A stretch of 64,000 nucleotides of DNA, taken from positions 55,154 through 119,153 of the forward strand of contig NZ_KE383853.1 of NCBI RefSeq assembly GCF_000422485.1. The letters are read 5' to 3'. Source of the stretch: Paenibacillus pasadenensis DSM 19293. GTDB taxonomy: Bacteria > Bacillota > Bacilli > Paenibacillales > Paenibacillaceae. The notes beneath the pieces were generated by a model, which was not told the origin of the DNA, did not search any database, and saw only the letters and a list, made by a program, of their open reading frames with translations. Shown piece by piece: positions 1-64,000 of the stretch. How positions within the stretch are numbered: position 1 is the first letter of the stretch; each line of letters starts with the position of its first letter. A program made the position numbers and the translations under genes.

Positions 1-390
1 GCCCGAGTTACTCGGTCTTTCCGCGCAACTCCCTCCGTTTCTCCTCCTGCACGCCCGAGTTACTCGGTTTTTCCGCGTAATTGCCTACGAACGCGCACCT
101 CAAAGCCCTGCAACCCGAGTTTTTCGAGTTACAGGCTCGGATACGCTCTGCCCTGGTGACTGCAACCCGATTTTTTCGGGTTACAGGCTCGGATACACTC
201 TGCCAGACGGCTGCAACCCGATTTTTTCGGGTTACAGCCTCGGATGCGCTCTGCCTGGCGCCTGCAACCCGATTTTTTCGGGTTAGAGGCTCGGATGCAC
301 TCTGCCCAGGAGCTGCAGCCCGACTTTTTCCGGTTACGGTCTCGGATGCGCGCCGCCGGGCAGCTGCAATCCGAGTTTTTCGAGCGATCC
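1..390. repeat. Palindromic repeat array, locus 1
   Basis: The first two units (starting near 2 and 54) carry the arm GAGTTACTCGG and are of the type seen again at 28733-29340. They are followed by six units starting at 108, 160, 211, 262, 313 and 364 with the core CTGCAACCCGA, a T-rich loop and TCGGGTTACAG, the type seen again at 29382-29640. Spacing is 52, 51, 51, 51 and 51 bp. The last units are degenerate. The text between palindromes is itself similar from unit to unit, so these are tandem repeats and not CRISPR spacers. I see no gene between 1 and 522. Confidence 0.85.
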
Positions 391-522
391 CGTGACGGAC
401 GATCGAGCGATGAGCGTCGATGTGATGGAGCGGACGCCTCTCAAAAGCGCCGCCCCCCTCTCCCTTTATCTGGATAAAGATGCTGTGGAGAGCGAACGCT
501 ATCCGCAAGGAGGTGAACGCAG

Positions 523-690
523 ATGAGCAAGTCCCAGCCCTTCGAGCCGTACCGATACGCCGAGCTTCCCCTCGTGGCAGTGGAAAGGATCCGGGAGCTG
601 GAGCAATCGCTGTCGGACGGAGAAGGCCGCCCGGTGACGCTGATCGCTTTCGAACCCGAGCCGGAGAGCCAGGCTCCGAACGCCCGATAA
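523..690 (+). CDS. Small acidic protein of unknown function (55 aa)
   Basis: I do not recognise this 55-residue protein. It begins MSKSQPFEPYRYAEL, has a short amphipathic stretch (LVAVERIRELEQSL, residues 17-30) and an acidic tail ending in QAPNAR. There is no signal peptide, membrane segment or cysteine, so it is probably cytosolic. It is called a gene because a near-perfect ribosome binding site, AAGGAGGTGA at 507-516, sits six bases before the ATG and because a strong hairpin terminator lies 40 bases after the stop codon (731-764). Overlapping longer frames in this stretch have no such start signal. It stands alone, with a repeat array upstream and a convergent gene downstream, so context gives no clue to its job. 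A conserved lineage-specific small protein is the most likely explanation. Confidence 0.65.
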   Translation: MSKSQPFEPYRYAELPLVAVERIRELEQSLSDGEGRPVTLIAFEPEPESQAPNAR

Positions 691-730
691 CCAAGCTAGA
701 ATGCAGTATTCCGATAGTTGGGAAAACCAA

Positions 731-764
731 AAACCAAACCGCCTCGTCACCAGCGGTTTGGTTT
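731..764. terminator. Bidirectional terminator
   Basis: A perfect 12-bp inverted repeat, AAACCAAACCGC and its complement, encloses a 10-base loop. T-rich tracts follow on both sides. It lies between the convergent genes ending at 690 and 885 and probably serves both. Confidence 0.75.
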
Positions 765-884
765 CTATCCTTATTCATAGCCGTCAGCCGCTCAAGCTCC
801 GCTTTTGTCTCAGGGTGTACGATGCTGGTGGTGGAGCCAAGCCCGCTTCCATCTCAACTCGAGGCTGCAAACGAGACTGCAACG

Positions 885-1271
885 TTACGGCCACACTCCG
901 TTGTGCAAATCGGCGCAGCCGCGGTCGTCGGGCCAGACATAGACCCAGCCCTGACGGGCCGGATCGTCGAGATCCCGCGTCCAGATCCGCTCGTAGTCAT
1001 TCGCCTCTTCCGGGCCGAAAAATTCCTCCAGCCGATCGCAGGCGGCCAAGCCGTCGCGCTCCAGCAGCAGCCACCAGCCCCGAACGGCCCGGTTCAAAGC
1101 GGAAAGCTCGCGGACAAGCGCGGGATAATGGCCGTCCGCCGCGTCGACGAGGCGCCCCCGCACCCGTCCCGGCCGCTGCGCAAGGACGAACGGAGCGACG
1201 ACGCCGAAGTTGCTGCGTCCGGGCTGTAGCGTACCGTAGACAAACATCCAGATGCCAGAGGATGGGGACAT
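885..1271 (-). CDS. Gamma-glutamylcyclotransferase (AIG2/GGCT) family protein
   Basis: This is a GGCT-fold protein of about 128 residues. The family signature VYGTLQPG is at residues 11-18, followed by RGRLVDAADGHYPALV and a C-terminal block with EEFFGPEEANDYERI, which matches the usual pattern for small bacterial GGCT/AIG2-like enzymes. Such proteins typically release 5-oxoproline from gamma-glutamyl amines or peptides in the cytosol. The start is uncertain: ATG at 1271 and ATG at 1247 (MFVYGT) both lack a good Shine-Dalgarno, and the frame stays open upstream to 1640 through a 39-bp minisatellite that would add a cysteine-rich 123-residue repeat extension. The 5-oxoprolinase genes just downstream on the map (pxpA and others) would consume the 5-oxoproline that a GGCT makes, so a functional link is plausible. 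That link is inference from neighbourhood, not shown by the sequence. Confidence 0.75.
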   Translation of the reverse strand: MSPSSGIWMFVYGTLQPGRSNFGVVAPFVLAQRPGRVRGRLVDAADGHYPALVRELSALNRAVRGWWLLLERDGLAACDRLEEFFGPEEANDYERIWTRDLDDPARQGWVYVWPDDRGCADLHNGVWP

Positions 1272-1374
1272 CAACGAATGTGCTTGATCAGCCTGAGGCA
1301 GCGGAGCGGATGGAGCGGATGGGCCGCGAGCGGCTTGCGGATCGTTGCTCACAGGGCATGCGGGGCGATGTGCC

Positions 1375-1711
1375 TTCGAGCCGCCGGCCTCGGGGCATGC
1401 CCCGAGAGTGGCTTCCGAGCCGCCGGCCTCGGAGCAAGCGTCGAGAGGTGCTTTCGAGCCGCTGACCTCGGAGCATGTGCCGAGAGTGGCTTCCAAGCCG
1501 CTGGCCTCAGGGCATGCGTTGAAAAGGGCTTTCAAGCCGCCGGCTTCGGAGCATGCGCCGAGAGGTGCTTCCGAGCCGCTCGCCTCGGAGCATGCACCAA
1601 GAGGAGGTTCCAAGCCGCCGGCCTCGGGAGCATGCGCCAAGAGGAGCTTCCGAGCCGCCGGCTTCGGGGCTTGCTCCGAGAAGGGCTTTCGAGCCCCTGG
1701 CCTCGGAGCTG
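1375..1711. repeat. 39-bp minisatellite
   Basis: About eight and a half tandem units of 39 bp, with the core TTCGAGCCGCCGGCCTCGG. One unit is 40 bp. Because 39 is a multiple of three, long frames stay open on both strands. On the minus strand it reads as a 13-residue repeat (ACSEAGGSEATLG type) in frame with the GGCT gene for most of its length. It fills the 1272-1742 gap between the GGCT gene and pxpA, where I see no other gene. Confidence 0.85.
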
Positions 1712-1742
1712 GAGCGGCTGCGGCGAGCCTCCAGCACGCCGC

Positions 1743-2510
1743 TCATGGCTGCCAAGGCGCGCGCACGGCGACGCCGGCCGCCTCCAGGCCGGCGCGGATA
1801 AGCGCGGCCAGCTCGGCCGCGCCCGGTCCGTCGCCGTGCAGGCACAGCGTCCGAGCCGCCACCGGCGCGAAGCCTCCGCCCAAGGCGGGCGCCTCGCCGC
1901 GCAGCGCGATCGTCAGCGCCTGCTCCAGCGCTTGGGACGGCTCGCCGTGCACGGCGCCGGGCCGGTCCCTGCCGGCGAGCGAGCCGTCCGGCAAGTAGGC
2001 GCGGTCGGCGAAGCCTTCCGCCGCGAACGGCAGTCCGGCCGAGACGGCCGCGCGCTCCAGCAGTCCGCCGGGAGGGCCGAACAGCGCCAGCCCGCCCAGC
2101 TCGGCGGCAGCCCGGGCGACCGCATCCGCATGGGCCTGGCTGGCTCCGCAGCGATGATACATCGCGCCATGCGGCTTGATGTGGCGCAGCTCGCCGCCGG
2201 CGGCGCGCACGAACGCCTGCAGCGCGCCCGTCTGATAAAGGACGGCCTCGTACACCTCCTCGGCGTCCAGCGCCATCGCGCGGCGGCCGAAGCCTTGCCG
2301 GTCCGGGTAGCCCGGATGGGCGCCGACCGCCACGCCGGCTAGCAGGCAGCGCTCGACCGACGTCCGCATCGTGCGGGCGTCGCCGGCATGCCAGCCGCAG
2401 GCGATGCTGGCGCTCGTGATGGAGCCGAGCAGCGCGGCGTCATCTCCGAAGGCGTAGCTTCCATACCCTTCGCCGAAATCGGCGTTCAGGTCGATCGTCG
2501 GCTTTTGCAT
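1743..2510 (-). CDS. pxpA: 5-oxoprolinase subunit A (LamB/YcsF family)
   Basis: PxpA is the hydrolase-like subunit of the prokaryotic ATP-dependent 5-oxoprolinase PxpABC, which opens 5-oxoproline to glutamate in the cytosol. The 255-residue length is normal for the family. Diagnostic motifs are DLNADFGEG near the N-terminus (residues 7-15), ACGWHAGD (about 37-44), VGAHPGYPD (about 62-70) and HIKPHGAMY in the middle. The ATG at 2510 follows AAAAGGAGG with good spacing. It is the last gene of a minus-strand run, after a MOSC gene with a gap of only 21 bases. In many Firmicutes pxpA is adjacent to pxpB and pxpC. Here pxpC is one gene upstream and pxpB is about 3 kb further away, so the operon has been interrupted. 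Confidence 0.93.
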   Translation of the reverse strand: MQKPTIDLNADFGEGYGSYAFGDDAALLGSITSASIACGWHAGDARTMRTSVERCLLAGVAVGAHPGYPDRQGFGRRAMALDAEEVYEAVLYQTGALQAFVRAAGGELRHIKPHGAMYHRCGASQAHADAVARAAAELGGLALFGPPGGLLERAAVSAGLPFAAEGFADRAYLPDGSLAGRDRPGAVHGEPSQALEQALTIALRGEAPALGGGFAPVAARTLCLHGDGPGAAELAALIRAGLEAAGVAVRAPWQP

Positions 2511-2531
2511 GCGGGATGGCCTCCTTTTCCC

Positions 2532-3140
2532 CTACATCGGGGGGATGATGCGGATCTCGTCGCCGAACGCGATGCGGCCGGGACGCTCCACCGAGCAGAC
2601 GATGCCGCGCCGGCCGCGCGCGGCCTTCACGAACGCCTGCGGCAGCCGCTCCTTGGGAGCGACATGCCGCTCGACCTCCTTGCCGGCGTCGGTGCAGGGA
2701 TGGTTCTCGCCTTCGCAGACGAGCCCGGCGCCGCTTGGGAAAAGCAGCCGCGAGCCTGCGGGCAGCTGCGTCAGCCCGGGATAGCCGGAGAGCAGCAGGT
2801 TGCCGCCGATCCACTCGGGATCGAGCGCCTCGATGCCCATCCGCTCCCGCGTCTCCTCCAGCTCCTCGCGCGAGAGGATGCTGATCTGCCGACGGTTGAG
2901 GATCTCGGTGCCGCGAGGATACATCGGCTGGCGGCTGTCCGCGCGGGACGTCACGCCGAAGTGGCGGTCGCCGCGGATTCCGCCGAACTCCAGCTCTGCC
3001 TCCGCAAGCTCGCGGGAGACGAAGCTGCCCGGCGCATCGGCCGTATACAGGCCGGCCACGAAGGCCGGCGACCCTTTCCTCTTGCCGGACTTGGCGCTGC
3101 TCGCAGCCTGCGGGTCGACGCCCGGCTGATCGTTGGTCAT
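2532..3140 (-). CDS. MOSC domain-containing protein
   Basis: This 202-residue cytosolic protein matches the MOSC family, related to the C-terminal domain of molybdenum cofactor sulfurase and to YiiM-like proteins. MOSC proteins handle sulfur transfer to, or use of, the molybdenum cofactor. Visible markers are GGIRGDRHFG (about residues 53-62), the block PRGTEILNRRQISILS and the cysteine-containing segment GLVCEGENHPCTDAGKEV, where the conserved MOSC cysteine lies. The start ATG at 3140 is preceded by AGGAGGAAAG. The N-terminal 20 residues are hydrophilic and probably disordered. It lies within the pxpC-pxpA run on the same strand with gaps of 21 and 29 bases, so it is likely co-transcribed with them, although no biochemical link is known to me. 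The specific substrate cannot be told. Confidence 0.8.
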   Translation of the reverse strand: MTNDQPGVDPQAASSAKSGKRKGSPAFVAGLYTADAPGSFVSRELAEAELEFGGIRGDRHFGVTSRADSRQPMYPRGTEILNRRQISILSREELEETRERMGIEALDPEWIGGNLLLSGYPGLTQLPAGSRLLFPSGAGLVCEGENHPCTDAGKEVERHVAPKERLPQAFVKAARGRRGIVCSVERPGRIAFGDEIRIIPPM

Positions 3141-3169
3141 GTCGCTTTCCTCCTGTTCAAATGAAAAAA

Positions 3170-4267
3170 TCAGCTGTCAGCGGCCGGCGCGCGGCGCTGC
3201 TCCTGCAAGAAGCGTTCGGTCCGAAGGCGCAGCGCGGCTTCGAGCCGGTCGAGCTCCCGCTGCTGCCGCAGCAGGAGGCGCTGCGCCTCCTCCAGCTCCA
3301 CGCGGAGGAAGCGCGTCCCGTCGCCGGGCCGCAGCTGGCCGAGCCGCGGCAGGTCGGCGGCGATGACATGCAGGATGACGGGATAACCGCCCGTCGTCTG
3401 GCAGCCTGCCGCCAGCGCGACGGGATGGCCGCCGGGCGGGAGCTGCACCGCGCCCGGCAGCACGCCGTGCGAGCGCAGCTCCGCGCGGCGCTCGAGCTCG
3501 ATCGGATGGGCGTCCGGGATGAGCCGGACGCCCATCCGATCGCTGGCGGGAGAGGCGGCGAGCCGCTCCCGCCACAGCCGCTCCCGGGCAGCCTGCGTCA
3601 GCTGCCCGTAAGCGGCTCCCGGCACCGCGCGCAGCACGGCGGTGCCGGAGCCGTCGGCTCCGCCGCGCGCCACGAGGCGCGGCGCGAGCCACGGCGCGGC
3701 GGCGGGCAGCCTCCCGCCGCCGCCGGCCTGGGCGGCGCGCTGCGCGAGCGCCGCCAGCAGCGCCGCGCCGCGCGCCGAAGGCTCGCCGCGGCGGAGCGCC
3801 TCGCCGGCGGCAAGCCGGCGGCCGATGCCGGCGCGTTCATCGCCGCCGGCCGCGCCACAGGCCGCCGCCCCCGGCGCGGCGAGGCCGCCTGCGGCGGCCA
3901 AGTAGGCGCGGCAGCCGGAGCGCGCCGCGCCGAGCGAAAGCGTGCCGCCCGCCGGCAGCCAGACGGCTCGGCCCGCAGGCACCGGCACGCCGTCCAAGTC
4001 GGCCGGCATGTCGGCGCCGCAAATCGCCGCGAGCACGCCGTCCGGCGCGTCGACGCGCATGCGGACGCCGCCGAGCGCCAGCTCCAGCGCCGGCGCGCCG
4101 CGCGAATTGCCGCACAGCAGATTGGCTGTCTGCAGCGAGACCGCATCCATCGCGCCGCCGGCCGGCATGCCCTGGGCTCGCAGGCCGGGACGGCCCAGAT
4201 GCTGCAGCTCGGCGCCGAAGCCGGGGCGGATGATCGTGAACGCCGCTTCCTTCGTCCTCATCCTCAT
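3170..4267 (-). CDS. pxpC: 5-oxoprolinase subunit C (KipA/AHS2 family)
   Basis: PxpC is a biotin-dependent-carboxyltransferase-like (AHS2/KipA) protein that works with PxpB and PxpA in ATP-dependent 5-oxoprolinase. About 365 residues from the chosen start, with the conserved N-terminal block IIRPGFGAELQHLGRPGL and GGAMDAVSLQTANLL (about residues 10-45), the GGVRMRVDAPDGV segment and the C-terminal QTTGGYPVILHVIAADLPRL, all typical of the family. A frame opens at 4306, but the AAAGGAAGG ribosome site lies just before two ATGs at 4267 and 4261, so one of these is the likely start. The final 50 residues form a charged helix (RFLRVELEEAQRLLLRQQ), typical of the family tail. Upstream is the XRE regulator on the same strand. 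Downstream are the MOSC gene and pxpA. Confidence 0.88.
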   Translation of the reverse strand: MRMRTKEAAFTIIRPGFGAELQHLGRPGLRAQGMPAGGAMDAVSLQTANLLCGNSRGAPALELALGGVRMRVDAPDGVLAAICGADMPADLDGVPVPAGRAVWLPAGGTLSLGAARSGCRAYLAAAGGLAAPGAAACGAAGGDERAGIGRRLAAGEALRRGEPSARGAALLAALAQRAAQAGGGGRLPAAAPWLAPRLVARGGADGSGTAVLRAVPGAAYGQLTQAARERLWRERLAASPASDRMGVRLIPDAHPIELERRAELRSHGVLPGAVQLPPGGHPVALAAGCQTTGGYPVILHVIAADLPRLGQLRPGDGTRFLRVELEEAQRLLLRQQRELDRLEAALRLRTERFLQEQRRAPAADS

Positions 4268-4634
4268 CCCTTCCTTTCCGCGCTCATGACCTTCATTGTA
4301 GCTCATGCCGGCTCCAGCTTGCCATCCCGCGCCTCGACCTCATCGACTGGCCCCGCGACCAGCTGCTTGGCCGGCAGCCCGTTCCGCTGAAGCGCTTCGG
4401 CTGGCCTGTCCGCATGAAGCCACGACAGACTTCCATTCCCTCCGCTCGCGGCTCCGCCTGCCGCTCAGCCGCCCCGCTCCTCGTCCATCAGCCGCCTCAT
4501 CTTCTGCCCAGCCGCCCGCTCCTCGTCCATCAGCCGCCTCATCTTCCGCTCAGCCGCCCTGCTCCTCGTCCATCAGTCGCCTCATCTTCCGCTCAGCCGC
4601 CCGCTCCTCGTCCATCAGCCGCCTCATCTTCCGC
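4268..4634. repeat. 42/43-bp minisatellite at the end of the XRE regulator gene
   Basis: From about 4461 to 4680 there are five tandem units that alternate between 42 and 43 bp (43, 42, 43, 42, 43). On the minus strand the unit reads KMRRLMDEERAAER, a heptad-like coiled-coil repeat. The 43-bp units carry one extra base in the GGGCGG or GGGGCGG tract. The unit nearest the gene has the extra base, which shifts the frame and gives a stop at 4635. The stretch 4268-4460 holds no further feature I can support. Confidence 0.85.
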
Positions 4635-5492
4635 TCAGCCGCCCCGCTCCTCGTCCATCAGCCGTCTCATCTTGCGCTCCGTCGCCGTGCCTTGAGCGGG
4701 CGTGTAGATGCTGACGCGCAGATCCGGCTGTCCCTGGGCCTGCAGGCTCGTCAGCTGGAACTGCATCTTGCCCGCGCGGGCGTGGCGGAACTCCAGGATC
4801 ACCTCCGGCGCGGCGCTGACGCGGCTCTCCTCCCAGAGCGGGGCGAAGCGGGCGTCGCGCCGCTCCATCGCCTCGATGAAGCGGGAATACCAGTCGTCGT
4901 CGGCATACCGGCCGTAGTAATAGCGGAACAGCGCCAGATAGCCCCGTACGAACTGCTCCCAGTTGACGGCGAGCCGCTGCAGCTCCGGCCGGGTGAACAG
5001 CAGCGTGATCATGTTGCGCTCCTCCGTGGGCACCGAGCCGAAGTCGAGAAAAACGCGGGCCGCCGCCTCGTTCCAGCCGGCGATCCGGCAGCGGCGATCC
5101 GAGACGATCGCGGGACAGCCGGCCAGCTCGTCCAAAATCCGCCCCAGCGGAGCGGGCAGCGCCGCCGGCTCGTCGGACGCGCTCCTCTCCGGCTCGCCGC
5201 CCTCTGCGGCGTCGCCCGCCAGCGCGGCCATGTACCGCTTTTCGTCCGCATTCAGCCGCAGCGCCTTCGCCACCGCGTCGAGCACCGAGGACGAGACGCG
5301 GATGTCCCGTCCTTGCTCGAGCCAGGTGTACCAGGTCGGGCTCACACCGGCCAGCTGCGCGACCTCCTCCCTCCGCAGCCCCGGCGTCCGCCGCCTCCCC
5401 CCTGCGGGAAAGCCGTGCTCCTCCGGCAGCAGCGCCATCCGGCGCGAGCGCAGAAATTCCGATAGAGCCTTCAGCCTCTCCTGTCGGTTCAT
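4635..5492 (-). CDS. Helix-turn-helix regulator with MmyB-like ligand-binding domain
   Basis: A 285-residue XRE-type DNA-binding protein. The N-terminal HTH reads LRSRRMALLPEEHG then RRTPGLRREEVAQLAGVS and WYTWLEQGRDIRVS (about residues 13-72), the hallmark of the MmyB family. The rest matches the MmyB ligand-binding (PAS-like) domain with YLALFRYYYGRYADDDWYS. These repressors often control a divergently transcribed neighbouring gene, and here the fabF-like gene is divergent and starts 111 bp away. The start at 5492 is preferred because GAGGAGGAAG ends four bases before it; an ATG at 5513 lacks that. The C-terminus ends in KMRRLMDEERGG, the first unit of a tandem repeat, and is cut short by a one-base expansion in a G tract. 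Confidence 0.85.
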   Translation of the reverse strand: MNRQERLKALSEFLRSRRMALLPEEHGFPAGGRRRTPGLRREEVAQLAGVSPTWYTWLEQGRDIRVSSSVLDAVAKALRLNADEKRYMAALAGDAAEGGEPERSASDEPAALPAPLGRILDELAGCPAIVSDRRCRIAGWNEAAARVFLDFGSVPTEERNMITLLFTRPELQRLAVNWEQFVRGYLALFRYYYGRYADDDWYSRFIEAMERRDARFAPLWEESRVSAAPEVILEFRHARAGKMQFQLTSLQAQGQPDLRVSIYTPAQGTATERKMRRLMDEERGG

Positions 5493-5603
5493 GCCCTTCC
5501 TCCTCGATCCCATTACTTCTTATCCTAGTATAAACAACAACTTGTACCAGCATAAGAGCTGTGCGAAACTGCGCTTATCCGCAAGCTGCGAAGGAGATGG
5601 AGC

Positions 5604-6899
5604 ATGATGGAGCTTTACACGAACGCCGCCCCGTCCAGCAAGGAGCATCGCGTCGTCATTACCGGCATGGGAGCCGTCAGTCCGTTCGGCGCCGGCGCCG
5701 AGACGTTATGGACCGCCCAGGCAGAAGGCCGCTCGGGCATCCGCCGCCTGCAAGAAGGCGGATGGCCGGAGGAGTGGCTGGAGCAGGCCGACGAGCGGGC
5801 GATTGCCGGCCTCGTGCCCGATTGGGACGGAGAAGCCCGGTTCGGCCGCAAAGAAGCCCGCAAGATGGACCGCTTCGTGCAGTTCGCGCTCGCGGCGGCC
5901 GAGGAAGCGCTCGGCCAGGCCGGACTCGGCGAGGGCCGGCTCGTGCCGGATCGGACGGCCGTTTATGTCGGCTCCGGCATCGGCGGGCTCGGCACGCTCA
6001 TGGAGCAGGCGCGCGTGCTGGGCGCCCGCGGCCATAGCCGCGTCAGCCCGACGCTCGTGCCGATGATGATCGCCAACATGGCCGCCGCGGAAATCAGCAT
6101 CCGCTACAGCCTGACCGGGCCGACGCTCTCGCCGGTGACCGCCTGCTCGATCGGCAACACGGCGATCGGGGAAGCGATGCGCCTGCTGCGCGCCGGCATC
6201 GCCGATGTCTCCGTCGCCGGCGGATCCGAAGCCGCCGTCGTCCCGATCGCCCTCGCCGGCTTCGGCAACGCGACCGCGCTCGCTTCGTCGGGCGGCGATC
6301 CGGCGGCGGCCAGCCGTCCTTTCAGCCGCAGCCGCTCCGGCTTCGTCATGGCCGAGGGCGCCGGCATCGTCGTGCTCGAGACGCTCGCCCATGCGCTTGC
6401 GCGCGGCGCCGAGCCGCTGGCCGAGGTGCTCGGCTACGGCGCGACCTCCGACGCGTACCACCGGGTCGCGACCGAGCCGACCGGCCGCGGCGCGGCGGCC
6501 GCCATGCGGCTGGCGCTCGCCGACGCCGGCCTGGAGGCCGAGCGCGTGGACCTCGTCTGCGCCCATGCGACCGGCACGCCGGCCGGCGACCTGTCAGAGA
6601 GCCGGGCGATCCGCAGCGCGCTCGGCGAGCGAGGCGGGAGCGTGCCGGTATTCGCCGGCAAGTCGATGACCGGCCATATGCTCGGCGCATCAGGCGGCGC
6701 GCAGGCGATCACGCTCGTCCGCATGCTGCGCGAGGGGCTGATCGCGCCGACGCTCAACCAGGAGGAGCCCGACCCGGACTGCGCCTTGACCGTCCCGGCC
6801 GCCCCGCGGCGCGAGAGTCTGGCGGTCGGGCTGTCCAACTCGTTCGGCTTCGGCGGCCATAATGCCGTCATCGCGCTCGGCCGGTTCGAGGATCGCTGA
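5604..6899 (+). CDS. fabF: Beta-ketoacyl-ACP synthase II (FabF/KAS family)
   Basis: A 431-residue thiolase-fold condensing enzyme that extends acyl-ACP with malonyl-ACP in fatty acid or polyketide-like synthesis in the cytosol. The catalytic triad is visible: Cys181 in VTACSIGN, a His in CAHATGTPAGD (about residue 318) and a His in SNSFGFGGHN near the C-terminus. The lysine of FAGKSMTGHMLGASG is also in place. The start has the site GAAGGAG seven bases upstream. It stands alone, with no fabD, fabG or acpP beside it, and a strong terminator follows. The cell's main fabF is often next to fabH or acpP, so this may be a second copy or serve a special lipid. It is divergent from an MmyB regulator that may control it. 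Confidence 0.88.
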   Translation: MMELYTNAAPSSKEHRVVITGMGAVSPFGAGAETLWTAQAEGRSGIRRLQEGGWPEEWLEQADERAIAGLVPDWDGEARFGRKEARKMDRFVQFALAAAEEALGQAGLGEGRLVPDRTAVYVGSGIGGLGTLMEQARVLGARGHSRVSPTLVPMMIANMAAAEISIRYSLTGPTLSPVTACSIGNTAIGEAMRLLRAGIADVSVAGGSEAAVVPIALAGFGNATALASSGGDPAAASRPFSRSRSGFVMAEGAGIVVLETLAHALARGAEPLAEVLGYGATSDAYHRVATEPTGRGAAAAMRLALADAGLEAERVDLVCAHATGTPAGDLSESRAIRSALGERGGSVPVFAGKSMTGHMLGASGGAQAITLVRMLREGLIAPTLNQEEPDPDCALTVPAAPRRESLAVGLSNSFGFGGHNAVIALGRFEDR

Positions 6900-6927
6900 G
6901 CCGGCAGCCGCCGCTCGTTTCACGAAA

Positions 6928-6970
6928 AGAGTCCAGCCCGTTTTCCAAAGGGCTGGACTCTTCAACCTTT
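6928..6970 (+). terminator. Terminator after the fabF-like gene
   Basis: Perfect 12-bp stem AGAGTCCAGCCC with its complement, a 10-base loop and a downstream T-rich tract (TTCAACCTTTT). Confidence 0.85.
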
Positions 6971-7026
6971 TCGATAAAAGATGGTGAAGCATCATCACCA
7001 TCTTTCGAGCTGATCTTCCACATCTA

Positions 7027-7207
7027 TTTTGAATGAAATATCGTACAAACTCTCCGTCGAGCAGACCTATTTCGACCTATTTGTACGACAAACCACACAA
7101 AATTCCCACCCGACTTTTTAGGAAAGCTTGGTTTGGATGAAAAACCGCACAAAACACCCCGAAAGCGAGCTTGAAGATCCATTTTGTGTAAATCATCATA
7201 CAAATGG
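7027..7207. repeat. AT-rich semi-palindromic array with 52-53 bp period
   Basis: Four related elements end at about 7050, 7102, 7155 and 7207. On the minus strand the core is TTTTGTGTGG then TTTGTCGTACAAAT; the last copy reads in the opposite direction. Spacing is 52, 53 and 52 bp, the same period as the GC-richer palindrome arrays at 1-390 and 28733-29640, although the sequence is unrelated. Copies are 65-80 percent alike by eye. The gap 6900-7296 holds this array and the fabF terminator but no gene I can support. Confidence 0.6.
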
Positions 7208-7296
7208 AGCTACTTTCGTCAATCGTGCAGCAAAAGGTCCGCTTGCCCCTCGCCTTCATGCCCTAGACATGATTTTGCCGCTGGGAAAGTCGAGTT

Positions 7297-8133
7297 CTAC
7301 TCCACCGGAACGAACCGCACCCGGTCTCCGGGGGCGAGCAGCGCGGGACGCTCGCGGGCGGGGTCGTACAACGACGCAGCGGTGCGTCCGATCAGCTGCC
7401 AGCCGCCCGGAGATTCCGACGGGTAGAGACCGGTCTGCGCGCCGCCGATGCCGACCGATCCGGCCGGAACGCGCAGCCGCGGCGCATCGAGCCGGGGCTG
7501 CGCCAGCTCCGGCGGCAGTCCGTCGAGATAGGGAAAGCCAGGCAGGAAGCCGAGCATGACGACTCGGTACAGCGGCTTGGAATGCGCCGCGATGAACGCG
7601 CTCGGCGTCATGCCGCTGCGCCGCGCCGCCTGCTCCAGATCGGGCCCGTGCTCGCCGCCGTAGCGCACCGGGATCTCGATCGCGGCCCGCTCCGCCGCTT
7701 CGGGCGGCGGAGGCAGCTCGGCCAGCCGATCCTCGATCAGGCGCTGCGCCAGCCGCCACGGGACAGCGCCCTTCCGGCCGCGCTGCAGCCGCGCCGGATC
7801 GTAGACGGCCAGCACGCTCTCATAGGCCGGCACCGCGTCCTCCAGCCACTCCCAGCCTGCCGCCTCCAGCCAAGCCGCGGCATGGGCCAGCAGCCGCTGC
7901 AGCGGCTCGCCCTCCGGCGGCGCCGAGCCGTCCCCCGGCGGGAGCAGCAGCAGCGCCCGGTCTCCGGCCGGCTCGCAGCGCAGCGGCGGCTTGCGCAGCC
8001 CGGCAGCCGCGCCGCTCATGACCGCTTCGGACGGCCTCTCCCGCTCGCCTCCCGTCGGCTTCCGCTCCCGCTCGTCCCGCTCGCTGCCCGTCGCCATCCG
8101 CTCCTGCTCGTCCCGCCCGCTGCCCGTCGCCAT
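7297..8133 (-). CDS. pxpB: 5-oxoprolinase subunit B (KipI/AHS1 family)
   Basis: PxpB is the AHS1/KipI-type subunit of ATP-dependent 5-oxoprolinase. The conserved core starts at [14 protein letters not shown] (about residue 50) and includes [16 protein letters not shown], then [15 protein letters not shown], the [18 protein letters not shown] segment and GGWQLIGRT, all diagnostic. The start at 8133 is supported by GGAGGGG seven bases upstream. It gives an unusual 38-residue leader made of near-repeats ([35 protein letters not shown]) encoded by 33-36 bp tandem repeats. A later ATG at 8019 has only a distant ribosome site. PxpB normally lies next to PxpC; here a divergent fabF and an XRE regulator lie between. 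PxpB alone (KipI) inhibits the sporulation kinase KinA in Bacillus subtilis. Confidence 0.9.
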
Positions 8134-8396
8134 CGGCTACCCCTCCGCTCGGTCTCCTGCGTTGTCGGCATGCGGCGGCAGCCTCCCGCCCGCCTCGCCT
8201 GCCGGCCCGTCGATCACATTCCTTCATTATCTTCGCCGCGTCGCGAAGCTGTCAACGACGCCCGGCGGAGGACGCCTCGCCCCCCGCGCGGCGTTCTCCG
8301 CCGGCGGCGCGCTCCGGCTCCGGATGGTATACTGCTTTCTATAGAGAAACTTTTTGCGCGAGACAGTCGTTGATTGCACAGGAGGCTCACATCTAC

Positions 8397-9272
8397 ATGC
8401 TTACCGCCTGCAAGCTGGGAAAACAATACAAAACGGGCTGGGCGCTGCGCCCGCTTACGCTGGAGCTCGGCCCCGGCCTCCACGGCCTGCTCGGCCCGAA
8501 CGGAGCCGGCAAGTCGACGCTGCTGCGGCTGCTGGCCGGCATGCTGGCGCCGACGACCGGCGACGCGCTGCTGCGCGGCAGCTCGGTCCGCGACTTCCGT
8601 CGCAGCGGCAGCCGCATCGGCTACCTGCCGCAGAACATCCGCGTGCTGCCGCAGTTCTCCGCCCGCCAGTGGCTGCTCCATGCCGCCTCGCTGCAAGGCG
8701 GCGGCTCGCTCGCGGAGCGCCGGCGCAAGGTCGACGAGGTGCTCGAGCAGGTCAATCTGCTCGGCGAGGCCGATCTGCCGGCCCGCCACTATTCGTACGG
8801 CATGACCAAAAGGCTCGGCGTCGCCCAGGCGCTGCTGTCGGCCGGCGATCTGCTGATCGTCGACGAGCCGACCGCCGGCCTCGATCCCGAAGAGCGCATC
8901 CGCCTGCGGCGGGTGCTCGCCGAGGCCGCGGCGACGCGGGTCGTGCTGCTGTCGACGCATGTGCTCGGCGACATCGGCGCGAGCTGCCGCGAGGTGATCG
9001 TGCTCGGCGAAGGACGGCTGCTGTACCACGGCAGCACCCAAGGGCTCGCCGGCTTCGCCGAGGACCGCACCTGGGCGTGGGAGACGTCGGAGAACGAATG
9101 GCGGCGCATGCCGCTGGGCGGGCTGCTGAGCGCCCGGCGCACGGAGGAGGGCATCCTCTGCCGCGCGCTGAGCGACCGCCCGCCGTCGCCGTTCGCGGAG
9201 CGCGTGGAGCCGACGCTGGAGGAAGGCTATCTGAGCCTCATGAACCGCCAGCCCTCCGGAGGTCCGACATGA
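8397..9272 (+). CDS. ABC transporter ATP-binding protein
   Basis: A 291-residue cytosolic ATPase that powers the permease encoded next. Walker A is GPNGAGKST (about residues 34-42), the Q-loop region is YLPQNIRVLP, the signature is the variant YSYGMTKRLG, Walker B is LLIVDEPTAGLD and the H-loop is STHVLGD. This ATPase type is close to the NatA/YhfQ-like exporters of the ABC-2 class. The start at 8397 is chosen for AGGAGG at 8380-8385; a TTG at 8370 is possible but has no ribosome site. An extended -10 box, TGGTATACT near 8325, may provide the promoter. Its stop codon overlaps the start of the permease (ATGA), showing translational coupling. Confidence 0.9.
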   Translation: MLTACKLGKQYKTGWALRPLTLELGPGLHGLLGPNGAGKSTLLRLLAGMLAPTTGDALLRGSSVRDFRRSGSRIGYLPQNIRVLPQFSARQWLLHAASLQGGGSLAERRRKVDEVLEQVNLLGEADLPARHYSYGMTKRLGVAQALLSAGDLLIVDEPTAGLDPEERIRLRRVLAEAAATRVVLLSTHVLGDIGASCREVIVLGEGRLLYHGSTQGLAGFAEDRTWAWETSENEWRRMPLGGLLSARRTEEGILCRALSDRPPSPFAERVEPTLEEGYLSLMNRQPSGGPT

Positions 9273-11527
9273 TTCCGAACGTGCTTCGCCAGGCGGCGAT
9301 GGAGCTGCGCTCCCTGCTGCTGCTGCGCTGGACGCTGCTGCTGCCGGCCGCGGCCTCCATCTGGATGCTGCTGCACACATGGCGGCTGCGGCCGGAGTCG
9401 TCGCAGGACATCAATCTGTACGCGTCCGACACGCATCAGATGCTGCTCATGCTGACGACCGCCATCCCGCTGCTGCTCGGCGTGCTGCTCATGCGGCGCG
9501 ACCTGCTCCATCCGTCCGCCGAATGGCTGTTCCGGCTGCCGCTGCCCGCCGGCGGCTGGATGGCGGCCAAATGGCTCGCCGGCCTGGCCTACATGACGCT
9601 GTACACGCTCGCGGTCGGAGCGGCGTACGCCGCCTCGGCGCTGCGGCACGGCCTGCCCGCCGCCTCGATGGGGCGGCAGCTCGCCCTTTACGGACTGCTG
9701 TACGAGCATGCCTTCGCCGTCTCGCTGGCGCTTGGGCTGTTCCTGGGCGTGCTGCTGCCGCTCCGCTTCTCGCTGCCGGCGGCGTTCTGCGCCTGGGTGT
9801 TCGGCTCGCTGTTCCTGCAGGCCTACATCCGGCCGGTCTACGAATGGAGCTGGCTCAAGGCGTTCTACCTGCAGCCGCTGTTCGAGAACAGCCTGCTCGG
9901 CAACGAGGTCTGGTCCTGGCCGCTCGCCCGCGGCGAGCTGCTGCGCATCATGGGCTTCGGCGCCGCGTTCTCGCTGTTCCTGCTCGTGGCCGGCGCGGCG
10001 CTGCTCGGCCGCAGCAAGCCGCCGCTGAACCGGCGGCGGCCGTGGCTGCTCGCGCTCGTGGCGATGCTGGCCGCTGCAGGAGCATTCGCGCCGTTCGCCT
10101 CGCTGGAGGCGGCCCGCGACGTCCATCGCGCGCAGCTCGAGCAGGCGGCGGCCGGCCCGGACGAACGGCTCGATCCCGCCGCCTACCGCTTCCGGCTGGA
10201 ACGGATGGACCTGCGGCTCAAGCTGGCCGGCGACGGCAGTCTCGTCGCCGAGGCGACGCTCGAGCTGCCGACCGAAAAGGGCCGGCTGCTGCCGGCCGAG
10301 CGGGGGCGGACGCTGCGCTACAAGGAGCCCGGCATCGTGTCGCTGCTGCTCTATCCGTCGCTGCAGGTGCGGTCGGTCCAGCTGAACGGCGTGCCGATCG
10401 CCTGGGAGCGCAAAGGCGACAGCATCCGCTTTCCCGAGCTTATGCTCGATCGCGGCCGGCCTGTCCAGACGGTGGAGATCCGCTACGGCGGCCGGCTCGA
10501 CGAATGGCTGAGCGGGCCGGGCGGCAGCGAGAGCTATCTCGCCTTCCTCCGCTCCGATGCGCTCTACCTGCCCGCCTCGCTCGGCTGGTACCCGCTGCCC
10601 GGCGGCGACACGCTGCTGGCGCTCGACGAAGACGGCAGGCTGCTCGACCGCCCGTCGTCCGCGCTGACGCCCGGCGCCGCCTACGAGGTGGAAGCGTCCG
10701 GCTTCCGCGCTCCGCTGTTCGGCACGCTGCCGGAGGAGCCGTCGGCGGACGGAGCCGTCCGCTTCCGCGGCGTCTCCGGCGCGGGACTCACGCTCGTCGG
10801 AGGCCGCTTCGAGACGGTCCGGCGGGAGGGCGAGGCGATTCGGATCGTGACGACGCCGGGCAACCGGGACGAGGCGGAAGCGTTCCTCGAGCGGTTCGAG
10901 CGGCGACGCGAAGGATTGGAGGAGCTGGCCGGAGCTCCGCTCGGCGCGGTCCGGCAGCTGTTCTTTTTCCCGATGCATCTGATCGGCGCGCCGGTCGAGG
11001 CTCCGAGCGTGAACCGCTCCTGGCATGCGGAGAACGACACGCTGTTCATCCCGCAGACGGAGCATCGCAATCTCGACGGCTACGCCGAGGACGCGCTGAG
11101 CGACCTGCTGCTGTTCGGCGACGTCGGTCGGGGAGAAGCGATGGCCCGGGAGAACGCGCTGGAGGATCCTTCCGGCAGCGAATCCGTTGCCTTGGCGATC
11201 CGCTCCGCTTATGCTTTTCTGTACAACAAGCAGCGCGGCCCGGACGAGCCGTACCGCATCGAGGCGGAGGAGCTGCCGGCATGGAGGTCGATGCGCGCCT
11301 TGATCCAGGCCGCCTACGACCGAGGCCATGCCGCGCTCGCCCGCGAGGTGCTGGAGCAGTTCCGCAGCCGCGGGCTCGCGCTGCCGGAGCCGCCTCGCAG
11401 CGGAGCCGGCGAGCGCATGGCCGCAGCCGCGCCGCCGTACGTGACGGTGGACGAATTTATGAAGGAATGGCGAGCGCGCATGCCGGACGACCGCTGGCCG
11501 CCGATGACGGACGATGAAGGAGGATGA
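9269..11527 (+). CDS. ABC-2 type permease fused to an M1-peptidase-like domain
   Basis: A 752-residue membrane protein and the partner of the ATPase upstream. Residues 1-270 hold six or seven hydrophobic segments (for example LLLLRWTLLLPAAASIWML and IPLLLGVLLM), and a further hydrophobic segment ends near residue 295 (WLLALVAMLAAAGAFAPF). The following 450 residues look extracytoplasmic and resemble the beta-rich N-terminal domain of M1 aminopeptidases (RFRLERMDLRLKLAGDGSLV) followed by a helical region. The zinc motif HExxH is absent; the equivalent region has only SWHAENDTLFIPQTEHRNLDG spread over it, so the domain is probably not catalytic. ABC permease-M1 fusions are known in other bacteria. 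What it exports or binds is not evident. Confidence 0.8.
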   Translation: MIPNVLRQAAMELRSLLLLRWTLLLPAAASIWMLLHTWRLRPESSQDINLYASDTHQMLLMLTTAIPLLLGVLLMRRDLLHPSAEWLFRLPLPAGGWMAAKWLAGLAYMTLYTLAVGAAYAASALRHGLPAASMGRQLALYGLLYEHAFAVSLALGLFLGVLLPLRFSLPAAFCAWVFGSLFLQAYIRPVYEWSWLKAFYLQPLFENSLLGNEVWSWPLARGELLRIMGFGAAFSLFLLVAGAALLGRSKPPLNRRRPWLLALVAMLAAAGAFAPFASLEAARDVHRAQLEQAAAGPDERLDPAAYRFRLERMDLRLKLAGDGSLVAEATLELPTEKGRLLPAERGRTLRYKEPGIVSLLLYPSLQVRSVQLNGVPIAWERKGDSIRFPELMLDRGRPVQTVEIRYGGRLDEWLSGPGGSESYLAFLRSDALYLPASLGWYPLPGGDTLLALDEDGRLLDRPSSALTPGAAYEVEASGFRAPLFGTLPEEPSADGAVRFRGVSGAGLTLVGGRFETVRREGEAIRIVTTPGNRDEAEAFLERFERRREGLEELAGAPLGAVRQLFFFPMHLIGAPVEAPSVNRSWHAENDTLFIPQTEHRNLDGYAEDALSDLLLFGDVGRGEAMARENALEDPSGSESVALAIRSAYAFLYNKQRGPDEPYRIEAEELPAWRSMRALIQAAYDRGHAALAREVLEQFRSRGLALPEPPRSGAGERMAAAAPPYVTVDEFMKEWRARMPDDRWPPMTDDEGG

Positions 11528-11531
11528 CCGC

Positions 11532-12128
11532 GTGACGGTGACGGATGAAGAATTGGTCCAAGGAATGATGGACGGAGACCAGGCGAGCTTCGAGGCGCTG
11601 GTCCACCGCTACCATGCTCCGCTCTCGGGCTTCCTGCAGCGCCAGCTGAAGGATCCGGGGCGGGCGGAGGATATCGTGCAGGAGACGTTCCTCAAGCTGA
11701 TCCGCCAGCTCAAGGACCGGCGCAGCCCCGACAACGTGCAGGCGTGGCTGTACCGGGTGGCGATGAACCAGTGCCGCGACTATTGGAAAAGCTCCGGCTA
11801 CCAGACCGACCGCAACCGCTTCGGCGAGCCGCCGGAGCGCAAGGACGAGCGGCCCTCCGTCGTGGAGATGGCCGAGCGCTCGGAGACGCGCCGCGAGATC
11901 CGGCAGACGCTCGAGGAGCTGCCGCAGGTGCAGCGCGAGGTCGTGCTGCTCCGCTTTTATCAGGATCTCAAGCTGCAGGACATCGCCGACGCGCTCCAGC
12001 TCCCGCTGGGCTCGGTGAAGACGCATCTGTACAAGGCTCTGCGCCGGCTCAAGACGAAGCTCGGCAAGGAGCAGAAAGCCCCGATGCGGGCGGAAGGAGG
12101 GGAACCGGATGGAATTGCCGAACGATAA
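11532..12128 (+). CDS. RNA polymerase ECF-type sigma factor
   Basis: A 198-residue sigma-70 family member of the extracytoplasmic-function type. Region 2 is clear in YHAPLSGFLQRQL, RAEDIVQETFLKLIRQL and AWLYRVAMNQCRDYW. Region 4 is ELPQVQREVVLLRFYQDLK, then LQDIADALQLPLGSVKTHLYKALRRLK. The start is GTG at 11532, eight bases after AAGGAGG; the frame opens at 11514 inside the permease gene but that start has no site. It lies four bases after the permease stop and overlaps the next gene by 20 bases. Being embedded between transporter genes, it probably responds to the substrate or envelope state sensed by them, with the following membrane protein as a candidate anti-sigma factor. That role is inference. 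Confidence 0.9.
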   Translation: MTVTDEELVQGMMDGDQASFEALVHRYHAPLSGFLQRQLKDPGRAEDIVQETFLKLIRQLKDRRSPDNVQAWLYRVAMNQCRDYWKSSGYQTDRNRFGEPPERKDERPSVVEMAERSETRREIRQTLEELPQVQREVVLLRFYQDLKLQDIADALQLPLGSVKTHLYKALRRLKTKLGKEQKAPMRAEGGEPDGIAER

Positions 12129-12954
12129 GGAACTGAAGCAGCTGGAAGAGGAGCTTCGCGGTCCCCTGTCCTCGCTGCACGCGCGGCCGGTGACGGCCTC
12201 GGATACGGCGCGCCTGCTGGCGTCGCTGCAGCCCGCCTTCGACGGGCTGCGTCCGGAGCTCTCCGGCCGAGGCGTGCCGGACTGGATGGGCGGCAGCGTG
12301 CCGGACGCCCGCCGGCCGACGCTGCTCAAGCTGCTGCGCACGCAGCTCGGCGCGTATTCGCGGGCGTACTGGCTCGCCAGCCTGGGGGTATTCCTCATGC
12401 TGATGTACATCCTGCCGTACGGCTCCGGCGAGGAAGGCTCGTCAATGCTGAGCGAGGTGAGCGCCAAGCTGTCGCTGTTCCTGCCGATGATGTTCCTCTC
12501 CGGCCTGCTGTACAGCTTCCGCAGCTGGAACCGCGAGATGCGCACGATCGAGAGCATCACGCCGTATCCGCCCGCGCTGCTGCTGATGGCCCGCGTCATG
12601 ATCGTCGGCGGCCTGAACGTGCTGTTCGGCGTGGCGGCCTCGCTCTATCTGGCGACGCGCATGGAGCAGTTCCCGGTGCTGCCGTTCATCCTTCAGTGGA
12701 TGTCGCTCATCCTGCTCATCGCCGGCGGCGCCGCCTACGTCATGCTGCGGGCCGGGGTCAAGAGCTCGTTCGTGATCGGCTCGCTGTTCTGGATGGCGTG
12801 GAACGTCATGGAATACGTGCTGCGCATGCCCGAAAGCGGCAGCTCCGCGCCGGAAACGATCCGCACCGCCATCTACTGGCTCTGCCTTGGAGCCGGCGCG
12901 CTCATGATCTCGATGGCGTACCGCCGCAGCCTCGTCATCAAGCGGGTCGTCTAA
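12109..12954 (+). CDS. Six-helix membrane protein, possible anti-sigma or permease partner
   Basis: A 281-residue protein with a hydrophilic N-terminal region of about 85 residues (MELPNDKELKQLEEELRG onward) and then about six membrane segments, including YWLASLGVFLMLMYILPYG, LSLFLPMMFLSGLLYSF, VMIVGGLNVLFGVAASLYL and WMSLILLIAGGAAYVML. No zinc-finger anti-sigma motif (HxxxCxxC) is present. It overlaps the sigma factor gene by 20 bases and is followed after 13 bases by an ABC ATPase. Two roles fit: an anti-sigma factor holding the sigma factor through its cytosolic N-terminus, or the permease for the downstream ATPase. Both could be true. I do not recognise a named family. Confidence 0.7.
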   Translation: MELPNDKELKQLEEELRGPLSSLHARPVTASDTARLLASLQPAFDGLRPELSGRGVPDWMGGSVPDARRPTLLKLLRTQLGAYSRAYWLASLGVFLMLMYILPYGSGEEGSSMLSEVSAKLSLFLPMMFLSGLLYSFRSWNREMRTIESITPYPPALLLMARVMIVGGLNVLFGVAASLYLATRMEQFPVLPFILQWMSLILLIAGGAAYVMLRAGVKSSFVIGSLFWMAWNVMEYVLRMPESGSSAPETIRTAIYWLCLGAGALMISMAYRRSLVIKRVV

Positions 12955-12967
12955 AGGAGGCCCGCCG

Positions 12968-13876
12968 ATGATCGAGCTGAGCGGCGTGCGCTGGGAGCGC
13001 CGGGCCGGCGTATTCACGCTGGACGTCCCCCGGCTGCTGCTGCGCGAAGGCATCACCGTCATGGCCGGCGCCAACGGCTCCGGCAAGTCCTCCTTGCTGC
13101 AGCTGCTGGCGACCGCCGAGTTTCCCGACCAGGGCGGCATCCGCTACGGCCTCATGAGCGGCGACCGCGATCTGGCGGCGATCCGCTCGTCGATCGGCTA
13201 TGTGCCGACCGGGCTGGAGCTGTACGAGGACATGCGGATGGAGCGGCTGCTGCGCTATCTGTCCGAGCTCAAAGGCGAGGCCGGCCGCGCGGAGACCGAC
13301 CGGGTCATCGGGCTGTTCCAGCTGGAGCCTTACCGGCGGCGCGCGATCAAGACGCTGCCGCAGGGCATCCGCCAGCGGATCGCGCTCGCGCAGTCCGTCA
13401 TCGGCTCGCCGGACTACCTGTTCCTGGACGAGCCGCTCAACGCGCTCGACTCGGTCGAGCGGCTGCGGCTGATCCGCTTTCTCGCCTCGTACGCCCGCGG
13501 CCGCGCCGTCGTCGTCTCCACGCATGAGCTCAACGAGTGGGAAGCCTGGGCGTCCCGCATCCTGTGGCTGGCGGACGGCAAGCCGCAGTTCCACGGCACG
13601 CCGCAGGAGTGGACGTCCGCCCTGCCCGGCTCGGTCTGGGGAGGATCGGTCTCGCCGGAGCGCTACCGCGAGCTGCCGCCTGGCGACCTGCTGCAGGTTC
13701 GGCCAGAGCTGGACCTCTGGAGCGTGCGCCTGCTCGCAGCGGACTGTCCCGGGCCGGAGTTCGCCGTCCAGGAGCCGACGCTCGAGGACGCGTACTTCCT
13801 GCGCTCGCGGGCGCGGCTTCGAGAGGAGCAGACCCGCATCAACACAACTCTACAGAACGATCATAACGACATGTAA
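12968..13876 (+). CDS. ABC transporter ATP-binding protein
   Basis: A 302-residue ATPase ending the operon. Walker A is GANGSGKSS, the Q-loop is SIGYVPTG, Walker B is YLFLDEPLNALD and the H-loop is STHEL. The signature motif is the divergent LPQGIRQRI where LSGGQ is usual, as in many antibiotic-efflux-like ABC-2 ATPases. The start has AAAGGAGG nine bases upstream. Its likely membrane partner is the protein just upstream. The last 15 residues (TRINTTLQNDHNDM) are asparagine- and threonine-rich and unlike the rest, encoded by DNA that is already becoming AT-rich. That suggests the original C-terminus was replaced where the low-GC island begins. Confidence 0.88.
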   Translation: MIELSGVRWERRAGVFTLDVPRLLLREGITVMAGANGSGKSSLLQLLATAEFPDQGGIRYGLMSGDRDLAAIRSSIGYVPTGLELYEDMRMERLLRYLSELKGEAGRAETDRVIGLFQLEPYRRRAIKTLPQGIRQRIALAQSVIGSPDYLFLDEPLNALDSVERLRLIRFLASYARGRAVVVSTHELNEWEAWASRILWLADGKPQFHGTPQEWTSALPGSVWGGSVSPERYRELPPGDLLQVRPELDLWSVRLLAADCPGPEFAVQEPTLEDAYFLRSRARLREEQTRINTTLQNDHNDM

Positions 13877-13894
13877 GATCAGTTAATGGTAGAA

Positions 13895-13946
13895 AAAGGG
13901 CTGCTCTTGGTGAATTATGTTAAATATTCACTAAGAGCATCCCTTT
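13895..13946 (+). terminator. Terminator of the ABC-sigma operon
   Basis: An imperfect stem (AAAGGG, GCTCTT and GTGAAT pairing with ATTCAC, AAGAGC and CCCTTT) with a loop of about 10 bases. It may act on both strands. Confidence 0.65.
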
Positions 13947-14013
13947 ATGCTACTTACGAAGTATTAAATTGCGATTGTTCGACTTAAAATATTCGTTTCG
14001 AATTTTCAAAGAA

Positions 14014-14523
14014 CTATTTCGGCATAAATAATTTTTCTCCAAATCTAGTTCTTAGCTCGTTTTGAATACTTAATGCTTCCTCCTCACTTGATCCCGTAAC
14101 AACAAAATAATTGCTACTCTCATCCTCATCATTAATCCAAACATTTATTTTATGAAATTTTTTGTCAAACCAAATGACATTCGAAGACACTATGCTAAAC
14201 GGTTTTTTTGGACTTAAATACATTAATGAAGCCATTCGTACTCCATCTTTTTCTTTAGTTATTATTAATTCGGTTTGATTAGTCTTTGATTCATTATAAG
14301 AGTCAATAAGAATATTCCCTTTAAATGTTGACTTACCAAATAGAGAATATTTCAAATCTCCTTTGATGTGAATTTTTGTTTTACTAAAAAAAGATGAGTT
14401 TTCCGAATCCATAACTATTGCATCTCGTTTAACATCTATATTTTCCGAGAATTTAAAGAAAACAAAAAAAAGAACAATTACAACGGTAACGAAAAGGGAT
14501 TTCTTATATTTCAAATTAATCAT
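14014..14523 (-). CDS. Membrane-anchored protein of unknown function, low GC
   Basis: A 169-residue protein I do not recognise. The N-terminus MINLKYKKSLFVTVVIVL is a basic start followed by a hydrophobic segment to about residue 24, so it is either a membrane anchor or an uncleaved signal. The rest is polar, rich in Lys, Ser, Asn and Ile, with no cysteine and no known motif, and should face outward. Its codons are strongly AT-rich, in clear contrast to the GC-rich genes on both sides. Together with the next gene it makes an AT-rich block of about 2.5 kb that looks acquired. An immunity or accessory protein for the secreted protein encoded at 15113-16153 is one possibility, with no direct support. 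Confidence 0.7.
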   Translation of the reverse strand: MINLKYKKSLFVTVVIVLFFVFFKFSENIDVKRDAIVMDSENSSFFSKTKIHIKGDLKYSLFGKSTFKGNILIDSYNESKTNQTELIITKEKDGVRMASLMYLSPKKPFSIVSSNVIWFDKKFHKINVWINDEDESSNYFVVTGSSEEEALSIQNELRTRFGEKLFMPK

Positions 14524-15112
14524 CCTTTTTTAAAAAAAATTTCGTTTAAATGAGATAATATAAAATTTTAAAAATATTCTTTTTATAAATAGTAAAATTG
14601 GATCTCGCTTGAAAGCATTGTAATGGGTATTCGACAAGAAAAGCCTTGATTAATTGGATAACGTACGTTATCACTATTCCAAGTATCAAAACTCCTTTAC
14701 GAATGCAATTTTTAATTTAATCGTTTAAACAGAGTCCGAGAGTTCAATCCCAATGCTGTTAAGCGGTTTTGAGATAAATGAAGCATGGTGTCGTAAACAA
14801 TGTCGTGCTTCACAAGTCTTATTAAATTCGTATAAAGGTTTCAAAATTTCATTGCCAGAGTCAACTTCTCTTCTCAAGAACTTTTTATTAATTATTCGGT
14901 AAAGCAGAAGAAACTCTGATTTAATTTATCCGCAACTTTTCCAGAAAAAATTCAATAGATAAAAACCCACTTAAAGGAAGTAGATTTGAGAGAATGTTCC
15001 TTATTCTAAGTGTAGCATAATTAACAACTGATTTTAAGCTTCACTTTTCTACAACGAAAAATTAGTCTTTATAATGCGTTAAAAGGCCCTCTCTTTAGAG
15101 GACCTTTAAGAA
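14524..15112. other. AT-rich intergenic region with no gene seen
   Basis: About 590 bases of strongly AT-rich DNA between the two island genes. I find no open frame with a ribosome site. The only structures noted are the terminator at 15081-15107 and a weak inverted repeat (GAAGCA and TGCTTC) around 14780-14815. Confidence 0.6.
15081..15107 (-). terminator. Terminator of the secreted island protein
   Basis: Minus-strand hairpin with stem AAAGGTCCTCT and AGAGGGCCTTT around an AAAG loop, ending in a short T run, just after the stop codon at 15113. Confidence 0.8.
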
Positions 15113-16153
15113 CTAAGTAATCGAACCTGGGACACTTGGATTAGTTCCGTGAATTGTAGTGGCTAGCTTATTTTGAATGGTTCTCATTTCAAGGGAAAAT
15201 AAATAAGCATTTTTTGGTGCATAAGGGCTTAAATAAGCAGCTATAGCAGCGGAACCATTTCTATGATTATCAGGCCTTAAATCATATGTTCTTGAACCCA
15301 TACCGATTTGAGCACTTTCCACAGCACCGGTCGATTTCTTATAATTGAATGAGAGCGTATTCCATGATAGTGTCCCTGCCATTGAAGATGAAACAAAGCT
15401 CATTATTTGCTGGTTATCTGATTGTCCAACTTTTTTCACATACATAAAATCGACATTCTCATACCAAAGATAAGAGTAGTTTACCGAAATATTTTCAATA
15501 ACTGTAGTTTTCGAAAAATTAGAATCAGTAACGAAATCTTTCACATAATCATAAACGGTTAATCCGATATTTATCGGTAGACTAATTGTTTTAGCAGCAT
15601 CTTTAGCTACTGTTGCAGCTAAATTCGTCGCTCCAGCTTGAAAGGAATTATCTGACTGAATTATTTTTCCATTGGCTCCTTTAAGACTAGAGTTTTGACT
15701 GTTAGCTTCTGCTGTAAGATGCTGTACTTCATAAGTTATCCCATCTTTAACCCAATTTTCGCGATAACTAGTCCAAGCAATATTCGATTGAGATGGTATG
15801 ACCACATACGGACTTATTCTGTCATAATTAGACAAATTATTAATTTTCATTTTCACTTCTTGATTGCTTAAGAATTCCACACCTAATTTCTGCATCTCAT
15901 TTCCAAGACGGTTCCATTCCATTAAAAACCCTGGTTTCTCTTCAGCTAAAACTATCGCTCTCTCTGCCATTAAATCACTAATCATTTTGTTTCTAGCAGG
16001 TATTTCTTGCGAATATAAATTAACAGAATTCACTTGCTCCCTTGGTTCTAATGAAACTATGTCTTCGCTTGTCGCCGCATTACTAATACCACTAAAACTT
16101 GTAGTGATAGAAACTAGACTAGCTACTATTAAGAGCTTACCCTTCACCTTCAT
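15113..16153 (-). CDS. Secreted protein of unknown function, low GC
   Basis: A 346-residue protein with a classical signal peptide: MKVKGKLLIVASLVSITTSF then a likely cleavage at SNAA-T near residue 28. No anchor, LPXTG or SLH motif follows, so it should be released. The mature part starts with a helical region (residues 30-110: MISDLMAERAIVLAEEKPGF and similar), then a region rich in Ser, Asn and Tyr likely to form beta structure. There are no cysteines. The start has AAGGAG at a good distance. Codon use is AT-rich compared with the host. I do not recognise the family. A secreted toxin, bacteriocin-like or surface-binding protein are all possible, and nothing visible separates them. Confidence 0.75.
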   Translation of the reverse strand: MKVKGKLLIVASLVSITTSFSGISNAATSEDIVSLEPREQVNSVNLYSQEIPARNKMISDLMAERAIVLAEEKPGFLMEWNRLGNEMQKLGVEFLSNQEVKMKINNLSNYDRISPYVVIPSQSNIAWTSYRENWVKDGITYEVQHLTAEANSQNSSLKGANGKIIQSDNSFQAGATNLAATVAKDAAKTISLPINIGLTVYDYVKDFVTDSNFSKTTVIENISVNYSYLWYENVDFMYVKKVGQSDNQQIMSFVSSSMAGTLSWNTLSFNYKKSTGAVESAQIGMGSRTYDLRPDNHRNGSAAIAAYLSPYAPKNAYLFSLEMRTIQNKLATTIHGTNPSVPGSIT

Positions 16154-16453
16154 GGTATATCTCCTTTTATTTGGGATATTATTAATATTAACATTTTAAA
16201 CCAAAAAAAACAGGGACAAAAGAACCAATCCAATAATAGGTAATAATAGCTGTTGATATATCCTTAAAATAAATTAACAAGACTTTGGTACCAAAGAATA
16301 CTGGAATATGCATAATCGGCAGCTTGATTCTTCGAAAGCTCTTGGCTTGAGGTGCCTTGCATCAGTCTAGAAAGACTTAGTTACCTTTAGTGACTGTCGA
16401 TTTAATGTGGACAGGTCCATTTCACATTAAAAAGTTGACTTCAGGAAAACGAA
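16154..16453. other. Intergenic region at the edge of the AT-rich island
   Basis: No gene seen. It carries a perfect palindrome CTTTGGTACCAAAG at 16283-16296, a possible protein-binding site. Base composition moves back toward the host average from about 16330 to 16450, which marks the island's edge. Confidence 0.5.
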
Positions 16454-16512
16454 AAAAAGGCTGTCCCGTACGATCCGGCTTCATGACCGGCATCGAGGGG
16501 AACAGCCTTTTT
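16454..16512 (-). terminator. Terminator of the NHL/SLH protein gene
   Basis: On the minus strand AAAAAGGCTGTTCCCC pairs with GGGACAGCCTTTTT, enclosing an inner CCGG hairpin, followed by a long T run. Directly after the stop codon at 16520. Confidence 0.88.
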
Positions 16513-16519
16513 GCTTTTG

Positions 16520-19500
16520 CTACTTGGAGCCGGCTTGGTCAATCAAGCCGGCGGCGATGAGCAGCCGCTGCACGAGCGCAGCCGTCTCGGCGCGGGTGAT
16601 CGGCCGCTTCGGCTCCAGCCCCTTGCCCGAGCCTTGGACCAGTCCATGGCGCAAAGCGGCCGCGAACGCATCCTGCGCCCATAGGCTGACCTGGCCGCCA
16701 TCCCGGTGCGCAGCCAGGGAATCGGCGCCTGCACCGCTGGCGTCCATGCCTGCGATCGCCATCGCTCGGGCCAGCATCGTCAGAGCCTCCTCGCGGGTCA
16801 CGCTGCGGCTCGGGTTGAACGAGCCGTGCCCGTCGCCCTGGACGAGGCCGTACGCCTGCGCCGCCGCGATCGAGCCCGCATGCCAGACCGCTGCGTCGAC
16901 ATCGGCGAACGGCGAAGCGGCGGAGCTCGGAGCGAGGCCAAGCGCACGCACGAGGATCGAGGCGATCTCGGCGCGGGTGACGGCCGCATCCGGACGGTAA
17001 TGCTCGGCGTCAACGCCGCTGACGACCATCCGCGAGGCCAGGTCGTTCACGGCCGGCTCCGCCCAATGCCCTGCGACATCGGCGAAGGCGGCGGGATGGT
17101 AGACGAGCGCGTAGGCGCTGTTCGTCAAGCTGTTGACAATCGCGTATTGCGCCCCGTCCCGCATCTCGATGAAGGTCGGCACATGCCGGACCGTACCGTC
17201 CTTGCCGATGACGACAGCGGTCGTGATCTTGGCCGGATCCGCGCCTTGCGGCAGCGGCAGCTCGCGCTTCACATAAGAGCTGAAGCGGTCGATCGCGACG
17301 CTTTTGCCGTCAAAGGCAGCCGCCGCCTCGAACGTCACCGGCGCCGCGGCGACGTGGAAGCCTTGACGAAGGCCGGCTTGCCGCGCCAGCTCGGCTGTCG
17401 CCGCATCGCTTTGGACGACGTCGATCCGCAGCAGGATCTCCGACAGGCGGTCCGCAGCGCCAAGCCGCGCCGCCAGGCTCGCGATGTCGATCTGTCCCGC
17501 CGGCAGCGCGTAGGTGCCGCTCGGCGCCTGCACCTGCAGCTGCGCCTTGCGGGCGGCCATCGCCTGGACGACATCGCCGGTCAGGCGGACGGATACGCCG
17601 TCGACCGGCTCGTTCGCGGCGGGGATCGCCATTACGGCCCCGTCAGCCGCAGCCGCCAGCTGCTCCAGCAGCTGCGCGCGGTTGACGGACGCGACGAGAA
17701 TCGTCTGGCCGTTCGTCTGCTCCGTCGCCGCCTGCACGAGCTGCCCCTTCGGCTGGCCGTTCACCGTCATGCTCAGGCCGGGAGAGGCCGTCGGCGTCGC
17801 TGTCGGTGTCGGCGTCGCTGTCGGTGTCGGCGTCGGCGTTTCGACCGGAGTCGGGGTCGGAGTCGATGATTCCACCGGCGTTGGCGTCGGCGTCGGCTCC
17901 TCCGTCGGCTGTTCCGGCTGCGGCGTTTCCGTTGCTTGCGCTCTCTGCACGCTCACCGTATAGATGAGCATGCTGCCGTCCTGCGCGCTCACCCGGATCT
18001 CGATGACGTTGTCGCCTGCCGCCAGAGGCAGCGCGGGCGAGGCTCCCCCTCCGCTCAAGGCATGAGGTCCGCCCGTCAGCTTGCCCGTTCCATCATACAC
18101 GCTGACGGCTACGGTGCCGTACACCGCATCCGCCACGCTCGGCGTGACCGTCAAGCTGGAGATCTCGCTGGCCACGCTGGCCGAGTACCGGGTCGTGCCG
18201 CTCGAGAAGGCCGGGCTCAAGTCTCCTGCCGACAGCGACAGGCTTTGCAGATCGGCATTGCTCGACTTCGGCGTCTCGATGACATACGAGAACGTCACGA
18301 CGTCGCTGTCGAGCAGATTCGGCCCTGCCGCGAACGCCTTCACCGTCACGGTCTCGCCGGGAGCGCCGCTGACGGCGACTGCCGTGCCGGCGGCGCTGGC
18401 CGTCGTCGGCTCCGTGCCGTCGGTCGTATAGTAGATGGACGCGCCCGGCGTCGTCGTCGAAAGAGCGATGCCGCTGCCGTCCGCCACGACGGAGCCGCTG
18501 GCCGGATCGGCTGTCGGCGCGGCCGCCTTCCGGCTCACCGTGACGTTGATCGTGCGGGCAGCCGAGCCTCCCGCTCCGTCGCTGACCGTGACCGTGAACG
18601 GGTCCGTGCCGAAATAGCCTGCAGCCGGCTCGTATTCGATCGCATCGGCCGGCGTCAGCCCGGAGCCTCCGCTGGCAGCGACGCCTTGGCCGAGGCTGAC
18701 GGCTCCATGAGTCGGCGCTGTCGTCAGCGTCCAGCTCAGCGTCTGCCCGCTGTCGCTGTCCGTGACCTTCAGCAAGGATCTGACATCCGTCGGCGAAGAG
18801 TCCTGCGCGACCGCAAGCGCCGTCTGGCTGCCCTCGAATACCGGAACGGTGTTCTGGCCGAGCGTCTTCACGAACTGCCCCTGCGCGTCGAACATCAGGA
18901 TCGACCTATGGTTGTCGCTGACATAGATGGTGCCGTTTCGGTCTGTCGCCACATGGTAAGGGGAGGTCAGACTCGGGGCTGTCAACGTCATGTGATAACT
19001 GCCGTCGCTGTTATACACCTGCACCCGCTTGTTGCCGCCGTCGGCGATATAAAGGCGATCGTCGCGGTCGACATGCGCGCCCCAAGGCTGATTGAAATGC
19101 ATGTTGTCCGTGCCCGGTTTGTCCTTCTCACCGATCGTCTTCTGATACGTGTACTTGTCCTGACTTTTATTGTATGTGTATACCACTATCGTGTTTCTCA
19201 ATACTTGGGAGATGTATAACGTTCCCTTGGAATCCGCCGCGATTCCTAGCGGCCTGTAGTCTACATCGGGATAGCCGAAGAGCTGCTTATAGCCGCTTCC
19301 GTCCGTATTAAAGCGGTAGATCATGTTGTTGTGGTCCGTCACGAAGACATGTCCTAGGCCGTCCAGCGCGACAGACTCCGACACTGCGCTGGCTGGAAGA
19401 GCAAGGCTGCGGAGATAGCTTCCTTGGCTGCTGTACACCTGGATGCGCTTGTTGGAAGTATCCGTTACATAGATTTCTCCCGTCGCAGCATCGACTGCTA

Positions 19501-19759
19501 CCGTCGTCGGCGTATCCAGATGGGCGTTGTCCGCCCCTCTGATCCCCGTTTCGCCCAGCGTCATCGACAAGCTCTCGTTTTCGTTGAAGACCTGAATTCG
19601 ATGATTGCCTATATCCGCGACATAGATGCGTCCGCTGCTGTCCGTCGCGATGCCGCGAGGACTTTTCAGGTCCCAGCCCGTGCGGACGGCACCGAATGCC
19701 GTCGGCACGGCGGTGAAGAGCATCGCGATGACGAGGAGAAGCGATCCCCATTTTTTCAT
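16520..19759 (-). CDS. Large NHL-repeat, SLH-domain cell-surface protein
   Basis: A 1079-residue exported protein. After a signal peptide (MKKWGSLLLVIAMLFTAVP) come NHL-type beta-propeller repeats (about residues 30-320; repeated patterns such as GIATDSSGRIYVADIGNHR and VAVDAATGEIYVTDTSNKR), a cadherin-like or VCBS-type module (about 325-415), a chitobiase-like Fn3-associated module with SIYYTTDGTEPTT (about 420-500), a cadherin-like beta sandwich (NADLQSLSLSAGDLSPAFS, about 505-600), a Pro-Thr linker (PTPTP repeats, about 610-665), an unassigned domain, and three SLH modules at the end (AFADVAGHWAEPAVNDL onward) that bind cell-wall polymers. The ATG at 19759 is chosen because AAGGTGG lies eight bases upstream; the GTG at 19771 lies inside that site. 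It probably binds carbohydrate or another ligand at the surface. The two-component genes upstream may regulate it. Confidence 0.9.
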   Translation of the reverse strand: MKKWGSLLLVIAMLFTAVPTAFGAVRTGWDLKSPRGIATDSSGRIYVADIGNHRIQVFNENESLSMTLGETGIRGADNAHLDTPTTVAVDAATGEIYVTDTSNKRIQVYSSQGSYLRSLALPASAVSESVALDGLGHVFVTDHNNMIYRFNTDGSGYKQLFGYPDVDYRPLGIAADSKGTLYISQVLRNTIVVYTYNKSQDKYTYQKTIGEKDKPGTDNMHFNQPWGAHVDRDDRLYIADGGNKRVQVYNSDGSYHMTLTAPSLTSPYHVATDRNGTIYVSDNHRSILMFDAQGQFVKTLGQNTVPVFEGSQTALAVAQDSSPTDVRSLLKVTDSDSGQTLSWTLTTAPTHGAVSLGQGVAASGGSGLTPADAIEYEPAAGYFGTDPFTVTVSDGAGGSAARTINVTVSRKAAAPTADPASGSVVADGSGIALSTTTPGASIYYTTDGTEPTTASAAGTAVAVSGAPGETVTVKAFAAGPNLLDSDVVTFSYVIETPKSSNADLQSLSLSAGDLSPAFSSGTTRYSASVASEISSLTVTPSVADAVYGTVAVSVYDGTGKLTGGPHALSGGGASPALPLAAGDNVIEIRVSAQDGSMLIYTVSVQRAQATETPQPEQPTEEPTPTPTPVESSTPTPTPVETPTPTPTATPTPTATPTASPGLSMTVNGQPKGQLVQAATEQTNGQTILVASVNRAQLLEQLAAAADGAVMAIPAANEPVDGVSVRLTGDVVQAMAARKAQLQVQAPSGTYALPAGQIDIASLAARLGAADRLSEILLRIDVVQSDAATAELARQAGLRQGFHVAAAPVTFEAAAAFDGKSVAIDRFSSYVKRELPLPQGADPAKITTAVVIGKDGTVRHVPTFIEMRDGAQYAIVNSLTNSAYALVYHPAAFADVAGHWAEPAVNDLASRMVVSGVDAEHYRPDAAVTRAEIASILVRALGLAPSSAASPFADVDAAVWHAGSIAAAQAYGLVQGDGHGSFNPSRSVTREEALTMLARAMAIAGMDASGAGADSLAAHRDGGQVSLWAQDAFAAALRHGLVQGSGKGLEPKRPITRAETAALVQRLLIAAGLIDQAGSK

Positions 19760-19858
19760 TCGTATTCCCACCTTGTCCTTGAGTGATTGCGTTCCGCCTC
19801 GTCCAGTGTAGCAGGGCGATTCTCAACACTTTCACAACAATCTCGCCAAAAAACGACA

Positions 19859-19893
19859 AAAACGGCTGTCGAATGATGCTTCGACAGCCGTTT
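19859..19893 (-). terminator. Terminator after the response regulator
   Basis: Perfect stem AAACGGCTGTCGA with its complement and an 8-base loop. On the minus strand it is followed by TTTTTGTCGTTTTTT. Confidence 0.85.
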
Positions 19894-19933
19894 CCTGCTG
19901 CAGCCGGCCTTTGCTCGTCCCGGCCGGCCAGCC

Positions 19934-21043
19934 TTACTCCCGTCCCATCCGTTCCTTGAGCGCCAGCGCCTGGCGCGCGCCGCTCCAATGTCCCATCTGC
20001 TCCTGCGACTCGGCCAGCAGGTCGTAATACGGGCCATGCTCCGGCTCCAGCTCGATCAGCTTGCCGAGCAGCGCCAGCCGCTGCGCGGAGCCGGCTTGGA
20101 CCAGGCCGGCTCTCAGCGCCGCCGTGAACGAGGAGCGCAGCTCGATCCGGTACGCGTCCGCCCACGGGTAATGCTCCGTCTCCAGGTAGTCGCCCCGGTA
20201 GAGCCCCGCCGCGTCCTGTCCGGCCTCCCCTTCCAAGCCGGTCTTCGACCGCTCCAGCAGCTCCTCCAGATCGCTGCGGATGCCGCCCGCGTCCAGCCAA
20301 TACCGCTCGTCTCCATAATGGACGATCTCCCCGCAGCCCTCCGCCTTCAGCAGGCTCCGCAAATAATAGAGCGACGTATGCAGCAGCTTCTGCGCCCGCT
20401 CCGCGGAATCGTCCGGCCACAGATGCTCCAGGATGGCATATTTGTAGACCGGTCGGCCGCGATGATGCCAGAGGTAGGCGAACAGCTCCTTGGTCTTGCG
20501 GGTGCGCCAGGTGAGCAGGCGGCCGCCTCCGCCGTACAGCTCCATGCTGCCCAGCACCTTCAGCGACAGCGTCGGCGAATCCGGCGGCGGGACGAGGTCG
20601 AGCGGACTGGCTTGCCCGGTCCCGGTCCTCCCTGTCGTCGCGCCGCTCGGCTCCTGACCGGCGCCGCTGCGATCGCGCAGCCGGTCCCGCAGGCTCTCGT
20701 AGCGCGACAGCGCCTGAAGCAGCTTGTCTTTGGCGACGGGCTTGAGCAGATAGCCGATCGCCTCCGTGCCGAACGCATCCACCGCATAATGGTGGTAGGC
20801 CGTCACATAGATCACCTCGGCGTCCGGGCAGACGGCGCGCAGCGCCGCGGCGGCTTCAAGCCCGTTCATGCCGGGCATCTCGATATCCAGGAAGAGAAGC
20901 TCGGGCTGCAGCGCGCCGCACTGCGAGATCGCGTCCGCCACGCGCTGGAACTTGCCGACGACATCCACTCCGCCCGCCTCGTTCAGCTTGATTTCCAGGA
21001 CATCGAGCGCTATTTCTTCATCGTCGATCAAAATCGCCCTCAT
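19934..21043 (-). CDS. Response regulator with winged-helix and BTAD domains (SARP-like)
   Basis: A 369-residue transcription factor. Residues 1-120 form a receiver: acidic pocket IDDEE, phosphoacceptor Asp in LLFLDIEMPG (about residue 54), switch Thr in VIYVTAYHHY and Lys in YLLKPVAKD. A linker (about 125-155) leads to a winged-helix DNA-binding domain starting LSLKVLGSMELYGGGGRLLTWR (split here as LSLKVLGSMELYGG then GGRLLTWR) and a bacterial transcriptional activation domain (RGDYLETEHYPWADAYRIEL). It overlaps the kinase gene upstream by four bases, so the two are coupled and should form one signalling pair. Its targets are not visible; the SLH protein downstream after a terminator is the nearest candidate. 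Confidence 0.9.
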   Translation of the reverse strand: MRAILIDDEEIALDVLEIKLNEAGGVDVVGKFQRVADAISQCGALQPELLFLDIEMPGMNGLEAAAALRAVCPDAEVIYVTAYHHYAVDAFGTEAIGYLLKPVAKDKLLQALSRYESLRDRLRDRSGAGQEPSGATTGRTGTGQASPLDLVPPPDSPTLSLKVLGSMELYGGGGRLLTWRTRKTKELFAYLWHHRGRPVYKYAILEHLWPDDSAERAQKLLHTSLYYLRSLLKAEGCGEIVHYGDERYWLDAGGIRSDLEELLERSKTGLEGEAGQDAAGLYRGDYLETEHYPWADAYRIELRSSFTAALRAGLVQAGSAQRLALLGKLIELEPEHGPYYDLLAESQEQMGHWSGARQALALKERMGRE

Positions 21044-24000
21044 GCGCGCTCCTCCTTCGTCACGATCATCGTCATTCGAGTCCCCGCCCCCGGGCGGCTG
21101 GCGATGTCCAGCTTGCGCCCATACCTCATCTGCAGCCGGCGGTTGACATTGCCGATGCCGATGCCGCCGGCCTGCCCGGCCTCCAGCCTGGCCAGCATCG
21201 CCTCGTCCATGCCGACTCCGTCATCCTCGACCCGGATCTCGACCCCAACCGGGATGCTGCGGATCGAGACCGTCACCGTGCCGCCCTCGGGCTTGGGCCC
21301 GATGCCGTGGCGGACGGCATTCTCCACGATCGGCTGCAAGGTCAGCGGCGGCAGGAGCGCGCGCGCTCCTTCGTCGACGACGCATTCCACCTGCAGCCGC
21401 GGGCCGAAGCGCAGCTGCTCGATCGCCAGATAAGCCCGCGCCAGCTCCAGCTCCCGCTCCAGCGGGACCGCTTCGGCCAGGACAAACGTAAACTTGGCGC
21501 GCAAATAGGTCGTCAGATGCTCGATCGTCTCGCGCAGCTTGTCCACGTCCTTGTAGCTCAGCCCGATCAGGGCATTCAACGTGTTGTACAGGAAATGAGG
21601 GGTGATCTGGGCCTGCAGGAAGTCCATCTCCCGGCGCACCGCCTGCTCCGAGGAGCTTTTCATCGCCAGCAGCGACTGGACGCGGGCCTTCAGCTCCGCC
21701 AGCTCGAACGGCTTGTGCAGAATGTCGTTGGCGCCGGCGGCAAAGGCGGCCACAATGTCTGCGGTCTGGCCGGACGCGGTGAGCATGAGCACAGGAAGCT
21801 CGGACAGCCCGTGCAGCGACCGGATCTCCCGGCAGACGTCCAGTCCGGACACGCCGGGCATCATCAGGTCGAGCAGCACGAGATCCGGCTGCCGGCGCCG
21901 CAGCGCCTCAAGCGCTTCCGCTCCGCTGCTGACCGCCGTGAAGCGATGTCCGAGCGAGGCGACCGCGTCCAGCGCCACTTTCAGATTGGACGGCTCGTCG
22001 TCGACGATCAGAATGTGCAGGGCTGCTGTGGAGCCGCCGCCCTCGCCCAAGCGCATCGGATGCAGCGCCGAAGCGCCGTGCCGCGCTTCGCTCCCTTCCG
22101 CCCGCATAGCGGAGGAGGGCGCTGCGGCAGCCGCGGCGGGCCGCTCCCCGGCATCGGCCACCGGCAGCGTGAACGTGAACCTGGATCCTCGTCCGACCTC
22201 GGACTCCAGCGACATGGCGCCGCCCTGCAGCTCCACCAGCTGCCGGGCGATGCTCAACCCCAGTCCGATGCCCTCGCGCGAGCCCGCCCCCGATTCGCGG
22301 CCATGGACGAACGGCTGGAACAGCTCCTCCCGCAGCTCCGGGGGAATTCCACGGCCCGTGTCGCTGACCGTCACCGCCAGCATGTCTCCCTGCCGTGCGG
22401 CCGAGAGCGACACCGTGCCGCGCTCCGTGTATTTCAGCCCGTTTTCGAGCAGATTGTGCAAAATCTGGCGCAGCCGATTCTCGTCCGCCAGGACGAGAGG
22501 CAGCTCCGCCGGCAGCTCGTTGCGCAGCCGAATGCCCGGATTGACCGATGCGATCGCCAGCGTCTCCCAGACGAATTCGGCGGAGACGCGCATGTCGACC
22601 GGCCTCAGCTGCACCCGCAGCTCCCCATAGCGGATCCGATTCAGATCGAGGATGTCGCCCACCAGGCCGGCGAGCCGCCTCCCGAGCCGATTCAGCAGCA
22701 GGATGTTGTCGCGATGCTCCGCTTGGAGCGGAGTCTCGGCCTGGTCCAGCAGCGACTGGGACAGGTTCACGATGCCGTGCAGAGGCGTCCTCAGCTCATG
22801 CGACGTCTTGGCGAGGAACTCATCCTTTTGCCGATCCTGGATCAGCAGCCTCCGAGAGAGCCGCTCGCTCTGCACAAAGGCGGAGCGCAGCCGGTCCGAC
22901 ATTAGGAACGATTGGGACAGCACGACGAGCAGCAGCGTGACGACCATGTAGTAGGGACTGTCCAGCGCCAGCTGATAGCGCGTCTGCGCGAACACCCAGC
23001 TGATGATGAGGAAAAAGGTCCCGAGCAGGATGGAATAGACCCTTGCGCCGAGATGGCGCTTGCGAAAGATCGACGTGAAGATGAAGACGAACGAGAGCGT
23101 CTGCATGAGGATGCCGGGCCACAGGAGCGGAACGAGCCCCTCGTTGGGAATGAAGATGAGCACGGCCAGAAAGCCGTAGCTCGCTCCCAGGAACGCCTTG
23201 AGCCCCCTGCCGGGCTTGTCGTCCAAATACAGCCGGACGTAATGGATGAAGAACAGGATCGACAGCGACGGCACGATGAAGAGCAGCTTCTGCAGCGCCG
23301 GGAACGAGATCGACGGAAGCAGCGACGCGAGCACGATCTCGTTGTCGATGCTGAAGAACAGGCCGAGCGAGAGGCAGAACAGGCTGAAGTAGAGCAGGTA
23401 AGGCTCGCGCCTCCATTGCCTGAACATGCCGGCGAAATAAAGGCCGAAGACGAGCAGGGCCGTGACGAGGATCATGTCGCCCATGCGCGAGACGTCTCGC
23501 CTGGCCGCCACCTCCTCCGCCAGCCCGAACTCCGGCGGCTGCACGAGTCCGCCCGGCAAATACCGGTAGCTGGCCACCTGGATGACGATGTCGATCGTGC
23601 GGCTCTCCGCCTTGACCGTCCCCAGGACGGGCAGATTGCTCGGCACGAAGCGGCTCGGGTCCGCAGCGGGCGTTCCGCTGCCTCCAAGCTCGTCCCCCGC
23701 CGCGTAAATGCGGCTGGACAGGCGGATCTTTTTTGCTCTCACGCTGTAATATCCCGGCTCGCTCACCTCGATTCGGAGCCGGTACGTTCCCGCGCCGAAG
23801 CCGTCCGCCGAGTTCCAGTTGCCGGGCACGTTCAGCAGGCTTCGTCCGCTTTCCAGCTCCTTTTCGCTCTGGGCGAAATCGGCCGGCGTTAGAAGCCTGT
23901 CTTCATAAAATTCCCATTCTCCCTGCAGCGGGATGACGCCTTGCTTCGTAAAATCCCAATCGCGGGCGTCGAGGACGCCCGCTCGCGCTTGCGGGTAGTT

Positions 24001-24093
24001 TTCGACGGGATGGAGCCAGTAGTAGACGACGATGGAAGCGGCGGCCGCGAAAATCAGGACCAAGCCGACGAGCAGGAGCAGTTGGTTCTTCAT
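21040..24093 (-). CDS. Hybrid sensor histidine kinase with two kinase cores
   Basis: A 1017-residue membrane kinase. One membrane segment (residues 5-27) precedes an extracellular jelly-roll-like domain (QGEWEFYEDRLLTPADF, VPGNWNSADGFGAGTYRLRI), then seven membrane segments (about 215-405; 7TMR-DISM type). A HisKA domain follows with SHELRTPLHG, a HATPase domain with DTGRGIPPELREELF and GIGLGLSIARQLVE, a receiver with VLLDLMMPGVSG, and finally a second, LytS-type kinase with QITPHFLYNTLNALIG and a HATPase with VEDDGVGMDE. Having both a classical and a LytS-type core is unusual. The start has AGGAAGGAA. It is followed by, and overlaps, a SARP-like regulator. The extracellular fold suggests sensing of a carbohydrate. 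Confidence 0.9.
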   Translation of the reverse strand: MKNQLLLLVGLVLIFAAAASIVVYYWLHPVENYPQARAGVLDARDWDFTKQGVIPLQGEWEFYEDRLLTPADFAQSEKELESGRSLLNVPGNWNSADGFGAGTYRLRIEVSEPGYYSVRAKKIRLSSRIYAAGDELGGSGTPAADPSRFVPSNLPVLGTVKAESRTIDIVIQVASYRYLPGGLVQPPEFGLAEEVAARRDVSRMGDMILVTALLVFGLYFAGMFRQWRREPYLLYFSLFCLSLGLFFSIDNEIVLASLLPSISFPALQKLLFIVPSLSILFFIHYVRLYLDDKPGRGLKAFLGASYGFLAVLIFIPNEGLVPLLWPGILMQTLSFVFIFTSIFRKRHLGARVYSILLGTFFLIISWVFAQTRYQLALDSPYYMVVTLLLVVLSQSFLMSDRLRSAFVQSERLSRRLLIQDRQKDEFLAKTSHELRTPLHGIVNLSQSLLDQAETPLQAEHRDNILLLNRLGRRLAGLVGDILDLNRIRYGELRVQLRPVDMRVSAEFVWETLAIASVNPGIRLRNELPAELPLVLADENRLRQILHNLLENGLKYTERGTVSLSAARQGDMLAVTVSDTGRGIPPELREELFQPFVHGRESGAGSREGIGLGLSIARQLVELQGGAMSLESEVGRGSRFTFTLPVADAGERPAAAAAAPSSAMRAEGSEARHGASALHPMRLGEGGGSTAALHILIVDDEPSNLKVALDAVASLGHRFTAVSSGAEALEALRRRQPDLVLLDLMMPGVSGLDVCREIRSLHGLSELPVLMLTASGQTADIVAAFAAGANDILHKPFELAELKARVQSLLAMKSSSEQAVRREMDFLQAQITPHFLYNTLNALIGLSYKDVDKLRETIEHLTTYLRAKFTFVLAEAVPLERELELARAYLAIEQLRFGPRLQVECVVDEGARALLPPLTLQPIVENAVRHGIGPKPEGGTVTVSIRSIPVGVEIRVEDDGVGMDEAMLARLEAGQAGGIGIGNVNRRLQMRYGRKLDIASRPGAGTRMTMIVTKEERA

Positions 24094-24189
24094 GTCGATT
24101 CCTTCCTGATGGCTGATCGGACGGCGTGAATCGTTCCCTCACGAGGAGGATAGCCGCTAGTTCATTATCGGAATACACGATGGAAATGC

Positions 24190-24235
24190 TGAACAGCCCG
24201 GCTCCGGCGGATGCCGGAAGCGGGCTGGTGCTGTT
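24190..24235 (-). terminator. Possible weak terminator after the VWA gene
   Basis: Stem CAGCCCG and CGGGCTG with a GC-rich inner hairpin (GCTCCGG and CCGGAAG). The T run is poor, so it may be only a pause site. Confidence 0.4.
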
Positions 24236-24269
24236 GCGGGAAGGGAGGATCGGGCGGATGCAGGCGGGC

Positions 24270-25787
24270 TCAGCCCTCCGCGTGCCGGCTGATCAGATCG
24301 ACGAGCAGATCGTTCAGCGGCATGATCTGCGGCTCGACGCCCTCCGGCTGCTTATGGCCGTTGCCGATGCCGCTGTCGTCGGTCAGGAACACGTAGCTGC
24401 CGCCGGTCGAGACGGCGAGCGTGCGCAGAAGCAGCTCCGTCTCCAGGTCGGTGCCGCTCGCGGCGACCGGCACGATGCGGATGCCCTGCTTCGCCGCTTC
24501 GGCGGCCGCATGCTGGATGCTTTCGCGCTCCCGAAGTCCTTGGTGGGGCGGAGCGTCGAGCACGAGCAGCATCAGCCTCGCCCTCGCGCTGCGGCTCCAA
24601 TCATGCTCCAGCACGGCATCGGTCAGCGCCTCGGCGACCGCCTCCGGGTAGTCCTGTCCGCCGTCGGCCTCCTGCCGGGCGATATGCGCCTGCGCCTTGA
24701 CGGCGTCCTCGAGGAACGGGAACGACCGCACGACATACTCGTCGTTGTGGTCGCGGTAGAAGTTCGGGCTGATCCGGACGGTCAGGTTCTGCCCGATGTT
24801 TTTCTTGACGCGGGAGACGACGTTCGTCAGCTCGGTCGATAGATAGCTCAGCTCGTCGGCCATCGACCCGGTCGTATCGATCATGAGCAGCAGGTCGAGC
24901 ACGGCGTCCGGCTGCGCCGCTTCCCGGTCGGTCTCAAGCTTCATGACCCGCCCCGCCCAATCCTTCGCTTCCGCTTCTCGTACGAGAAGTCCGTTCCCCC
25001 CGTCGATTTGGACCGAGCAGTCCTGAGGCGCGGCGGCCTGATCTTTTGAGCCTCCCTGCTGCTCGCTCGAAGCAGCCGGCTCGTTTTGCAGCTCCACGTC
25101 CTGCCGGCTTCGCGACTCGAGCAGTCCCGCGAACAGCGTCGCCTGTCCCTTGCCGTCGGTGCGAGCCGTCCATTCCCGCTTGCCGCCGCATTGCAGGATG
25201 ACCTCGACGTCCCGTGCCGGCTTGCCTTTGGCCGTCGCCTGCACCGTCAGGCGGCGATAGGGGGCGAAGCCCCAGGCAGCCGGATAAGGACTGTCCTGAA
25301 TCAGCTCCGTCCAGCGGCTCCACGCGCCGAGATCGTCCCATTCTCCTGCCGTCAGCATGCCGGCTTGCGGTTCGGGCATTTGCCGCGGCTCTGCCTTTGG
25401 AGGCATGGCGTCCGAATGCTGGAGCTCAGCGCTTTCTGCGGCGGATGCTGCGGCGGATGCGTCAGCCGCAGAGGGCTCCTCGCTCCCTTGCGCCGCGGCA
25501 GCGCCGGACGAAGCCTCTTCCGCCGCGCTCTTCTGCGGCGCGCCGGCGACGGACTCCCGGCTGGCCGCGTCTACGGCGGCGGCTCCGCCTGCAGAAGCTT
25601 CCCCGCTCCCCGGGACCGCCCCTTCATCCGCCGCGCCGCAGCCGGTCAGCAGCGCCGCGATCAGCAGGCTGGCCGTGGCCAGCTTCAGCCGCGGACCGAT
25701 CTTGGTCCATCGGAGTCCTCGGCCGCTCTCTGGCGCAGGCTGCCGGTTCGTTTCCGTGCCCGACGGCTCGTCGTTTCTCTTTTTCAT
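24270..25787 (-). CDS. VWA-domain lipoprotein
   Basis: A 505-residue exported lipoprotein. The N-terminus is basic (MKKRNDEPSG), then after a hydrophobic stretch comes the lipobox LLIAALLTGCGAAD, so the cysteine near residue 51 should be lipidated. The next 100 residues are a low-complexity Ala, Glu and Ser linker. Residues about 150-300 form an unassigned module. The C-terminal von Willebrand A domain carries the metal-ion site DTTGSM together with downstream Asp residues (VLDAPPHQG), which binds ligands through a divalent ion. Start: ATG at 25787 follows GGGGGCGATGAGC; ATG at 25793 is too close. Upstream and divergent is the small gene at 25927. Such proteins often scaffold surface interactions; the partner is unknown. 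Confidence 0.85.
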   Translation of the reverse strand: MKKRNDEPSGTETNRQPAPESGRGLRWTKIGPRLKLATASLLIAALLTGCGAADEGAVPGSGEASAGGAAAVDAASRESVAGAPQKSAAEEASSGAAAAQGSEEPSAADASAAASAAESAELQHSDAMPPKAEPRQMPEPQAGMLTAGEWDDLGAWSRWTELIQDSPYPAAWGFAPYRRLTVQATAKGKPARDVEVILQCGGKREWTARTDGKGQATLFAGLLESRSRQDVELQNEPAASSEQQGGSKDQAAAPQDCSVQIDGGNGLLVREAEAKDWAGRVMKLETDREAAQPDAVLDLLLMIDTTGSMADELSYLSTELTNVVSRVKKNIGQNLTVRISPNFYRDHNDEYVVRSFPFLEDAVKAQAHIARQEADGGQDYPEAVAEALTDAVLEHDWSRSARARLMLLVLDAPPHQGLRERESIQHAAAEAAKQGIRIVPVAASGTDLETELLLRTLAVSTGGSYVFLTDDSGIGNGHKQPEGVEPQIMPLNDLLVDLISRHAEG

Positions 25788-25871
25788 GCTCATCGCCCCC
25801 GGTTGCTTTCCTGTGGGATCAAGACCCAATTCTGGATCTTGCTGTGATGGACGGACGCCCGCTCCGAAAGG

Positions 25872-25900
25872 TTGCATCGCGGCAGTGCCGCAGGTACAAT
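25872..25900 (+). promoter_or_regulatory. Sigma-A promoter for the 100-aa protein, with a palindrome in the spacer
   Basis: TTGCAT, a 17-base spacer and TACAAT. The spacer contains the palindrome GCGGCAGTGCCGC (25879-25891), a possible operator. Confidence 0.7.
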
Positions 25901-25926
25901 CAGGAGCAGACGGGAGAGAAATCGAC

Positions 25927-26229
25927 ATGGAAACGTATCCGCTGCTGCTGTTGACGCTGACTCATGGCGGCTGGACGAAAGAGCTGGAGATGGAATCGGC
26001 CGAGCTGGCGCTCGTCACGGACGCCGGCTCGAGGCTGTGGTATATCGACGTGAACGGAGTGGCCGACAGCGAGCTGCTGGACTATTTCTATACGGCATCG
26101 GACATCGGCGTCGAGGTGTCCGCGCTGACGAAGGACGGCCGCAGGCTGGAAGGAACGGCTTACTTCCATGCGAACAAGCTCCATCGGGCCGCCGCGCTGC
26201 GCGGCGACGGCGAGCTGATCGGCGTTTAG
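25927..26229 (+). CDS. Small protein of unknown function (100 aa)
   Basis: A 100-residue protein I cannot name. It starts METYPLLLLTLTHGGWTKEL and continues with SRLWYIDVNGVADSELLDYF and TASDIGVEVSALTKDGRRLE. No signal peptide or membrane segment is convincing: the early leucine run is short and followed by charged residues, so it should be cytosolic. The mix of alternating hydrophobic and polar residues suggests a small alpha-beta fold. A GGGAGAG site lies at the right distance from the ATG, a good sigma-A promoter is just upstream, and a strong terminator follows. It is divergent from the VWA lipoprotein gene. It is monocistronic, so no pathway is implied. Confidence 0.75.
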   Translation: METYPLLLLTLTHGGWTKELEMESAELALVTDAGSRLWYIDVNGVADSELLDYFYTASDIGVEVSALTKDGRRLEGTAYFHANKLHRAAALRGDGELIGV

Positions 26230-26269
26230 GCCGGAGGCCGGCGCGGCTCCGGGCCGACCGCGATTCCAA

Positions 26270-26317
26270 GCAAGAGGCAGCCGGCACGTCGCTCGCGGCG
26301 CGCCGGCTGCCTCTTGC
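26270..26317. terminator. Strong hairpin terminator
   Basis: A perfect 16-bp stem, GCAAGAGGCAGCCGGC and its complement, follows the gene at 25927-26229 by 40 bases. T run is short. Confidence 0.7.
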
Positions 26318-26330
26318 ATGTTGAAAAAGC

Positions 26331-26380
26331 AGGGGCGGTTCCGAAGGTCAATGAAAACGACCTTTGGAACCGCCCCTTTT
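26331..26380. terminator. Second, bidirectional terminator between convergent genes
   Basis: AGGGGCGGTTCCGAAGGTC pairs with GACCTTTGGAACCGCCCCT around an AATGAAAAC loop. T runs lie on both sides, so it can end both the plus-strand gene at 25927 and the amidoligase operon. Confidence 0.8.
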
Positions 26381-26422
26381 CAAAAATGCGGCCGCTCCCG
26401 GGCAGGCAAGGCCTGACATGCA

Positions 26423-26614
26423 TCAGCTCTCCTTGTCTCCCCCGTCGAGCACGCGCAGGTTGTTCCGTCTCCGGCTCGGAGAGCGGACCTCCGCCTCGAG
26501 CTCCCGCACTTTGTCCTCCAGCTCGCGGATGCGCCGGGTCAGACGGTAGACCGGCTGGGCCATGAGCGCGACGGCGATCAGCAGCCACACGACCGGCAGC
26601 ATTCCTTCGCTCAT
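26423..26614 (-). CDS. Small membrane protein with coiled coil (63 aa)
   Basis: A 63-residue protein with one membrane segment at residues 5-20 (MLPVVWLLIAVALMAQ) followed by a basic stretch and a heptad-patterned helix (RIRELEDKVRELEAEV, residues 28-43), then a charged tail. The layout is N-out or N-in single-span with a cytosolic coiled coil, typical of small scaffold or partner proteins. Its ATG overlaps the stop of the preceding 204-residue protein (ATGA), so the two are translationally coupled and it is the last gene of the amidoligase operon. A ribosome site is hard to define because of the overlap. No named family is recognised. Confidence 0.75.
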   Translation of the reverse strand: MSEGMLPVVWLLIAVALMAQPVYRLTRRIRELEDKVRELEAEVRSPSRRRNNLRVLDGGDKES

Positions 26615-27225
26615 GACCGGTCTTCGCCGGCTTCAGCCAGCGCCTCCAGCAGCAGCTCCAGCTCCAGCTCCTGAACCCGCTCCAGCAGCGGCGTATCCGC
26701 TCCGGCATGGCCGGTCAGCGCGGAGGCGGCCGCCAGGTCCGTCAGCAGCGCCGGGTCCACGCCCGGCTCGCGGCGCAGCCGGCGGGCGAGAGCCGGCTCC
26801 GCATCCGGCGTGCCGTCGAGCAGCTGCTCGGTCCGGCGGCGCCAGGTCTCGGCGCGGGGATGCGGGCCGGCGAGCCGGAACCAATACTTCGCGTTGGAAA
26901 AGTCCCCTTCCATCCGGTGCATCATCCCGTGCAGATAGCTGCCGTCGGGACCGTCCAGCTCCTGCGACAGCTCATGCGAGCGGTTCAAGCTGCCGTTGCG
27001 CAAATGCAGGCCCGATACGAGCGCCAGCAGCCGCAGCCTCGACTCCTCCTCCCCGATCCGGCGCTCACGCAGCTCCAGCAGCCGCGCCGCCTCCCGGTCG
27101 AGACGCCGCTCGCGCTCCTCGACGATCGGATTCCCGTCCGGAGCCAGCGGCAGCCTGCGCTCCTGCAGCGCGGCAGCCAGCTCTGCGGCCAGCCTGACCT
27201 GAATTTCCTGAAGTTCCCTTTCCAT
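26611..27225 (-). CDS. Uncharacterised protein with HRMEGDFSNAKYWF motif (204 aa)
   Basis: A 204-residue soluble protein. The first 75 residues are a charged coiled-coil-like helix (VEERERRLDREAARLLELRE). The core around residues 75-125 reads HLRNGSLNRSHELSQEL, then GSYLHGMMHRMEGDFSNAKY and WFRLAGPHP. From memory this pattern (His, Arg, acidic residue, then NAKYWFR) is the signature of an uncharacterised family found in diverse bacteria and some eukaryotes, usually without known function; I cannot confirm this here. The C-terminal 60 residues are acidic and leucine-rich. The start has AGGAGGGAG upstream. It lies 21 bases after the amidoligase gene and overlaps the next small gene, so all three act together. 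A substrate for, or partner of, the amidoligase is a reasonable guess. Confidence 0.75.
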   Translation of the reverse strand: MERELQEIQVRLAAELAAALQERRLPLAPDGNPIVEERERRLDREAARLLELRERRIGEEESRLRLLALVSGLHLRNGSLNRSHELSQELDGPDGSYLHGMMHRMEGDFSNAKYWFRLAGPHPRAETWRRRTEQLLDGTPDAEPALARRLRREPGVDPALLTDLAAASALTGHAGADTPLLERVQELELELLLEALAEAGEDRS

Positions 27226-27246
27226 CCGGACTCCACTCCCTCCTGA

Positions 27247-28176
27247 TTATCCGTCGCCCAGCGGCTCCAGTCCGCCGGCGGCAAGCGCGCAGCGGAACCG
27301 ATGCAGCGAGCCTTCTTCATCCTCGACCGCTACCATGACGCCGCCGTCCGCAGCGACGATGTGATGGATCTCGCCGCCGGGCACGAGCTCCGCCGCCTGT
27401 GCCGTAAGCTGCGGCAGCAGGGCGTTCTCGAGCGCGATCCGCTCGCGATGCCAGCGAGGCGGATCGGCGCGCGGCGGGTAACCGCCGGACGGCGCGCCGA
27501 GCGCGGCGGCCAAAGCCGCCGGCTCATCCGGCAGGCGTTGCCCTCTGCAGGCGCCGTCCACGAACCGCAGGCAGAGCTCGACGACGCGCCTGACCTCGGC
27601 CGCCTCGAGCGTTCCGTTCGCGTAGCGGATCTCGACGGTGCCGATCTCGCTCCACGGCCTCAGATTGATGCCGCAGCGATGGGACTGCGGCCGTCCGCTG
27701 CGCCTCAGCGCCGCCAGATCGCCGCTGGCGCGGAAAGCCTCCGCCATCTCCGCCGTGATCGGCGGCGCATAAAAGCGGCGATGCGGGCTCGTGCCGAGCA
27801 GAGAGCTAAGCGCTTCCTGCGAGCTCAGCGCCGCCTCCAGCAGCGCGGGGAGCGCGGCTTCGCCGAACGGCTCCAGCCCTACATGCACATGCAGGCCGCA
27901 GCTCCAATTGGCTTGCGCCCCTTGCCGCCTCAGCCGCTCCAGCATCGCCTCCGCTTGATCGAGCTGCTCCCAGCGGAGGGGCGGCGACTGCAGCTCGCTG
28001 CCCGACGCCTCTCCGTCTCCGTCGATCTGCTTCTCGTCCAGCGCCATCGTCCAGCCCGGCAGCAGCTCCAGCCGCTCCGGCTCGCCGCCGACGAACTCGA
28101 TCTCCAGCCCGAAGCGCAGCTCCCGCCAGCGCTCCTCCATTCCGTCAGCAACGTTCCACTCGTTCCGTTCTCTCAT
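27247..28176 (-). CDS. Putative amidoligase (COOH-NH2 ligase of the glutamine synthetase fold)
   Basis: A 309-residue enzyme of the Amidoligase_2 type, predicted to use ATP to join a carboxylate to an amine. Family marks are LRFGLEIEFVGG near the start (the acidic metal-binding strand), GWTMALDEKQIDGDG then ASGSELQSPPL, the histidine strand CGLHVHVGL, and INLRPWSEIGTVEIRYANGT near residue 180-200, which corresponds to the Arg/Glu strand of the active site. The ATG at 28176 is preferred over one at 28185 because AAAGGGAGG sits nine bases upstream. It is the first gene of a three-gene operon with two uncharacterised proteins. Iyer and Aravind's survey linked such ligases to peptide modification and to GGCT-like enzymes; a GGCT gene exists at 885-1271, but far away. 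The real substrate is unknown. Confidence 0.8.
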   Translation of the reverse strand: MRERNEWNVADGMEERWRELRFGLEIEFVGGEPERLELLPGWTMALDEKQIDGDGEASGSELQSPPLRWEQLDQAEAMLERLRRQGAQANWSCGLHVHVGLEPFGEAALPALLEAALSSQEALSSLLGTSPHRRFYAPPITAEMAEAFRASGDLAALRRSGRPQSHRCGINLRPWSEIGTVEIRYANGTLEAAEVRRVVELCLRFVDGACRGQRLPDEPAALAAALGAPSGGYPPRADPPRWHRERIALENALLPQLTAQAAELVPGGEIHHIVAADGGVMVAVEDEEGSLHRFRCALAAGGLEPLGDG

Positions 28177-28279
28177 TCTCGCCATCCTCCCTTTTACGTT
28201 TCCTCCGTTCCGACCGGACAGGAAAGCGCAGGGAGGAGCGCGGGCACGCTCGGCTCCGCGAGCGACGGCATCGACGTTT

Positions 28280-28436
28280 GCGCGAATTCCGGCATTGCAG
28301 CCGGATCTGACGCCTGTGCGGACGCCGACATTGCAGCCGGCTCTATCGCCTGTGCGGACGCCGACATTGCAGCTAGCTCTGACGACTGTACGGGCGCCGA
28401 CATTGCAGCCGGATCTGGCGCGTACGCGGACGTCGG
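28280..28436. repeat. 36-bp minisatellite upstream of the amidoligase operon
   Basis: Four units with the core GACATTGCAGCCGGATCTG. On the minus strand they read as the 12-residue repeat AAMSASAQASDP. An open frame on that strand runs from 28403 to 28194 but has no ribosome site and is not called as a gene. Confidence 0.8.
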
Positions 28437-28732
28437 CCCCAGTTTTTGCTCCGGTCTTCTTACGGGATTAACGGGGCACCTTGTCTCTCGTCATCGTCCT
28501 TCCTCCCTCGCCGTTCGTTTGGGAATAGTTTACCATAACCTCCAGACCGCACCTAGCACCTTATCCAGCAGGATTATTTGTCATGAACGGCCGCTGCGAA
28601 AAGAGCCTGAAAGCAGCTCCCACTTGCTGGAGCTTACCCAGGCTGCAACGACTTGGGCCCGTATCGAAATCGCTCGCGCGATCCAAAGGACGTCGGCCTC
28701 TCTCGTCTCGGGCTAGCGGAGGCCGAACCCAT

Positions 28733-29355
28733 CGGAGTTACGCGGAAAAACCGAGTAACTCGAGCGAGCGGAGGCCGAAACGGTTGGAGTTGCTCGGAAA
28801 AACCGCGTAACTCGGGCTAGCGGGGGCCGAATCGGGCGGAGTTGCTCGGAAAAACCGAGTAACTCGGGCTAGCGGAGGCTGCACCAGTCGGAGTTACGCG
28901 GAAGAACCGAGTAACTCGAGCAAGTGAGTGCCGCACCCGTCGGAGTTGCTCGGAAAAACCGAGTAACTTGGGTTAGCGGAGGCTGCACCAGTCGGAGTTA
29001 CGCGGAAGAACCGAGTAACTCGAGCAAGTGAGTGCCGCACCCGTCGGAGTTGCTCGGAAAAACCGAGTAACTTGGGTTAGCGGGGGCTGCACCAGTCGGA
29101 GTTACGTGGAAGAACCGAGTAACTCGAGCAAGTGAGTGCCGCACCCGTCGGAGTTGCTCGGAAAAACCGAGTAACTTGGGTTAGCGGAGGCTGCACCAGT
29201 CGGAGTTACGCGGAAGAACCGAGTAACTCGAGCAAGTGAGTGCCGAACCCGTCGGAGTTAAGCGGAAAAACCGAGTAACCCGGGCTAGCGGGGGTCGAAA
29301 CGGTCGGAGTTGTGAGGCTAATCAAGTAACTCCGGTAGGCAGGCGTGTCGGTTAG
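28733..29355. repeat. Palindromic repeat array, locus 2a (52-bp units)
   Basis: Twelve units starting at about 28733, 28785, 28837, 28889, 28941, 28993, 29044, 29096, 29148, 29200, 29252 and 29304. Each holds the hairpin GAGTTGCTCGG, AAAAA, CCGAGTAACTC. In the middle the units alternate between two versions (GAGTTACGCGGAAGAACC and GAGTTGCTCGGAAAAACC), giving a 104-bp higher-order repeat that must have spread by duplication of dimers. No gene in 28437-29919. Confidence 0.9.
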
Positions 29356-29381
29356 AGTCGAAAAGACGGGCTGGCGAGACG

Positions 29382-29645
29382 CTGTAACCCGATTTTTTCG
29401 GGTTACAGCCTGAAAGACAGGCTGGTGAACCGCTGTAACCCGATTTTTTCGGGTTACAGCCTGAAAGACGGGCTGGCGAGACGCTGTAACCCGATTTTTT
29501 CGGGTTGCAGCTTGAAAGACGGGCCGGTTAACCGCTGTAACCCGATTTTTTCGGGTTACAGCCTGAAAGACAGGCTGGTGAACCGCTGTAACCCGATTTT
29601 TTCGGGTTACAGCTTGAAGACGGGCTGGCGAGACGCTGTAACTCG
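29382..29645. repeat. Palindromic repeat array, locus 2b (51-bp units)
   Basis: Five full units starting at 29382, 29433, 29484, 29535 and 29586 and a partial one at 29636. Each has the palindrome CTGTAACCCGA, TTTTT, TCGGGTTACAG. It is the same palindrome family as at 108-390, but the connecting sequence (CTGAAAGACGGGCTGGCGAG) differs. Confidence 0.9.
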
Positions 29646-29692
29646 CAAAAAGGCAAGGCGAGGAGCGGGCAGCTGCCCGTTCCTCGCCTTGC
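29646..29692 (-). terminator. Terminator of the mgl operon
   Basis: A stem of about 19 bp with one mismatch, GCAAGGCGAGGAGCGGGCAG on the plus strand pairing with the bases up to 29692. On the minus strand it ends in CCTTTTTGCG. It lies about 230 bases after the mglC stop; the DNA between (29693-29919) is a degenerate TTGCCCAACC-type 20-bp repeat. Confidence 0.7.
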
Positions 29693-29919
29693 GATCATTT
29701 GCCTCACCTTGCGTTGCAAAGACTTGCACAACCTTGCATTGTCTTGCCCAACCTAGCCTTGTCTTGCCCAACCTAGCCTTGACCTGCCCAACCTTGCATG
29801 GCCGCGCCCAGTCTACTAGCCTTGCTTTGCGCTTCCCCGCGCTTGCACAACCCGGCTTTGCCGCGCCCAGCTTTGCCGCGCTGCCTTGCGCCGGGCATCT
29901 GGCCCCACGCCCGCGCGGC

Positions 29920-30975
29920 CTACCGCTTCGCGACGTATTTGCGGATGTCGAACGAGACCGCCGCCACGATGATGAGCCCTTTGATGATGAGCTGCCAGTA
30001 CGGGCTGACGCCGATGAACGTGAGGCCGTAGTTGATGACGCCGAAGATGAGCACGCCGGCCATGATGCCCGGCACGGTGCCGATGCCGCCGGCCGTCGAC
30101 ACGCCGCCGACGACGCAGGCCGCGATCGCGTCCAGCTCGTACATGTTGCCGTAGTTGTTCGTCGCGCCGCCGGTGCGCGCCGCCTCGAGCACGCCGCCGA
30201 GGCCGTACAGGGCGCCGGCGATCGCGTAGATGAAGATCAGGTTGCGGGCGACGTTGATGCCCGACACATGCGCCGCCTGCACGTTGCCGCCGATCGCGTA
30301 CATGTTTTTGCCGAGGCGCGTCTTGTTGAAGACGACCCAGCAGATCAGGCCGACGCCGACGGCGATGAGCACAATGTACGGAAGCGTGTAGCCTCCGCCG
30401 AAGTGGATCGAGCCGGTGCCGATCTTGGTGAAGTCCGGTCGCAGGCCGGCGATCGGCTGCGACTGGTTCGGATCGGAGTCGAAGTAGATCGAGTTGATGC
30501 CGTACACGGCGACCATCGTGCCGAGCGTGGCGATGAACGGCGGCACCTTGAGCTTGGCGATGATGAAGCCGTTGACGCAGCCGACGAGCAGGCCGGCGAC
30601 GATGCCGACGACGATCGGGATGCCGACCCACAGCTGGGGCAGGTTCGGGAAAAACTTCGCCGCATAGGTGTCCACCTGCAGCATCGAGGCGGAGACGACC
30701 GCCGTCAGGCCGACGACGCGGCCCGCGGACAGGTCGGTGCCGCCGGTGATGAGCACGAAGCCCGCCCCGAGCGCGATGATCGCGCGGGTGGAGTTCTGCT
30801 GCAGGATGTCGCGCAGCGTCGAGTACGCCAGGAACGTCGGGTCCATGATCGCGATCGCGACGACGAGCAGGATGAGGACGAGGAAGATCGCCCGGTTGGT
30901 GACGAGATGCTTCAGATAGCCCAGGACCGCCTGGCCGGCCGGCTTTTTCGCCGGCGTGTTCATTTGAGTGCTCAT
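29920..30975 (-). CDS. mglC: Galactose/methyl-galactoside ABC transporter permease
   Basis: A 351-residue permease for the sugar importer whose ATPase and binding protein are encoded just upstream. About ten membrane segments are visible, beginning after a 28-residue cytosolic leader (AIFLVLILLVVAIAIM). The family signature GGTDLSAGRVVGL lies near residues 78-90, and LKVPPFIATLGTM and IAACVVGGVSTAGGIG are typical of MglC and RbsC proteins. The asymmetry of motifs and the MglB-like partner favour galactose or glucose-type hexoses over ribose. It starts 19 bases after mglA and ends the operon. The 250 bases after it are repeats and a terminator. Confidence 0.9.
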   Translation of the reverse strand: MSTQMNTPAKKPAGQAVLGYLKHLVTNRAIFLVLILLVVAIAIMDPTFLAYSTLRDILQQNSTRAIIALGAGFVLITGGTDLSAGRVVGLTAVVSASMLQVDTYAAKFFPNLPQLWVGIPIVVGIVAGLLVGCVNGFIIAKLKVPPFIATLGTMVAVYGINSIYFDSDPNQSQPIAGLRPDFTKIGTGSIHFGGGYTLPYIVLIAVGVGLICWVVFNKTRLGKNMYAIGGNVQAAHVSGINVARNLIFIYAIAGALYGLGGVLEAARTGGATNNYGNMYELDAIAACVVGGVSTAGGIGTVPGIMAGVLIFGVINYGLTFIGVSPYWQLIIKGLIIVAAVSFDIRKYVAKR

Positions 30976-30994
30976 GAATGCTGTTCCCTCCTGG

Positions 30995-32512
30995 CTAAGC
31001 CATCCGCTGCTGCGCGGCCAGCCGCATGATTTCCTGCTCCGTCGCCTTGCGTCCGTCGAGGATGCCGGTCATCCGTCCCTCGCTCATGACCATGATGCGG
31101 TCGGACATGCCGAGCAGCTCCGGCATCTCCGAGCTGATCATGACGATGCTGCGGCCTTGGCGCGCCAGCTCGGCGATAATCGTGTAGATCTCGAACTTGG
31201 CGCCGACGTCGATGCCGCGCGTCGGCTCGTCGAGCAGCAGGATTTCCGGATCGGTGAGCAGCCAGCGGGCGAGCAGCACCTTCTGCTGGTTGCCGCCCGA
31301 CAGGTTGCGGATCTGCGTGTCCACGCCCGGCGTTTTCGTGCGGAACTTGGCGACGTTGTCGGCCGCCTCCCGCCGTCCCTTGCGCTCGTCGATCAGGCCG
31401 AGCCGGCTGCGGTAGCGGCCCAGGTTGGCGATGATCGTATTTTCGTACACGGACAGCACCGGAAAGATGCCCGTCGTCCGCCGCTCCTCGGTCAGCAGCG
31501 CGATGCCGTGCTTCTTGGCGTCGGCCGGCGACTTGATGCTGACCTTGCGCCCGTCGATCTCGATCGTGCCGGACTTCAGCTGGCGCAGGCCGAACAGCGC
31601 CTCGATCAGCTCGGTCCGCTGCGCGCCGACGAGTCCGCCGACGCCGAGAATCTCGCCGCGCTTCAGCTCGAAGCTGACGTTTTGGAACGACATCGGATTC
31701 GTCGACGTGAGGCCGTCGGCCTTCAGGATGACCGAGGAAGGCGTGTTGCTGCGCTCGGGGAAGCGCTCGCTCAGATCGCGGCCGACCATGCGGCTGATGA
31801 TCAGGTCGGTCGTCAGCTCGGACGCCTCCCAGGTGCCGATGTACTTGCCGTCGCGCATGATCGTCACGTCGTCGGAGATGCGCAGGATCTCCTCCATCTT
31901 GTGCGAGATGTAAATGATCGAGACGCCGCGCCTGCGCAGCTTCTCGATGATCTCGAACAGCTGCTCGACCTCGTTGCCGGTCAGCGACGACGTCGGCTCG
32001 TCCATGACGATCACCTTGGATTGGAACGACACCGCCTTGGCGATTTCCAGCGACTGGATCTTGGAGACGGACAGGCTGCCGACCTGCGCCTGCGGGTCGA
32101 TGTCGAGGCCGAGATCGAGCAGCAGCGCCTGCGTGTCGCGGCGCATGCGGCGCTCGTCGACGAGCCGCAGCGGCCAGATGCCCCTGAGCGGGAAGCGCCC
32201 GAGCCAGATGTTCTCCATGACGCTGCGATGCGGCACCGGATGCAGCTCCTGGTGGATCATCGACACGCCATGCGACAGCGCGGCCCTGGAATTCGGGATG
32301 TCGACGCGCTCGCCGTCGAGACGGATCTCGCCTTCATCCGGCTTGTAGATGCCGAACAGGCATTTCATGAGCGTCGATTTGCCGGCGCCGTTCTCGCCCA
32401 TGAGGGCATGGACCGTGCCGGGGCGCACGTTCAGGCTGACCCCGCTCAGCGCCTGCACGCCGGGAAAAGCTTTGGAGATGCCGCGCATCTCCAATCGATA
32501 AGGGGAGCTCAT
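30995..32512 (-). CDS. mglA: Galactose/methyl-galactoside ABC transporter ATP-binding protein
   Basis: A 505-residue tandem ATPase of the CUT2 sugar importers, energising uptake by MglB and MglC. The first half has Walker A GENGAGKST, the divergent signature LSVSKIQSLEIAKA and Walker B VIVMDEPTSSL. The second half has a degenerate Walker A (GVGGLVGAQRTELIE), the proper signature LSGGNQQKVLLARWL and LLLDEPTRGIDVG. This asymmetry is the rule for MglA and RbsA. Start: ATG at 32512 follows AAAGGAGG; the frame is open to 32605 but without a site. A stem-loop in the 142-base gap from mglB (32604-32640) probably makes expression of MglB higher than that of MglA. Confidence 0.92.
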   Translation of the reverse strand: MSSPYRLEMRGISKAFPGVQALSGVSLNVRPGTVHALMGENGAGKSTLMKCLFGIYKPDEGEIRLDGERVDIPNSRAALSHGVSMIHQELHPVPHRSVMENIWLGRFPLRGIWPLRLVDERRMRRDTQALLLDLGLDIDPQAQVGSLSVSKIQSLEIAKAVSFQSKVIVMDEPTSSLTGNEVEQLFEIIEKLRRRGVSIIYISHKMEEILRISDDVTIMRDGKYIGTWEASELTTDLIISRMVGRDLSERFPERSNTPSSVILKADGLTSTNPMSFQNVSFELKRGEILGVGGLVGAQRTELIEALFGLRQLKSGTIEIDGRKVSIKSPADAKKHGIALLTEERRTTGIFPVLSVYENTIIANLGRYRSRLGLIDERKGRREAADNVAKFRTKTPGVDTQIRNLSGGNQQKVLLARWLLTDPEILLLDEPTRGIDVGAKFEIYTIIAELARQGRSIVMISSEMPELLGMSDRIMVMSEGRMTGILDGRKATEQEIMRLAAQQRMA

Positions 32513-32603
32513 CGCTCGCGCCTCCTTTGCTGGGAAAAAGTCGGACGGCCTACGGGACGGCCGCGGAGCGGCCCTGCCGTGCCGGCGAGCGCCGGCGGGA
32601 TGC

Positions 32604-32640
32604 AAAAGGGAGCCCGCCGCGTCCCGGGCTGCGGGCTCCC
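32604..32640 (-). terminator. Partial terminator between mglB and mglA
   Basis: Stem GGGAGCCCGC and GCGGGCTCCC followed by TTTT on the minus strand. Such an element after a binding protein gene protects and amplifies its mRNA while letting some transcription pass. Confidence 0.75.
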
Positions 32641-32654
32641 TGGCCGAGTCCCGC

Positions 32655-33704
32655 TTATTGCTGGGCGTCGGCGATGTTGTCCTTCAAAATCTTCTTGTAG
32701 GCGATCCAGACGTACTTGCCGTCGGTGATGTCGTAGCCGGTGTTCTCCTTCGTCGGCGTCTCGCCTTTGGCCAGCGCCGTCGCCAGGGCGACCGTCGCGC
32801 CGCCTTGGTTCTTGGCGTCGTTGAGCACGGTGCCGAGCAGCGTGCCGTCCTGCAGCGCCTGGATCGCCGGAGCGGTCGCATCGACGCCGACGACCGGCAT
32901 GAACTTGTCGCCGGAGAAGTAGCCCGCCGCCTTCAGCGCCTCGATCGCGCCGAGCGCCATGTCGTCATTGTTGGCCAGCACCGCTTCGATGCTCTCGCCG
33001 CGCGCCGCGAGCCAAGCCTGCATTTTGTCCTGGCCCTTGACGCGGTCCCACATCGCCGTATCCTGCTCCAGCTTCTCGACCTTGATGCCGGCGTCCTCGA
33101 TCGCCTGGATGGAGTACTTCGTGCGCAGCTCGGCGTCCTGGTGGCCCGGCTCGCCCTGCAGCATGACGTACTGGAGCACGCCGTCCTTGTTTTTGTCCGC
33201 TTCCGGATGGGCTTTCCAGTAGTCGGCGATGATCTGGCCGGACAGCGTGCCGGACTCCTCCGCCTTCGCGCCGACGTAGTACACCTTATCCCACTTGTTC
33301 ATGTCCTCGGCGACCGGCTCGCGGTTCAGGAACACGACCGGAATGTCGGCCGCCTGGGCCTTGTCGATGATGACGCCGGCCGCCGTGCGGTCGACCGCGT
33401 TGATCGCCAGCGCCTTGTATTTCTTGGAGATGAACAGGTCGACCTTCTCGTTCTGCGTCGGCTGGGCGTTCTGGCTGTCGACGATGTCGAGCTGCGCCTT
33501 GCCCTCGGCCGCCGCCGTCATCGCGTTGCGCACGCCGGTCATGAACGTGTCGTCGAACTTGTAGATCGCCACGCCGATCTTCGGCTGGTCGCCGCCGCTG
33601 CCGGAGTCTCCGCCCGCGTTGCCGCCGCCGTTGTTGCCGCCGCAGCCGGCCGCCGTCACCATGACCGCCGCGAGCGCCGCCGCGAGTGCCGCTTGTTTTT
33701 TCAT
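32655..33704 (-). CDS. mglB: Galactose/glucose ABC transporter substrate-binding lipoprotein
   Basis: A 349-residue lipoprotein that binds the sugar outside the membrane and delivers it to MglAC. The signal reads MKKQAALAAALAAVMVTAAG with the lipobox AAGC at residues 18-21, then a Gly-Asn linker. The periplasmic-binding fold is clear from KIGVAIYKFDDTFMTGVRNA, DIVDSQNAQPTQNEKVDLFI and KALAINAVDRTAAGVIIDKA. A calcium-binding-like loop, DKNKDGVLQY, and VLANNDDMALGAIEALK match MglB of enterobacteria. Start: AGGAGG is ten bases before the ATG. Regulation is probably by the AraC-type regulator encoded upstream, through the 21-bp direct repeats at 33808-33848. Confidence 0.92.
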   Translation of the reverse strand: MKKQAALAAALAAVMVTAAGCGGNNGGGNAGGDSGSGGDQPKIGVAIYKFDDTFMTGVRNAMTAAAEGKAQLDIVDSQNAQPTQNEKVDLFISKKYKALAINAVDRTAAGVIIDKAQAADIPVVFLNREPVAEDMNKWDKVYYVGAKAEESGTLSGQIIADYWKAHPEADKNKDGVLQYVMLQGEPGHQDAELRTKYSIQAIEDAGIKVEKLEQDTAMWDRVKGQDKMQAWLAARGESIEAVLANNDDMALGAIEALKAAGYFSGDKFMPVVGVDATAPAIQALQDGTLLGTVLNDAKNQGGATVALATALAKGETPTKENTGYDITDGKYVWIAYKKILKDNIADAQQ

Positions 33705-33786
33705 AAGGAATGACCTCCTGAAGGATGTAGGATGGGGGTTCGGCAGCGATCGCCTTCTCGGCGCCGCCGTCCGTTCTCATGCTCTT

Positions 33787-33848
33787 ATTATGAAAGGGCT
33801 TGCGCTTTTTTCGAATCGAAAATCTTCCTGCTTTCTATCGAAATCTTC
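33787..33848 (-). promoter_or_regulatory. mglB promoter with two direct repeats for an AraC-type activator
   Basis: On the minus strand GAAGATTTCGATAGAAA (33848-33832) is repeated as GAAGATTTTCGATTCGAAAA (33827-33808), starts 21 bases apart. The second copy overlaps a poor -35 box (TTCGAA) that lies 17 bases before a fair -10 box, CATAAT (33792-33787). Repeats two helix turns apart touching a weak -35 are the usual site for AraC-type activators. Confidence 0.55.
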
Positions 33849-33866
33849 ATTAGCTTTTTGCAGACA

Positions 33867-33896
33867 GACGAAAAATAGGCCCGTTCGGGCCTATTT
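33867..33896 (-). terminator. Terminator overlapping the stop codon of the sensor lipoprotein gene
   Basis: Perfect stem AAATAGGCCC, GTTC loop, GGGCCTATTT, followed by TTTTTC on the minus strand. The stop codon at 33891-33893 lies inside the stem. It separates the regulator operon from mglB. Confidence 0.85.
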
Positions 33897-34943
33897 GACG
33901 AAAGGAAACAGCAGCTTCTGATTGTCCATCCAGAACATGCTGTCCGGGCTGACCGCCTTGGTCGCGAGCGCGACTCTCGCCTCCGGCTTCTCTCCGCGCA
34001 GCAGCCGGTCGGCCTGCCGCATGCCGAGATAGCCGGCGTTGAAGCCGCTCTGCACGACGAGCCGGTCGATGACGCCGTCCTGCAGCAGCTCCAGCTGCTC
34101 CGTCTCGCTTCCGAAGCCGACGATCTTCACCTCGGAGGAAGCGCCGCGTCGAAGCGACTCCCGCGCCGAGCTGAGAACGCCCTGCTCCTGGAGCGCGACG
34201 ATGCCGTCCGCCTCGTCCATGAGCTGGCGCGCCGCCTCGCTGCAGCCGTCGGAGGAGGAGCCGCAGGAGTAGCCCTCGGTGACCGTGATCGCCGGATGGC
34301 GGGCGAGCTCTTCCAGCACGCCGGCATGCCGCTCCTCGTAGCCGGGTGCGGAGGAGTCGGCGCCGAGCACGGCCACGCGCCCGTAGCCGCCGAGCAGCTC
34401 CGCCATCGCCGCGCCGGCCTGGCGGCCGGCCTCGCGGTTGTCGATCGTCACCGCGCTCGCGACTCCGTCCACCGGATACGCGTCGCTCAGCGTGATCACG
34501 GCCGCTCCAGCCGCATGAGCGAGCTTCACCACCTCCGCCAGCTGCAGCTCGCCGTCGGGATCGAGCAGCAGCGCCTCCGCGCCTTCCTTCAGCGCGCGGC
34601 TCGCCGCCTCCGCCTGGCCTTCGCCGGGCCGGCCCGCCTCCTTCTCCACATAGTCGAGCCGGTAGCCGAATTCCTTGGCCGCCGCCTCCGCGCCGAGCCG
34701 GATCGCGCCGGCTAGCGCGCCGTCCGACTGCGGCGCGATCAGCGCGGCCAGACGGGGCGGCGGCGGCGCGGCAGGCGCGGCGGAGCCGGAGCAGCCGGCG
34801 GCGGCGAGCAGCGGCAGGAGCAGCAGGGCGGCCGGGAGCCGTGCGGACAGCCATGCGGAGTCCGGCGAGCCGGCCGACAGCCCGCGCAGGCGGCGGATGC
34901 GCGCGAAGGAGCGCCGTCCGAGTCGCTCAAGGCTGCTTTTCAT
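33891..34943 (-). CDS. Sugar-binding sensor lipoprotein
   Basis: A 350-residue binding protein with a long basic leader (MKSSLERLGRRSFARIRRLR) and a lipobox LLAAAGC at about residues 45-51. The fold is like MglB/YtfQ: RLAALIAPQSDGALAGAIRL, GAEALLLDPDG, AVTIDNREAGRQAGAAMAEL and GVLEELARHPAITVTEGYSC are visible. It is more divergent than MglB and is co-transcribed with a histidine kinase gene, overlapping it by 17 bases, and not with a permease. So it most likely presents sugar to the kinase's outer domain, as in other Gram-positive three-component sugar sensors. Two cysteines in GYSCGSSSDGCSEAA could form a disulfide. Confidence 0.85.
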   Translation of the reverse strand: MKSSLERLGRRSFARIRRLRGLSAGSPDSAWLSARLPAALLLLPLLAAAGCSGSAAPAAPPPPRLAALIAPQSDGALAGAIRLGAEAAAKEFGYRLDYVEKEAGRPGEGQAEAASRALKEGAEALLLDPDGELQLAEVVKLAHAAGAAVITLSDAYPVDGVASAVTIDNREAGRQAGAAMAELLGGYGRVAVLGADSSAPGYEERHAGVLEELARHPAITVTEGYSCGSSSDGCSEAARQLMDEADGIVALQEQGVLSSARESLRRGASSEVKIVGFGSETEQLELLQDGVIDRLVVQSGFNAGYLGMRQADRLLRGEKPEARVALATKAVSPDSMFWMDNQKLLFPFVK

Positions 34944-36762
34944 CGTCGATCTCCTCCTCTGCGGCTTCCGCCGGAATGCGTACCGTCACCGTCATGCCCT
35001 CCTCGAGCTCGCTGCGGAACTCGAGGCCGTACGCCGCTCCGTAATTCAGCCGGATCCGGTCGTGGATGTTGCGCAGCGCGACGCCGGAGCCCTTGCCCGT
35101 CCGCGACGGCCGGCGCTCCGGCGCCTCCGCGCTCCCGCGTTCCCCGCTGAGCAGCAGCGCGGCCGCCTCCGGCGCCATGCCGGCGCCGTTGTCCTCGACG
35201 AGCAGCGTCAGCACGCCGTCTTCCACGAACGCCTGCACCTCGATCCGCCCTTCATCCGCCGAATATTCGAGCCCGTGCTCGATCGCGTTCTCCAGCAGCG
35301 GCTGCAGCACGAGCTTCAGCGTCCGGCAGCGCTCCGCCTCCTCCGTCGCCCGGATGGCGAACGTGAACTTGCGGCCGAAGCGCAGCTGCTGGATCGTGAG
35401 GTAATGATGCGCGTGCTCCAGCTCGTCCTTGACCGAAATGAGCGTGCGTCCTTGGCTGAGGCTGATGCGGAACAGCTTGGACAGCGAGGTGATCATCGTG
35501 ACGACCTCCTCGCCGCGGCTCATCGCCGCCATGCGCACGACCGAGTTGAGCGTGTTGTACAGAAAGTGCGGATTGATCTGGGCTTGCAGCGCCTCCAGCT
35601 CATGCCGCCGCTTGGACTCCTGCTCCAGCACGATCTGCCCCATGAGCTGGCGGATCTTGTGCACCATCAGATTGAAGCGGCGCGACAGCCGCTCGACCTC
35701 GAGCGGTCCCTCGACCGGCAGCTCGACGTCGAACTGGCCTCTTTCCACGGAGCGCATCATCTTCTCCACCCGCTTGAGCGGCCGGATGATCGAGCGGGCG
35801 AGCAGCATGCCGAAGAGCAGCACGAGCACGAGACTGGCGGCGACGACGCGCACGAGGTAGCGGTTCACTTCCTCCCGCGTCGTGAGCAGCTCGTCGAGGT
35901 AGCTCACGCCGACGATCTTCCACCCGATGTTGGCGACCGACTTGACGGTGACGAGCCTGCGCTCTCCGTCCAGCTCCTCGACATAGTCGCCGGAGGAGAC
36001 GAGCGCGCCTTCGACGTTCTCCCGCTTGAGCCCCATGTAGATGAGCTGCTGCTGCGGATGGTAGACGATGTTGCCCGCGCCCTCGTCGATGATGTAGGCG
36101 TAGCCCTGCCGGCCGAGGCTGATGCGGCTGCACAGCTCGTCGATCTGCTTGAAGTTGATGTCGACGAGCAGGATGACCTCCTGCGCCTGTCCGTCCTGCT
36201 GCACGGTGACGCGCTTGCTCATGCTGACGACCCACGGATAGCCGCCTTTGTACAGGTTCTGGATATGCGGCAGCGAGAAGCCGAGATGGTCCGGCACGCG
36301 CAGCGCCGCCTGGAACCAGCCCTGGCCCGTCACGTTCGCGCTCGGGCGCAGCTCCGCGGCCGGGCGGTTTTTGAGCAGCGTGCCGTCCTCGGCGAACAGC
36401 GCGATCGAGACGATGTCGTCGCGGCTGCCCATGAGCGTGTCGAGCTGCGTGTCGACCTCGCTGCCGTCCCATCGGCCTTTGTCCAGCAGGTTCTGCTCGA
36501 TCGCCCGATAAAAGCTCGACAAGCCGCGCACGTAGTCCTCGAGGTTGTAGCTGACCTGATCGACGATCTGGCTGGAGGAGGTGAAGGCGCTGCGCTCCGC
36601 CGATGCGGAGAACTTGTCGTGCAGCAGGAAGGCGACCGTGCCGATCGCGATGACGATCATGACGGAGAACGACCAGGTGACGATCGACTGGATGCTGCTG
36701 ACGCGCGAATGGCGCACCCGCTCCTTGAAGCGGGCCGCCTCCTTGAGCGTCGGCCGCTTCAC
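34927..36762 (-). CDS. Sensor histidine kinase (HisK/LytS type, YesM-like)
   Basis: A 611-residue membrane kinase. The first membrane segment is IVTWSFSVMIVIAIGTVAF (about residues 27-45), followed by a large dCache-like extracellular sensor to about residue 300, a second segment (VVAASLVLVLLFGMLLA), a HAMP linker (ARSIIRPLKRVEKMM), the phosphoacceptor region AQINPHFLYNTLNSVVRM and a HATPase with LVLQPLLENAIEHGLEY and VEDNGAGM. The start is GTG at 36762, overlapping the regulator's stop codon (GTGA); the apparent longer frame upstream is a shadow. It should phosphorylate the AraC-type regulator encoded just before it, in response to a sugar presented by the lipoprotein encoded just after. Confidence 0.9.
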   Translation of the reverse strand: MKRPTLKEAARFKERVRHSRVSSIQSIVTWSFSVMIVIAIGTVAFLLHDKFSASAERSAFTSSSQIVDQVSYNLEDYVRGLSSFYRAIEQNLLDKGRWDGSEVDTQLDTLMGSRDDIVSIALFAEDGTLLKNRPAAELRPSANVTGQGWFQAALRVPDHLGFSLPHIQNLYKGGYPWVVSMSKRVTVQQDGQAQEVILLVDINFKQIDELCSRISLGRQGYAYIIDEGAGNIVYHPQQQLIYMGLKRENVEGALVSSGDYVEELDGERRLVTVKSVANIGWKIVGVSYLDELLTTREEVNRYLVRVVAASLVLVLLFGMLLARSIIRPLKRVEKMMRSVERGQFDVELPVEGPLEVERLSRRFNLMVHKIRQLMGQIVLEQESKRRHELEALQAQINPHFLYNTLNSVVRMAAMSRGEEVVTMITSLSKLFRISLSQGRTLISVKDELEHAHHYLTIQQLRFGRKFTFAIRATEEAERCRTLKLVLQPLLENAIEHGLEYSADEGRIEVQAFVEDGVLTLLVEDNGAGMAPEAAALLLSGERGSAEAPERRPSRTGKGSGVALRNIHDRIRLNYGAAYGLEFRSELEEGMTVTVRIPAEAAEEEIDDEKQP

Positions 36763-38399
36763 GGCAGCGGCCCCGCTTCCGCTTCCTTGGCCCGGCTGCG
36801 GTATTCCTTGGGCGTCGTGCCGGTATGCTTCTTGAAGCAGAAGCTGAAGTAGTTCGGCTCGGAGAAGCCGATCCGCTCGGCGATCTCGAACGCCTTGAGC
36901 TCGGTCGAGCGCAGCAGCTCCTGCGCGAGCTCCATGCGCAGCTGCAGCACGTACTGGAGGAACGTGAGCTTCACCTCGCGCTTGAACAGCCCGCAAAAAT
37001 AGCCGGCGCTGATATGCAGATGCGAGCAGACCCTCGCGATCGACAGCTCGGGATCATGCAGATGCGCGCGGGTGAAGCGGATCGCCTCCTCCACCAGATC
37101 CTTGTACGCATGCTGGCGCGTGCCGGCGATGCGCTGCATGACGGCCGCGCCGAGCTCCCCCAGCCAGCGCCTCGCCTCGCCGAGTCCGGCGAGCCGGGAC
37201 AGCTCGGCATACGGCTGCGCTCCGGCTCCGAGCAGCTCCTCGAGCTCGACGCCGGCGGACTGGGCCGTGCGGCAGATCGCCGTCAGCACTTCCATGAGGT
37301 ACATCTGGATGCCGCTGTACGTATGGCTTTCCCGAATCTCGCCGAGAATGTCCGCCAGCAGCGCCTCCAGCTCCTCGGCCGTGCCGACCTTGAGGCAGCG
37401 CGCGAGCGCCTGCTCGCGCAGCTCGTCGAAGCGCAGCGGCTCCGACGGCCGGCGCTCGACGTCCTGCAGGAAGACGAGCCGGTCCATGCCGGGCACGAGC
37501 CGATAGTCGAGCGCGAGCAGCGCTTCCTCGTACGCTTCCTGCAGCTCGGACAGGCTGCGCTTGGGCAGGCCGGTGCCGATCGTCACGGGCAGCCGCAGGT
37601 AGAATTCGACGCTGCGCGCGAGCTGCTCCAGCGTCTGCTGGCAGCTCTCCTTCCAGCCGGCCTCCGCGATGCCGAAGTCCATGAGCACGATGCTGTCCTG
37701 ATGGAGGAAAGCGATGCCGCGCCGCGCCGCCGACCAGATCTCCTCGGCGACGTTGAGCACGGCGAACAGCTTCAGCTCCTCGTCCGGCGACTGCCGGAGC
37801 GAGCCCTCCGTGCCCGCGTCCTCCTCCAGCTCTCCGATGCGGACGACGGATACCGAGCAGCCCTCCCCGTCCAGGCTCAGGCCATACTGCTCGGCCTTGC
37901 GCCGAATGGCCGCCTCCGGGTAGCGGCGATACAGCAGCGAGCTGAGGAACTGCCCGCGCAGCTGCGGCAGGCTCCGGTAATAGTGCTCCCGCAGCTCGCG
38001 CGCGTCCTCGCGCTCCGCGCGCTCGCGGTCCATCCTTTCCTTAAGTCCGCGCAGCAGCTCCGTCAGGCTCGCCGCCGTGAACGGCTTGAGCAGGTACTCG
38101 TCGACGCTCAGCGAGACGGCCTGGCGGGCATAGTCGAACTCGTCGTAGCCGGTCAGGATGACCGTCTTGGCCAGCGGCAAGGCCGCCTGCAGCCGGCGGA
38201 CGAGCTCGAGCCCGTCCACGAACGGCATGCGGATGTCCGTCAGCACGACGTCCGGCAGCAGCCGCTCGGCCAGCTCCAGCGCCTCCAGGCCGTTCTCGGC
38301 CGTCGCCGCGACCTCGAAGCCGCACTCCTCCCAGCGGATCTCCGCCCGCAATCCTTCTCGGACATCGGCCTCGTCATCGGCCAGCAACACTCGGTACAT
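36759..38399 (-). CDS. AraC-type response regulator (YesN-like)
   Basis: A 546-residue transcription factor. The receiver at residues 1-120 has the acidic pair ADDEADV, phosphoacceptor Asp in VVLTDIRMPFVDGLEL (about residue 55), Thr in VILTGYDEFDYARQ and Lys in YLLKPFTAAS. A middle domain of about 300 residues follows, then an AraC HTH pair: DPELSIARVCSHLHISAGYF and FEIAERIGFSEPNYFSFCFK, KHTGTTPKEYRSR at the end. AGGAGAGG lies six bases before the ATG. It heads the regulator-kinase-lipoprotein operon and is the best candidate to bind the direct repeats before mglB. Confidence 0.92.
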   Translation of the reverse strand: MYRVLLADDEADVREGLRAEIRWEECGFEVAATAENGLEALELAERLLPDVVLTDIRMPFVDGLELVRRLQAALPLAKTVILTGYDEFDYARQAVSLSVDEYLLKPFTAASLTELLRGLKERMDRERAEREDARELREHYYRSLPQLRGQFLSSLLYRRYPEAAIRRKAEQYGLSLDGEGCSVSVVRIGELEEDAGTEGSLRQSPDEELKLFAVLNVAEEIWSAARRGIAFLHQDSIVLMDFGIAEAGWKESCQQTLEQLARSVEFYLRLPVTIGTGLPKRSLSELQEAYEEALLALDYRLVPGMDRLVFLQDVERRPSEPLRFDELREQALARCLKVGTAEELEALLADILGEIRESHTYSGIQMYLMEVLTAICRTAQSAGVELEELLGAGAQPYAELSRLAGLGEARRWLGELGAAVMQRIAGTRQHAYKDLVEEAIRFTRAHLHDPELSIARVCSHLHISAGYFCGLFKREVKLTFLQYVLQLRMELAQELLRSTELKAFEIAERIGFSEPNYFSFCFKKHTGTTPKEYRSRAKEAEAGPLP

Positions 38400-38436
38400 G
38401 CGATCCTCTCCTGCCCTCTTGTCTCTCGGAACTAAA

Positions 38437-38465
38437 ACAATAGCAGGTCGCGTCTCTGTTGTAAA
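38437..38465 (-). promoter_or_regulatory. Sigma-A promoter of the regulator operon
   Basis: TTTACA, a 17-base spacer and TATTGT on the minus strand, 38 bases before the regulator's start codon. Confidence 0.75.
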
Positions 38466-38490
38466 CGCATACTTATTGGGCGTGCAGACG

Positions 38491-38536
38491 CGAAAAAGCC
38501 GCCCCTGACGACCGTGGCGGTCGTCAGGGGCGGCTT
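38491..38536 (-). terminator. Terminator of the aldolase-like gene
   Basis: Perfect 18-bp stem, AAGCCGCCCCTGACGACC and its complement, then TTTTTCGCG on the minus strand. Confidence 0.92.
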
Positions 38537-38565
38537 CGCAGGCTCCGGGCGGAGCGGACGGCGGC

Positions 38566-39528
38566 TTATTTGCCGTGCAGCACTTCGGGGGTCGTCAGCT
38601 GATCGTAGAAATCGACGATCCGGTCCTGCTTGTCCGAGCCGCGCTGCGCCATCGCCGAGCGGGGATGCTCGTCGAGCAGGCCGGTCACCATGTACTCCAT
38701 GATGTATCCCCACTCTTCCTTTTGGCGAAGCGGCAGCATATGCTTCTCGATCATCTCCAGCACCGGGCGGACGCTGTACTTCGTGCCCGGCAGATGGGCG
38801 ACGAGCAGCTCCGTGTTGCAGTTGCCGGCGGCGCGGCCCATGCCGTATACGCTCGCGTCGAGGAACTCGACGCCCTTGTCGACGGCGAGCAGCGTGTTGG
38901 CGAACGCGAGCTGCTGGTTGTTGTGCGTATGCACGCCCAGCTTCTTGTTCGGCAGATGCTGCTTGAACTTGTCGATCAGGTAGCCGAAGTCGCTCGGCTT
39001 GAGGCTGCCGTAGGAATCGACGACGTACACGACGTCGACGACGCTCTCGCGGATCGCGTCGAACGCCTCGATCAGCTGGTTCTCCATGACGTTGGACAGC
39101 GCCATGATGTTGAGCGTCGTCTCGTAGCCGCGCTCATGGAACAGCTCCACGAGCTCGAGCGCCTTGTCCACGTCCTGGATGTAGCAGGCGACGCGGATCA
39201 GGTCGAGCATGCTCTCCGAGCGGGGCAGCACGTCGCTCTCGTCGACGCGGCCGATGTCCACGAGGGCGGACAGCTTCGTCCGGCCCTTGTTCGGGAGCAC
39301 CTTGCGCAGGAAGTCGTCGTTCAGGAAGCGCCAAGGGCCTGCGGCATCCGCGCCCTTGAGCAGCTTCGGCGAGTTTTTGTAGCCGATCTCCATATACTCG
39401 ACGCCGGCCTCGTCCAGGCTGCGGTATAGATCTTGCACGAATTCGATGCTGAAGTCCCAGTTGTTCACGAGGCCTCCATCACGGACGGTGCAGTCGACAA
39501 TTTTGCTTGGGGTCGTTTTGGCGGACAT
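38566..39528 (-). CDS. HMGL/DRE-TIM aldolase domain protein
   Basis: A 320-residue TIM-barrel enzyme of the HMGL-like (DRE-TIM) superfamily, which makes or breaks C-C bonds with acyl-CoA or keto-acid substrates using a divalent metal. The signature Arg-Asp lies in VDCTVRDGGLVNNWDFS (residues 11-27), a strand with the family's metal-binding histidines is GVHTHNNQQLAFAN (about 199-212), and a Gly-rich loop is VYGMGRAAGNCNTELL. Family members include homocitrate and 2-isopropylmalate synthases, HMG-CoA lyase and 4-hydroxy-2-oxovalerate aldolase. This shorter form resembles the latter in length but lacks a partner acetaldehyde dehydrogenase gene. The site TTAGGAG is about ten bases upstream. It is monocistronic. 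Exact substrate is not evident. Confidence 0.8.
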   Translation of the reverse strand: MSAKTTPSKIVDCTVRDGGLVNNWDFSIEFVQDLYRSLDEAGVEYMEIGYKNSPKLLKGADAAGPWRFLNDDFLRKVLPNKGRTKLSALVDIGRVDESDVLPRSESMLDLIRVACYIQDVDKALELVELFHERGYETTLNIMALSNVMENQLIEAFDAIRESVVDVVYVVDSYGSLKPSDFGYLIDKFKQHLPNKKLGVHTHNNQQLAFANTLLAVDKGVEFLDASVYGMGRAAGNCNTELLVAHLPGTKYSVRPVLEMIEKHMLPLRQKEEWGYIMEYMVTGLLDEHPRSAMAQRGSDKQDRIVDFYDQLTTPEVLHGK

Positions 39529-39568
39529 GATCGCAGAACTCCTAACATGGTAAGGTAACGTTCATCCT

Positions 39569-39597
39569 ATGATACGGGAAATCGGTAAAGAACGCAA
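39569..39597 (-). promoter_or_regulatory. Sigma-A promoter of the aldolase-like gene
   Basis: TTGCGT, 17 bases, TATCAT on the minus strand, 41 bases before the start codon. Confidence 0.75.
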
Positions 39598-39621
39598 AAG
39601 ATTTGTCGTGCCGGCTCCGTC

Positions 39622-41184
39622 TCAGCGAAGCTCCATGCCGCCGTCCCGCAGCACGAGCTCCGCGAGCGTGCGCGTCATGACACCGGTCGCGCCCTTGCTC
39701 TCCCAGCCGCGCGGCCGGCCGATCCACGACGTGCCGGCGATGTCGATATGCACCCAAGGCTTGTCCTCCGCGAACGCGCCGATGAACAGGCCGGCGATGC
39801 TCGCCGCGCCTTCCCGGCCCGCGCCGTTTTTCAGATCGGCGGCGGCGCTGTCGAGCTTGCGGCGGAATTCGGCATAGGCCGGCAGCGGCCAGACGCGCTC
39901 GCCGCTGCGGATCGCCGCTTCCTCCAGCTCGCGGCTCAGCGTCTCGTCGTTGCCGAGGATGCCGGAGGCCGTGTCGCCGAGCACCGACACGACCGCGCCG
40001 GTCAGCGTCGCCACGTCGACGAGCTTCGTCGCCCCGCGCCGGATCGCGGTCGTCATCCCGTCCGCGAGCACGAGCCTGCCCTCGGCGTCCGTGTTGACGA
40101 TCTCCACGGTCATGCCGTTCATCATCGTCAGCACGTCGCCCGGCTTGAACGCCCGGTCGGAGATCATGTTCTCGGCCGAAGGGATGACCGCGACGACGTT
40201 GGCCTTCGGCTTGAGCTTGCCGATGATCCGCATCGCGCCGAGCACCGCCGCCGCGCCGCCCATGTCGCCGATCATATCCTCCATCCCGGGAGCGCGCTTG
40301 AGCGAGTAGCCCCCGGTATCGAACGTGATGCCCTTGCCGATCAGGCCCCATTTCTCGACGCTGTCCGGATCGCCCTCGTAATGCAGCACGATCATGCGCG
40401 GCGGATGGACGCTGCCTTTGCCGACGCCGAGCAGGCCGCCCATGCCGAGCTCTCCCGCCGTCCACTCGTCGATGATCTCGACGTCGAGCTCCGCCTCGTC
40501 CGCGAGCCGCTCCGCTTCCTCGGCCAAAGCCTCCGGCGTCAGCTCGCTTCCCGGCAGATGCACGAGATCGCGCGCCCAGGCGACCGCCTCGCCGGCGAGC
40601 TGGCCGCGCGCGAACCCTTCGTTCCAGGCCGCCGCCCGGCCTTCGTCCGCGCCGCCGCACAGCTGCAGCTCGATCTGCAGCTCCCGCGCCGCCGGCGGCT
40701 CGCCGGAGCGCGACTTGGCGCGCTCGTAGCCGCCGAGCGTCAGCCCTTCGGCCAATGCCGCGGCCGCCTGCGCCGTGCCGAGGCTGTCGCCTACGCCGTC
40801 ATGCAGCTGCAGCGGCACGAGCAGCACGGCGCGCTCCGCTTTTTGCGCCTTGAGCTCCCGCGCCGCGGCCGCGCCGAGGCGGCGCAGCCCGTCGCCCGTC
40901 GCGAACGACTCGCCGAGGCCGACGAACACGGCCGCCTCCGCCTCATGCAGGCCGAGCAGCGGCATCGTCAGCGTCTGCTCCGCCGCCGCCTTGAAGGCGC
41001 CGAGCCGATAGCTGCGGCGCAGCGCCTCCCGCACGGCGGGAACCGCGAGCGGGTCGCCGGCTCCAAGGCCGCCTCCGGCCGCGTCCTCCTGCAGCTCGGC
41101 CGGAGCCACCGGCCGCACGATCAGCGCGCCGGCCGCTTCCGCCGCCTCCGAAACCTTATGAGAAAAAGTGATGGTCCTGTTCAT
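39622..41184 (-). CDS. pepA: Leucyl aminopeptidase (M17 family)
   Basis: A 520-residue cytosolic peptidase that removes N-terminal residues with two metal ions. The M17 signature NTDAEGRLVLADGM is at about residues 365-378, the metal and substrate residues are in GKGITFDTGGYSLK and MIGDMGGAAAVLGA, and the lysine and aspartates of the active site are all present. The C-terminal end matches family length. The ATG at 41184 follows AAAGGAAG; the frame stays open to 41283 but lacks a site. It is encoded just after the kinase gene terminator, so it probably has its own promoter. Nutritional peptide turnover is the usual role. Confidence 0.92.
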   Translation of the reverse strand: MNRTITFSHKVSEAAEAAGALIVRPVAPAELQEDAAGGGLGAGDPLAVPAVREALRRSYRLGAFKAAAEQTLTMPLLGLHEAEAAVFVGLGESFATGDGLRRLGAAAARELKAQKAERAVLLVPLQLHDGVGDSLGTAQAAAALAEGLTLGGYERAKSRSGEPPAARELQIELQLCGGADEGRAAAWNEGFARGQLAGEAVAWARDLVHLPGSELTPEALAEEAERLADEAELDVEIIDEWTAGELGMGGLLGVGKGSVHPPRMIVLHYEGDPDSVEKWGLIGKGITFDTGGYSLKRAPGMEDMIGDMGGAAAVLGAMRIIGKLKPKANVVAVIPSAENMISDRAFKPGDVLTMMNGMTVEIVNTDAEGRLVLADGMTTAIRRGATKLVDVATLTGAVVSVLGDTASGILGNDETLSRELEEAAIRSGERVWPLPAYAEFRRKLDSAAADLKNGAGREGAASIAGLFIGAFAEDKPWVHIDIAGTSWIGRPRGWESKGATGVMTRTLAELVLRDGGMELR

Positions 41185-41230
41185 TCGTTTCCGCTTCCTT
41201 TCGCTTTCCCTCGATCCATGCGGGTCCAAA

Positions 41231-41262
41231 ACGCAAAAAAAACCGGGGAGATCTCCCCCGAT
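41231..41262 (-). terminator. Terminator of the RsbT-like/kinase operon
   Basis: ATCGGGGGAGA pairs with TCTCCCCGGT on the minus strand, followed by a run of eight Ts, directly after the kinase stop codon at 41264. Confidence 0.88.
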
Positions 41263-41263
41263 T

Positions 41264-42646
41264 TTAAGTCTTTTGCTCGGCAATTGGCAAATAGATCATG
41301 AACGACGTGCCTTCCCCCGCGGTGCTCGTGACGCGGATCGTGCCGGAGTGGTTGCGGACGATCCGGTAGCTGACCGACAGCCCGAGGCCTGTCCCCGACT
41401 CCTTTGTCGTAAAAAAAGGATCGAACAGACGGTTCAGCGTCGCCCGGTCCATGCCCTTGCCGTTGTCGCGGATCGTAATTTCGGCGAAATCCGACTTGCG
41501 GTCCAGGATGACGTCGATCCGCCCTTCCCGCTCGCCCTCCAGCTCCGCGATGGCGTCCATCGCGTTTTTGAACAGGTTCAGCACGACCTGCTTGATCTGC
41601 TTGACGTCGATCGAGACATGCAGCTCGGAATCCTGCGCCTCCAGCGAGATGAAGCAATTATGCATGAGCGCCTCGCTTTCGCTGAGCAGGCTGACTTCCT
41701 TGAGCAGCGACGCGAGCCGGATCGTCTGCTTCATCGGAGCGGTCGGCTTGGAGGAGTTGAGGAATTCGTAGATGATGTCGTTGGCGCGGTCGATCTCCGC
41801 CACCATGATCTTGGCGTACTCCTCCTTGCCGAGATCGACCAGCGTCGGCCGCAGCAGCTGGATGAAGCCGCGGATCGAGGTGAGCGGATTGCGGATCTCA
41901 TGCGCGATCGCGGCGGCGATCTTGCCGAGCATCGCCAGCTTGTCGTTCTGGTAGGCGGTCTGCTCGATCTGCTTGTATTCGGATACATCTTTCATGCTGA
42001 TGAGATAGTCTCCGTCCAGCTGGTCGCCGTAGGTCGCCGTGATGAGCAGATGGCGGCCGCTGCTGTCCTGGAACTCGAAATACTTGTTGCGGCGCACGAT
42101 GATCTCGCGATAGAGACGCACCAGCAGCCGCCTCGTCGGACGGGTCAGCTGGGCGTGGCGGAGGATTTCCAATATGCTGCAGCCGACGAGAGTCTTGCGG
42201 GGAACGTCGAGAAAGCGGGCCATCTGCAAGTTCATGAACGTGACGATGCCTTCCGTATCGAACAGAGCGATGCCGCTGTCCATATGCTGCAGCACGTTCT
42301 CGTACTTGCTCTTGACCCGCTCGAAGGAGCGGTAGGAGCGGCTGAGCAGCTCCCTCATCTCGATGTACCGCTCGTCCGCCGGACGCTCGGGCTGGTACCG
42401 GAACCGGTAGGCGACCATCAGCTCGATCAGGAACAGGAACGAGCGGCCGTACAAGTCGAGCGCTTCCTCCGAGTCGACGTTGAGGACGATGTTGCGCATG
42501 CTCTCCTCGTGGATCGCGATGATCTCCTCCGGCCCGATGTTATGGAACATTTTCCCTAGCTCTGTTGCCTGATACAGCGATGCCTCGCTCCCGCTTCGAA
42601 TATATTCGGCAAGCGCCGGGAAATAGCGCTTTCGAATTGCCTGCAT
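41264..42646 (-). CDS. PAS sensor histidine kinase with an RsbU_N-type N-terminal domain
   Basis: A 460-residue cytosolic kinase. Residues 1-85 (MQAIRKRYFPALAEYIRSGS, SLYQATELGKMF, GPEEIIAIHEES, FLIELMVAYRFRYQ) align well by eye with the N-terminal helical domain of RsbU from Bacillus subtilis, which binds the switch kinase RsbT. A PAS domain follows (VLQHMDSGIALFDTEGIVTF to about residue 240), then HisKA with AIAHEIRNPLTSIRGFIQLL and HATPase with IRDNGKGMDRATLNRLFDPF and GTGLGLSVSYRIV. This core is like Bacillus sporulation kinases. Its ATG overlaps the stop of the RsbT-like gene (TAATG). The natural reading is a kinase activated by binding the upstream protein. Confidence 0.88.
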   Translation of the reverse strand: MQAIRKRYFPALAEYIRSGSEASLYQATELGKMFHNIGPEEIIAIHEESMRNIVLNVDSEEALDLYGRSFLFLIELMVAYRFRYQPERPADERYIEMRELLSRSYRSFERVKSKYENVLQHMDSGIALFDTEGIVTFMNLQMARFLDVPRKTLVGCSILEILRHAQLTRPTRRLLVRLYREIIVRRNKYFEFQDSSGRHLLITATYGDQLDGDYLISMKDVSEYKQIEQTAYQNDKLAMLGKIAAAIAHEIRNPLTSIRGFIQLLRPTLVDLGKEEYAKIMVAEIDRANDIIYEFLNSSKPTAPMKQTIRLASLLKEVSLLSESEALMHNCFISLEAQDSELHVSIDVKQIKQVVLNLFKNAMDAIAELEGEREGRIDVILDRKSDFAEITIRDNGKGMDRATLNRLFDPFFTTKESGTGLGLSVSYRIVRNHSGTIRVTSTAGEGTSFMIYLPIAEQKT

Positions 42647-43065
42647 TAGCCTTGCTCCTCTCCGGTTGCAAACAGCTGGAGCTGTATCGGTGTCGAACTC
42701 ATGTAGAAGGACGGAGGCAGCCATTTGCGGAACGTGATGCAGGTGCCGATGCGTCTCGTGATGGCGATGTCCCATTCCTCCGACCAAAGCGAATTCCATT
42801 CCTCTTCCAGCTCAAGGGAAAAGCTGCAGCTGCCGATGAGCGACCATTCCAATCCGGCTTCTCCCGTTTCCTTGCGCACTTTGCCGATCAGCATCTGGCT
42901 GCGCCGATGCATCTCTACGAAACCGCTCGATAGCTCGGATATGGCATAAGCGATGCGCGTCTGGTCGATGATGCCGAAGCCAAGCTCCCGCGCCAGCTCC
43001 CGGCCTCGTTGACGAGCTCGGATCGCATCCCTCACATTGCTGATGTTGAACAGTTCCATCTCCAT
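42646..43065 (-). CDS. Degenerate RsbT-like switch protein
   Basis: A 139-residue protein. Residues 12-47 (IRARQRGRELARELGFGI, DQTRIAYAISELS) match the N-terminal half of RsbT, the anti-sigma-like GHKL protein kinase, including the helix that carries the N box. But the N box asparagine is missing (ISELSSG where RsbT has ISELARN) and the G1 box DxGPG is absent (the segment reads GLEWSLIGSCSFSLELEEE). So it has probably lost ATP binding while keeping the interaction surface. The site GGAGGGCGGAG lies before the ATG. It is coupled to a kinase gene that starts with an RsbU_N domain, exactly the domain RsbT binds, which points to a direct partnership. Confidence 0.75.
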   Translation of the reverse strand: MEMELFNISNVRDAIRARQRGRELARELGFGIIDQTRIAYAISELSSGFVEMHRRSQMLIGKVRKETGEAGLEWSLIGSCSFSLELEEEWNSLWSEEWDIAITRRIGTCITFRKWLPPSFYMSSTPIQLQLFATGEEQG

Positions 43066-43277
43066 GTACGAGCTCCGCCCTCCCTGTTCCTTGCTGTCAG
43101 GATCGCAGTCAAGCCGTCGATTCGTACATCAATCATAGGATTGGCTGTCAACAAGTGTCAATCGGAAATAATGTCGAAAATTGCCAGCTCCAGCCCGCTC
43201 CGAAACTCGGATCGGCCCCTGCCAGAAGACGCGCGAAAGCGGGCCTGTCCGGCCCGCTTTCGACATGCGTCGGCTCG

Positions 43278-44645
43278 TCAGCGATCGGAATGCCCGTCCC
43301 GGCCATCCCGTTGCTCCCTCCGCTGGGCTTCGGCCTTTTTCCGTTTGGCCTCCGCGCTGCTTTTCGCTTTTTCCTGCTCCCGCTTCCACCGATCCGCCGC
43401 TTCCCGGATCCGCTGCTCCGCCTCGCTTCGAATCTCCGCCGCCTTGGCGGCGGCTTCCTTGGCGCGGCTGTCGCGGGCCTGCTCGAGGCGGCGCTCCGCC
43501 TCGCGCTGCTTGCGCTCCAGCGTCCGGCGAGCCTGCTCCGCCTCCCGCTTCCATTGCTCCAGCCCGCGCCTGAACTCGCGCTGGTCCCGTTCGCGGCTTT
43601 CGGCCGCCTTTACGTTCCCGGAAGGCTGGGCCGATGCCGGATGGCGGCTCGGTCCATGCGGCGGATGCGCGGACGGACGGCCTTCCGGCTCGCGCTGCCG
43701 CTCGGCCGGAGGCGTCGCCGTGCGCGCCGGCGCCGAGGCAGCCGCCGGCGGCTTCTCCGCCGCCGGACGGGCGGGCGGCGACGGCGTTGCGGCCCGCTCC
43801 GCGGCCGGACTCGCCGGCTGGACGGCGGACGCCTTCGCCCGAGCCGACTTTTCCGCCTCCAGCAGCCGATCCAGCTTCTCCTCATCCAGCTCCGCGCTGT
43901 CCGGCACGAGCGCGTCCAGGCCGCCCTGCCAAACGGCCGTTGCCGGCAGCGGCTGCGTACGCAGACGGTCGAGCGACACGTCGTAGCCTTTTTCCATGGC
44001 CAGGAGATAGACGGTCATCTGGCCGACGGACAGGCCGAGCTCCTCCGCTTCCAGAAGCACCTGCGGCGTCGAGCGCAGCTCGGTCACCTGCAGGCCGTCC
44101 TCGCCGGCCTGCTCCGCCGCCGACTCCAGCGCGTGCCGGGCCTGCGCGCCGAGCTCCGTCAGCTCTTCTCCGTTCCCTTTCAGCCGGACTCCCGCGAGCA
44201 GCACCTTGGCGGTCTCCTGCTTCAAGTAATCCGATTCGGCCAGCCGTTCCGCCAGCTCCTCCATGACGAGCGAGGCAGGCTGCCCGCTGTAGTCGAGCTC
44301 TTGGACGAGCGGCACGGCATCGGCATTGACCGCGCGCAGCTGCCGCACCATGAGGTCGGCGTCGACGCCGACCTCGAAGCTCGGATTGATGTCGAGGCTG
44401 ATGTAGGCGACGACCGGATGGGCCGCCGCCCGGCCTGCGTACAGGACGGGGATCGCCAGCAGCAGCGCCAATGCTCCCGCCGCCGCCGGCAGCATCCAGC
44501 GCGGCCGGACCGCACGGACGGCGGGCGGGAGCTCGACCTCTTGGCCGACCGCTTCCCCTCCGCGGCTTCTGATCTTGCGGAAGCTGCCGTCGGGCGTAAG
44601 CACGATGACGCTGCCCTTCTTGACCTCCAGCACGATGCCGTTCAC
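43278..44645 (-). CDS. rsgI: Anti-sigma-I factor RsgI-like protein
   Basis: A 455-residue membrane protein that should hold SigI inactive. The cytosolic RsgI_N domain is at residues 1-60 (MNGIVLEVKKGSVIVLTPDG with a GTG start, then IRSRGGEAVGQEVELP), a membrane segment at about 72-93 (LPAAAGALALLLAIPVLY), and outside is the conserved block VAYISLDINPSFEVGVDADL. In other RsgI proteins the outer end senses polysaccharides or heat. Here it is instead an Ala-Pro-rich stretch (about 280-350) and a highly charged coiled coil to the end (EQARRTLERKQREAERRLEQ). GTG at 44645 overlaps the sigI stop (GTGA) with GGGGGGAG upstream. The coiled coil could contact wall polymers or another protein. Confidence 0.88.
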   Translation of the reverse strand: MNGIVLEVKKGSVIVLTPDGSFRKIRSRGGEAVGQEVELPPAVRAVRPRWMLPAAAGALALLLAIPVLYAGRAAAHPVVAYISLDINPSFEVGVDADLMVRQLRAVNADAVPLVQELDYSGQPASLVMEELAERLAESDYLKQETAKVLLAGVRLKGNGEELTELGAQARHALESAAEQAGEDGLQVTELRSTPQVLLEAEELGLSVGQMTVYLLAMEKGYDVSLDRLRTQPLPATAVWQGGLDALVPDSAELDEEKLDRLLEAEKSARAKASAVQPASPAAERAATPSPPARPAAEKPPAAASAPARTATPPAERQREPEGRPSAHPPHGPSRHPASAQPSGNVKAAESRERDQREFRRGLEQWKREAEQARRTLERKQREAERRLEQARDSRAKEAAAKAAEIRSEAEQRIREAADRWKREQEKAKSSAEAKRKKAEAQRREQRDGRDGHSDR

Positions 44646-45484
44646 CGATTTCTCCCCCCTGCCGCCTGCTCCTGATTCTGCTTGCGTTCCAACGGCTGCC
44701 GGCCAGGGCGCAGCAGCAAGTAGTCTTCCAAATAAGGATAATGGCCGCGCAGCAAGACCGCGATCGCGATCAAATACTTGCGGTTGCGCTCGATCGTCTT
44801 GCGCGAGACGGAAGACTGCTCCATCAGCTCCTTGACCGGCAGCCGCCGCTTGTCGACGAGCATGCCCCACAGGCAGTCCTGATCCGCCAGGCGAAGCGCG
44901 ATGCCCTGCAGCAGCCTGCGGGAGTCCTCGTGCTTCGGCGAACACTCCGCAAGCTCCGCGAAACGGATGCCGTAGCCCTTCAGCTCCGCGGCGAAGTCCT
45001 CGATTTCCAGCCGCCGCTCCTCCGCGTCGCGATCGAGATGGAAGCGCGAGACGGCCTGCTGGATCCATGCCGCCTGCAGGCTGTCCTCCAGCTCGCCCTC
45101 CTGGTCGAAGCTGCCGGAGGGCACGGTCTGGCGGTGGCGCTTCTCGCGCCGGATATAGTCGATCAGCCGGCGGCGGATGACCGTTTCGGCGAAGCCGGTG
45201 AACGATCGTCCCGACGCGGGGGAAAAATGCTCGATCGCTTCATTGAACGCGATCATCGCGATGCTGAACTCGTCGTCGCGTACCGGATCGATATACCGCT
45301 TGCAGAACCGGCTGGTCGATTTGAGGATGAACGGACGGTAATCCTGGATGAGCTTCTCCCGCAGCGCTTCGTCGCCTGCCTGGATCCGCCCCAGCGCCGC
45401 GCGGAGCTTGTCCGGTTCGGAGACAGCGGATTGCTGCTTGACGCTGAAGCGTCCGAACCATCTTTTGAACACCATCAGCAGCAA
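44642..45484 (-). CDS. sigI: RNA polymerase sigma factor SigI
   Basis: A 280-residue alternative sigma factor. The SigI-type region 2 is FILKSTSRFCKRYIDPVRDD then EFSIAMIAFNEAIEHFSP and GFAETVIRRRLIDYIRRE. The C-terminal SigI-specific HTH reads LPVKELMEQSSVSRKTIERN then RKYLIAIAVLLRG. The start is probably the TTG at 45484 with GAGGTG five bases upstream; an ATG at 45475 is an alternative three residues in. It overlaps rsgI, the usual sigI-rsgI pair. SigI in Bacillus answers heat and wall stress, and in clostridia polysaccharide sensing by RsgI. The operon is probably partly self-regulated; I could not identify the promoter with confidence. Confidence 0.9.
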   Translation of the reverse strand: MLLMVFKRWFGRFSVKQQSAVSEPDKLRAALGRIQAGDEALREKLIQDYRPFILKSTSRFCKRYIDPVRDDEFSIAMIAFNEAIEHFSPASGRSFTGFAETVIRRRLIDYIRREKRHRQTVPSGSFDQEGELEDSLQAAWIQQAVSRFHLDRDAEERRLEIEDFAAELKGYGIRFAELAECSPKHEDSRRLLQGIALRLADQDCLWGMLVDKRRLPVKELMEQSSVSRKTIERNRKYLIAIAVLLRGHYPYLEDYLLLRPGRQPLERKQNQEQAAGGRNR

Positions 45485-45547
45485 CAGAGCACCTCGTTTC
45501 CTATACGGTTCGCAGCGTCCCGCCCGATTGCGGGAGTCGCTTCAAAT

Positions 45548-45572
45548 AAAAAAGCCTCCTGCTACAGGAGGC
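45548..45572 (-). terminator. Terminator after the zinc-ribbon-like gene
   Basis: GCCTCCTG, CTA, CAGGAGGC followed by TTTTTTATTT on the minus strand. Confidence 0.88.
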
Positions 45573-45583
45573 GCCGTTCGTCT

Positions 45584-46009
45584 CTAGCAAAGACCTTCCG
45601 AGGTCCGCTTGGCTTTCAGCTTGTTGCGGCGGGAATTGAGGATGCCGAGCCTTTTCTTGAGCTCCGCTTCCCAGTCCGCGTCTCCGATATGCTTGGCGAA
45701 GCCGAGCAGGTCGAGCGCCATGTCGATCTGGCTCAGGACCACTTCCATCGGATCCTCGTTGTCATGGTTCACGCAGTTCTCGAACAGCGACTTGCCGCGC
45801 TGGTCGACATAGTCGTGGAAATCCACCTCGGAAACTCCGTCTCCATGCGCATATTCGGCTAATAGTTCGTATTCGCTTTCTATCATATAATGAATATCCA
45901 CGCGATGGCAAACCGGACAGAACAGAATGGGGACGTTATGAATGTGGGTCCGATAGTGTCTGAGCGTTCCTTTCGTGCCGATCATGCTCGCTCCGCAGCA
46001 AAAGCTCAT
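45584..46009 (-). CDS. Small protein with two cysteine pairs, possible zinc ribbon (141 aa)
   Basis: A 141-residue cytosolic protein. Two cysteine pairs, MSFCCGASMIG at the start and ILFCPVCHRVDIHYMIE near residue 33, look like the two halves of a zinc ribbon of the YgiT type. The rest is acidic and helical (EVDFHDYVDQRGKSLFENC, VVLSQIDMALDLLGFAKHIG, EAELKKRLGILNSRRNKLKA). The start ATG at 46009 has AAGGAGGG eight bases upstream; the longer frame to 46042 has no site. It lies 99 bases from sigI on the same strand but a terminator separates them. I recognise no named family. A regulator or adaptor is possible. Confidence 0.75.
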   Translation of the reverse strand: MSFCCGASMIGTKGTLRHYRTHIHNVPILFCPVCHRVDIHYMIESEYELLAEYAHGDGVSEVDFHDYVDQRGKSLFENCVNHDNEDPMEVVLSQIDMALDLLGFAKHIGDADWEAELKKRLGILNSRRNKLKAKRTSEGLC

Positions 46010-46115
46010 CCTGGTTCCCTCCTTGTACTCGCCGTCCGCCAATCGGAATGGCTTGGATCGTTATCTGCATTCTATTCGGCAATGCCTAGCGGAATTCCTG
46101 CCAAACCGCCGACGG

Positions 46116-46367
46116 TTACGGAAGCGGAGCCGGAGGCAGGTCCTCGGGCTTGATTTCGGGCTCCTGCGGCAGTTGCGGCAGCTCCGGTCCCGGATCGGGC
46201 ATGATTTCCGGCTGCGGATCGGCTGGCGGCAGCTCGGCGGGCTTCGGCTGCTCGATTTCAGGGGCGGGCGGAGGCGTTATTTCCGGCTCCGGCGGCTGCG
46301 GCAGACGGGGAGCATCAGGGTCGCGAGGCGGCTCAGCCGCTTGCGGTCGTTCCGTTTCATGGGTCAT
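46116..46367 (-). CDS. Proline- and glutamate-rich small protein (83 aa)
   Basis: An 83-residue protein in which proline and glutamate dominate (for example PRLPQPPEPEITPPPAPEIE and PEIMPDPGPELPQLPQEPE). It has no signal peptide, no hydrophobic core and should be disordered. The reason for calling it is the site GAAGGAGG a suitable distance before the ATG and the strong bias that keeps this one frame meaningful, with repeats of PEI and PEL every nine or so residues. It could be a spacer or spore or envelope associated protein, but this is a guess. It lies alone between the zinc-ribbon-like gene and the peroxiredoxin terminator. Confidence 0.6.
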   Translation of the reverse strand: MTHETERPQAAEPPRDPDAPRLPQPPEPEITPPPAPEIEQPKPAELPPADPQPEIMPDPGPELPQLPQEPEIKPEDLPPAPLP

Positions 46368-46526
46368 TTCAAGGGGCCTCCTTCATAGGTCGATGCCTGC
46401 TGGATTTGCTTATCCTTACCCTTGGAAAGCCGCTTGGACGCAGAAGGAGCCGCGATTCGTGCGCCTGATCAGAATTTGGGGCGAGCGGCCGGAAACGCGG
46501 AACCGACATCGAAGACTTTCTAGAAT

Positions 46527-46555
46527 GAAAAAAGCCAAGGCGGAATGCCCTGGCT
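46527..46555 (-). terminator. Terminator of the peroxiredoxin gene
   Basis: AGCCAGGGC pairs with GCCTTGGCT (one mismatch) followed by TTTTTTC on the minus strand. Confidence 0.82.
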
Positions 46556-46573
46556 ACCCTGGAAGGGATGAAT

Positions 46574-47122
46574 TCAGTTGGAGCGGATCGGTTTGTCGCC
46601 CGGCTTCCAGTTCATCGGACAAAGCCCGCCGGACTGCAGCGCTTGGAGCACGCGCAGCGTCTCCTCGACGCTGCGGCCGACGTCGTTGTGGTGGACGACC
46701 TGATGCTTCAGCTCGCCCTCCGGATCGACGATGAACAGGCCGCGCAGCGCGATGCCTTCTTCTTCGATCAAGACGCCGTAGTCGCGAGCAACCTGCTTCG
46801 TCATGTCGGATGCCAGCGGAAAGCTCAGCTTGCCGAGTCCGTTCTCGCTCTTCGGCGTGTTGATCCAGGCCTTGTGGCTGTGGACGCTGTCGATGCTGAC
46901 GCCGAGGATGTCCGCGTCCAGCTTGCGGAACCGGTCGGCCGCATCGCTGAGCGCCGTAATTTCCGTCGGGCACACGACCGTAAAGTCGAGCGGATAGAAA
47001 AAGAAGACGAGCCATCTGCCGCGGTAGTCGGAAAGCGACGCCCTGCCGAACTCCTTGCCCTCGCCGTCGACGGTCTCCATCGTAAAATCCGGCGCCGGAC
47101 GGCCGACCAAACGTTCTGCCAT
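46574..47122 (-). CDS. 2-Cys peroxiredoxin (AhpC/Prx1-type)
   Basis: A 182-residue cytosolic peroxidase reducing hydrogen peroxide and organic peroxides. The peroxidatic cysteine is in FYPLDFTVVCPTEITALSD (about residue 51), the resolving cysteine in SGGLCPMNWKPGDK near the C-terminus (about 172). These match typical 2-Cys enzymes, which form a disulfide between subunits and are recycled by thioredoxin or AhpF. ATG at 47122 is preferred to 47143, as GAAGGAGG lies 12 bases before it. No ahpF is beside it. A separate transcription unit: a terminator follows and leuB ends upstream on the same strand after a gap of about 100 bases. Confidence 0.92.
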   Translation of the reverse strand: MAERLVGRPAPDFTMETVDGEGKEFGRASLSDYRGRWLVFFFYPLDFTVVCPTEITALSDAADRFRKLDADILGVSIDSVHSHKAWINTPKSENGLGKLSFPLASDMTKQVARDYGVLIEEEGIALRGLFIVDPEGELKHQVVHHNDVGRSVEETLRVLQALQSGGLCPMNWKPGDKPIRSN

Positions 47123-47223
47123 GATTCCGAAACCCTCCTTCACGCTAAATGCGCATCGGAATTAGGTTGTCCAAAAAACGGCAGTCCATTCGAAAGGAGG
47201 GGGCTTCCCGCGAGCCGGAAAGC

Positions 47224-48300
47224 TTAGCGGATCGCGCTCGCGATCAGGTCGCCCATCGCTTCGGTGCCGATCGCCTTGGACTTGTCGACCGCGATGTCGC
47301 CCGTGCGGTGGCCGGCGTCGAGCACTTCCTTGACCGCGTCCTCGATCGCTTGCGCCGCGTCATGATAGCCGAACGTGAGGCGGAACATGAGCGCGACCGA
47401 CAAAATCGTCGCGATCGGATTGGAGATGCCCTGGCCCGCGATGTCGGGAGCCGATCCGTGCACCGGCTCGTACAGGCCGAAGCTGCCTTCGCCGAGCGAC
47501 GCCGAGCTCAGCATGCCGATCGAGCCGGTCAGCATCGCCGCCTCATCGCTCAGGATGTCGCCGAACATGTTCTCCGTGACGATGACGTCGAAGCTCGACG
47601 GACGGCGCAGCAGCTGCATCGCGCAGTTGTCGACGAGCACATGCTCCAGCTCGACCTCCGGATACTCCGGAGCGATCCGGTTCACGACCTCGCGCCACAG
47701 GCGGGACGTCTCCAGCACGTTCGCCTTGTCGACGGACGCCAGCCGCTTGCTGCGGGTCATCGCGATGTCGAACGCCTGGCGCACGATGCGCTCGATCTCC
47801 TGCACGTTGTAGACGCAGGTGTCGACCGCTTCCTGCCCGTGCTCGCCCTCGCGGCGGAACTTCTCGCCGAAGTAGATGCCGCCCGTCAGCTCGCGCACGA
47901 CGATCAGGTCGGTGCCCTCGAGCACCTCGGGCTTCAGCGTGGAGGCATCCTTCAGGCAGTCGAACACCGTCGCCGGACGGATGTTGGAGAACAGGCCGAG
48001 CGCCTTGCGGATGCCGAGCAGTCCCGTCTCAGGACGCAGCTCCTTCGAGTTGTTGTCCCACTTCGGTCCGCCGACCGCGCCGAGCAGCACCGCATCGGCC
48101 TTTTGGCAGATGTCCAGCGTCTCCTGCGGCAGCGGGGTTCCCTTCTCGTCGATGGCGATGCCCCCGAACAGGCCGTGCTCGAATTCGAAGCGGTACTCGT
48201 ACCGCTCCTCGATTTTCTTGATGACCTTGATGGCCTCGCCGACGACTTCCGGTCCGATGCCGTCGCCTGCGATGACCGCGATCTTTTTCACTTCTGCCAT
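47224..48300 (-). CDS. leuB: 3-isopropylmalate dehydrogenase
   Basis: A 358-residue cytosolic enzyme that oxidises and decarboxylates 3-isopropylmalate with NAD, the third step of leucine synthesis. Motifs: [19 protein letters not shown] at the start, [20 protein letters not shown], the tyrosine-lysine active-site region [12 protein letters not shown] then [19 protein letters not shown], the metal Asp strand [17 protein letters not shown], and [19 protein letters not shown]. Good site CAGGAG before ATG. Last gene of the ilvB-ilvN-ilvC-leuA-leuB series here; leuC and leuD are not in the window, so the pathway is completed elsewhere. A terminator-like hairpin between leuA and leuB may lower leuB expression or separate the transcripts. 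Confidence 0.95.
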
Positions 48301-48436
48301 AGTTGAACACTCCTGTCTCGTCTCGATAACGAATGAGAATAACTATCATCAGTTGTACCATACTCCCGCTCGATTGTTCCAAGATAGGATAGCTATGGTG
48401 TTGATAGGGCGCGCCTATAGAGCAGCCTTCGCGAGA

Positions 48437-48468
48437 TGAAAAAGCCCGCCTGCTGCGGAAACAGGCGG
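48437..48468 (-). terminator. Hairpin between leuA and leuB
   Basis: CCGCCTG and CAGGCGG around TTTCCGCAG followed by GCTTTTTCATC on the minus strand. Placed between leuA (ends 48504) and leuB (starts 48300), so it is a terminator or attenuator. Confidence 0.7.
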
Positions 48469-48503
48469 ACCGGATGGAGCTGTAAAGAGAAGCTCGCGTC
48501 GCG

Positions 48504-50048
<1,545 letters not shown>

Positions 50049-50146
50049 GCCGGCACCTCCGTTCGGTAGGATTGTTTAGCTTATGAAGCGGCAAACGCGC
50101 CTCATTCCAGGTGGAAGAAGCGCGCTGCCGTGCTGCTTGACTCGTC

Positions 50147-51328
<1,182 letters not shown>

Positions 51329-51372
51329 CTACAGTCCGGCGGCGCATCGTCTGGCTCCTGGCGCGGAGCGAA

Positions 51373-51864
51373 TCAGGAGCGGACGGTGCCGCGGTTCATG
51401 GCCGTCACGCCGGTGCGGGAAAGCTCCCGGATGCCGTATGGACGCAGCAGCTCGATCATCGCGTCGATCTTGTCGGTCCCTCCGACCGCCTGCACGATCA
51501 GCGAGCTCGGTCCGATGTCGACGACCGCGGCGCGGAACGTCTCGACGACGCCGAGAATTTCCGGACGGGCTGCCGGCTCGGCGTTGACCTTGATCAGCGC
51601 CAGCTCGCGGGCGACCATCGGGCTGCCGCTCACGTCGACGACCTTGATGACGTCGATCAGCTTGTACAGCTGCTTGGACACTTGCTCCAGCACCTTCTCG
51701 TCGCCTTCCGTGACGATGACCATGCGGGAGAGGCCCGCTTCCTCGCTGGCGCCGACCGTGATGCTCTCGATGTTGAAGCCTCTCCGTCCGAACAGGCCAG
51801 CCACGCGCTGCAGCACGCCCGGCTGGTTGTTCACGAGGACGGCGATCGTATATCTCTGGTTCAT
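51373..51864 (-). CDS. ilvN: Acetolactate synthase small (regulatory) subunit
   Basis: A 163-residue subunit that binds IlvB and gives feedback inhibition by valine. The N-terminal ACT domain is [20 protein letters not shown] then [20 protein letters not shown], the usual signature. The C-terminal domain includes [20 protein letters not shown] and [20 protein letters not shown]. Normal length for the Gram-positive type. Its start overlaps ilvB's end (ATGA type, four bases), so the subunits are made in balance. Regulated with ilvB by the T-box. Confidence 0.95.
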
Positions 51865-53609
51865 TGTTCATCCCCCATCAGCATGACGTCGATCGTGTTG
51901 CCCTGGGTGACCATCGGGTAGACGTTCTCGCCTTTGCGGACGACGAATTCCACGACTGCCGGACCCGGATGGGCAAGCGCTTCTTTCCAGGCCGCCTCCG
52001 CCTCCTGCTTGTTCGTCGCGCGGAAGCCTTTGACGCCGTACGCCTCGGCCAGCTTGACGAAGTCGGGGCTGCCGGCCAGGTCGATGTGGCTGTAGCGGTT
52101 GTCGTAGATGATCTCCTGCCACTGGCGCACCATGCCGAGCACCTGGTTGTTGATGATCGCGACCTTGACCGGAATGTTGTTGATCGCGCAGATCGCCAGC
52201 TCCTGGGCGCACATCTGCATGCCGCCGTCGCCGTTGATGCTGACGACGAGCCGGTCCGGGTGCGCCATCTGCGCGCCGATCGCGGACGGGAAGCCGAAGC
52301 CCATCGTGCCGAGGCCGCCGGAGGTGATCCAGGAGCGCGGCTGGTTGAAGCGGTAGTACTGCGCCGCCCACATCTGATGCTGGCCGACGTCCGTCGTGAC
52401 GATCGCGTTGCCCTCGGTCGTATCGTGGATCATGCCGATGACCCACTGCGGCTTGAGCTCGGTGTCGGAATCGACGTACCGCAGCGGCTGGTCCTGCTTC
52501 CATTGCCGGATCTGGGCGCGCCAGGCGTCCGCCTTGTCGGCAAAGCCGACCTCCTGGTTGAGCAGGCCGAGCGTCGTCTTGACGTCGCCGACGATCGGGA
52601 TGTCCGTCGGCACGTTTTTGCCGATCTCGGCCGGATCGATGTCGATGTGCACGATCTTGGCCTTGGACGCGAAGCCGTCCAGCTTCATCGTCACGCGGTC
52701 GTCGAAGCGGGCGCCGATGTTGATGAGCAGGTCGCTCTCCTGGATCGCCTTGTTGGAGGCGTACGCTCCGTGCATGCCCGGCATGCCGACCCATAGCTCG
52801 TTGCCGCTCGGGAAGCCGCCGAGGCCGAGCAGCGTCGTCGTGACCGGAATGCCCGTCTTGACCGCGAATTCCAGCAGCTCCTCATGGCCGCCCGAGTAGA
52901 CGACGCCGCCGCCGGCGAGGATGAGCGGACGCTCCGCTTCGGCGATCGCCCGGACGAGCTTGTCGAGCTGCGGCTTGCGCGGCGTGACGGTCGGATTGTA
53001 GCCGCGGATGCTCACGTCCGTCACCGGCTTGAACAGCGCCTTGGCCGCCGAGACATCCTTCGGGATGTCGATCAGGACCGGGCCTTTGCGGCCGCTGTTC
53101 GCGATGTGGAACGCCTCGTGGATGACGCGCGGCAGGTCCTCGACGTCCCGCACGAGATAACTGTGCTTCGTGATCGGCATCGTGATGCCGGTGATGTCCG
53201 CTTCCTGGAACGCGTCCGTGCCGATGAAGCTCGTCGCGACGTTGCCCGTAATGACGACGAGCGGCACGCTGTCCATGAACGCGGTCGCGATGCCGGTGAC
53301 GAGGTTCGTCGCTCCCGGCCCGGAGGTCGCGATGCAGACGCCGACCTTGCCGGAAGCTCTCGCATAGCCGTCCGCCGCATGGATCGCGCCTTGCTCGTGG
53401 CGGGTCAGCACGTGGTTGAAGTCCTTGAAGCCGTGCATGGCGTCGTAGATGAACAGCACCGCGCCGCCCGGGTAGCCGAATACACATTCCACGCCCTCGA
53501 GCACCAGGCTGCGGAGCAGCATTTCAGAGCCGCTCACCACTTCCGGCTTCCTCATTCTATCCATGATCTCTTCCTTGGAGCGCACTGCTTCGCCTTGCAT
53601 CACCATCAT
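51861..53609 (-). CDS. ilvB: Acetolactate synthase large subunit
   Basis: A 582-residue thiamine diphosphate enzyme that joins pyruvate with pyruvate or 2-oxobutyrate at the start of valine and isoleucine synthesis. The N-terminal region has [20 protein letters not shown] with the catalytic glutamate of [23 protein letters not shown]-domain residues lie in the middle, and the ThDP motif is [20 protein letters not shown] (GDG...N). ATGs at 53609 and 53606 both follow GGGAGGATC. First gene after the T-box leader, so it is controlled by tRNA charging. An N-terminal extension of 25 residues ([20 protein letters not shown]) precedes the family core. Confidence 0.95.
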
Positions 53610-53676
53610 GTGATCCTCCCTTCGTGACGGCGGCGGTGTCGACGGTCCGCCTTCGCCCCTATCGTATTGGCTGAAT

Positions 53677-54016
53677 CAAAAAAACCTTTCGCCCTCTATG
53701 CCGAAGCATAGGGACGAAAGGTTGATCTTCCGTGGTACCACCCAGGTTTACGCCGCATCTCGCGATGCGGAGTCTCAAGAAGTAAGACGCGAGATGCATG
53801 CCTCATCGGTCCTACTTCGGCAGGTTAACGCATGCCAGGCGATTCTCCCTAATGAAAGCGCAAGGGCGCTTCGTTCAGGAAAACAGCTCCGAGGTGAGCT
53901 CGTTGGAAAGGGATGCTGGCGGCGGTTGCAGCGAATCCGTCGCTCTCTGGACAGTAGAGCCCTTAACACTTCGTCCTCTTCATTGCTGTTCGGGTATTAG
54001 CTTAGACCTTATTATA
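53677..54016 (-). ncRNA. T-box leader of the ilv-leu operon, likely tRNA-Leu specific
   Basis: On the minus strand the leader starts at about 54000. The stem I region has AGAGAGCGACGG near 53940-53950. The likely specifier is CTC followed by ACC (53898-53896), which calls for tRNA-Leu with anticodon GAG, as in Bacillus ilv-leu. The conserved T-box GGGTGGTACCACG (53743-53731) carries the antiterminator, and the terminator AACCTTTCG...CGAAAGGTT (53722-53683) ends in seven Ts. Uncharged tRNA would stabilise the antiterminator. The specifier is deduced by pattern, not by folding. Confidence 0.92.
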
Positions 54017-54039
54017 GGTTTGAGCTTATCATCCGTCAA
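54011..54039 (-). promoter_or_regulatory. Sigma-A promoter of the ilv-leu operon
   Basis: TTGACG, 17 bases, TATAAT on the minus strand, just upstream of the T-box RNA. The best promoter in the window. Confidence 0.93.
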
Positions 54040-54202
54040 TACTTAGATTACGCGGCTGCAGGAAAAGTTATGTACGAGGCCGGAAAACGAATCGCTTCGC
54101 AACCGGCCCCGCTTCGGCATAGACTGTGGAGACGGCCGCGGCGGATGCCCGCTCCGCCTCATGCGGAAGCGCTCCGCCGGCCCGTCGGAAGGAGTCTCCC
54201 GC

Positions 54203-54667
54203 ATGCGCCAAATCCGCTATCGCGGGCATCGCCCGGACGATCTGCCGACGCTGATCCGCCTCATCCGCACCGAGCTGATGCCGATGTCCCATACGGTCAG
54301 TCCCGACGATCCCGCCGTGCTTGCCGAATTGCCGGACCGCTTCGACAGCGGCCGCACGATCGTCGCCGCTCCCGAAGGCGGCCCCCCGCTCGGCTTCGTC
54401 CATTTCGGCCAGATTCACTCGCTGCTCCACATCGACATGCTCGTGGTCGATCCGGCCAGCCGCAAGCACGGCATCGGCCTGGAGCTCATGCGCCGCGCCG
54501 AGCGCGAAGGAACGCTGGGCGGGTCGCTCATGGCCGTGCTGTTCGTCGACGACGTCAACGAAAAGGCGCGCCGGTTCTACGCTCGCGAGGGCTACGAGCC
54601 GGTGCGCCATTTTCCCGATCTGAAGGTGACGCAGTGGACGAAGCCGCTGCGATCCGAAGGTCAGTAG
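54203..54667 (+). CDS. GNAT family N-acetyltransferase
   Basis: A 154-residue acetyl-CoA-dependent transferase. The GNAT fold is visible: MRQIRYRGHRPDDLPTLIRL as the first strand-helix unit, GFVHFGQIHSLLHIDMLVVD as strands beta4-beta5, the acetyl-CoA loop SRKHGIGLELMRRAE (R/Q-x-x-G-x-G/A, here RKHGIG) and DVNEKARRFYAREGYEP as the C-terminal helix and strand. Substrate is not evident. ATG at 54203 follows GGAAGGAG; longer frame to 54161 has no site. Convergent with, and overlapping by seven bases, the small protein gene at 54661-55029. No operon partner. Confidence 0.88.
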   Translation: MRQIRYRGHRPDDLPTLIRLIRTELMPMSHTVSPDDPAVLAELPDRFDSGRTIVAAPEGGPPLGFVHFGQIHSLLHIDMLVVDPASRKHGIGLELMRRAEREGTLGGSLMAVLFVDDVNEKARRFYAREGYEPVRHFPDLKVTQWTKPLRSEGQ

Positions 54668-55029
54668 AACCCTTTCGGTCCGACTGGAGGGCAGCAGCCC
54701 GGACCGTAAGGGCCGTAAGGACCTCCAGGGCCGCCCGGTCCCGGTCCATAAGGGCCGTAAGGGCCGGGTCCCGGTCCGTAGGGGCCGCCGAAGCCCCCGC
54801 CATAAGCGCCGAAAGGAGCGAGGCCGATCGCAAGGACGGAGAACAGCGCCAGCGGCAAGATGAAGGCGCGGGTGCCCGCCTTGCCGGCTTGCTCCTGAAC
54901 GCGCACATAGAGCTTGTCGCCGTTCAGCTTTTCCAGCTTGCCCGTTACGACCGAGCCGTCCTTCATCTTGACCTCGACCGTCTGGCCGATGAGTGCCTGC
55001 ACTTGCTGCTTGGAGACGTTAGACAACAT
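54661..55029 (-). CDS. Small protein with a GPYGPG-rich tail (122 aa)
   Basis: A 122-residue protein with two parts. Residues 1-55 (MLSNVSKQQVQALIGQTVEV then KMKDGSVVTGKLEKLNGDKL) resemble a small beta-barrel such as an Sm-like or KOW-like fold. A hydrophobic stretch (FILPLALFSVLAIGLAPF) follows, and the end is nearly all Gly, Pro and Tyr (GPYGPGPGPYGPYGPG) with one Cys-Cys pair. Such tails are common in spore-coat and envelope structural proteins of Bacilli, so a spore or surface role is likely, but this is inference. A good site lies before the ATG at 55029. It overlaps the convergent GNAT gene by seven bases. Confidence 0.75.
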   Translation of the reverse strand: MLSNVSKQQVQALIGQTVEVKMKDGSVVTGKLEKLNGDKLYVRVQEQAGKAGTRAFILPLALFSVLAIGLAPFGAYGGGFGGPYGPGPGPYGPYGPGPGGPGGPYGPYGPGCCPPVGPKGFY

Positions 55030-55103
55030 GATTCCTCCTTTCCGTTCCTTCCAGCTTATTCTCCCGGCGGCCGTCCCGGCTGTACGGATGTCCGCATGAA
55101 CGC

Positions 55104-55149
55104 AAAAAAAGGCTGCTCCCTGTCATCTGCATGACGGGAACAGCCTTTT
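55104..55149 (-). terminator. Terminator of the infC-rpmI-rplT operon
   Basis: AAAAGGCTG and CAGCC with matching flanks (GTTCCC and GGGAGC) around a small inner hairpin, then seven Ts on the minus strand. Confidence 0.9.
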
Positions 55150-55153
55150 GATG

Positions 55154-55513
55154 CTAGGCGTTCAGCTTTTGCTTGGCCACGTCAGCCAGGCTGTTGAACG
55201 AGCCGATGTCGTTCACGGCCAGGTCGGCAAGAACCTTGCGGTTCACTTCGACGCCGGCTTGCTTCAGGCCGAACATGAATTTGCTGTAGGACAGGCCGTT
55301 CAGACGCGCAGCGGCGTTGATGCGGACGATCCACAGCTTGCGGAAGTCGCGCTTCCGTTGGCGACGGTCGCGGTACGCGTACAGCAGGGATTTGTTGACC
55401 TGCTCCTTTGCGGTTTTAAACAGGCGATGCTTGGAACCGAAGTAACCCTTTGCGAGCTTAAGAATCCGTTTGCGGCGACGGGCGCGAACGAATCCGCCTT
55501 TTACTCTTGCCAT
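55154..55513 (-). CDS. rplT: 50S ribosomal protein L20
   Basis: A 119-residue ribosomal protein that binds 23S rRNA early in assembly and also represses its own operon. Sequence [20 protein letters not shown] then [20 protein letters not shown] is the standard L20 N-terminus, and [20 protein letters not shown] is a signature of the family. Last gene of infC-rpmI-rplT; the gap from rpmI is 47 bases. In low-GC Firmicutes L20 controls the operon through the leader upstream of infC; a terminator-bearing leader is present here. Confidence 0.97.
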
Positions 55514-55560
55514 GATAATACCCTCCTGTAGGTTCTAATCAAATAAATCTCAGGGAAATG

Positions 55561-55761
55561 CTATTTCAGTTGCGCGAGGCCTTGAGCCAGACGGCTTACG
55601 TCGCCGGCAGCCATGTTCGGCTGGGTAGCCAGAACGCGCTTCGTGCGGCCCGATTTATGGGAGAGCAGGTGGTTGCGGTACGCCTTGTAGCGCTTTACCT
55701 TGCCCGTTCCCGTGATCTTGAAGCGGTCTTTCAGACTGCTGTGGGTTTTCATCTTAGGCAT
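55561..55761 (-). CDS. rpmI: 50S ribosomal protein L35
   Basis: A 66-residue basic protein of the large subunit. [20 protein letters not shown] then [20 protein letters not shown] is characteristic. Sits between infC and rplT, the standard order. Site AAGGAGG before ATG. Confidence 0.97.
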
Positions 55762-55789
55762 GTCGTTATCCTCCTTGAATAAATGAAAA

Positions 55790-56305
55790 TCAATTGTTGT
55801 TCTTCGGTGCCAAAATCATGATCATGCTGCGTCCTTCCAGTTTCGGCACACGCTCGACGTTGCAGATGTCGGCCACTTCGGTCTGGAGACGCTCCAGAAT
55901 GCGCTGGCCGACCGCCGCATGCGCGATCTCGCGTCCGCGGTAGCGGACGGAGGCTTTGACCTTGTCGCCTTCGCCAAGGAACTTGATGACGTTGCGGAGC
56001 TTGGTCTGATAATCATGCTCGTCGATGTTGGAGCGGAACCACACTTCCTTCAGATCGACGATCTTCTGGTTTTTGCGGGCTTCCTTCTCCTTCTTCTGCT
56101 GCTCGTAGCGGAACTTGCCGTAGTCCATGATGCGGCATACCGGCGGCTTCGCTTGAGGAGCGATGTTGACCAGATCCATGTTGGCATCGATGGCCATCTG
56201 CAGCGCCTCGCGGATCGGCTTGATGCCAAGCTGCTCGCTCTCGGGTCCGACCAGGCGTACTTCCCTCGCCCGGATGTCGTCGTTGATTTGGTGATCTCGG
56301 CTAAT
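55790..56305 (-). CDS. infC: Translation initiation factor IF-3, ATT start
   Basis: A 171-residue factor that keeps ribosomal subunits apart and checks the start codon. An open frame beginning at ATG 56197 ([20 protein letters not shown]) is too short by the conserved N-terminal segment. Translating further upstream in the same frame gives [20 protein letters not shown], the family's usual beginning, and no ATG, GTG or TTG precedes it. There are two ATT codons (56308 and 56305) after GGAGGTGG. ATT at 56305 matches the AUU start known for infC of Geobacillus and E. coli, where the rare start lets IF-3 repress its own translation. The RNA-binding and C-domain regions ([20 protein letters not shown]) are intact. 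Confidence 0.93.
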
Positions 56306-56308
56306 AAT

Positions 56309-56540
56309 CGTCCACCTCCGAATGGGATTGGTGTTGCGCGCGTGAATGCTCTATAAAAAGCAAAAGCGGGTCCTGGAGCAGGACCCGCGTGAGACGCCGT
56401 AGTAGATCCGTCCTCTCTCCGCAAGGAGGGAAGGCGGCCATATTGCGTATCGCATACCAGCCGACGGCGTCGGTCAGGTGAGAAGCGGGCGCTCCTGCTT
56501 GTGCGAATATGTCGTTGTAAATTGCATGAAATCAAGAACA
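56309..56540 (-). ncRNA. L20-type leader of the infC operon
   Basis: About 230 bases of untranslated RNA between the GT2 gene and infC. It contains the terminator above, a GC hairpin region around 56400-56440 (CCTTCCCTCCTTGCGGAGAG on the minus strand) and a T-rich start. Position and layout match the L20 leader of Bacillus, where L20 binding promotes premature termination. I could not define the L20 pseudoknot by eye. The promoter probably lies near 56520-56560, where boxes TTGATT and CATATT are 18 bases apart. Confidence 0.7.
56351..56388 (-). terminator. Leader terminator upstream of infC
   Basis: Perfect stem GCGGGTCCTG, CTC, CAGGACCCGC, then TTTTGCTTTTT on the minus strand. It lies inside the 5' leader, so it is an attenuator. 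Confidence 0.88.
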
Positions 56541-56583
56541 CTTGAACTAATGTACCATGACGACGAGCTGCCTGTCAACCGCC

Positions 56584-57828
56584 CTACGAAGCCTGCTTGC
56601 TCTGCACTTCCTCCAGGCGGATGACGCGCGTATGCTGCGTATGGCTCCATTGCTTGTTGTTCTGCGTGAAGAACGCATAGAACGTGATCGGCAGCCAGCT
56701 GAGCTGGAAGACGATCATCGACAGCAGATGGGCGTACATCTTGCCGGACTTGATCCCTTCAAGCGCCATGACGAGCGGGAACATAAGCGCGGCGGACGCG
56801 AGCGCGACGGCCGGCACCCAGAATGGAAGATACGCATAGATCGACGAGAACACATTGTCTGCCGGCAGCACGTAATCGATCCAGATGACGACGGTGCCGA
56901 CGAAGCCGAGCAGCGTGCTGTAGACCGAGAACGAGTACAGCGCCGCATCGAACTTGACGAAATTGCGCTCCTTGATGCTGGCCCAGAGCAGCGGGAAGAA
57001 ATACTGGCGGGCGACGGTGAAGTGGCCCTGCATCCAGCGCAGGCGCTGGCGCGCCGAGGCGCGGAAGGAGACCGGCTTCTCGTCGTACACCTTGGCCTCG
57101 TAGTTGAGCACCGGATGCACGCCGCGCTGCACGCAGCGCATGGAGAACTCCAGGTCCTCGACGAGGCTCGTCGCGCCCCAGCCCATTTCCTTCAGCAGGC
57201 CGCTTTCGAAGCACATGCCGGTGCCTCCGAGGAAGTTCGCCATGCCGAGGTTGCGGCGCGACAGCTGCCAGAGGCGGTTGCAGTACCAGTAGGTAATGCC
57301 GTAGGATGCCGTGACCCAGGAGTCGTCCGGATTTTTCGTATCGAGGTAGCCCTGGATGACTTGATGGCCATTGCACAGGTCATTGTTCATGTGGATGAGG
57401 AAATCGGTGTTCACCAGATTGTCCGCGTCGAACATGACGACGGCGTCGTACTGCTTGGGCATCGCCCACAGCTCCTTCAGCATCCATTCGATGGCGTAGC
57501 CCTTGCCTTTGAGCTGGTTGTTGAACCGCTCGCAAGCGTGCGCGCCCATGCTGCGGGAGATGTCGGCCGTGCCGTCCGTGCAGTTGTCGCAGATGACGAA
57601 CACGTCGTACAGCTCTTTCGGATAATCCAGGCGGTTCAGGTTCTCGATCAGCGCGCCGACGACCTTCTCTTCGTTGTGGGCCGCGACAAGAATGGCGAAC
57701 GATTTCTGCGGCTTGTGCCGGATCGTCTTTTTCTTGCGGACGATGCCGAACAACGCCAAGCCGAACTGATAGATTCCGACGAATGCCAGGAAAATTTGCA
57801 ATGCGATCATGATGGAACTCGCGATCAT
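56584..57828 (-). CDS. Membrane glycosyltransferase, family 2
   Basis: A 414-residue processive-type transferase. An N-terminal membrane segment (MIASSIMIALQIFLAFVGIY) precedes the GT-A domain: FAILVAAHNEEKVVGALIEN, nucleotide-binding VICDNCTDGTADI, the metal motif FDADN (about residue 132), SLVEDLEFSMRC with the catalytic acidic residue, and RQRLRWMQGH, the Q/RxxRW-type motif of synthases that make polysaccharides at the membrane. Three or four further membrane segments end the protein (YSTLLGFVGTVVIWIDYVLP). Product unknown; related enzymes make exopolysaccharide or glycolipid. ATG at 57828 follows AAGGGGG. Preceded by a long structured upstream region (57829-58330). Confidence 0.9.
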   Translation of the reverse strand: MIASSIMIALQIFLAFVGIYQFGLALFGIVRKKKTIRHKPQKSFAILVAAHNEEKVVGALIENLNRLDYPKELYDVFVICDNCTDGTADISRSMGAHACERFNNQLKGKGYAIEWMLKELWAMPKQYDAVVMFDADNLVNTDFLIHMNNDLCNGHQVIQGYLDTKNPDDSWVTASYGITYWYCNRLWQLSRRNLGMANFLGGTGMCFESGLLKEMGWGATSLVEDLEFSMRCVQRGVHPVLNYEAKVYDEKPVSFRASARQRLRWMQGHFTVARQYFFPLLWASIKERNFVKFDAALYSFSVYSTLLGFVGTVVIWIDYVLPADNVFSSIYAYLPFWVPAVALASAALMFPLVMALEGIKSGKMYAHLLSMIVFQLSWLPITFYAFFTQNNKQWSHTQHTRVIRLEEVQSKQAS

Positions 57829-58330
57829 TTGTGTTGCCCCCTTGAGACCCCGATTTTAATATTCTCTCTGTACATGCTGCGGGCTCTTTTCTCTCTGTGT
57901 TGGTTTTTTTAATGTCAGCTTTTCTGGAAACGGCCCTTTTGATTTTCCACGGAACCCGTAGCTTTGTCAAAAGGCGAATCCCCTTCGTTTCGGCTCAAAG
58001 CAAGGGGAAAAACGCTTGCAACGAGCATTAAAGACTAGGATGCCCTCATTTGCTTGCGCTAACCGCTTCTTCCATTCATTTGCTGGCGTTTTGATGCTTT
58101 CGTCCTTACCGACGAGCGACCGCCTCGAAAAGTTCTCCAAGGTCCGACAAAAGGCGGTGACAATCCGGTGAACGACGGGTTTCGCTTCAAGGACGCATCC
58201 GCCAGCGGATGCGTCCTTCCTCCCATCATTACCACGCCCGCGAAACCTAAAACGGCTTTCGCTTCATTCAGCCCTAACAAATCTGCTTTAGAATGAAGCT
58301 GCGACATATTCAGATCGCACGCGGAAGGTT
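57829..58330 (-). promoter_or_regulatory. Long structured upstream region of the GT2 gene
   Basis: About 500 bases without a supported gene. On the minus strand, from far to near: a perfect 14-bp hairpin with a 2-base loop (AAGGACGCATCCGC, 58219-58190), then AAGGGG/CCCCTT pairing (57980-58007), then a nested hairpin whose outer stem is GCCTTTTGA/TCAAAAGGGC (57975-57933) and whose inner stem is CTACGG/CCGTGG. The nested element includes ACAAAGCTACGGG, which resembles part of the c-di-GMP-I (GEMM) core, GACGCAAAGCTACGGG. The rest of the GEMM fold is not evident. An open frame at 58307-58059 exists but has no ribosome site. Confidence 0.45.
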
Positions 58331-58372
58331 ATGATAGGGGTACAGAATACCAAACCGACGGGAGGAGTGGCG

Positions 58373-58933
58373 ATGTTCATCGGCTGGCTCCGCATGAAGG
58401 AGCGAAGGCTGCTGCTTTGGCTGAACCGCGGCCCTGCGGGAGCGAGGCTCGGCGCCGTCGTGAGGCGCTGGCTGTCGACCGTGACGCATATGGGCGGAGC
58501 GACGTTCACGCTGAGCGCCTCCCTGCTGCTCTTGCTGCTCGGCGAAGGAGCTTGGGAGCTCGCCGGCTGGCAGAGCCTCGCGGCGGTCGTCGTCAGCCAT
58601 ATTCCGGTCGCCGTCGTCAAGCGCACGCTCAAGCGGCTGCGGCCCTACCAGGCGATCGAAGGCGTCCGCACGGGCAAAAGCCCGCTGGCGGACTCCTCCT
58701 TTCCCTCCGGCCATACGACAGCGGTTTTCGCCTGGATCGTCCCGTTGTCGTACGCTGCCGCTTCCGAGCTGCCCGCCTGGCTGCCGCTCATCGTCGCTGC
58801 CGCCGCGCTGATCGCCGGTTCGGTCGGATGGTCCCGGATGTACCTGGGACTTCATTACCCGTCCGACGTCGGCGCCGGAGCGCTGCTCGGCACGTTGACC
58901 GCGCTGCTGGCCATCTCGTTCATCGGCAGCTAG
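58373..58933 (+). CDS. PAP2 family phosphatase
   Basis: A 186-residue membrane phosphatase of the type-2 phosphatidic acid phosphatase family, typically acting on undecaprenyl pyrophosphate or lipid phosphates at the outer face. All three motifs are intact: KRTLKRLRP (KxxxxxxRP, about residues 82-90), SSFPSGHTTAVFA (PSGH) and SRMYLGLHYPSDV (SRxxxxxHxxxD). About five membrane segments. ATG at 58373 has GGGAGGAG at the right spacing; the longer frame to 58331 lacks a site. Single gene with a strong shared terminator behind it. UppP-like or PgpB-like function cannot be separated from the sequence alone. Confidence 0.9.
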   Translation: MFIGWLRMKERRLLLWLNRGPAGARLGAVVRRWLSTVTHMGGATFTLSASLLLLLLGEGAWELAGWQSLAAVVVSHIPVAVVKRTLKRLRPYQAIEGVRTGKSPLADSSFPSGHTTAVFAWIVPLSYAAASELPAWLPLIVAAAALIAGSVGWSRMYLGLHYPSDVGAGALLGTLTALLAISFIGS

Positions 58934-58976
58934 GCCGCTCGCGGCGGACAGGCTGCCGCTGCCGGAGGCAGGCGCA

Positions 58977-59028
58977 AAAGCGAACCGCCCGCCGTCCCCT
59001 TGCAAGGGAACGGCGGGCGGTTCGCTTT
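58977..59028. terminator. Bidirectional terminator between PAP2 and trmB
   Basis: AAAGCGAACCGCCCGCCGT pairs with a near-perfect complement around CCCCTTGCAAGGG. Ends both convergent genes. Confidence 0.88.
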
Positions 59029-59056
59029 CGTTATCAGGTCCGCTGCGGCGGCAGGC

Positions 59057-59830
59057 TCACGCCTGGGAGCCGTGAAGCTTGGCCTTTTCCAGGTCCTCGC
59101 GCTCCTTGGCCGCCTCGCGGCTGCGGCGGGCGTTCTTCTCGTCGCGGTATGCGGCGAGCGCGGAAGCTCCGACGACGACCTCGCAGCGGTGGATCGGCAG
59201 CCCTTGCTGGATGAATTTGCTTTCGTACTCGGTGAGCACCAGATCGTCCCGCACCTCGTCGCGATGCAGGTCGAGCGAGATGGCGCGCATCTGCATCTCC
59301 GTCTCGGCGTAGCTGTTGAGCGAGAACTCGAACAGCAGCCGCGAATCCGTCTTCTGATGGATCTCGCCGTATTCATTGAGAATTACCGCGTACTGCTCCA
59401 AAAAGCGCGGATGCGACAGCCGCCGGCGCGCATGCTTGGACTTCGGCCACGGATCGCTGAAGTTCAGGTAGATCCGCTCCAGCTCGCCGGGGGCGAACAT
59501 ATCCGAGATGTTCTCGATGTTGGCGCGCAGCAGCGCCAGATTCGGCGGGTAGCCCTCCAGGCCGAGCTCCTCCCTCGCCAGCAGCGCCTTTTCGCTCGCG
59601 CGGCGGATCAGCTCGTCGTACATGTCCACGCCGATGTAGTTCACGTCCGGGTTGCGCACGCTGTGCTGGCTGATGAACTTGCCCTTGCCCATGCCCAGCT
59701 CCACATGGATCGGCTTGTCGTTGCCGAAAAATTCCTTCCACTTGCCTTTATGCTTCTCGGCATCGAGCACGACGAGGCGCGGCAGCGCCTCCAGCTCCTC
59801 GCGGATGCCTTTTCTTCCTCTCAAGCGCAT
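59057..59830 (-). CDS. trmB: tRNA (guanine-46-N7)-methyltransferase
   Basis: A 257-residue SAM-dependent enzyme that methylates G46 of tRNA. Signature pieces are IHVELGMGKGKFISQHSVRN (SAM motif I, residues 41-60), VNYIGVDMYDELIRRASEKA, LLRANIENISDMFAPGELER and YLNFSDPWPKSKHARRRLSH with the catalytic Asp-Pro-Trp-Pro. The family core is about 215 residues; the last 25 (RDEKNARRSREAAKEREDLE) are an extra charged helix. ATG at 59830 with GGAGG 12 bases upstream. Single gene. Confidence 0.95.
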   Translation of the reverse strand: MRLRGRKGIREELEALPRLVVLDAEKHKGKWKEFFGNDKPIHVELGMGKGKFISQHSVRNPDVNYIGVDMYDELIRRASEKALLAREELGLEGYPPNLALLRANIENISDMFAPGELERIYLNFSDPWPKSKHARRRLSHPRFLEQYAVILNEYGEIHQKTDSRLLFEFSLNSYAETEMQMRAISLDLHRDEVRDDLVLTEYESKFIQQGLPIHRCEVVVGASALAAYRDEKNARRSREAAKEREDLEKAKLHGSQA

Positions 59831-59916
59831 GATTCGATTATTCCTCCAATAGCCTCGGCCGTCGGCCTAAGCAGACTCTACCGTCCTATTGTGCCTAAGA
59901 CAGCTCCGCTTGTAAA

Positions 59917-59959
59917 GAAAAAGCGGCTCCGGGAGGCTGTGCCTGCCGCGGAAACCGCT
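59917..59959 (-). terminator. Terminator after the 64-residue protein
   Basis: AGCGGTTTCCG pairs with CGGAGCCGCT (one bulge), then TTTTTCTTT on the minus strand. Confidence 0.75.
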
Positions 59960-59978
59960 CGGTTCGAAAGAGTGGATG

Positions 59979-60173
59979 CTAGTTCAGCATCTGATAGGGG
60001 ATCGGCTGCTCCAGCTCGTACGTCTCGGACAGCACATGGTTCAGCTTGCGGCGGGCCTCGATTTCAAGGCGGTGATTGCCGTGGAACCGAATTCCGGCGA
60101 GGGCCATCAGTTCCTTGACCGTGAGCTCGATCGTGACCTTGCTGTCGCCTTGCGGAATTTTCACCGTGTTCAT
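59979..60173 (-). CDS. Small conserved-looking protein (64 aa)
   Basis: A 64-residue protein: MNTVKIPQGDSKVTIELTVK, then ELMALAGIRFHGNHRLEIEA and a basic-acidic end (NHVLSETYELEQPIPYQMLN). No signal or membrane segment; probably a small cytosolic alpha-beta protein. I recognise no family. The start at 60173 is chosen because GAGGTG lies six bases upstream; the ATG and GTG just before it are part of that site. A sigma-A promoter (60295-60323) and a terminator frame it as a single gene. Confidence 0.75.
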   Translation of the reverse strand: MNTVKIPQGDSKVTIELTVKELMALAGIRFHGNHRLEIEARRKLNHVLSETYELEQPIPYQMLN

Positions 60174-60294
60174 GTTCATCACCTCATGGATTTTTTTACA
60201 GCATTCCCAGGAGATCGGGCGCTTATGAAAATCAGGGTCGCGGCAGCGTTCAAGTGATGAAAAACCCTTGATTTAATTGATTTCTTTCCTCTTT

Positions 60295-60323
60295 AATTTA
60301 ACACATCATGTAAGGTTTATCAA
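60295..60323 (-). promoter_or_regulatory. Sigma-A promoter of the 64-residue protein
   Basis: TTGATA, 17 bases, TAAATT on the minus strand. The 60174-60503 gap is AT-rich in its middle and holds this and the plus-strand promoter below, but no gene. Confidence 0.7.
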
Positions 60324-60401
60324 GCCCAAAATAAGCGCTTTCATTATTTATTTTTTCCAGCTTGTCCACCTCGGGCCGCAGGCCTGCATGCCCGGAGACC
60401 T

Positions 60402-60430
60402 TTGGCGCGGAAGCGAAATTCAGGTATGAT
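60402..60430 (+). promoter_or_regulatory. Sigma-A promoter of the radical SAM gene
   Basis: TTGGCG, 17 bases, TATGAT; 73 bases before the ATG at 60504. Confidence 0.75.
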
Positions 60431-60503
60431 GGTAGCAACCCGACGCGGCGGGCGGCTGCGGCCGTCCGACCGCCGAATCCGAGCGTTTTTGAAAGGAGCC
60501 GAC

Positions 60504-61601
60504 ATGCAAGCTGCAACGCCATCCGCCTCTTCCCCGCTCCTGTGGGGAGACAAGCGGTTCCATACCTGGAATTACGAGATGAGAGAGCAGTTCGGCGGCA
60601 AGGTGTTCAAGGTGATGCTGGACGCCGGCTTCACCTGCCCGAACCGCGACGGTGCCGTCGCGACGGGCGGCTGCACGTTCTGCAGCGCGCGCGGCTCGGG
60701 AGACTTCGCCGGCAGCCGCCGGGACGACCTCATCCAGCAGTTCGATACGATCCGCGACCGCCAGCATCTCAAATGGCCCGACGCCCGCTACATCGGGTAT
60801 TTCCAGGCCTACACCAATACGTACGCGCCGGTCGAGGAGCTGCGCCTCTATTATGAAGCGATCCTGGCGCAGCCGGGCGTCGTCGGACTCTCGATCGCGA
60901 CCCGGCCGGACTGCCTGCCCGACGATGTCGTCGACTATCTCGCCGAGCTGAACGAGCGCACCTACCTCTGGATTGAGATGGGGCTGCAGACGATCCACGA
61001 GTCGACCTCGGACCTCATCAACCGCGCCCACGACACCGCCTGCTACCTCGATGCGGTGCGGCGCCTGCGCGAGCGCGGCATCCGCGTCTGCGCCCATATC
61101 ATCTACGGCCTGCCGCAGGAGACGCATGAGATGATGCTGGACACCGGCCGCGCCGTCGCGGCGATGGACGTGCAGGGCATCAAGATCCATCTGCTCCATC
61201 TCATGCGCAAGACGCCGATGGTCAAGCAGTACGAGGACGGACTGCTGCGCTTCCTGGAAATGGACGAGTACGTCCAGCTCGTCGTCGACACGCTGGAGCT
61301 GCTGCCGCCGGAGATGATCGTGCACCGGCTCACCGGCGACGCGCCGCGCGAGCTGCTGATCGGACCGACCTGGAGCCTGCGCAAATGGGAAGTGCTGAAC
61401 GCGTTCGACGACGAGCTCTCCCGCCGCGGCACCTGGCAGGGACGGCTCTGGCAGCCTGCCGCTCCCGGCCTGCTGCCGGAGCCGGAGCACGCGCCGGCGC
61501 TGACCAAGCCGGGCCGCAAGCTGTCCGCCGCCAAGTACGCCGCTCTCATGAAGGCGGCAGCGCAGGACGCGCCGGGCTGCGAGCCGGGGGAGCGGAGCTG
61601 A
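60504..61601 (+). CDS. ytqA: Radical SAM protein, TIGR01212 family (YtqA-like)
   Basis: A 365-residue radical SAM enzyme. The iron-sulfur cysteines are in TCPNRDGAVATGGCTFCSAR (about residues 42-61, CxNRDGxxxxGGCxxC), typical of this family and of its relatives near Elp3. Conserved blocks: YIGYFQAYTNTYAP, GLSIATRPDCLPDDVVDYLA, TYLWIEMGLQTIHESTSDLI, HIIYGLPQETHEMMLDTGRA and HLLHLMRKTPMVKQYEDG. It is cytosolic and probably modifies RNA. The start at 60504 has GAAAGGAG; the frame upstream (60402) overlaps the promoter. The methyltransferase gene that follows overlaps it by one base, the same pairing as ytqA-ytqB in Bacillus. Confidence 0.9.
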   Translation: MQAATPSASSPLLWGDKRFHTWNYEMREQFGGKVFKVMLDAGFTCPNRDGAVATGGCTFCSARGSGDFAGSRRDDLIQQFDTIRDRQHLKWPDARYIGYFQAYTNTYAPVEELRLYYEAILAQPGVVGLSIATRPDCLPDDVVDYLAELNERTYLWIEMGLQTIHESTSDLINRAHDTACYLDAVRRLRERGIRVCAHIIYGLPQETHEMMLDTGRAVAAMDVQGIKIHLLHLMRKTPMVKQYEDGLLRFLEMDEYVQLVVDTLELLPPEMIVHRLTGDAPRELLIGPTWSLRKWEVLNAFDDELSRRGTWQGRLWQPAAPGLLPEPEHAPALTKPGRKLSAAKYAALMKAAAQDAPGCEPGERS

Positions 61602-62224
61602 TGGGCCTGCTCTCCGTCATCGGCATGGCGCATGGCTGGGTGCGCCAGCGCGTCCAGCCCGGCGACGCGGTCATCGACGCCACGCTTGGCGGCGGCGTCG
61701 ACGCGCGCTTCCTCGCGGAGCTCGTCGGACCGCGCGGCTCGCTGATCGGCTTCGACGTGCAGGAGGAGGCGCTGCGGCGCACGCGCGAGCGGCTCGAGCC
61801 GCTGCAGGCAGCCGGCCGGCTGCCTGCGCGCACCTCCCTGCTGCTGCAGTCGCACGGCGAGCTGGAGACGGCCGTGCCGCCGGAGCTCCGCGGCCGGATC
61901 GCGGCCGTGCTGTTCAATCTCGGCTACTTGCCGGGCTCCGAGGATACGAGCCTCATCACGACGCCGCAGACGACGCTGCCGGCGCTGGAGGCCGCGCTCC
62001 GCGTCCTTCGCCCCGGCGGCATCCTCGCCTGCGTCCTCTATCCCGGCCACCCCGGCGGCGCCGAGGAAGCGGACGAGGTGATGCGCTGGACGGCCGGCCT
62101 GCCGGCGGAATCGGCGCAGGCGGCCGTCTATCGGCTCGTGCAGAAGCCGTCCGCGCCCTACGCGCTCGGCATCGAGAAAAAAGCTTCGCCGACCGGCTCG
62201 CCCGAGCCGAGTTCATTCCATTAA
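61601..62224 (+). CDS. ytqB: Class I SAM-dependent methyltransferase (YtqB-like)
   Basis: A 207-residue methyltransferase. The SAM site is VIDATLGGGVDARFLAELVG (usual form DATxGNGxDTxFLA; here the Asn is Gly and the Asp-Thr is Asp-Ala). Other blocks are GSLIGFDVQEEALRRTRERL, IAAVLFNLGYLPGSEDTSL and ACVLYPGHPGGAEEADEVMR, which define the rRNA_methylase family. The family was recently shown to act on tRNA wobble uridine side chains in some species (MnmM), so a tRNA role is possible. Coupled to the radical SAM gene by overlap (TGATG). The last 15 residues are an extra low-complexity tail. Confidence 0.85.
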   Translation: MGLLSVIGMAHGWVRQRVQPGDAVIDATLGGGVDARFLAELVGPRGSLIGFDVQEEALRRTRERLEPLQAAGRLPARTSLLLQSHGELETAVPPELRGRIAAVLFNLGYLPGSEDTSLITTPQTTLPALEAALRVLRPGGILACVLYPGHPGGAEEADEVMRWTAGLPAESAQAAVYRLVQKPSAPYALGIEKKASPTGSPEPSSFH

Positions 62225-62240
62225 AAGGAGGAAATATCAA

Positions 62241-62642
62241 ATGGCTATCCGCAAGCTGGAGCATGTCGGCGTCATGACGGCGCATCTGGAGGCTTCGATC
62301 GACTTTTACAAGCAGGTGCTCGGCATGGAGCACACGTACACGCTGACGCACACGAACGGCGTAATCCGCCTCGCCTTCCTGCGCTTCCCCGGCTCCGAGC
62401 AGACGGAGCTGGAGCTGATCGAGGGCTATGACTCCGATCTGCCGGCCGAGGGCAAGACGCATCATATCGCCTTCACCGTCGACAACGTCGAGGAAGAGTT
62501 CGAGCGCATCAAGCGGCTCGGCGTTCCGCTGCGCGACACCGAGCTGACGACGCTGCCGAACGGCGCGCGCTACTTCTTCTTCTACGGACCGGACGGCGAG
62601 CTGCTCGAGCTGTTTCAGCCGGGACAGGCTCCTACCGCCTGA
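62241..62642 (+). CDS. VOC family (glyoxalase-like) protein
   Basis: A 133-residue metal enzyme of the vicinal oxygen chelate fold. MAIRKLEHVGVMTAHLEASI then DFYKQVLGMEHTYTLTHTNG is the first beta-alpha-beta unit (metal His in LEHVGV), and KTHHIAFTVDNVEEEFERIK the second (His in HHIAF), with the metal Glu in YGPDGELLELFQPG. The arrangement matches methylmalonyl-CoA epimerases and lactoylglutathione-lyase-like proteins. Substrate unknown. AAAGGAGG precedes the ATG. It follows ytqB by 16 bases and so shares its mRNA. Confidence 0.85.
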   Translation: MAIRKLEHVGVMTAHLEASIDFYKQVLGMEHTYTLTHTNGVIRLAFLRFPGSEQTELELIEGYDSDLPAEGKTHHIAFTVDNVEEEFERIKRLGVPLRDTELTTLPNGARYFFFYGPDGELLELFQPGQAPTA

Positions 62643-62704
62643 CGGCCTCCCGTCCTGTCGGCAATCATCCTCTACATATCTTTCGAATAGGAGTGGAAAT
62701 AGAG

Positions 62705-63679
62705 ATGACACTCGCACCATACCCGCTTAAATTCAAGCCTGAAATGAAGGAACGCGTCTGGGGCGGCCGCGCCCTGGAGCAGTTCGGCCTGGAGCTGCCC
62801 GACGGCCACATCGGCGAAGGCTGGATGATCGGCGATCATCCGAACGGCACGACCACCGTGCTCGGCGGACCGCTGGACGGCCTCGGCCTCGACGAGATCC
62901 GCGAGCGCTACGGGCGCGAATGGTTCGGCAGCAAAGGCTTTTCCGAGAAGAACGGCCGCTTCCCGCTGCTCATCAAGCTGCTCGATTGCAACGACGACCT
63001 GTCGGTGCAGGTGCATCCGACCGACGCCTACGAAGGACTGCCGGCCGGCGAGCTCGGCAAGACGGAGATGTGGTACATTCTCGACGCCAAGCCGGGCGCC
63101 AAAATCATCTACGGCCTCAAGGACGGGGTCGACCGCGCCGCCCTGCGGCAGGCGATCGACGAGGACCGCGTCATGGAGACGATGCAGGAGGTCGAGGTGA
63201 AGGCGGGCGACGCGTTCTACATCCCGGCCGGCACCGTGCATGCGCTGTGCGCCGGCGTCGTCGTCGCGGAGATCCAGCAGAACTCGGATACGACGTACCG
63301 CGTCTACGACTACAAGCGCCCGGGCCTGGACGGCCAGCTGCGCGAGCTTCATGTCGAGGACTCGCTCAACGTCATCGCCTACGAAGGCGCCGGAGCGACG
63401 CGCATGACGACGGACGGCGCGCAGCCGGGCAGCTGGCTGACGATCGCCGAGTCCCCCTACTTCCTCGTCGACAAAGGCGTCGTGCGCGGTCCGTGGGAGC
63501 TGACCGTATCGCCGGACAGCTTCGTCATCCTCGTCATCGCGGAAGGCTCCGGCTCCATCGCCTGGGGCGACGGGCAGTCGCAGGAGGTCAAGGCCGGCGA
63601 ATGCTTCCTGCTGCCGGCGACGCTCGGCTCCTGCACGCTGGACGGCGAGCTGACCGTGCTGCGCAGCCTCGTGCCATAA
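62705..63679 (+). CDS. manA: Mannose-6-phosphate isomerase, class I
   Basis: A 324-residue zinc enzyme interconverting mannose-6-phosphate and fructose-6-phosphate. The zinc ligands are in LSVQVHPTDAYEGLPAGELG (VQVHP), the KTEMWYIL strand and YIPAGTVHALCAG (PAGTxHA). EIQQNSDTTYRVYDYKR with the catalytic Arg is also present. Length fits the short Gram-positive ManA. The chosen ATG at 62705 has AGGAG ten bases upstream; GTG at 62693 overlaps that site. End of the plus-strand run; a strong terminator follows. Confidence 0.95.
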   Translation: MTLAPYPLKFKPEMKERVWGGRALEQFGLELPDGHIGEGWMIGDHPNGTTTVLGGPLDGLGLDEIRERYGREWFGSKGFSEKNGRFPLLIKLLDCNDDLSVQVHPTDAYEGLPAGELGKTEMWYILDAKPGAKIIYGLKDGVDRAALRQAIDEDRVMETMQEVEVKAGDAFYIPAGTVHALCAGVVVAEIQQNSDTTYRVYDYKRPGLDGQLRELHVEDSLNVIAYEGAGATRMTTDGAQPGSWLTIAESPYFLVDKGVVRGPWELTVSPDSFVILVIAEGSGSIAWGDGQSQEVKAGECFLLPATLGSCTLDGELTVLRSLVP

Positions 63680-63698
63680 GCTTTTGCGAATGCATGCC

Positions 63699-63737
63699 AA
63701 AAAGCGTGCCGGATGGAAATCCGGCACGCTTTTTTTA
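63699..63737 (+). terminator. Terminator of manA
   Basis: AAAAGCGTGCCGGAT, GGAA loop, ATCCGGCACGCTTTT, then TTTT. Works on both strands. Confidence 0.95.
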
Positions 63738-63769
63738 TATATCCAGCTCGCTCGAATGCCGAGCAGGCG

Positions 63770-64000
63770 CTACAGAGCCGCAGCCGTCCCGCGAGGGAGC
63801 CGCAGGCTGAACGCGCGCCCTCCCCGCTTGCCCTCCGTCCCGTACAGGACGACGAGCAGCGTCTCCGCTTCGCGGCTGAGCGAGCCGTCGTGCAGATAGC
63901 GCTCCAGATCGAACGGCAGCCGCTCCACGACCGCGTGCTTCTGCAGCTCCTTTTCGCCGAGGCCGAGCCGCGCGAACTCCGCTCCCGCCTCCTCCGGCGC
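63770..64000 (-). CDS. C-terminal end of an unrecognised protein, cut by the window edge
   Basis: Reading the minus strand from the edge gives an open frame of 76 residues to a stop at 63770-63772. Visible pieces are EFARLGLGEKELQKHAVVER, LPFDLERYLHDGSLSREAET and LLVVLYGTEGKRGGRAFSLR, ending PRGTAAAL. The pattern is that of a real soluble protein, with GC-rich third positions as in its neighbours, and the shared manA terminator lies 33 bases beyond its stop. The family cannot be told from this fragment. Confidence 0.65.
   Translation of the reverse strand, partial: APEEAGAEFARLGLGEKELQKHAVVERLPFDLERYLHDGSLSREAETLLVVLYGTEGKRGGRAFSLRLPRGTAAAL

What the first reader, a model, noticed from the sequence alone, without database searches (positions are those of the whole stretch)
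1..29645. Three unrelated palindrome families, four arrays, one common period of 51-53 bp
Arrays at 1-390, 7027-7207, 28733-29355 and 29382-29645 use three different palindromes (GAGTTRCTCGG type, CTGTAACCCGA type and an AT-rich TTTTGTGTGG type), yet spacing is 51-53 bp in all. That is close to five turns of B-DNA, so every palindrome faces the same side of the helix. Two of the families sit side by side in the same order at both loci, with different connecting DNA, so the palindromes and the period are kept while the linker changes. This looks selected, not just slippage. It could be a phased binding platform for a dimeric nucleoid or replication/segregation protein, or a multi-hairpin RNA.
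Basis: partly seen in the sequence, partly recalled or inferred. Interest (0 to 1): 0.72.

Follow-up and report, generated by a model that had tools for sequence, protein, structure and literature searches.

The report
Bacterial repeat arrays sharing one ruler
Several species of one bacterial genus carry non-coding repeat arrays whose sequences differ but whose repeat length stays at 51-52 base pairs (about five turns of DNA), which suggests a shared DNA-packaging or chromosome-marking scaffold that is still unidentified.

Summary
Window arrays repeat at 52 bp (A, GAGTTRCGCGG-A5-CCGAGTAACTC), 51 bp (B, CTGYAACCCGA-A5-TCGGGTTRCAG) and, weakly, 52 bp (7027-7207). In the host DNA read, 39 non-coding arrays have period 51 and 32 have 52; none has 50 or 53. 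Several repeat families share it, one not palindromic. Two other species carry 209 and 279 copies of a different palindrome (CAAGTAGC-WAAA-GCTACTTG), again 51-52 bp apart, and at the first window locus it sits in the orthologous intergenic region. Between A arrays linkers drift far while arms and spacing persist; the two arms vary independently, so hairpins are probably not what is selected. A arrays are polar: the A-rich strand is leading at 40 of 44 loci here and 19 of 20 read in a complete relative, including 15 of 15 between convergent genes; B and the other palindrome are not. REP/RAYT and RTP/Ter tests fail. Best reading: helically phased platforms for dimeric DNA-binding proteins with fast site turnover, like a bacterial satellite DNA. 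The protein is unknown; a ruler in the amplification process is the main rival. The window's 28.7-kb A array is a polarity exception.

The parts
5..83 (-). A-family units (2 in the window, at 5 and 57; a third A site lies upstream of the window start), 52 bp apart, A-rich spacer on the - strand
108..382 (-). B-family array, 5 recognisable units at 108,160,211,262,313, period 51
523..690 (+). small gene (55 aa, no Pfam match) that anchors the locus; its orthologue in G007 lies just downstream of a 51-bp array of a different palindrome
7027..7207 (.). degenerate AT-rich array, best lag 52, between called convergent genes 5604-6899(+) and 7297-8133(-)
28735..29281 (+). A-family array, 11 units at 52 bp, higher-order 104; A-rich spacer on the + strand although local GC skew is negative (polarity exception)
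29382..29612 (-). B-family array, 5 units at 51 bp

Best explanation
The arrays are helically phased, multi-site platforms on double-stranded DNA. Each 20-33 bp site (usually an inverted repeat of two 8-11 bp half-sites around a short A/T spacer) binds a dimeric protein, and a 51-52 bp period (five turns at 10.2-10.4 bp per turn) puts every dimer on the same face so that neighbours can contact each other or wrap DNA cooperatively. Because the contact geometry is what matters, the period stays fixed while site sequence and linker turn over between species, like eukaryotic satellites. The arrays sit in intergenic regions that avoid divergent promoters. The A family carries direction as well, read with or laid down by replication, and may mark chromosome arms. 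Shown here: period, family diversity, conservation pattern, independence of arms, location, polarity. Inferred: the protein, its cooperativity and the chromosome role.
For: Period: TRF on three whole contigs (665 kb) gives 51:11, 52:8 and 103/104:2 among 37 non-coding arrays. In all fetched DNA G000 has 51:39, 52:32, 50:0, 53:0 and G001 51:4, 52:24, 50:0, 53:1 (targeted stretches included). A TRF-free lag scan of 185 intergenic regions of those contigs gives 12 at lag 51, 10 at lag 52, 0 at 50 or 53, median over lags 0. Other species: G006 and G007 carry 279 and 209 CAAGTAGC-type sites, absent from the other 6 genus members; listed neighbours under 60 bp apart are spaced 51:83, 52:10, 50:1, 55:2 (truncated listing). 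Same place, new repeat: one orthologous intergenic region holds A+B in G000, A in G001, CAAGTAGC arrays in G006 and G007, and no 51-52 bp array in G002-G005. Constraint: arms 1.75 bits against linker 0.62; between-array identity 0.90 against 0.46, random 0.34. In 15 orthologous G000/G001 array pairs linker identity averages 0.43-0.85 (14 of 15 at most 0.65) next to proteins 83-100% identical. With the indel rate of masked array-bearing intergenic DNA (0.136 gap openings per mismatch) 4.5 of 15 linkers should keep their length; 11 of 15 pairs keep the same modal period and the other 4 have a tie in one array (simulated chance of 11 or more 0.0006). dsDNA: no covariation in A or B. Sites occur in arrays: 2 of 58 A sites and 0 of 27 B sites in the 665 kb are lone, and those two lie at a contig start and 237 bp from an array. 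Contexts of 89 array-bearing intergenic regions: 53 co-directional, 23 convergent, 3 divergent, 10 at edges. Polarity of A: 40 of 44 and 19 of 20; convergent 15 of 15.
Against: No binding protein was identified. Not every 51-bp family is palindromic (F, GGGAGTCGAGAGTGCCTTGG, 146 sites in G000), and 43 of 111 arrays of period 50-53/102-104 did not beat their shuffles for an inverted repeat, so a dimer at every site is not general. No 51-52 bp array was seen in 200 kb of G002 or at the three orthologous loci examined in G002-G005, so the function is not needed genus-wide. Polarity is absent for B (10 of 21 loci by my count), 6 of 12 listed CAAGTAGC loci in G007 (skew of its second half is assumed) and mixed for F. 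46 of 210 A sites of G001 and 30 of 271 of G000 lie outside the stretches I read, so polarity is known for a part.
Confidence: 0.5

Rival explanations
1. Selfish or neutral satellites: a replication or recombination process in this genus amplifies DNA in 51-52 bp steps (a mechanical ruler), and neither sites nor spacing serve the cell.
For: The period is shared by families with different sequence, one of them not palindromic. Copy number differs in 14 of 15 orthologous array pairs and linkers homogenise within many arrays. Arrays are lineage-specific and were not seen in some species.
Against: Arms are far more conserved than linkers both between arrays (identity 0.90 against 0.46) and within arrays (0.079 against 0.152 differences per site), which bare amplification does not explain. 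Coding tandem repeats in the same three contigs show no such peak (1 of 29 at 51, none at 52).
Confidence: 0.25
2. Array propagation by a site-specific recombinase or transposase that recognises the inverted repeats (11-bp arms and a 5-bp centre resemble tyrosine recombinase core sites), with spacing set by the synaptic complex.
For: Site size and A/T centre. 29 of 44 G000 A loci have no partner among the 20 G001 loci read, so loci may spread; orientation bias to the leading strand could reflect insertion at forks.
Against: No such enzyme identified; Y1/RAYT transposase absent from both genomes; other recombinases were not searched. The resemblance is recalled, not tested. The two arms carry a fixed mismatch.
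Confidence: 0.1
3. Transcribed multi-hairpin RNA.
For: Inverted repeats with short loops; most arrays lie between co-directional or convergent genes.
Against: Arms vary independently: at A pair 6:22 A.C 17 against 14.0 expected and Watson-Crick 58 against 63.7; at B pair 4:24 A.C 24 against 24.1. In contrast the 134-bp M element, often in the same intergenic regions, shows compensatory change at 25 of 35 pairs.
Confidence: 0.06
4. Polar replication or segregation signal (KOPS/SRS- or Ter-like) as the main role, with A sites read by a translocase or fork-arrest protein.
For: A polarity at 59 of 64 loci read in two genomes, 15 of 15 at convergent loci; orientation conserved at 15 of 15 orthologous loci. 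dnaA at position 1 and skew flip near 2.5 Mb in G001.
Against: RTP is absent from 5 of 5 genomes. B and the listed CAAGTAGC loci, with the same period, are not polar. One reversed array is reversed in both species (C17:107686 and G001 1236173), so reversal is tolerated. KOPS are 8-bp sites (abstract of PMC2680272), not arrays; SRS recalled.
Confidence: 0.09

Closest known systems
REP/BIME palindromic repeats with RAYT transposases
   Same: High-copy intergenic palindromes, often clustered, with families that differ between related species (PMC3733652, passages read).
   Different: No RAYT; no GTAG tag (0 of 178 A linkers, 1 of 85 B) and CGTC only 19 of 178 and 3 of 85; [quoted passage not shown] no stem covariation.
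Eukaryotic satellite DNA with nucleosome-length monomers
   Same: Different monomer sequences with one monomer length, homogenisation within arrays, fast turnover between species, one conserved site-like box. The abstract of PMC8122249 (start seen) says most units are of nucleosomal length or 5-10 bp; the rest is recalled.
   Different: Bacterial, 51-52 bp, short arrays (2 to about 20 units) at dozens of loci; I know of no packaging particle of that size.
KOPS / SRS / Ter polar chromosome signals
   Same: Orientation follows the replichore.
   Different: KOPS are 8-bp sites oriented ori to ter (abstract of PMC2680272); here long arrays, polar only in the A family and its C partner; no RTP.
Mycobacterial MIRU/VNTR (recalled)
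   Same: Intergenic tandem units of roughly 50-100 bp at many loci.
   Different: Of several lengths (recalled); here one length for many families.

Membership tests
REP/BIME | GTAG or CGTC tag beside the palindrome | tested here: not met
   GTAG 0 of 178 A linkers and 1 of 85 B; CGTC 19 of 178 (above the rough chance of 0.025 per linker) and 3 of 85; a conserved tag would be in most
REP/BIME | RAYT (Y1) transposase in the genome | tested here: not met
   PF01797: 0 of 2 genomes; control genomes positive in 5 of 14
REP/BIME | stem-loop pairing kept | tested here: not met
   arms independent in A and B
REP/BIME | extragenic location | tested here: met
   53 co-directional, 23 convergent, 3 divergent, 10 edge intergenic regions; no called gene overlaps the A and B loci listed
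CRISPR | unique spacers between repeats | tested here: not met
   linkers resemble each other within arrays: mean identity at least 0.69 in 21 of 29 arrays of the 15 pairs, 0.23-0.63 in the other 8; no Rfam family, CRISPR ones included, in the window at gathering score
Structured RNA array | compensatory changes in stems | tested here: not met
   M element as positive contrast
RTP/Ter fork trap | RTP gene | tested here: not met
   PF02334: 0 of 5 genomes, B. subtilis control positive
Replichore-polar signal | orientation follows ori to ter independently of transcription | tested here: met
   A only: 19 of 20 read loci in G001, 40 of 44 in G000, convergent 15 of 15; not met for B or the listed CAAGTAGC loci
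Phased protein-binding platform | a protein that binds the unit | not testable with these tools
   needs pull-down or footprint
Plasmid/phage element | similar copies on plasmids or phages | tested here: not met
   no match of window 28707-29645 in plasmids or phages, no A core in viral contigs

The most novel reading that the evidence does not exclude
A bacterial satellite-DNA system: an architectural complex with a five-turn footprint fixes repeat length at 51-52 bp across a genus, while its sites are replaced wholesale between lineages (A/B/C in one, CAAGTAGC in another), in at least one case at the same chromosomal place; in one lineage the sites are also oriented along each replichore and mark chromosome direction.
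Probability: 0.35. Interest if true: 0.88.

Novelty: new variant of a known kind. Interest (0 to 1): 0.72.

Why it matters
In eukaryotes one monomer length shared by different satellite sequences reflects the nucleosome. A bacterial case would show that a DNA-packaging or phasing unit can leave the same mark in a genome without nucleosomes, and it gives an easy bait (11 sites in identical phase) to find the protein. The polar A arrays offer a natural test of what orients chromosome arms in a bacterium without RTP. They may also explain assembly breaks: several contigs of this genome begin in such arrays.

Tried and rejected
REP/RAYT: no transposase, no consistent tag, no head-head pattern. RTP/Ter: no RTP. 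RNA hairpins: no covariation. Rfam: nothing in the window at gathering score and only sub-threshold hits in a 3-kb stretch with M elements and an A array. A gene-direction explanation of polarity: 73% of called genes are leading in sampled G001 DNA (476 of 650); 19 of 20 and 40 of 44 exceed that (p 0.016 and 0.003), and convergent loci are 15 of 15. Shared ancestry limits independence: 15 loci are common to both genomes. My gene caller is home-made; I doubted it at window 480-5465, but Pfam matched three of three minus-strand calls tested there and none of five plus-strand ORFs. Its use on G007 and G002 (model of G000) is unreliable, so intergenic totals there are loose. One of the four G000 exceptions (C20:81438, skew -0.005) is probably mis-assigned: its G001 partner is leading. 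The searches scored 40 of 69 and 40 of 52 candidates, so their place counts are lower bounds. Literature: ten searches listed no paper whose title or shown abstract start describes such a system; of all papers only passages of PMC3733652 were read, the others only as listings with abstract starts. Most subscription papers are not held.
Full report
WHAT IS THERE. The window is G000:C10:55154-119153 of a 5.71 Mb, 49-contig genome. Two strong array pairs (A then B, left to right) lie at 5-382 and 28735-29612; a degenerate AT-rich one at 7027-7207 has its best self-match at lag 52. A units are 52 bp apart, B units 51.

GENOME-WIDE. A search with the A array lists 44 matches in its own genome (40 of 69 candidates scored) and one with the B array 48 (40 of 52 scored). 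Fetched stretches of G000 (about 1.35 Mb; contigs C10, C16 and C4 whole, the rest targeted) hold 44 A loci with at least two units; those of G001 (about 0.8 Mb of a complete 5,168,992-bp relative) hold 20. They cover 241 of 271 A sites of G000 and 164 of 210 of G001, so some loci are unread. The A pattern, up to 2 mismatches, was found in 2 of 59 genomes searched, G000 and G001.

ONE RULER, MANY SEQUENCES. In the three whole contigs 37 non-coding arrays of at least 2.4 copies include 11 at 51, 8 at 52 and 2 at 103/104 bp; of 29 coding arrays 1 is at 51 and none at 52. Over all fetched DNA the counts at 49 to 54 bp are 1, 0, 39, 32, 0, 1 in G000 and 1, 0, 4, 24, 1, 0 in G001 (enriched by targeting A and B). 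Families besides A and B: C (TTAASTCGA-A5-TCGAGTTAA, partner of A at several G001 loci), D (CCAAGGCA..TGCCTTGG), CAGTGGTAA-AT-TTACCACTG, CTACGCGCGG-T5-CCGCGCGTAG and the non-palindromic F (146 sites in G000, mostly in 51-bp steps or multiples). A scan without TRF over 185 intergenic regions of the three contigs gives 12 at lag 51, 10 at 52, 0 at 50 and 53; lag 51 or 52 occurs in 14 of 185 regions of G000, 4 of 124 of G001, 1 of 58 of G007 and 0 of 71 of G002. Inverted repeats are commoner in 50-53/102-104 bp arrays (68 of 111 arrays reach a score that at most 1 of 20 shuffles reaches) than at other periods (11 of 69).

OTHER SPECIES. G006 and G007 have 279 and 209 sites of CAAGTAGC-WAAA-GCTACTTG (up to 2 mismatches), none in the six other genus members; listed neighbours are 51 or 52 bp apart in 93 of 96 cases under 60 bp (coordinates copied from a truncated listing). 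At the first window locus, between the CopC/CopD-domain gene and the 55-aa gene, G000 has A+B, G001 A, G006 and G007 the CAAGTAGC array, G002-G005 no 51-52 bp array (in the G006 locus the 55-aa gene lies beyond the stretch held). At two other orthologous loci (beside sdhB and a histidine kinase) 51-52 bp arrays occur in 2 of 8 genomes, G000 and G001. The sdhB intergenic region is about 100-150 bp in G005-G007, about 800-900 in G003/G004 and over 1.1 kb in G000/G001.

SELECTION ON SITE AND SPACING. Across 50 A-array consensus units arms carry 1.75 bits per position, the A5 spacer 1.84 and the linker 0.62; conservation runs on into GG(G) after the right arm and G..G before the left, so the site may be about 33 bp. 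Fifteen of 20 read G001 A loci have an orthologous G000 array; orientation is conserved in 15 of 15, unit number differs in 14 of 15, linker identity between species averages 0.43-0.85, while flanking proteins are 83-100% identical. Within-array linker identity is at least 0.69 in 21 of 29 arrays and 0.23-0.63 in 8. Under the indel rate of masked array-bearing intergenic DNA 4.5 of 15 linkers should keep their length; 11 of 15 pairs have the same modal period and the other 4 a tie in one array, some resting on only one or two spacings (simulated chance of 11 or more 0.0006).

NOT RNA. In A, pair 8:20 is a G.A mismatch in 195 of 214 units; variable positions in the two arms vary independently in A and B. 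Many of the same intergenic regions hold an element, M, that does covary (25 of 35 pairs in 14 copies): a built-in positive contrast.

POLARITY. G001 has dnaA at position 1 and a GC-skew flip between about 2.50 and 2.56 Mb. With the A-rich strand as reference, A arrays follow the leading strand at 19 of 20 read loci there and at 40 of 44 in G000 by local skew; convergent loci are 15 of 15, which argues against gene direction as the cause. By unit it is 153 of 164 in the G001 stretches. Exceptions are whole arrays: the window's C10:83888, C17:107686 (its G001 orthologue 1236173 is reversed too), C3:346858, and C20:81438 (skew about zero, orthologue leading). B is even (10 of 21 loci, my count); 6 of 12 listed CAAGTAGC loci of G007 are leading if its skew flips near 2.4-2.5 Mb, which only small samples suggest; F is mixed. 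Polarity is thus a property of the A family and its C partner (C by eye), not of the ruler.

MECHANISM. Fixed spacing near five turns, conserved inverted half-sites that vary independently, almost no lone sites, and location away from divergent promoters (3 of 79 regions with both neighbours known) fit cooperative binding of dimers on one face of double-stranded DNA. Steps shown: period, site conservation, polarity. Steps inferred: protein, contacts, function. A ruler in the amplification process itself remains the main rival, since F is not palindromic and arrays turn over fast; it does not explain why arms outlast linkers.

NOVELTY. As dispersed intergenic repeat arrays they are of a known broad kind, but they fail the REP tests, and the ten searches listed under Tried and rejected showed no report of one period shared by many bacterial repeat families.

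Noticed in passing
G000:C15:60263-60396(-) and 61122-61255(+); 63 full-length copies aligned: M, a ~134-bp dispersed element found in fetched DNA of 7 of the 8 genus genomes, with conserved GGAGAAGCGGCAGCGGT and ATCGGA and compensatory changes at 25 of 35 predicted pairs in 14 copies; no credible Rfam match in the one 3-kb stretch tested. At roughly a dozen loci, by eye, two copies pointing outward flank an A array.
   Followed up: partly
G000 contig starts C4, C6, C16, C18, C25: These contigs begin within about 150 bp of a 51-52 bp array, so arrays probably broke the assembly and may be under-counted.
   Followed up: no
window 28289-28432, 1377-1709, 4461-4686, 29723-29799: Other tandem repeats of 36, 39, 43 and 20 bp near or between the arrays; many array-bearing intergenic regions are 1-2 kb long.
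   Followed up: no
G000:C16:90377-90576, C4:44843-45200, C14:111311-112228: F family (GGGAGTCGAGAGTGCCTTGG), non-palindromic but in 51-bp steps, 146 sites in G000 and 8 in G001; its end resembles half of the D palindrome.
   Followed up: partly
window 29653-29692: Long near-perfect hairpin (18-bp arms) right after the B array, followed by a CTTGCCCAACC repeat.
   Followed up: no
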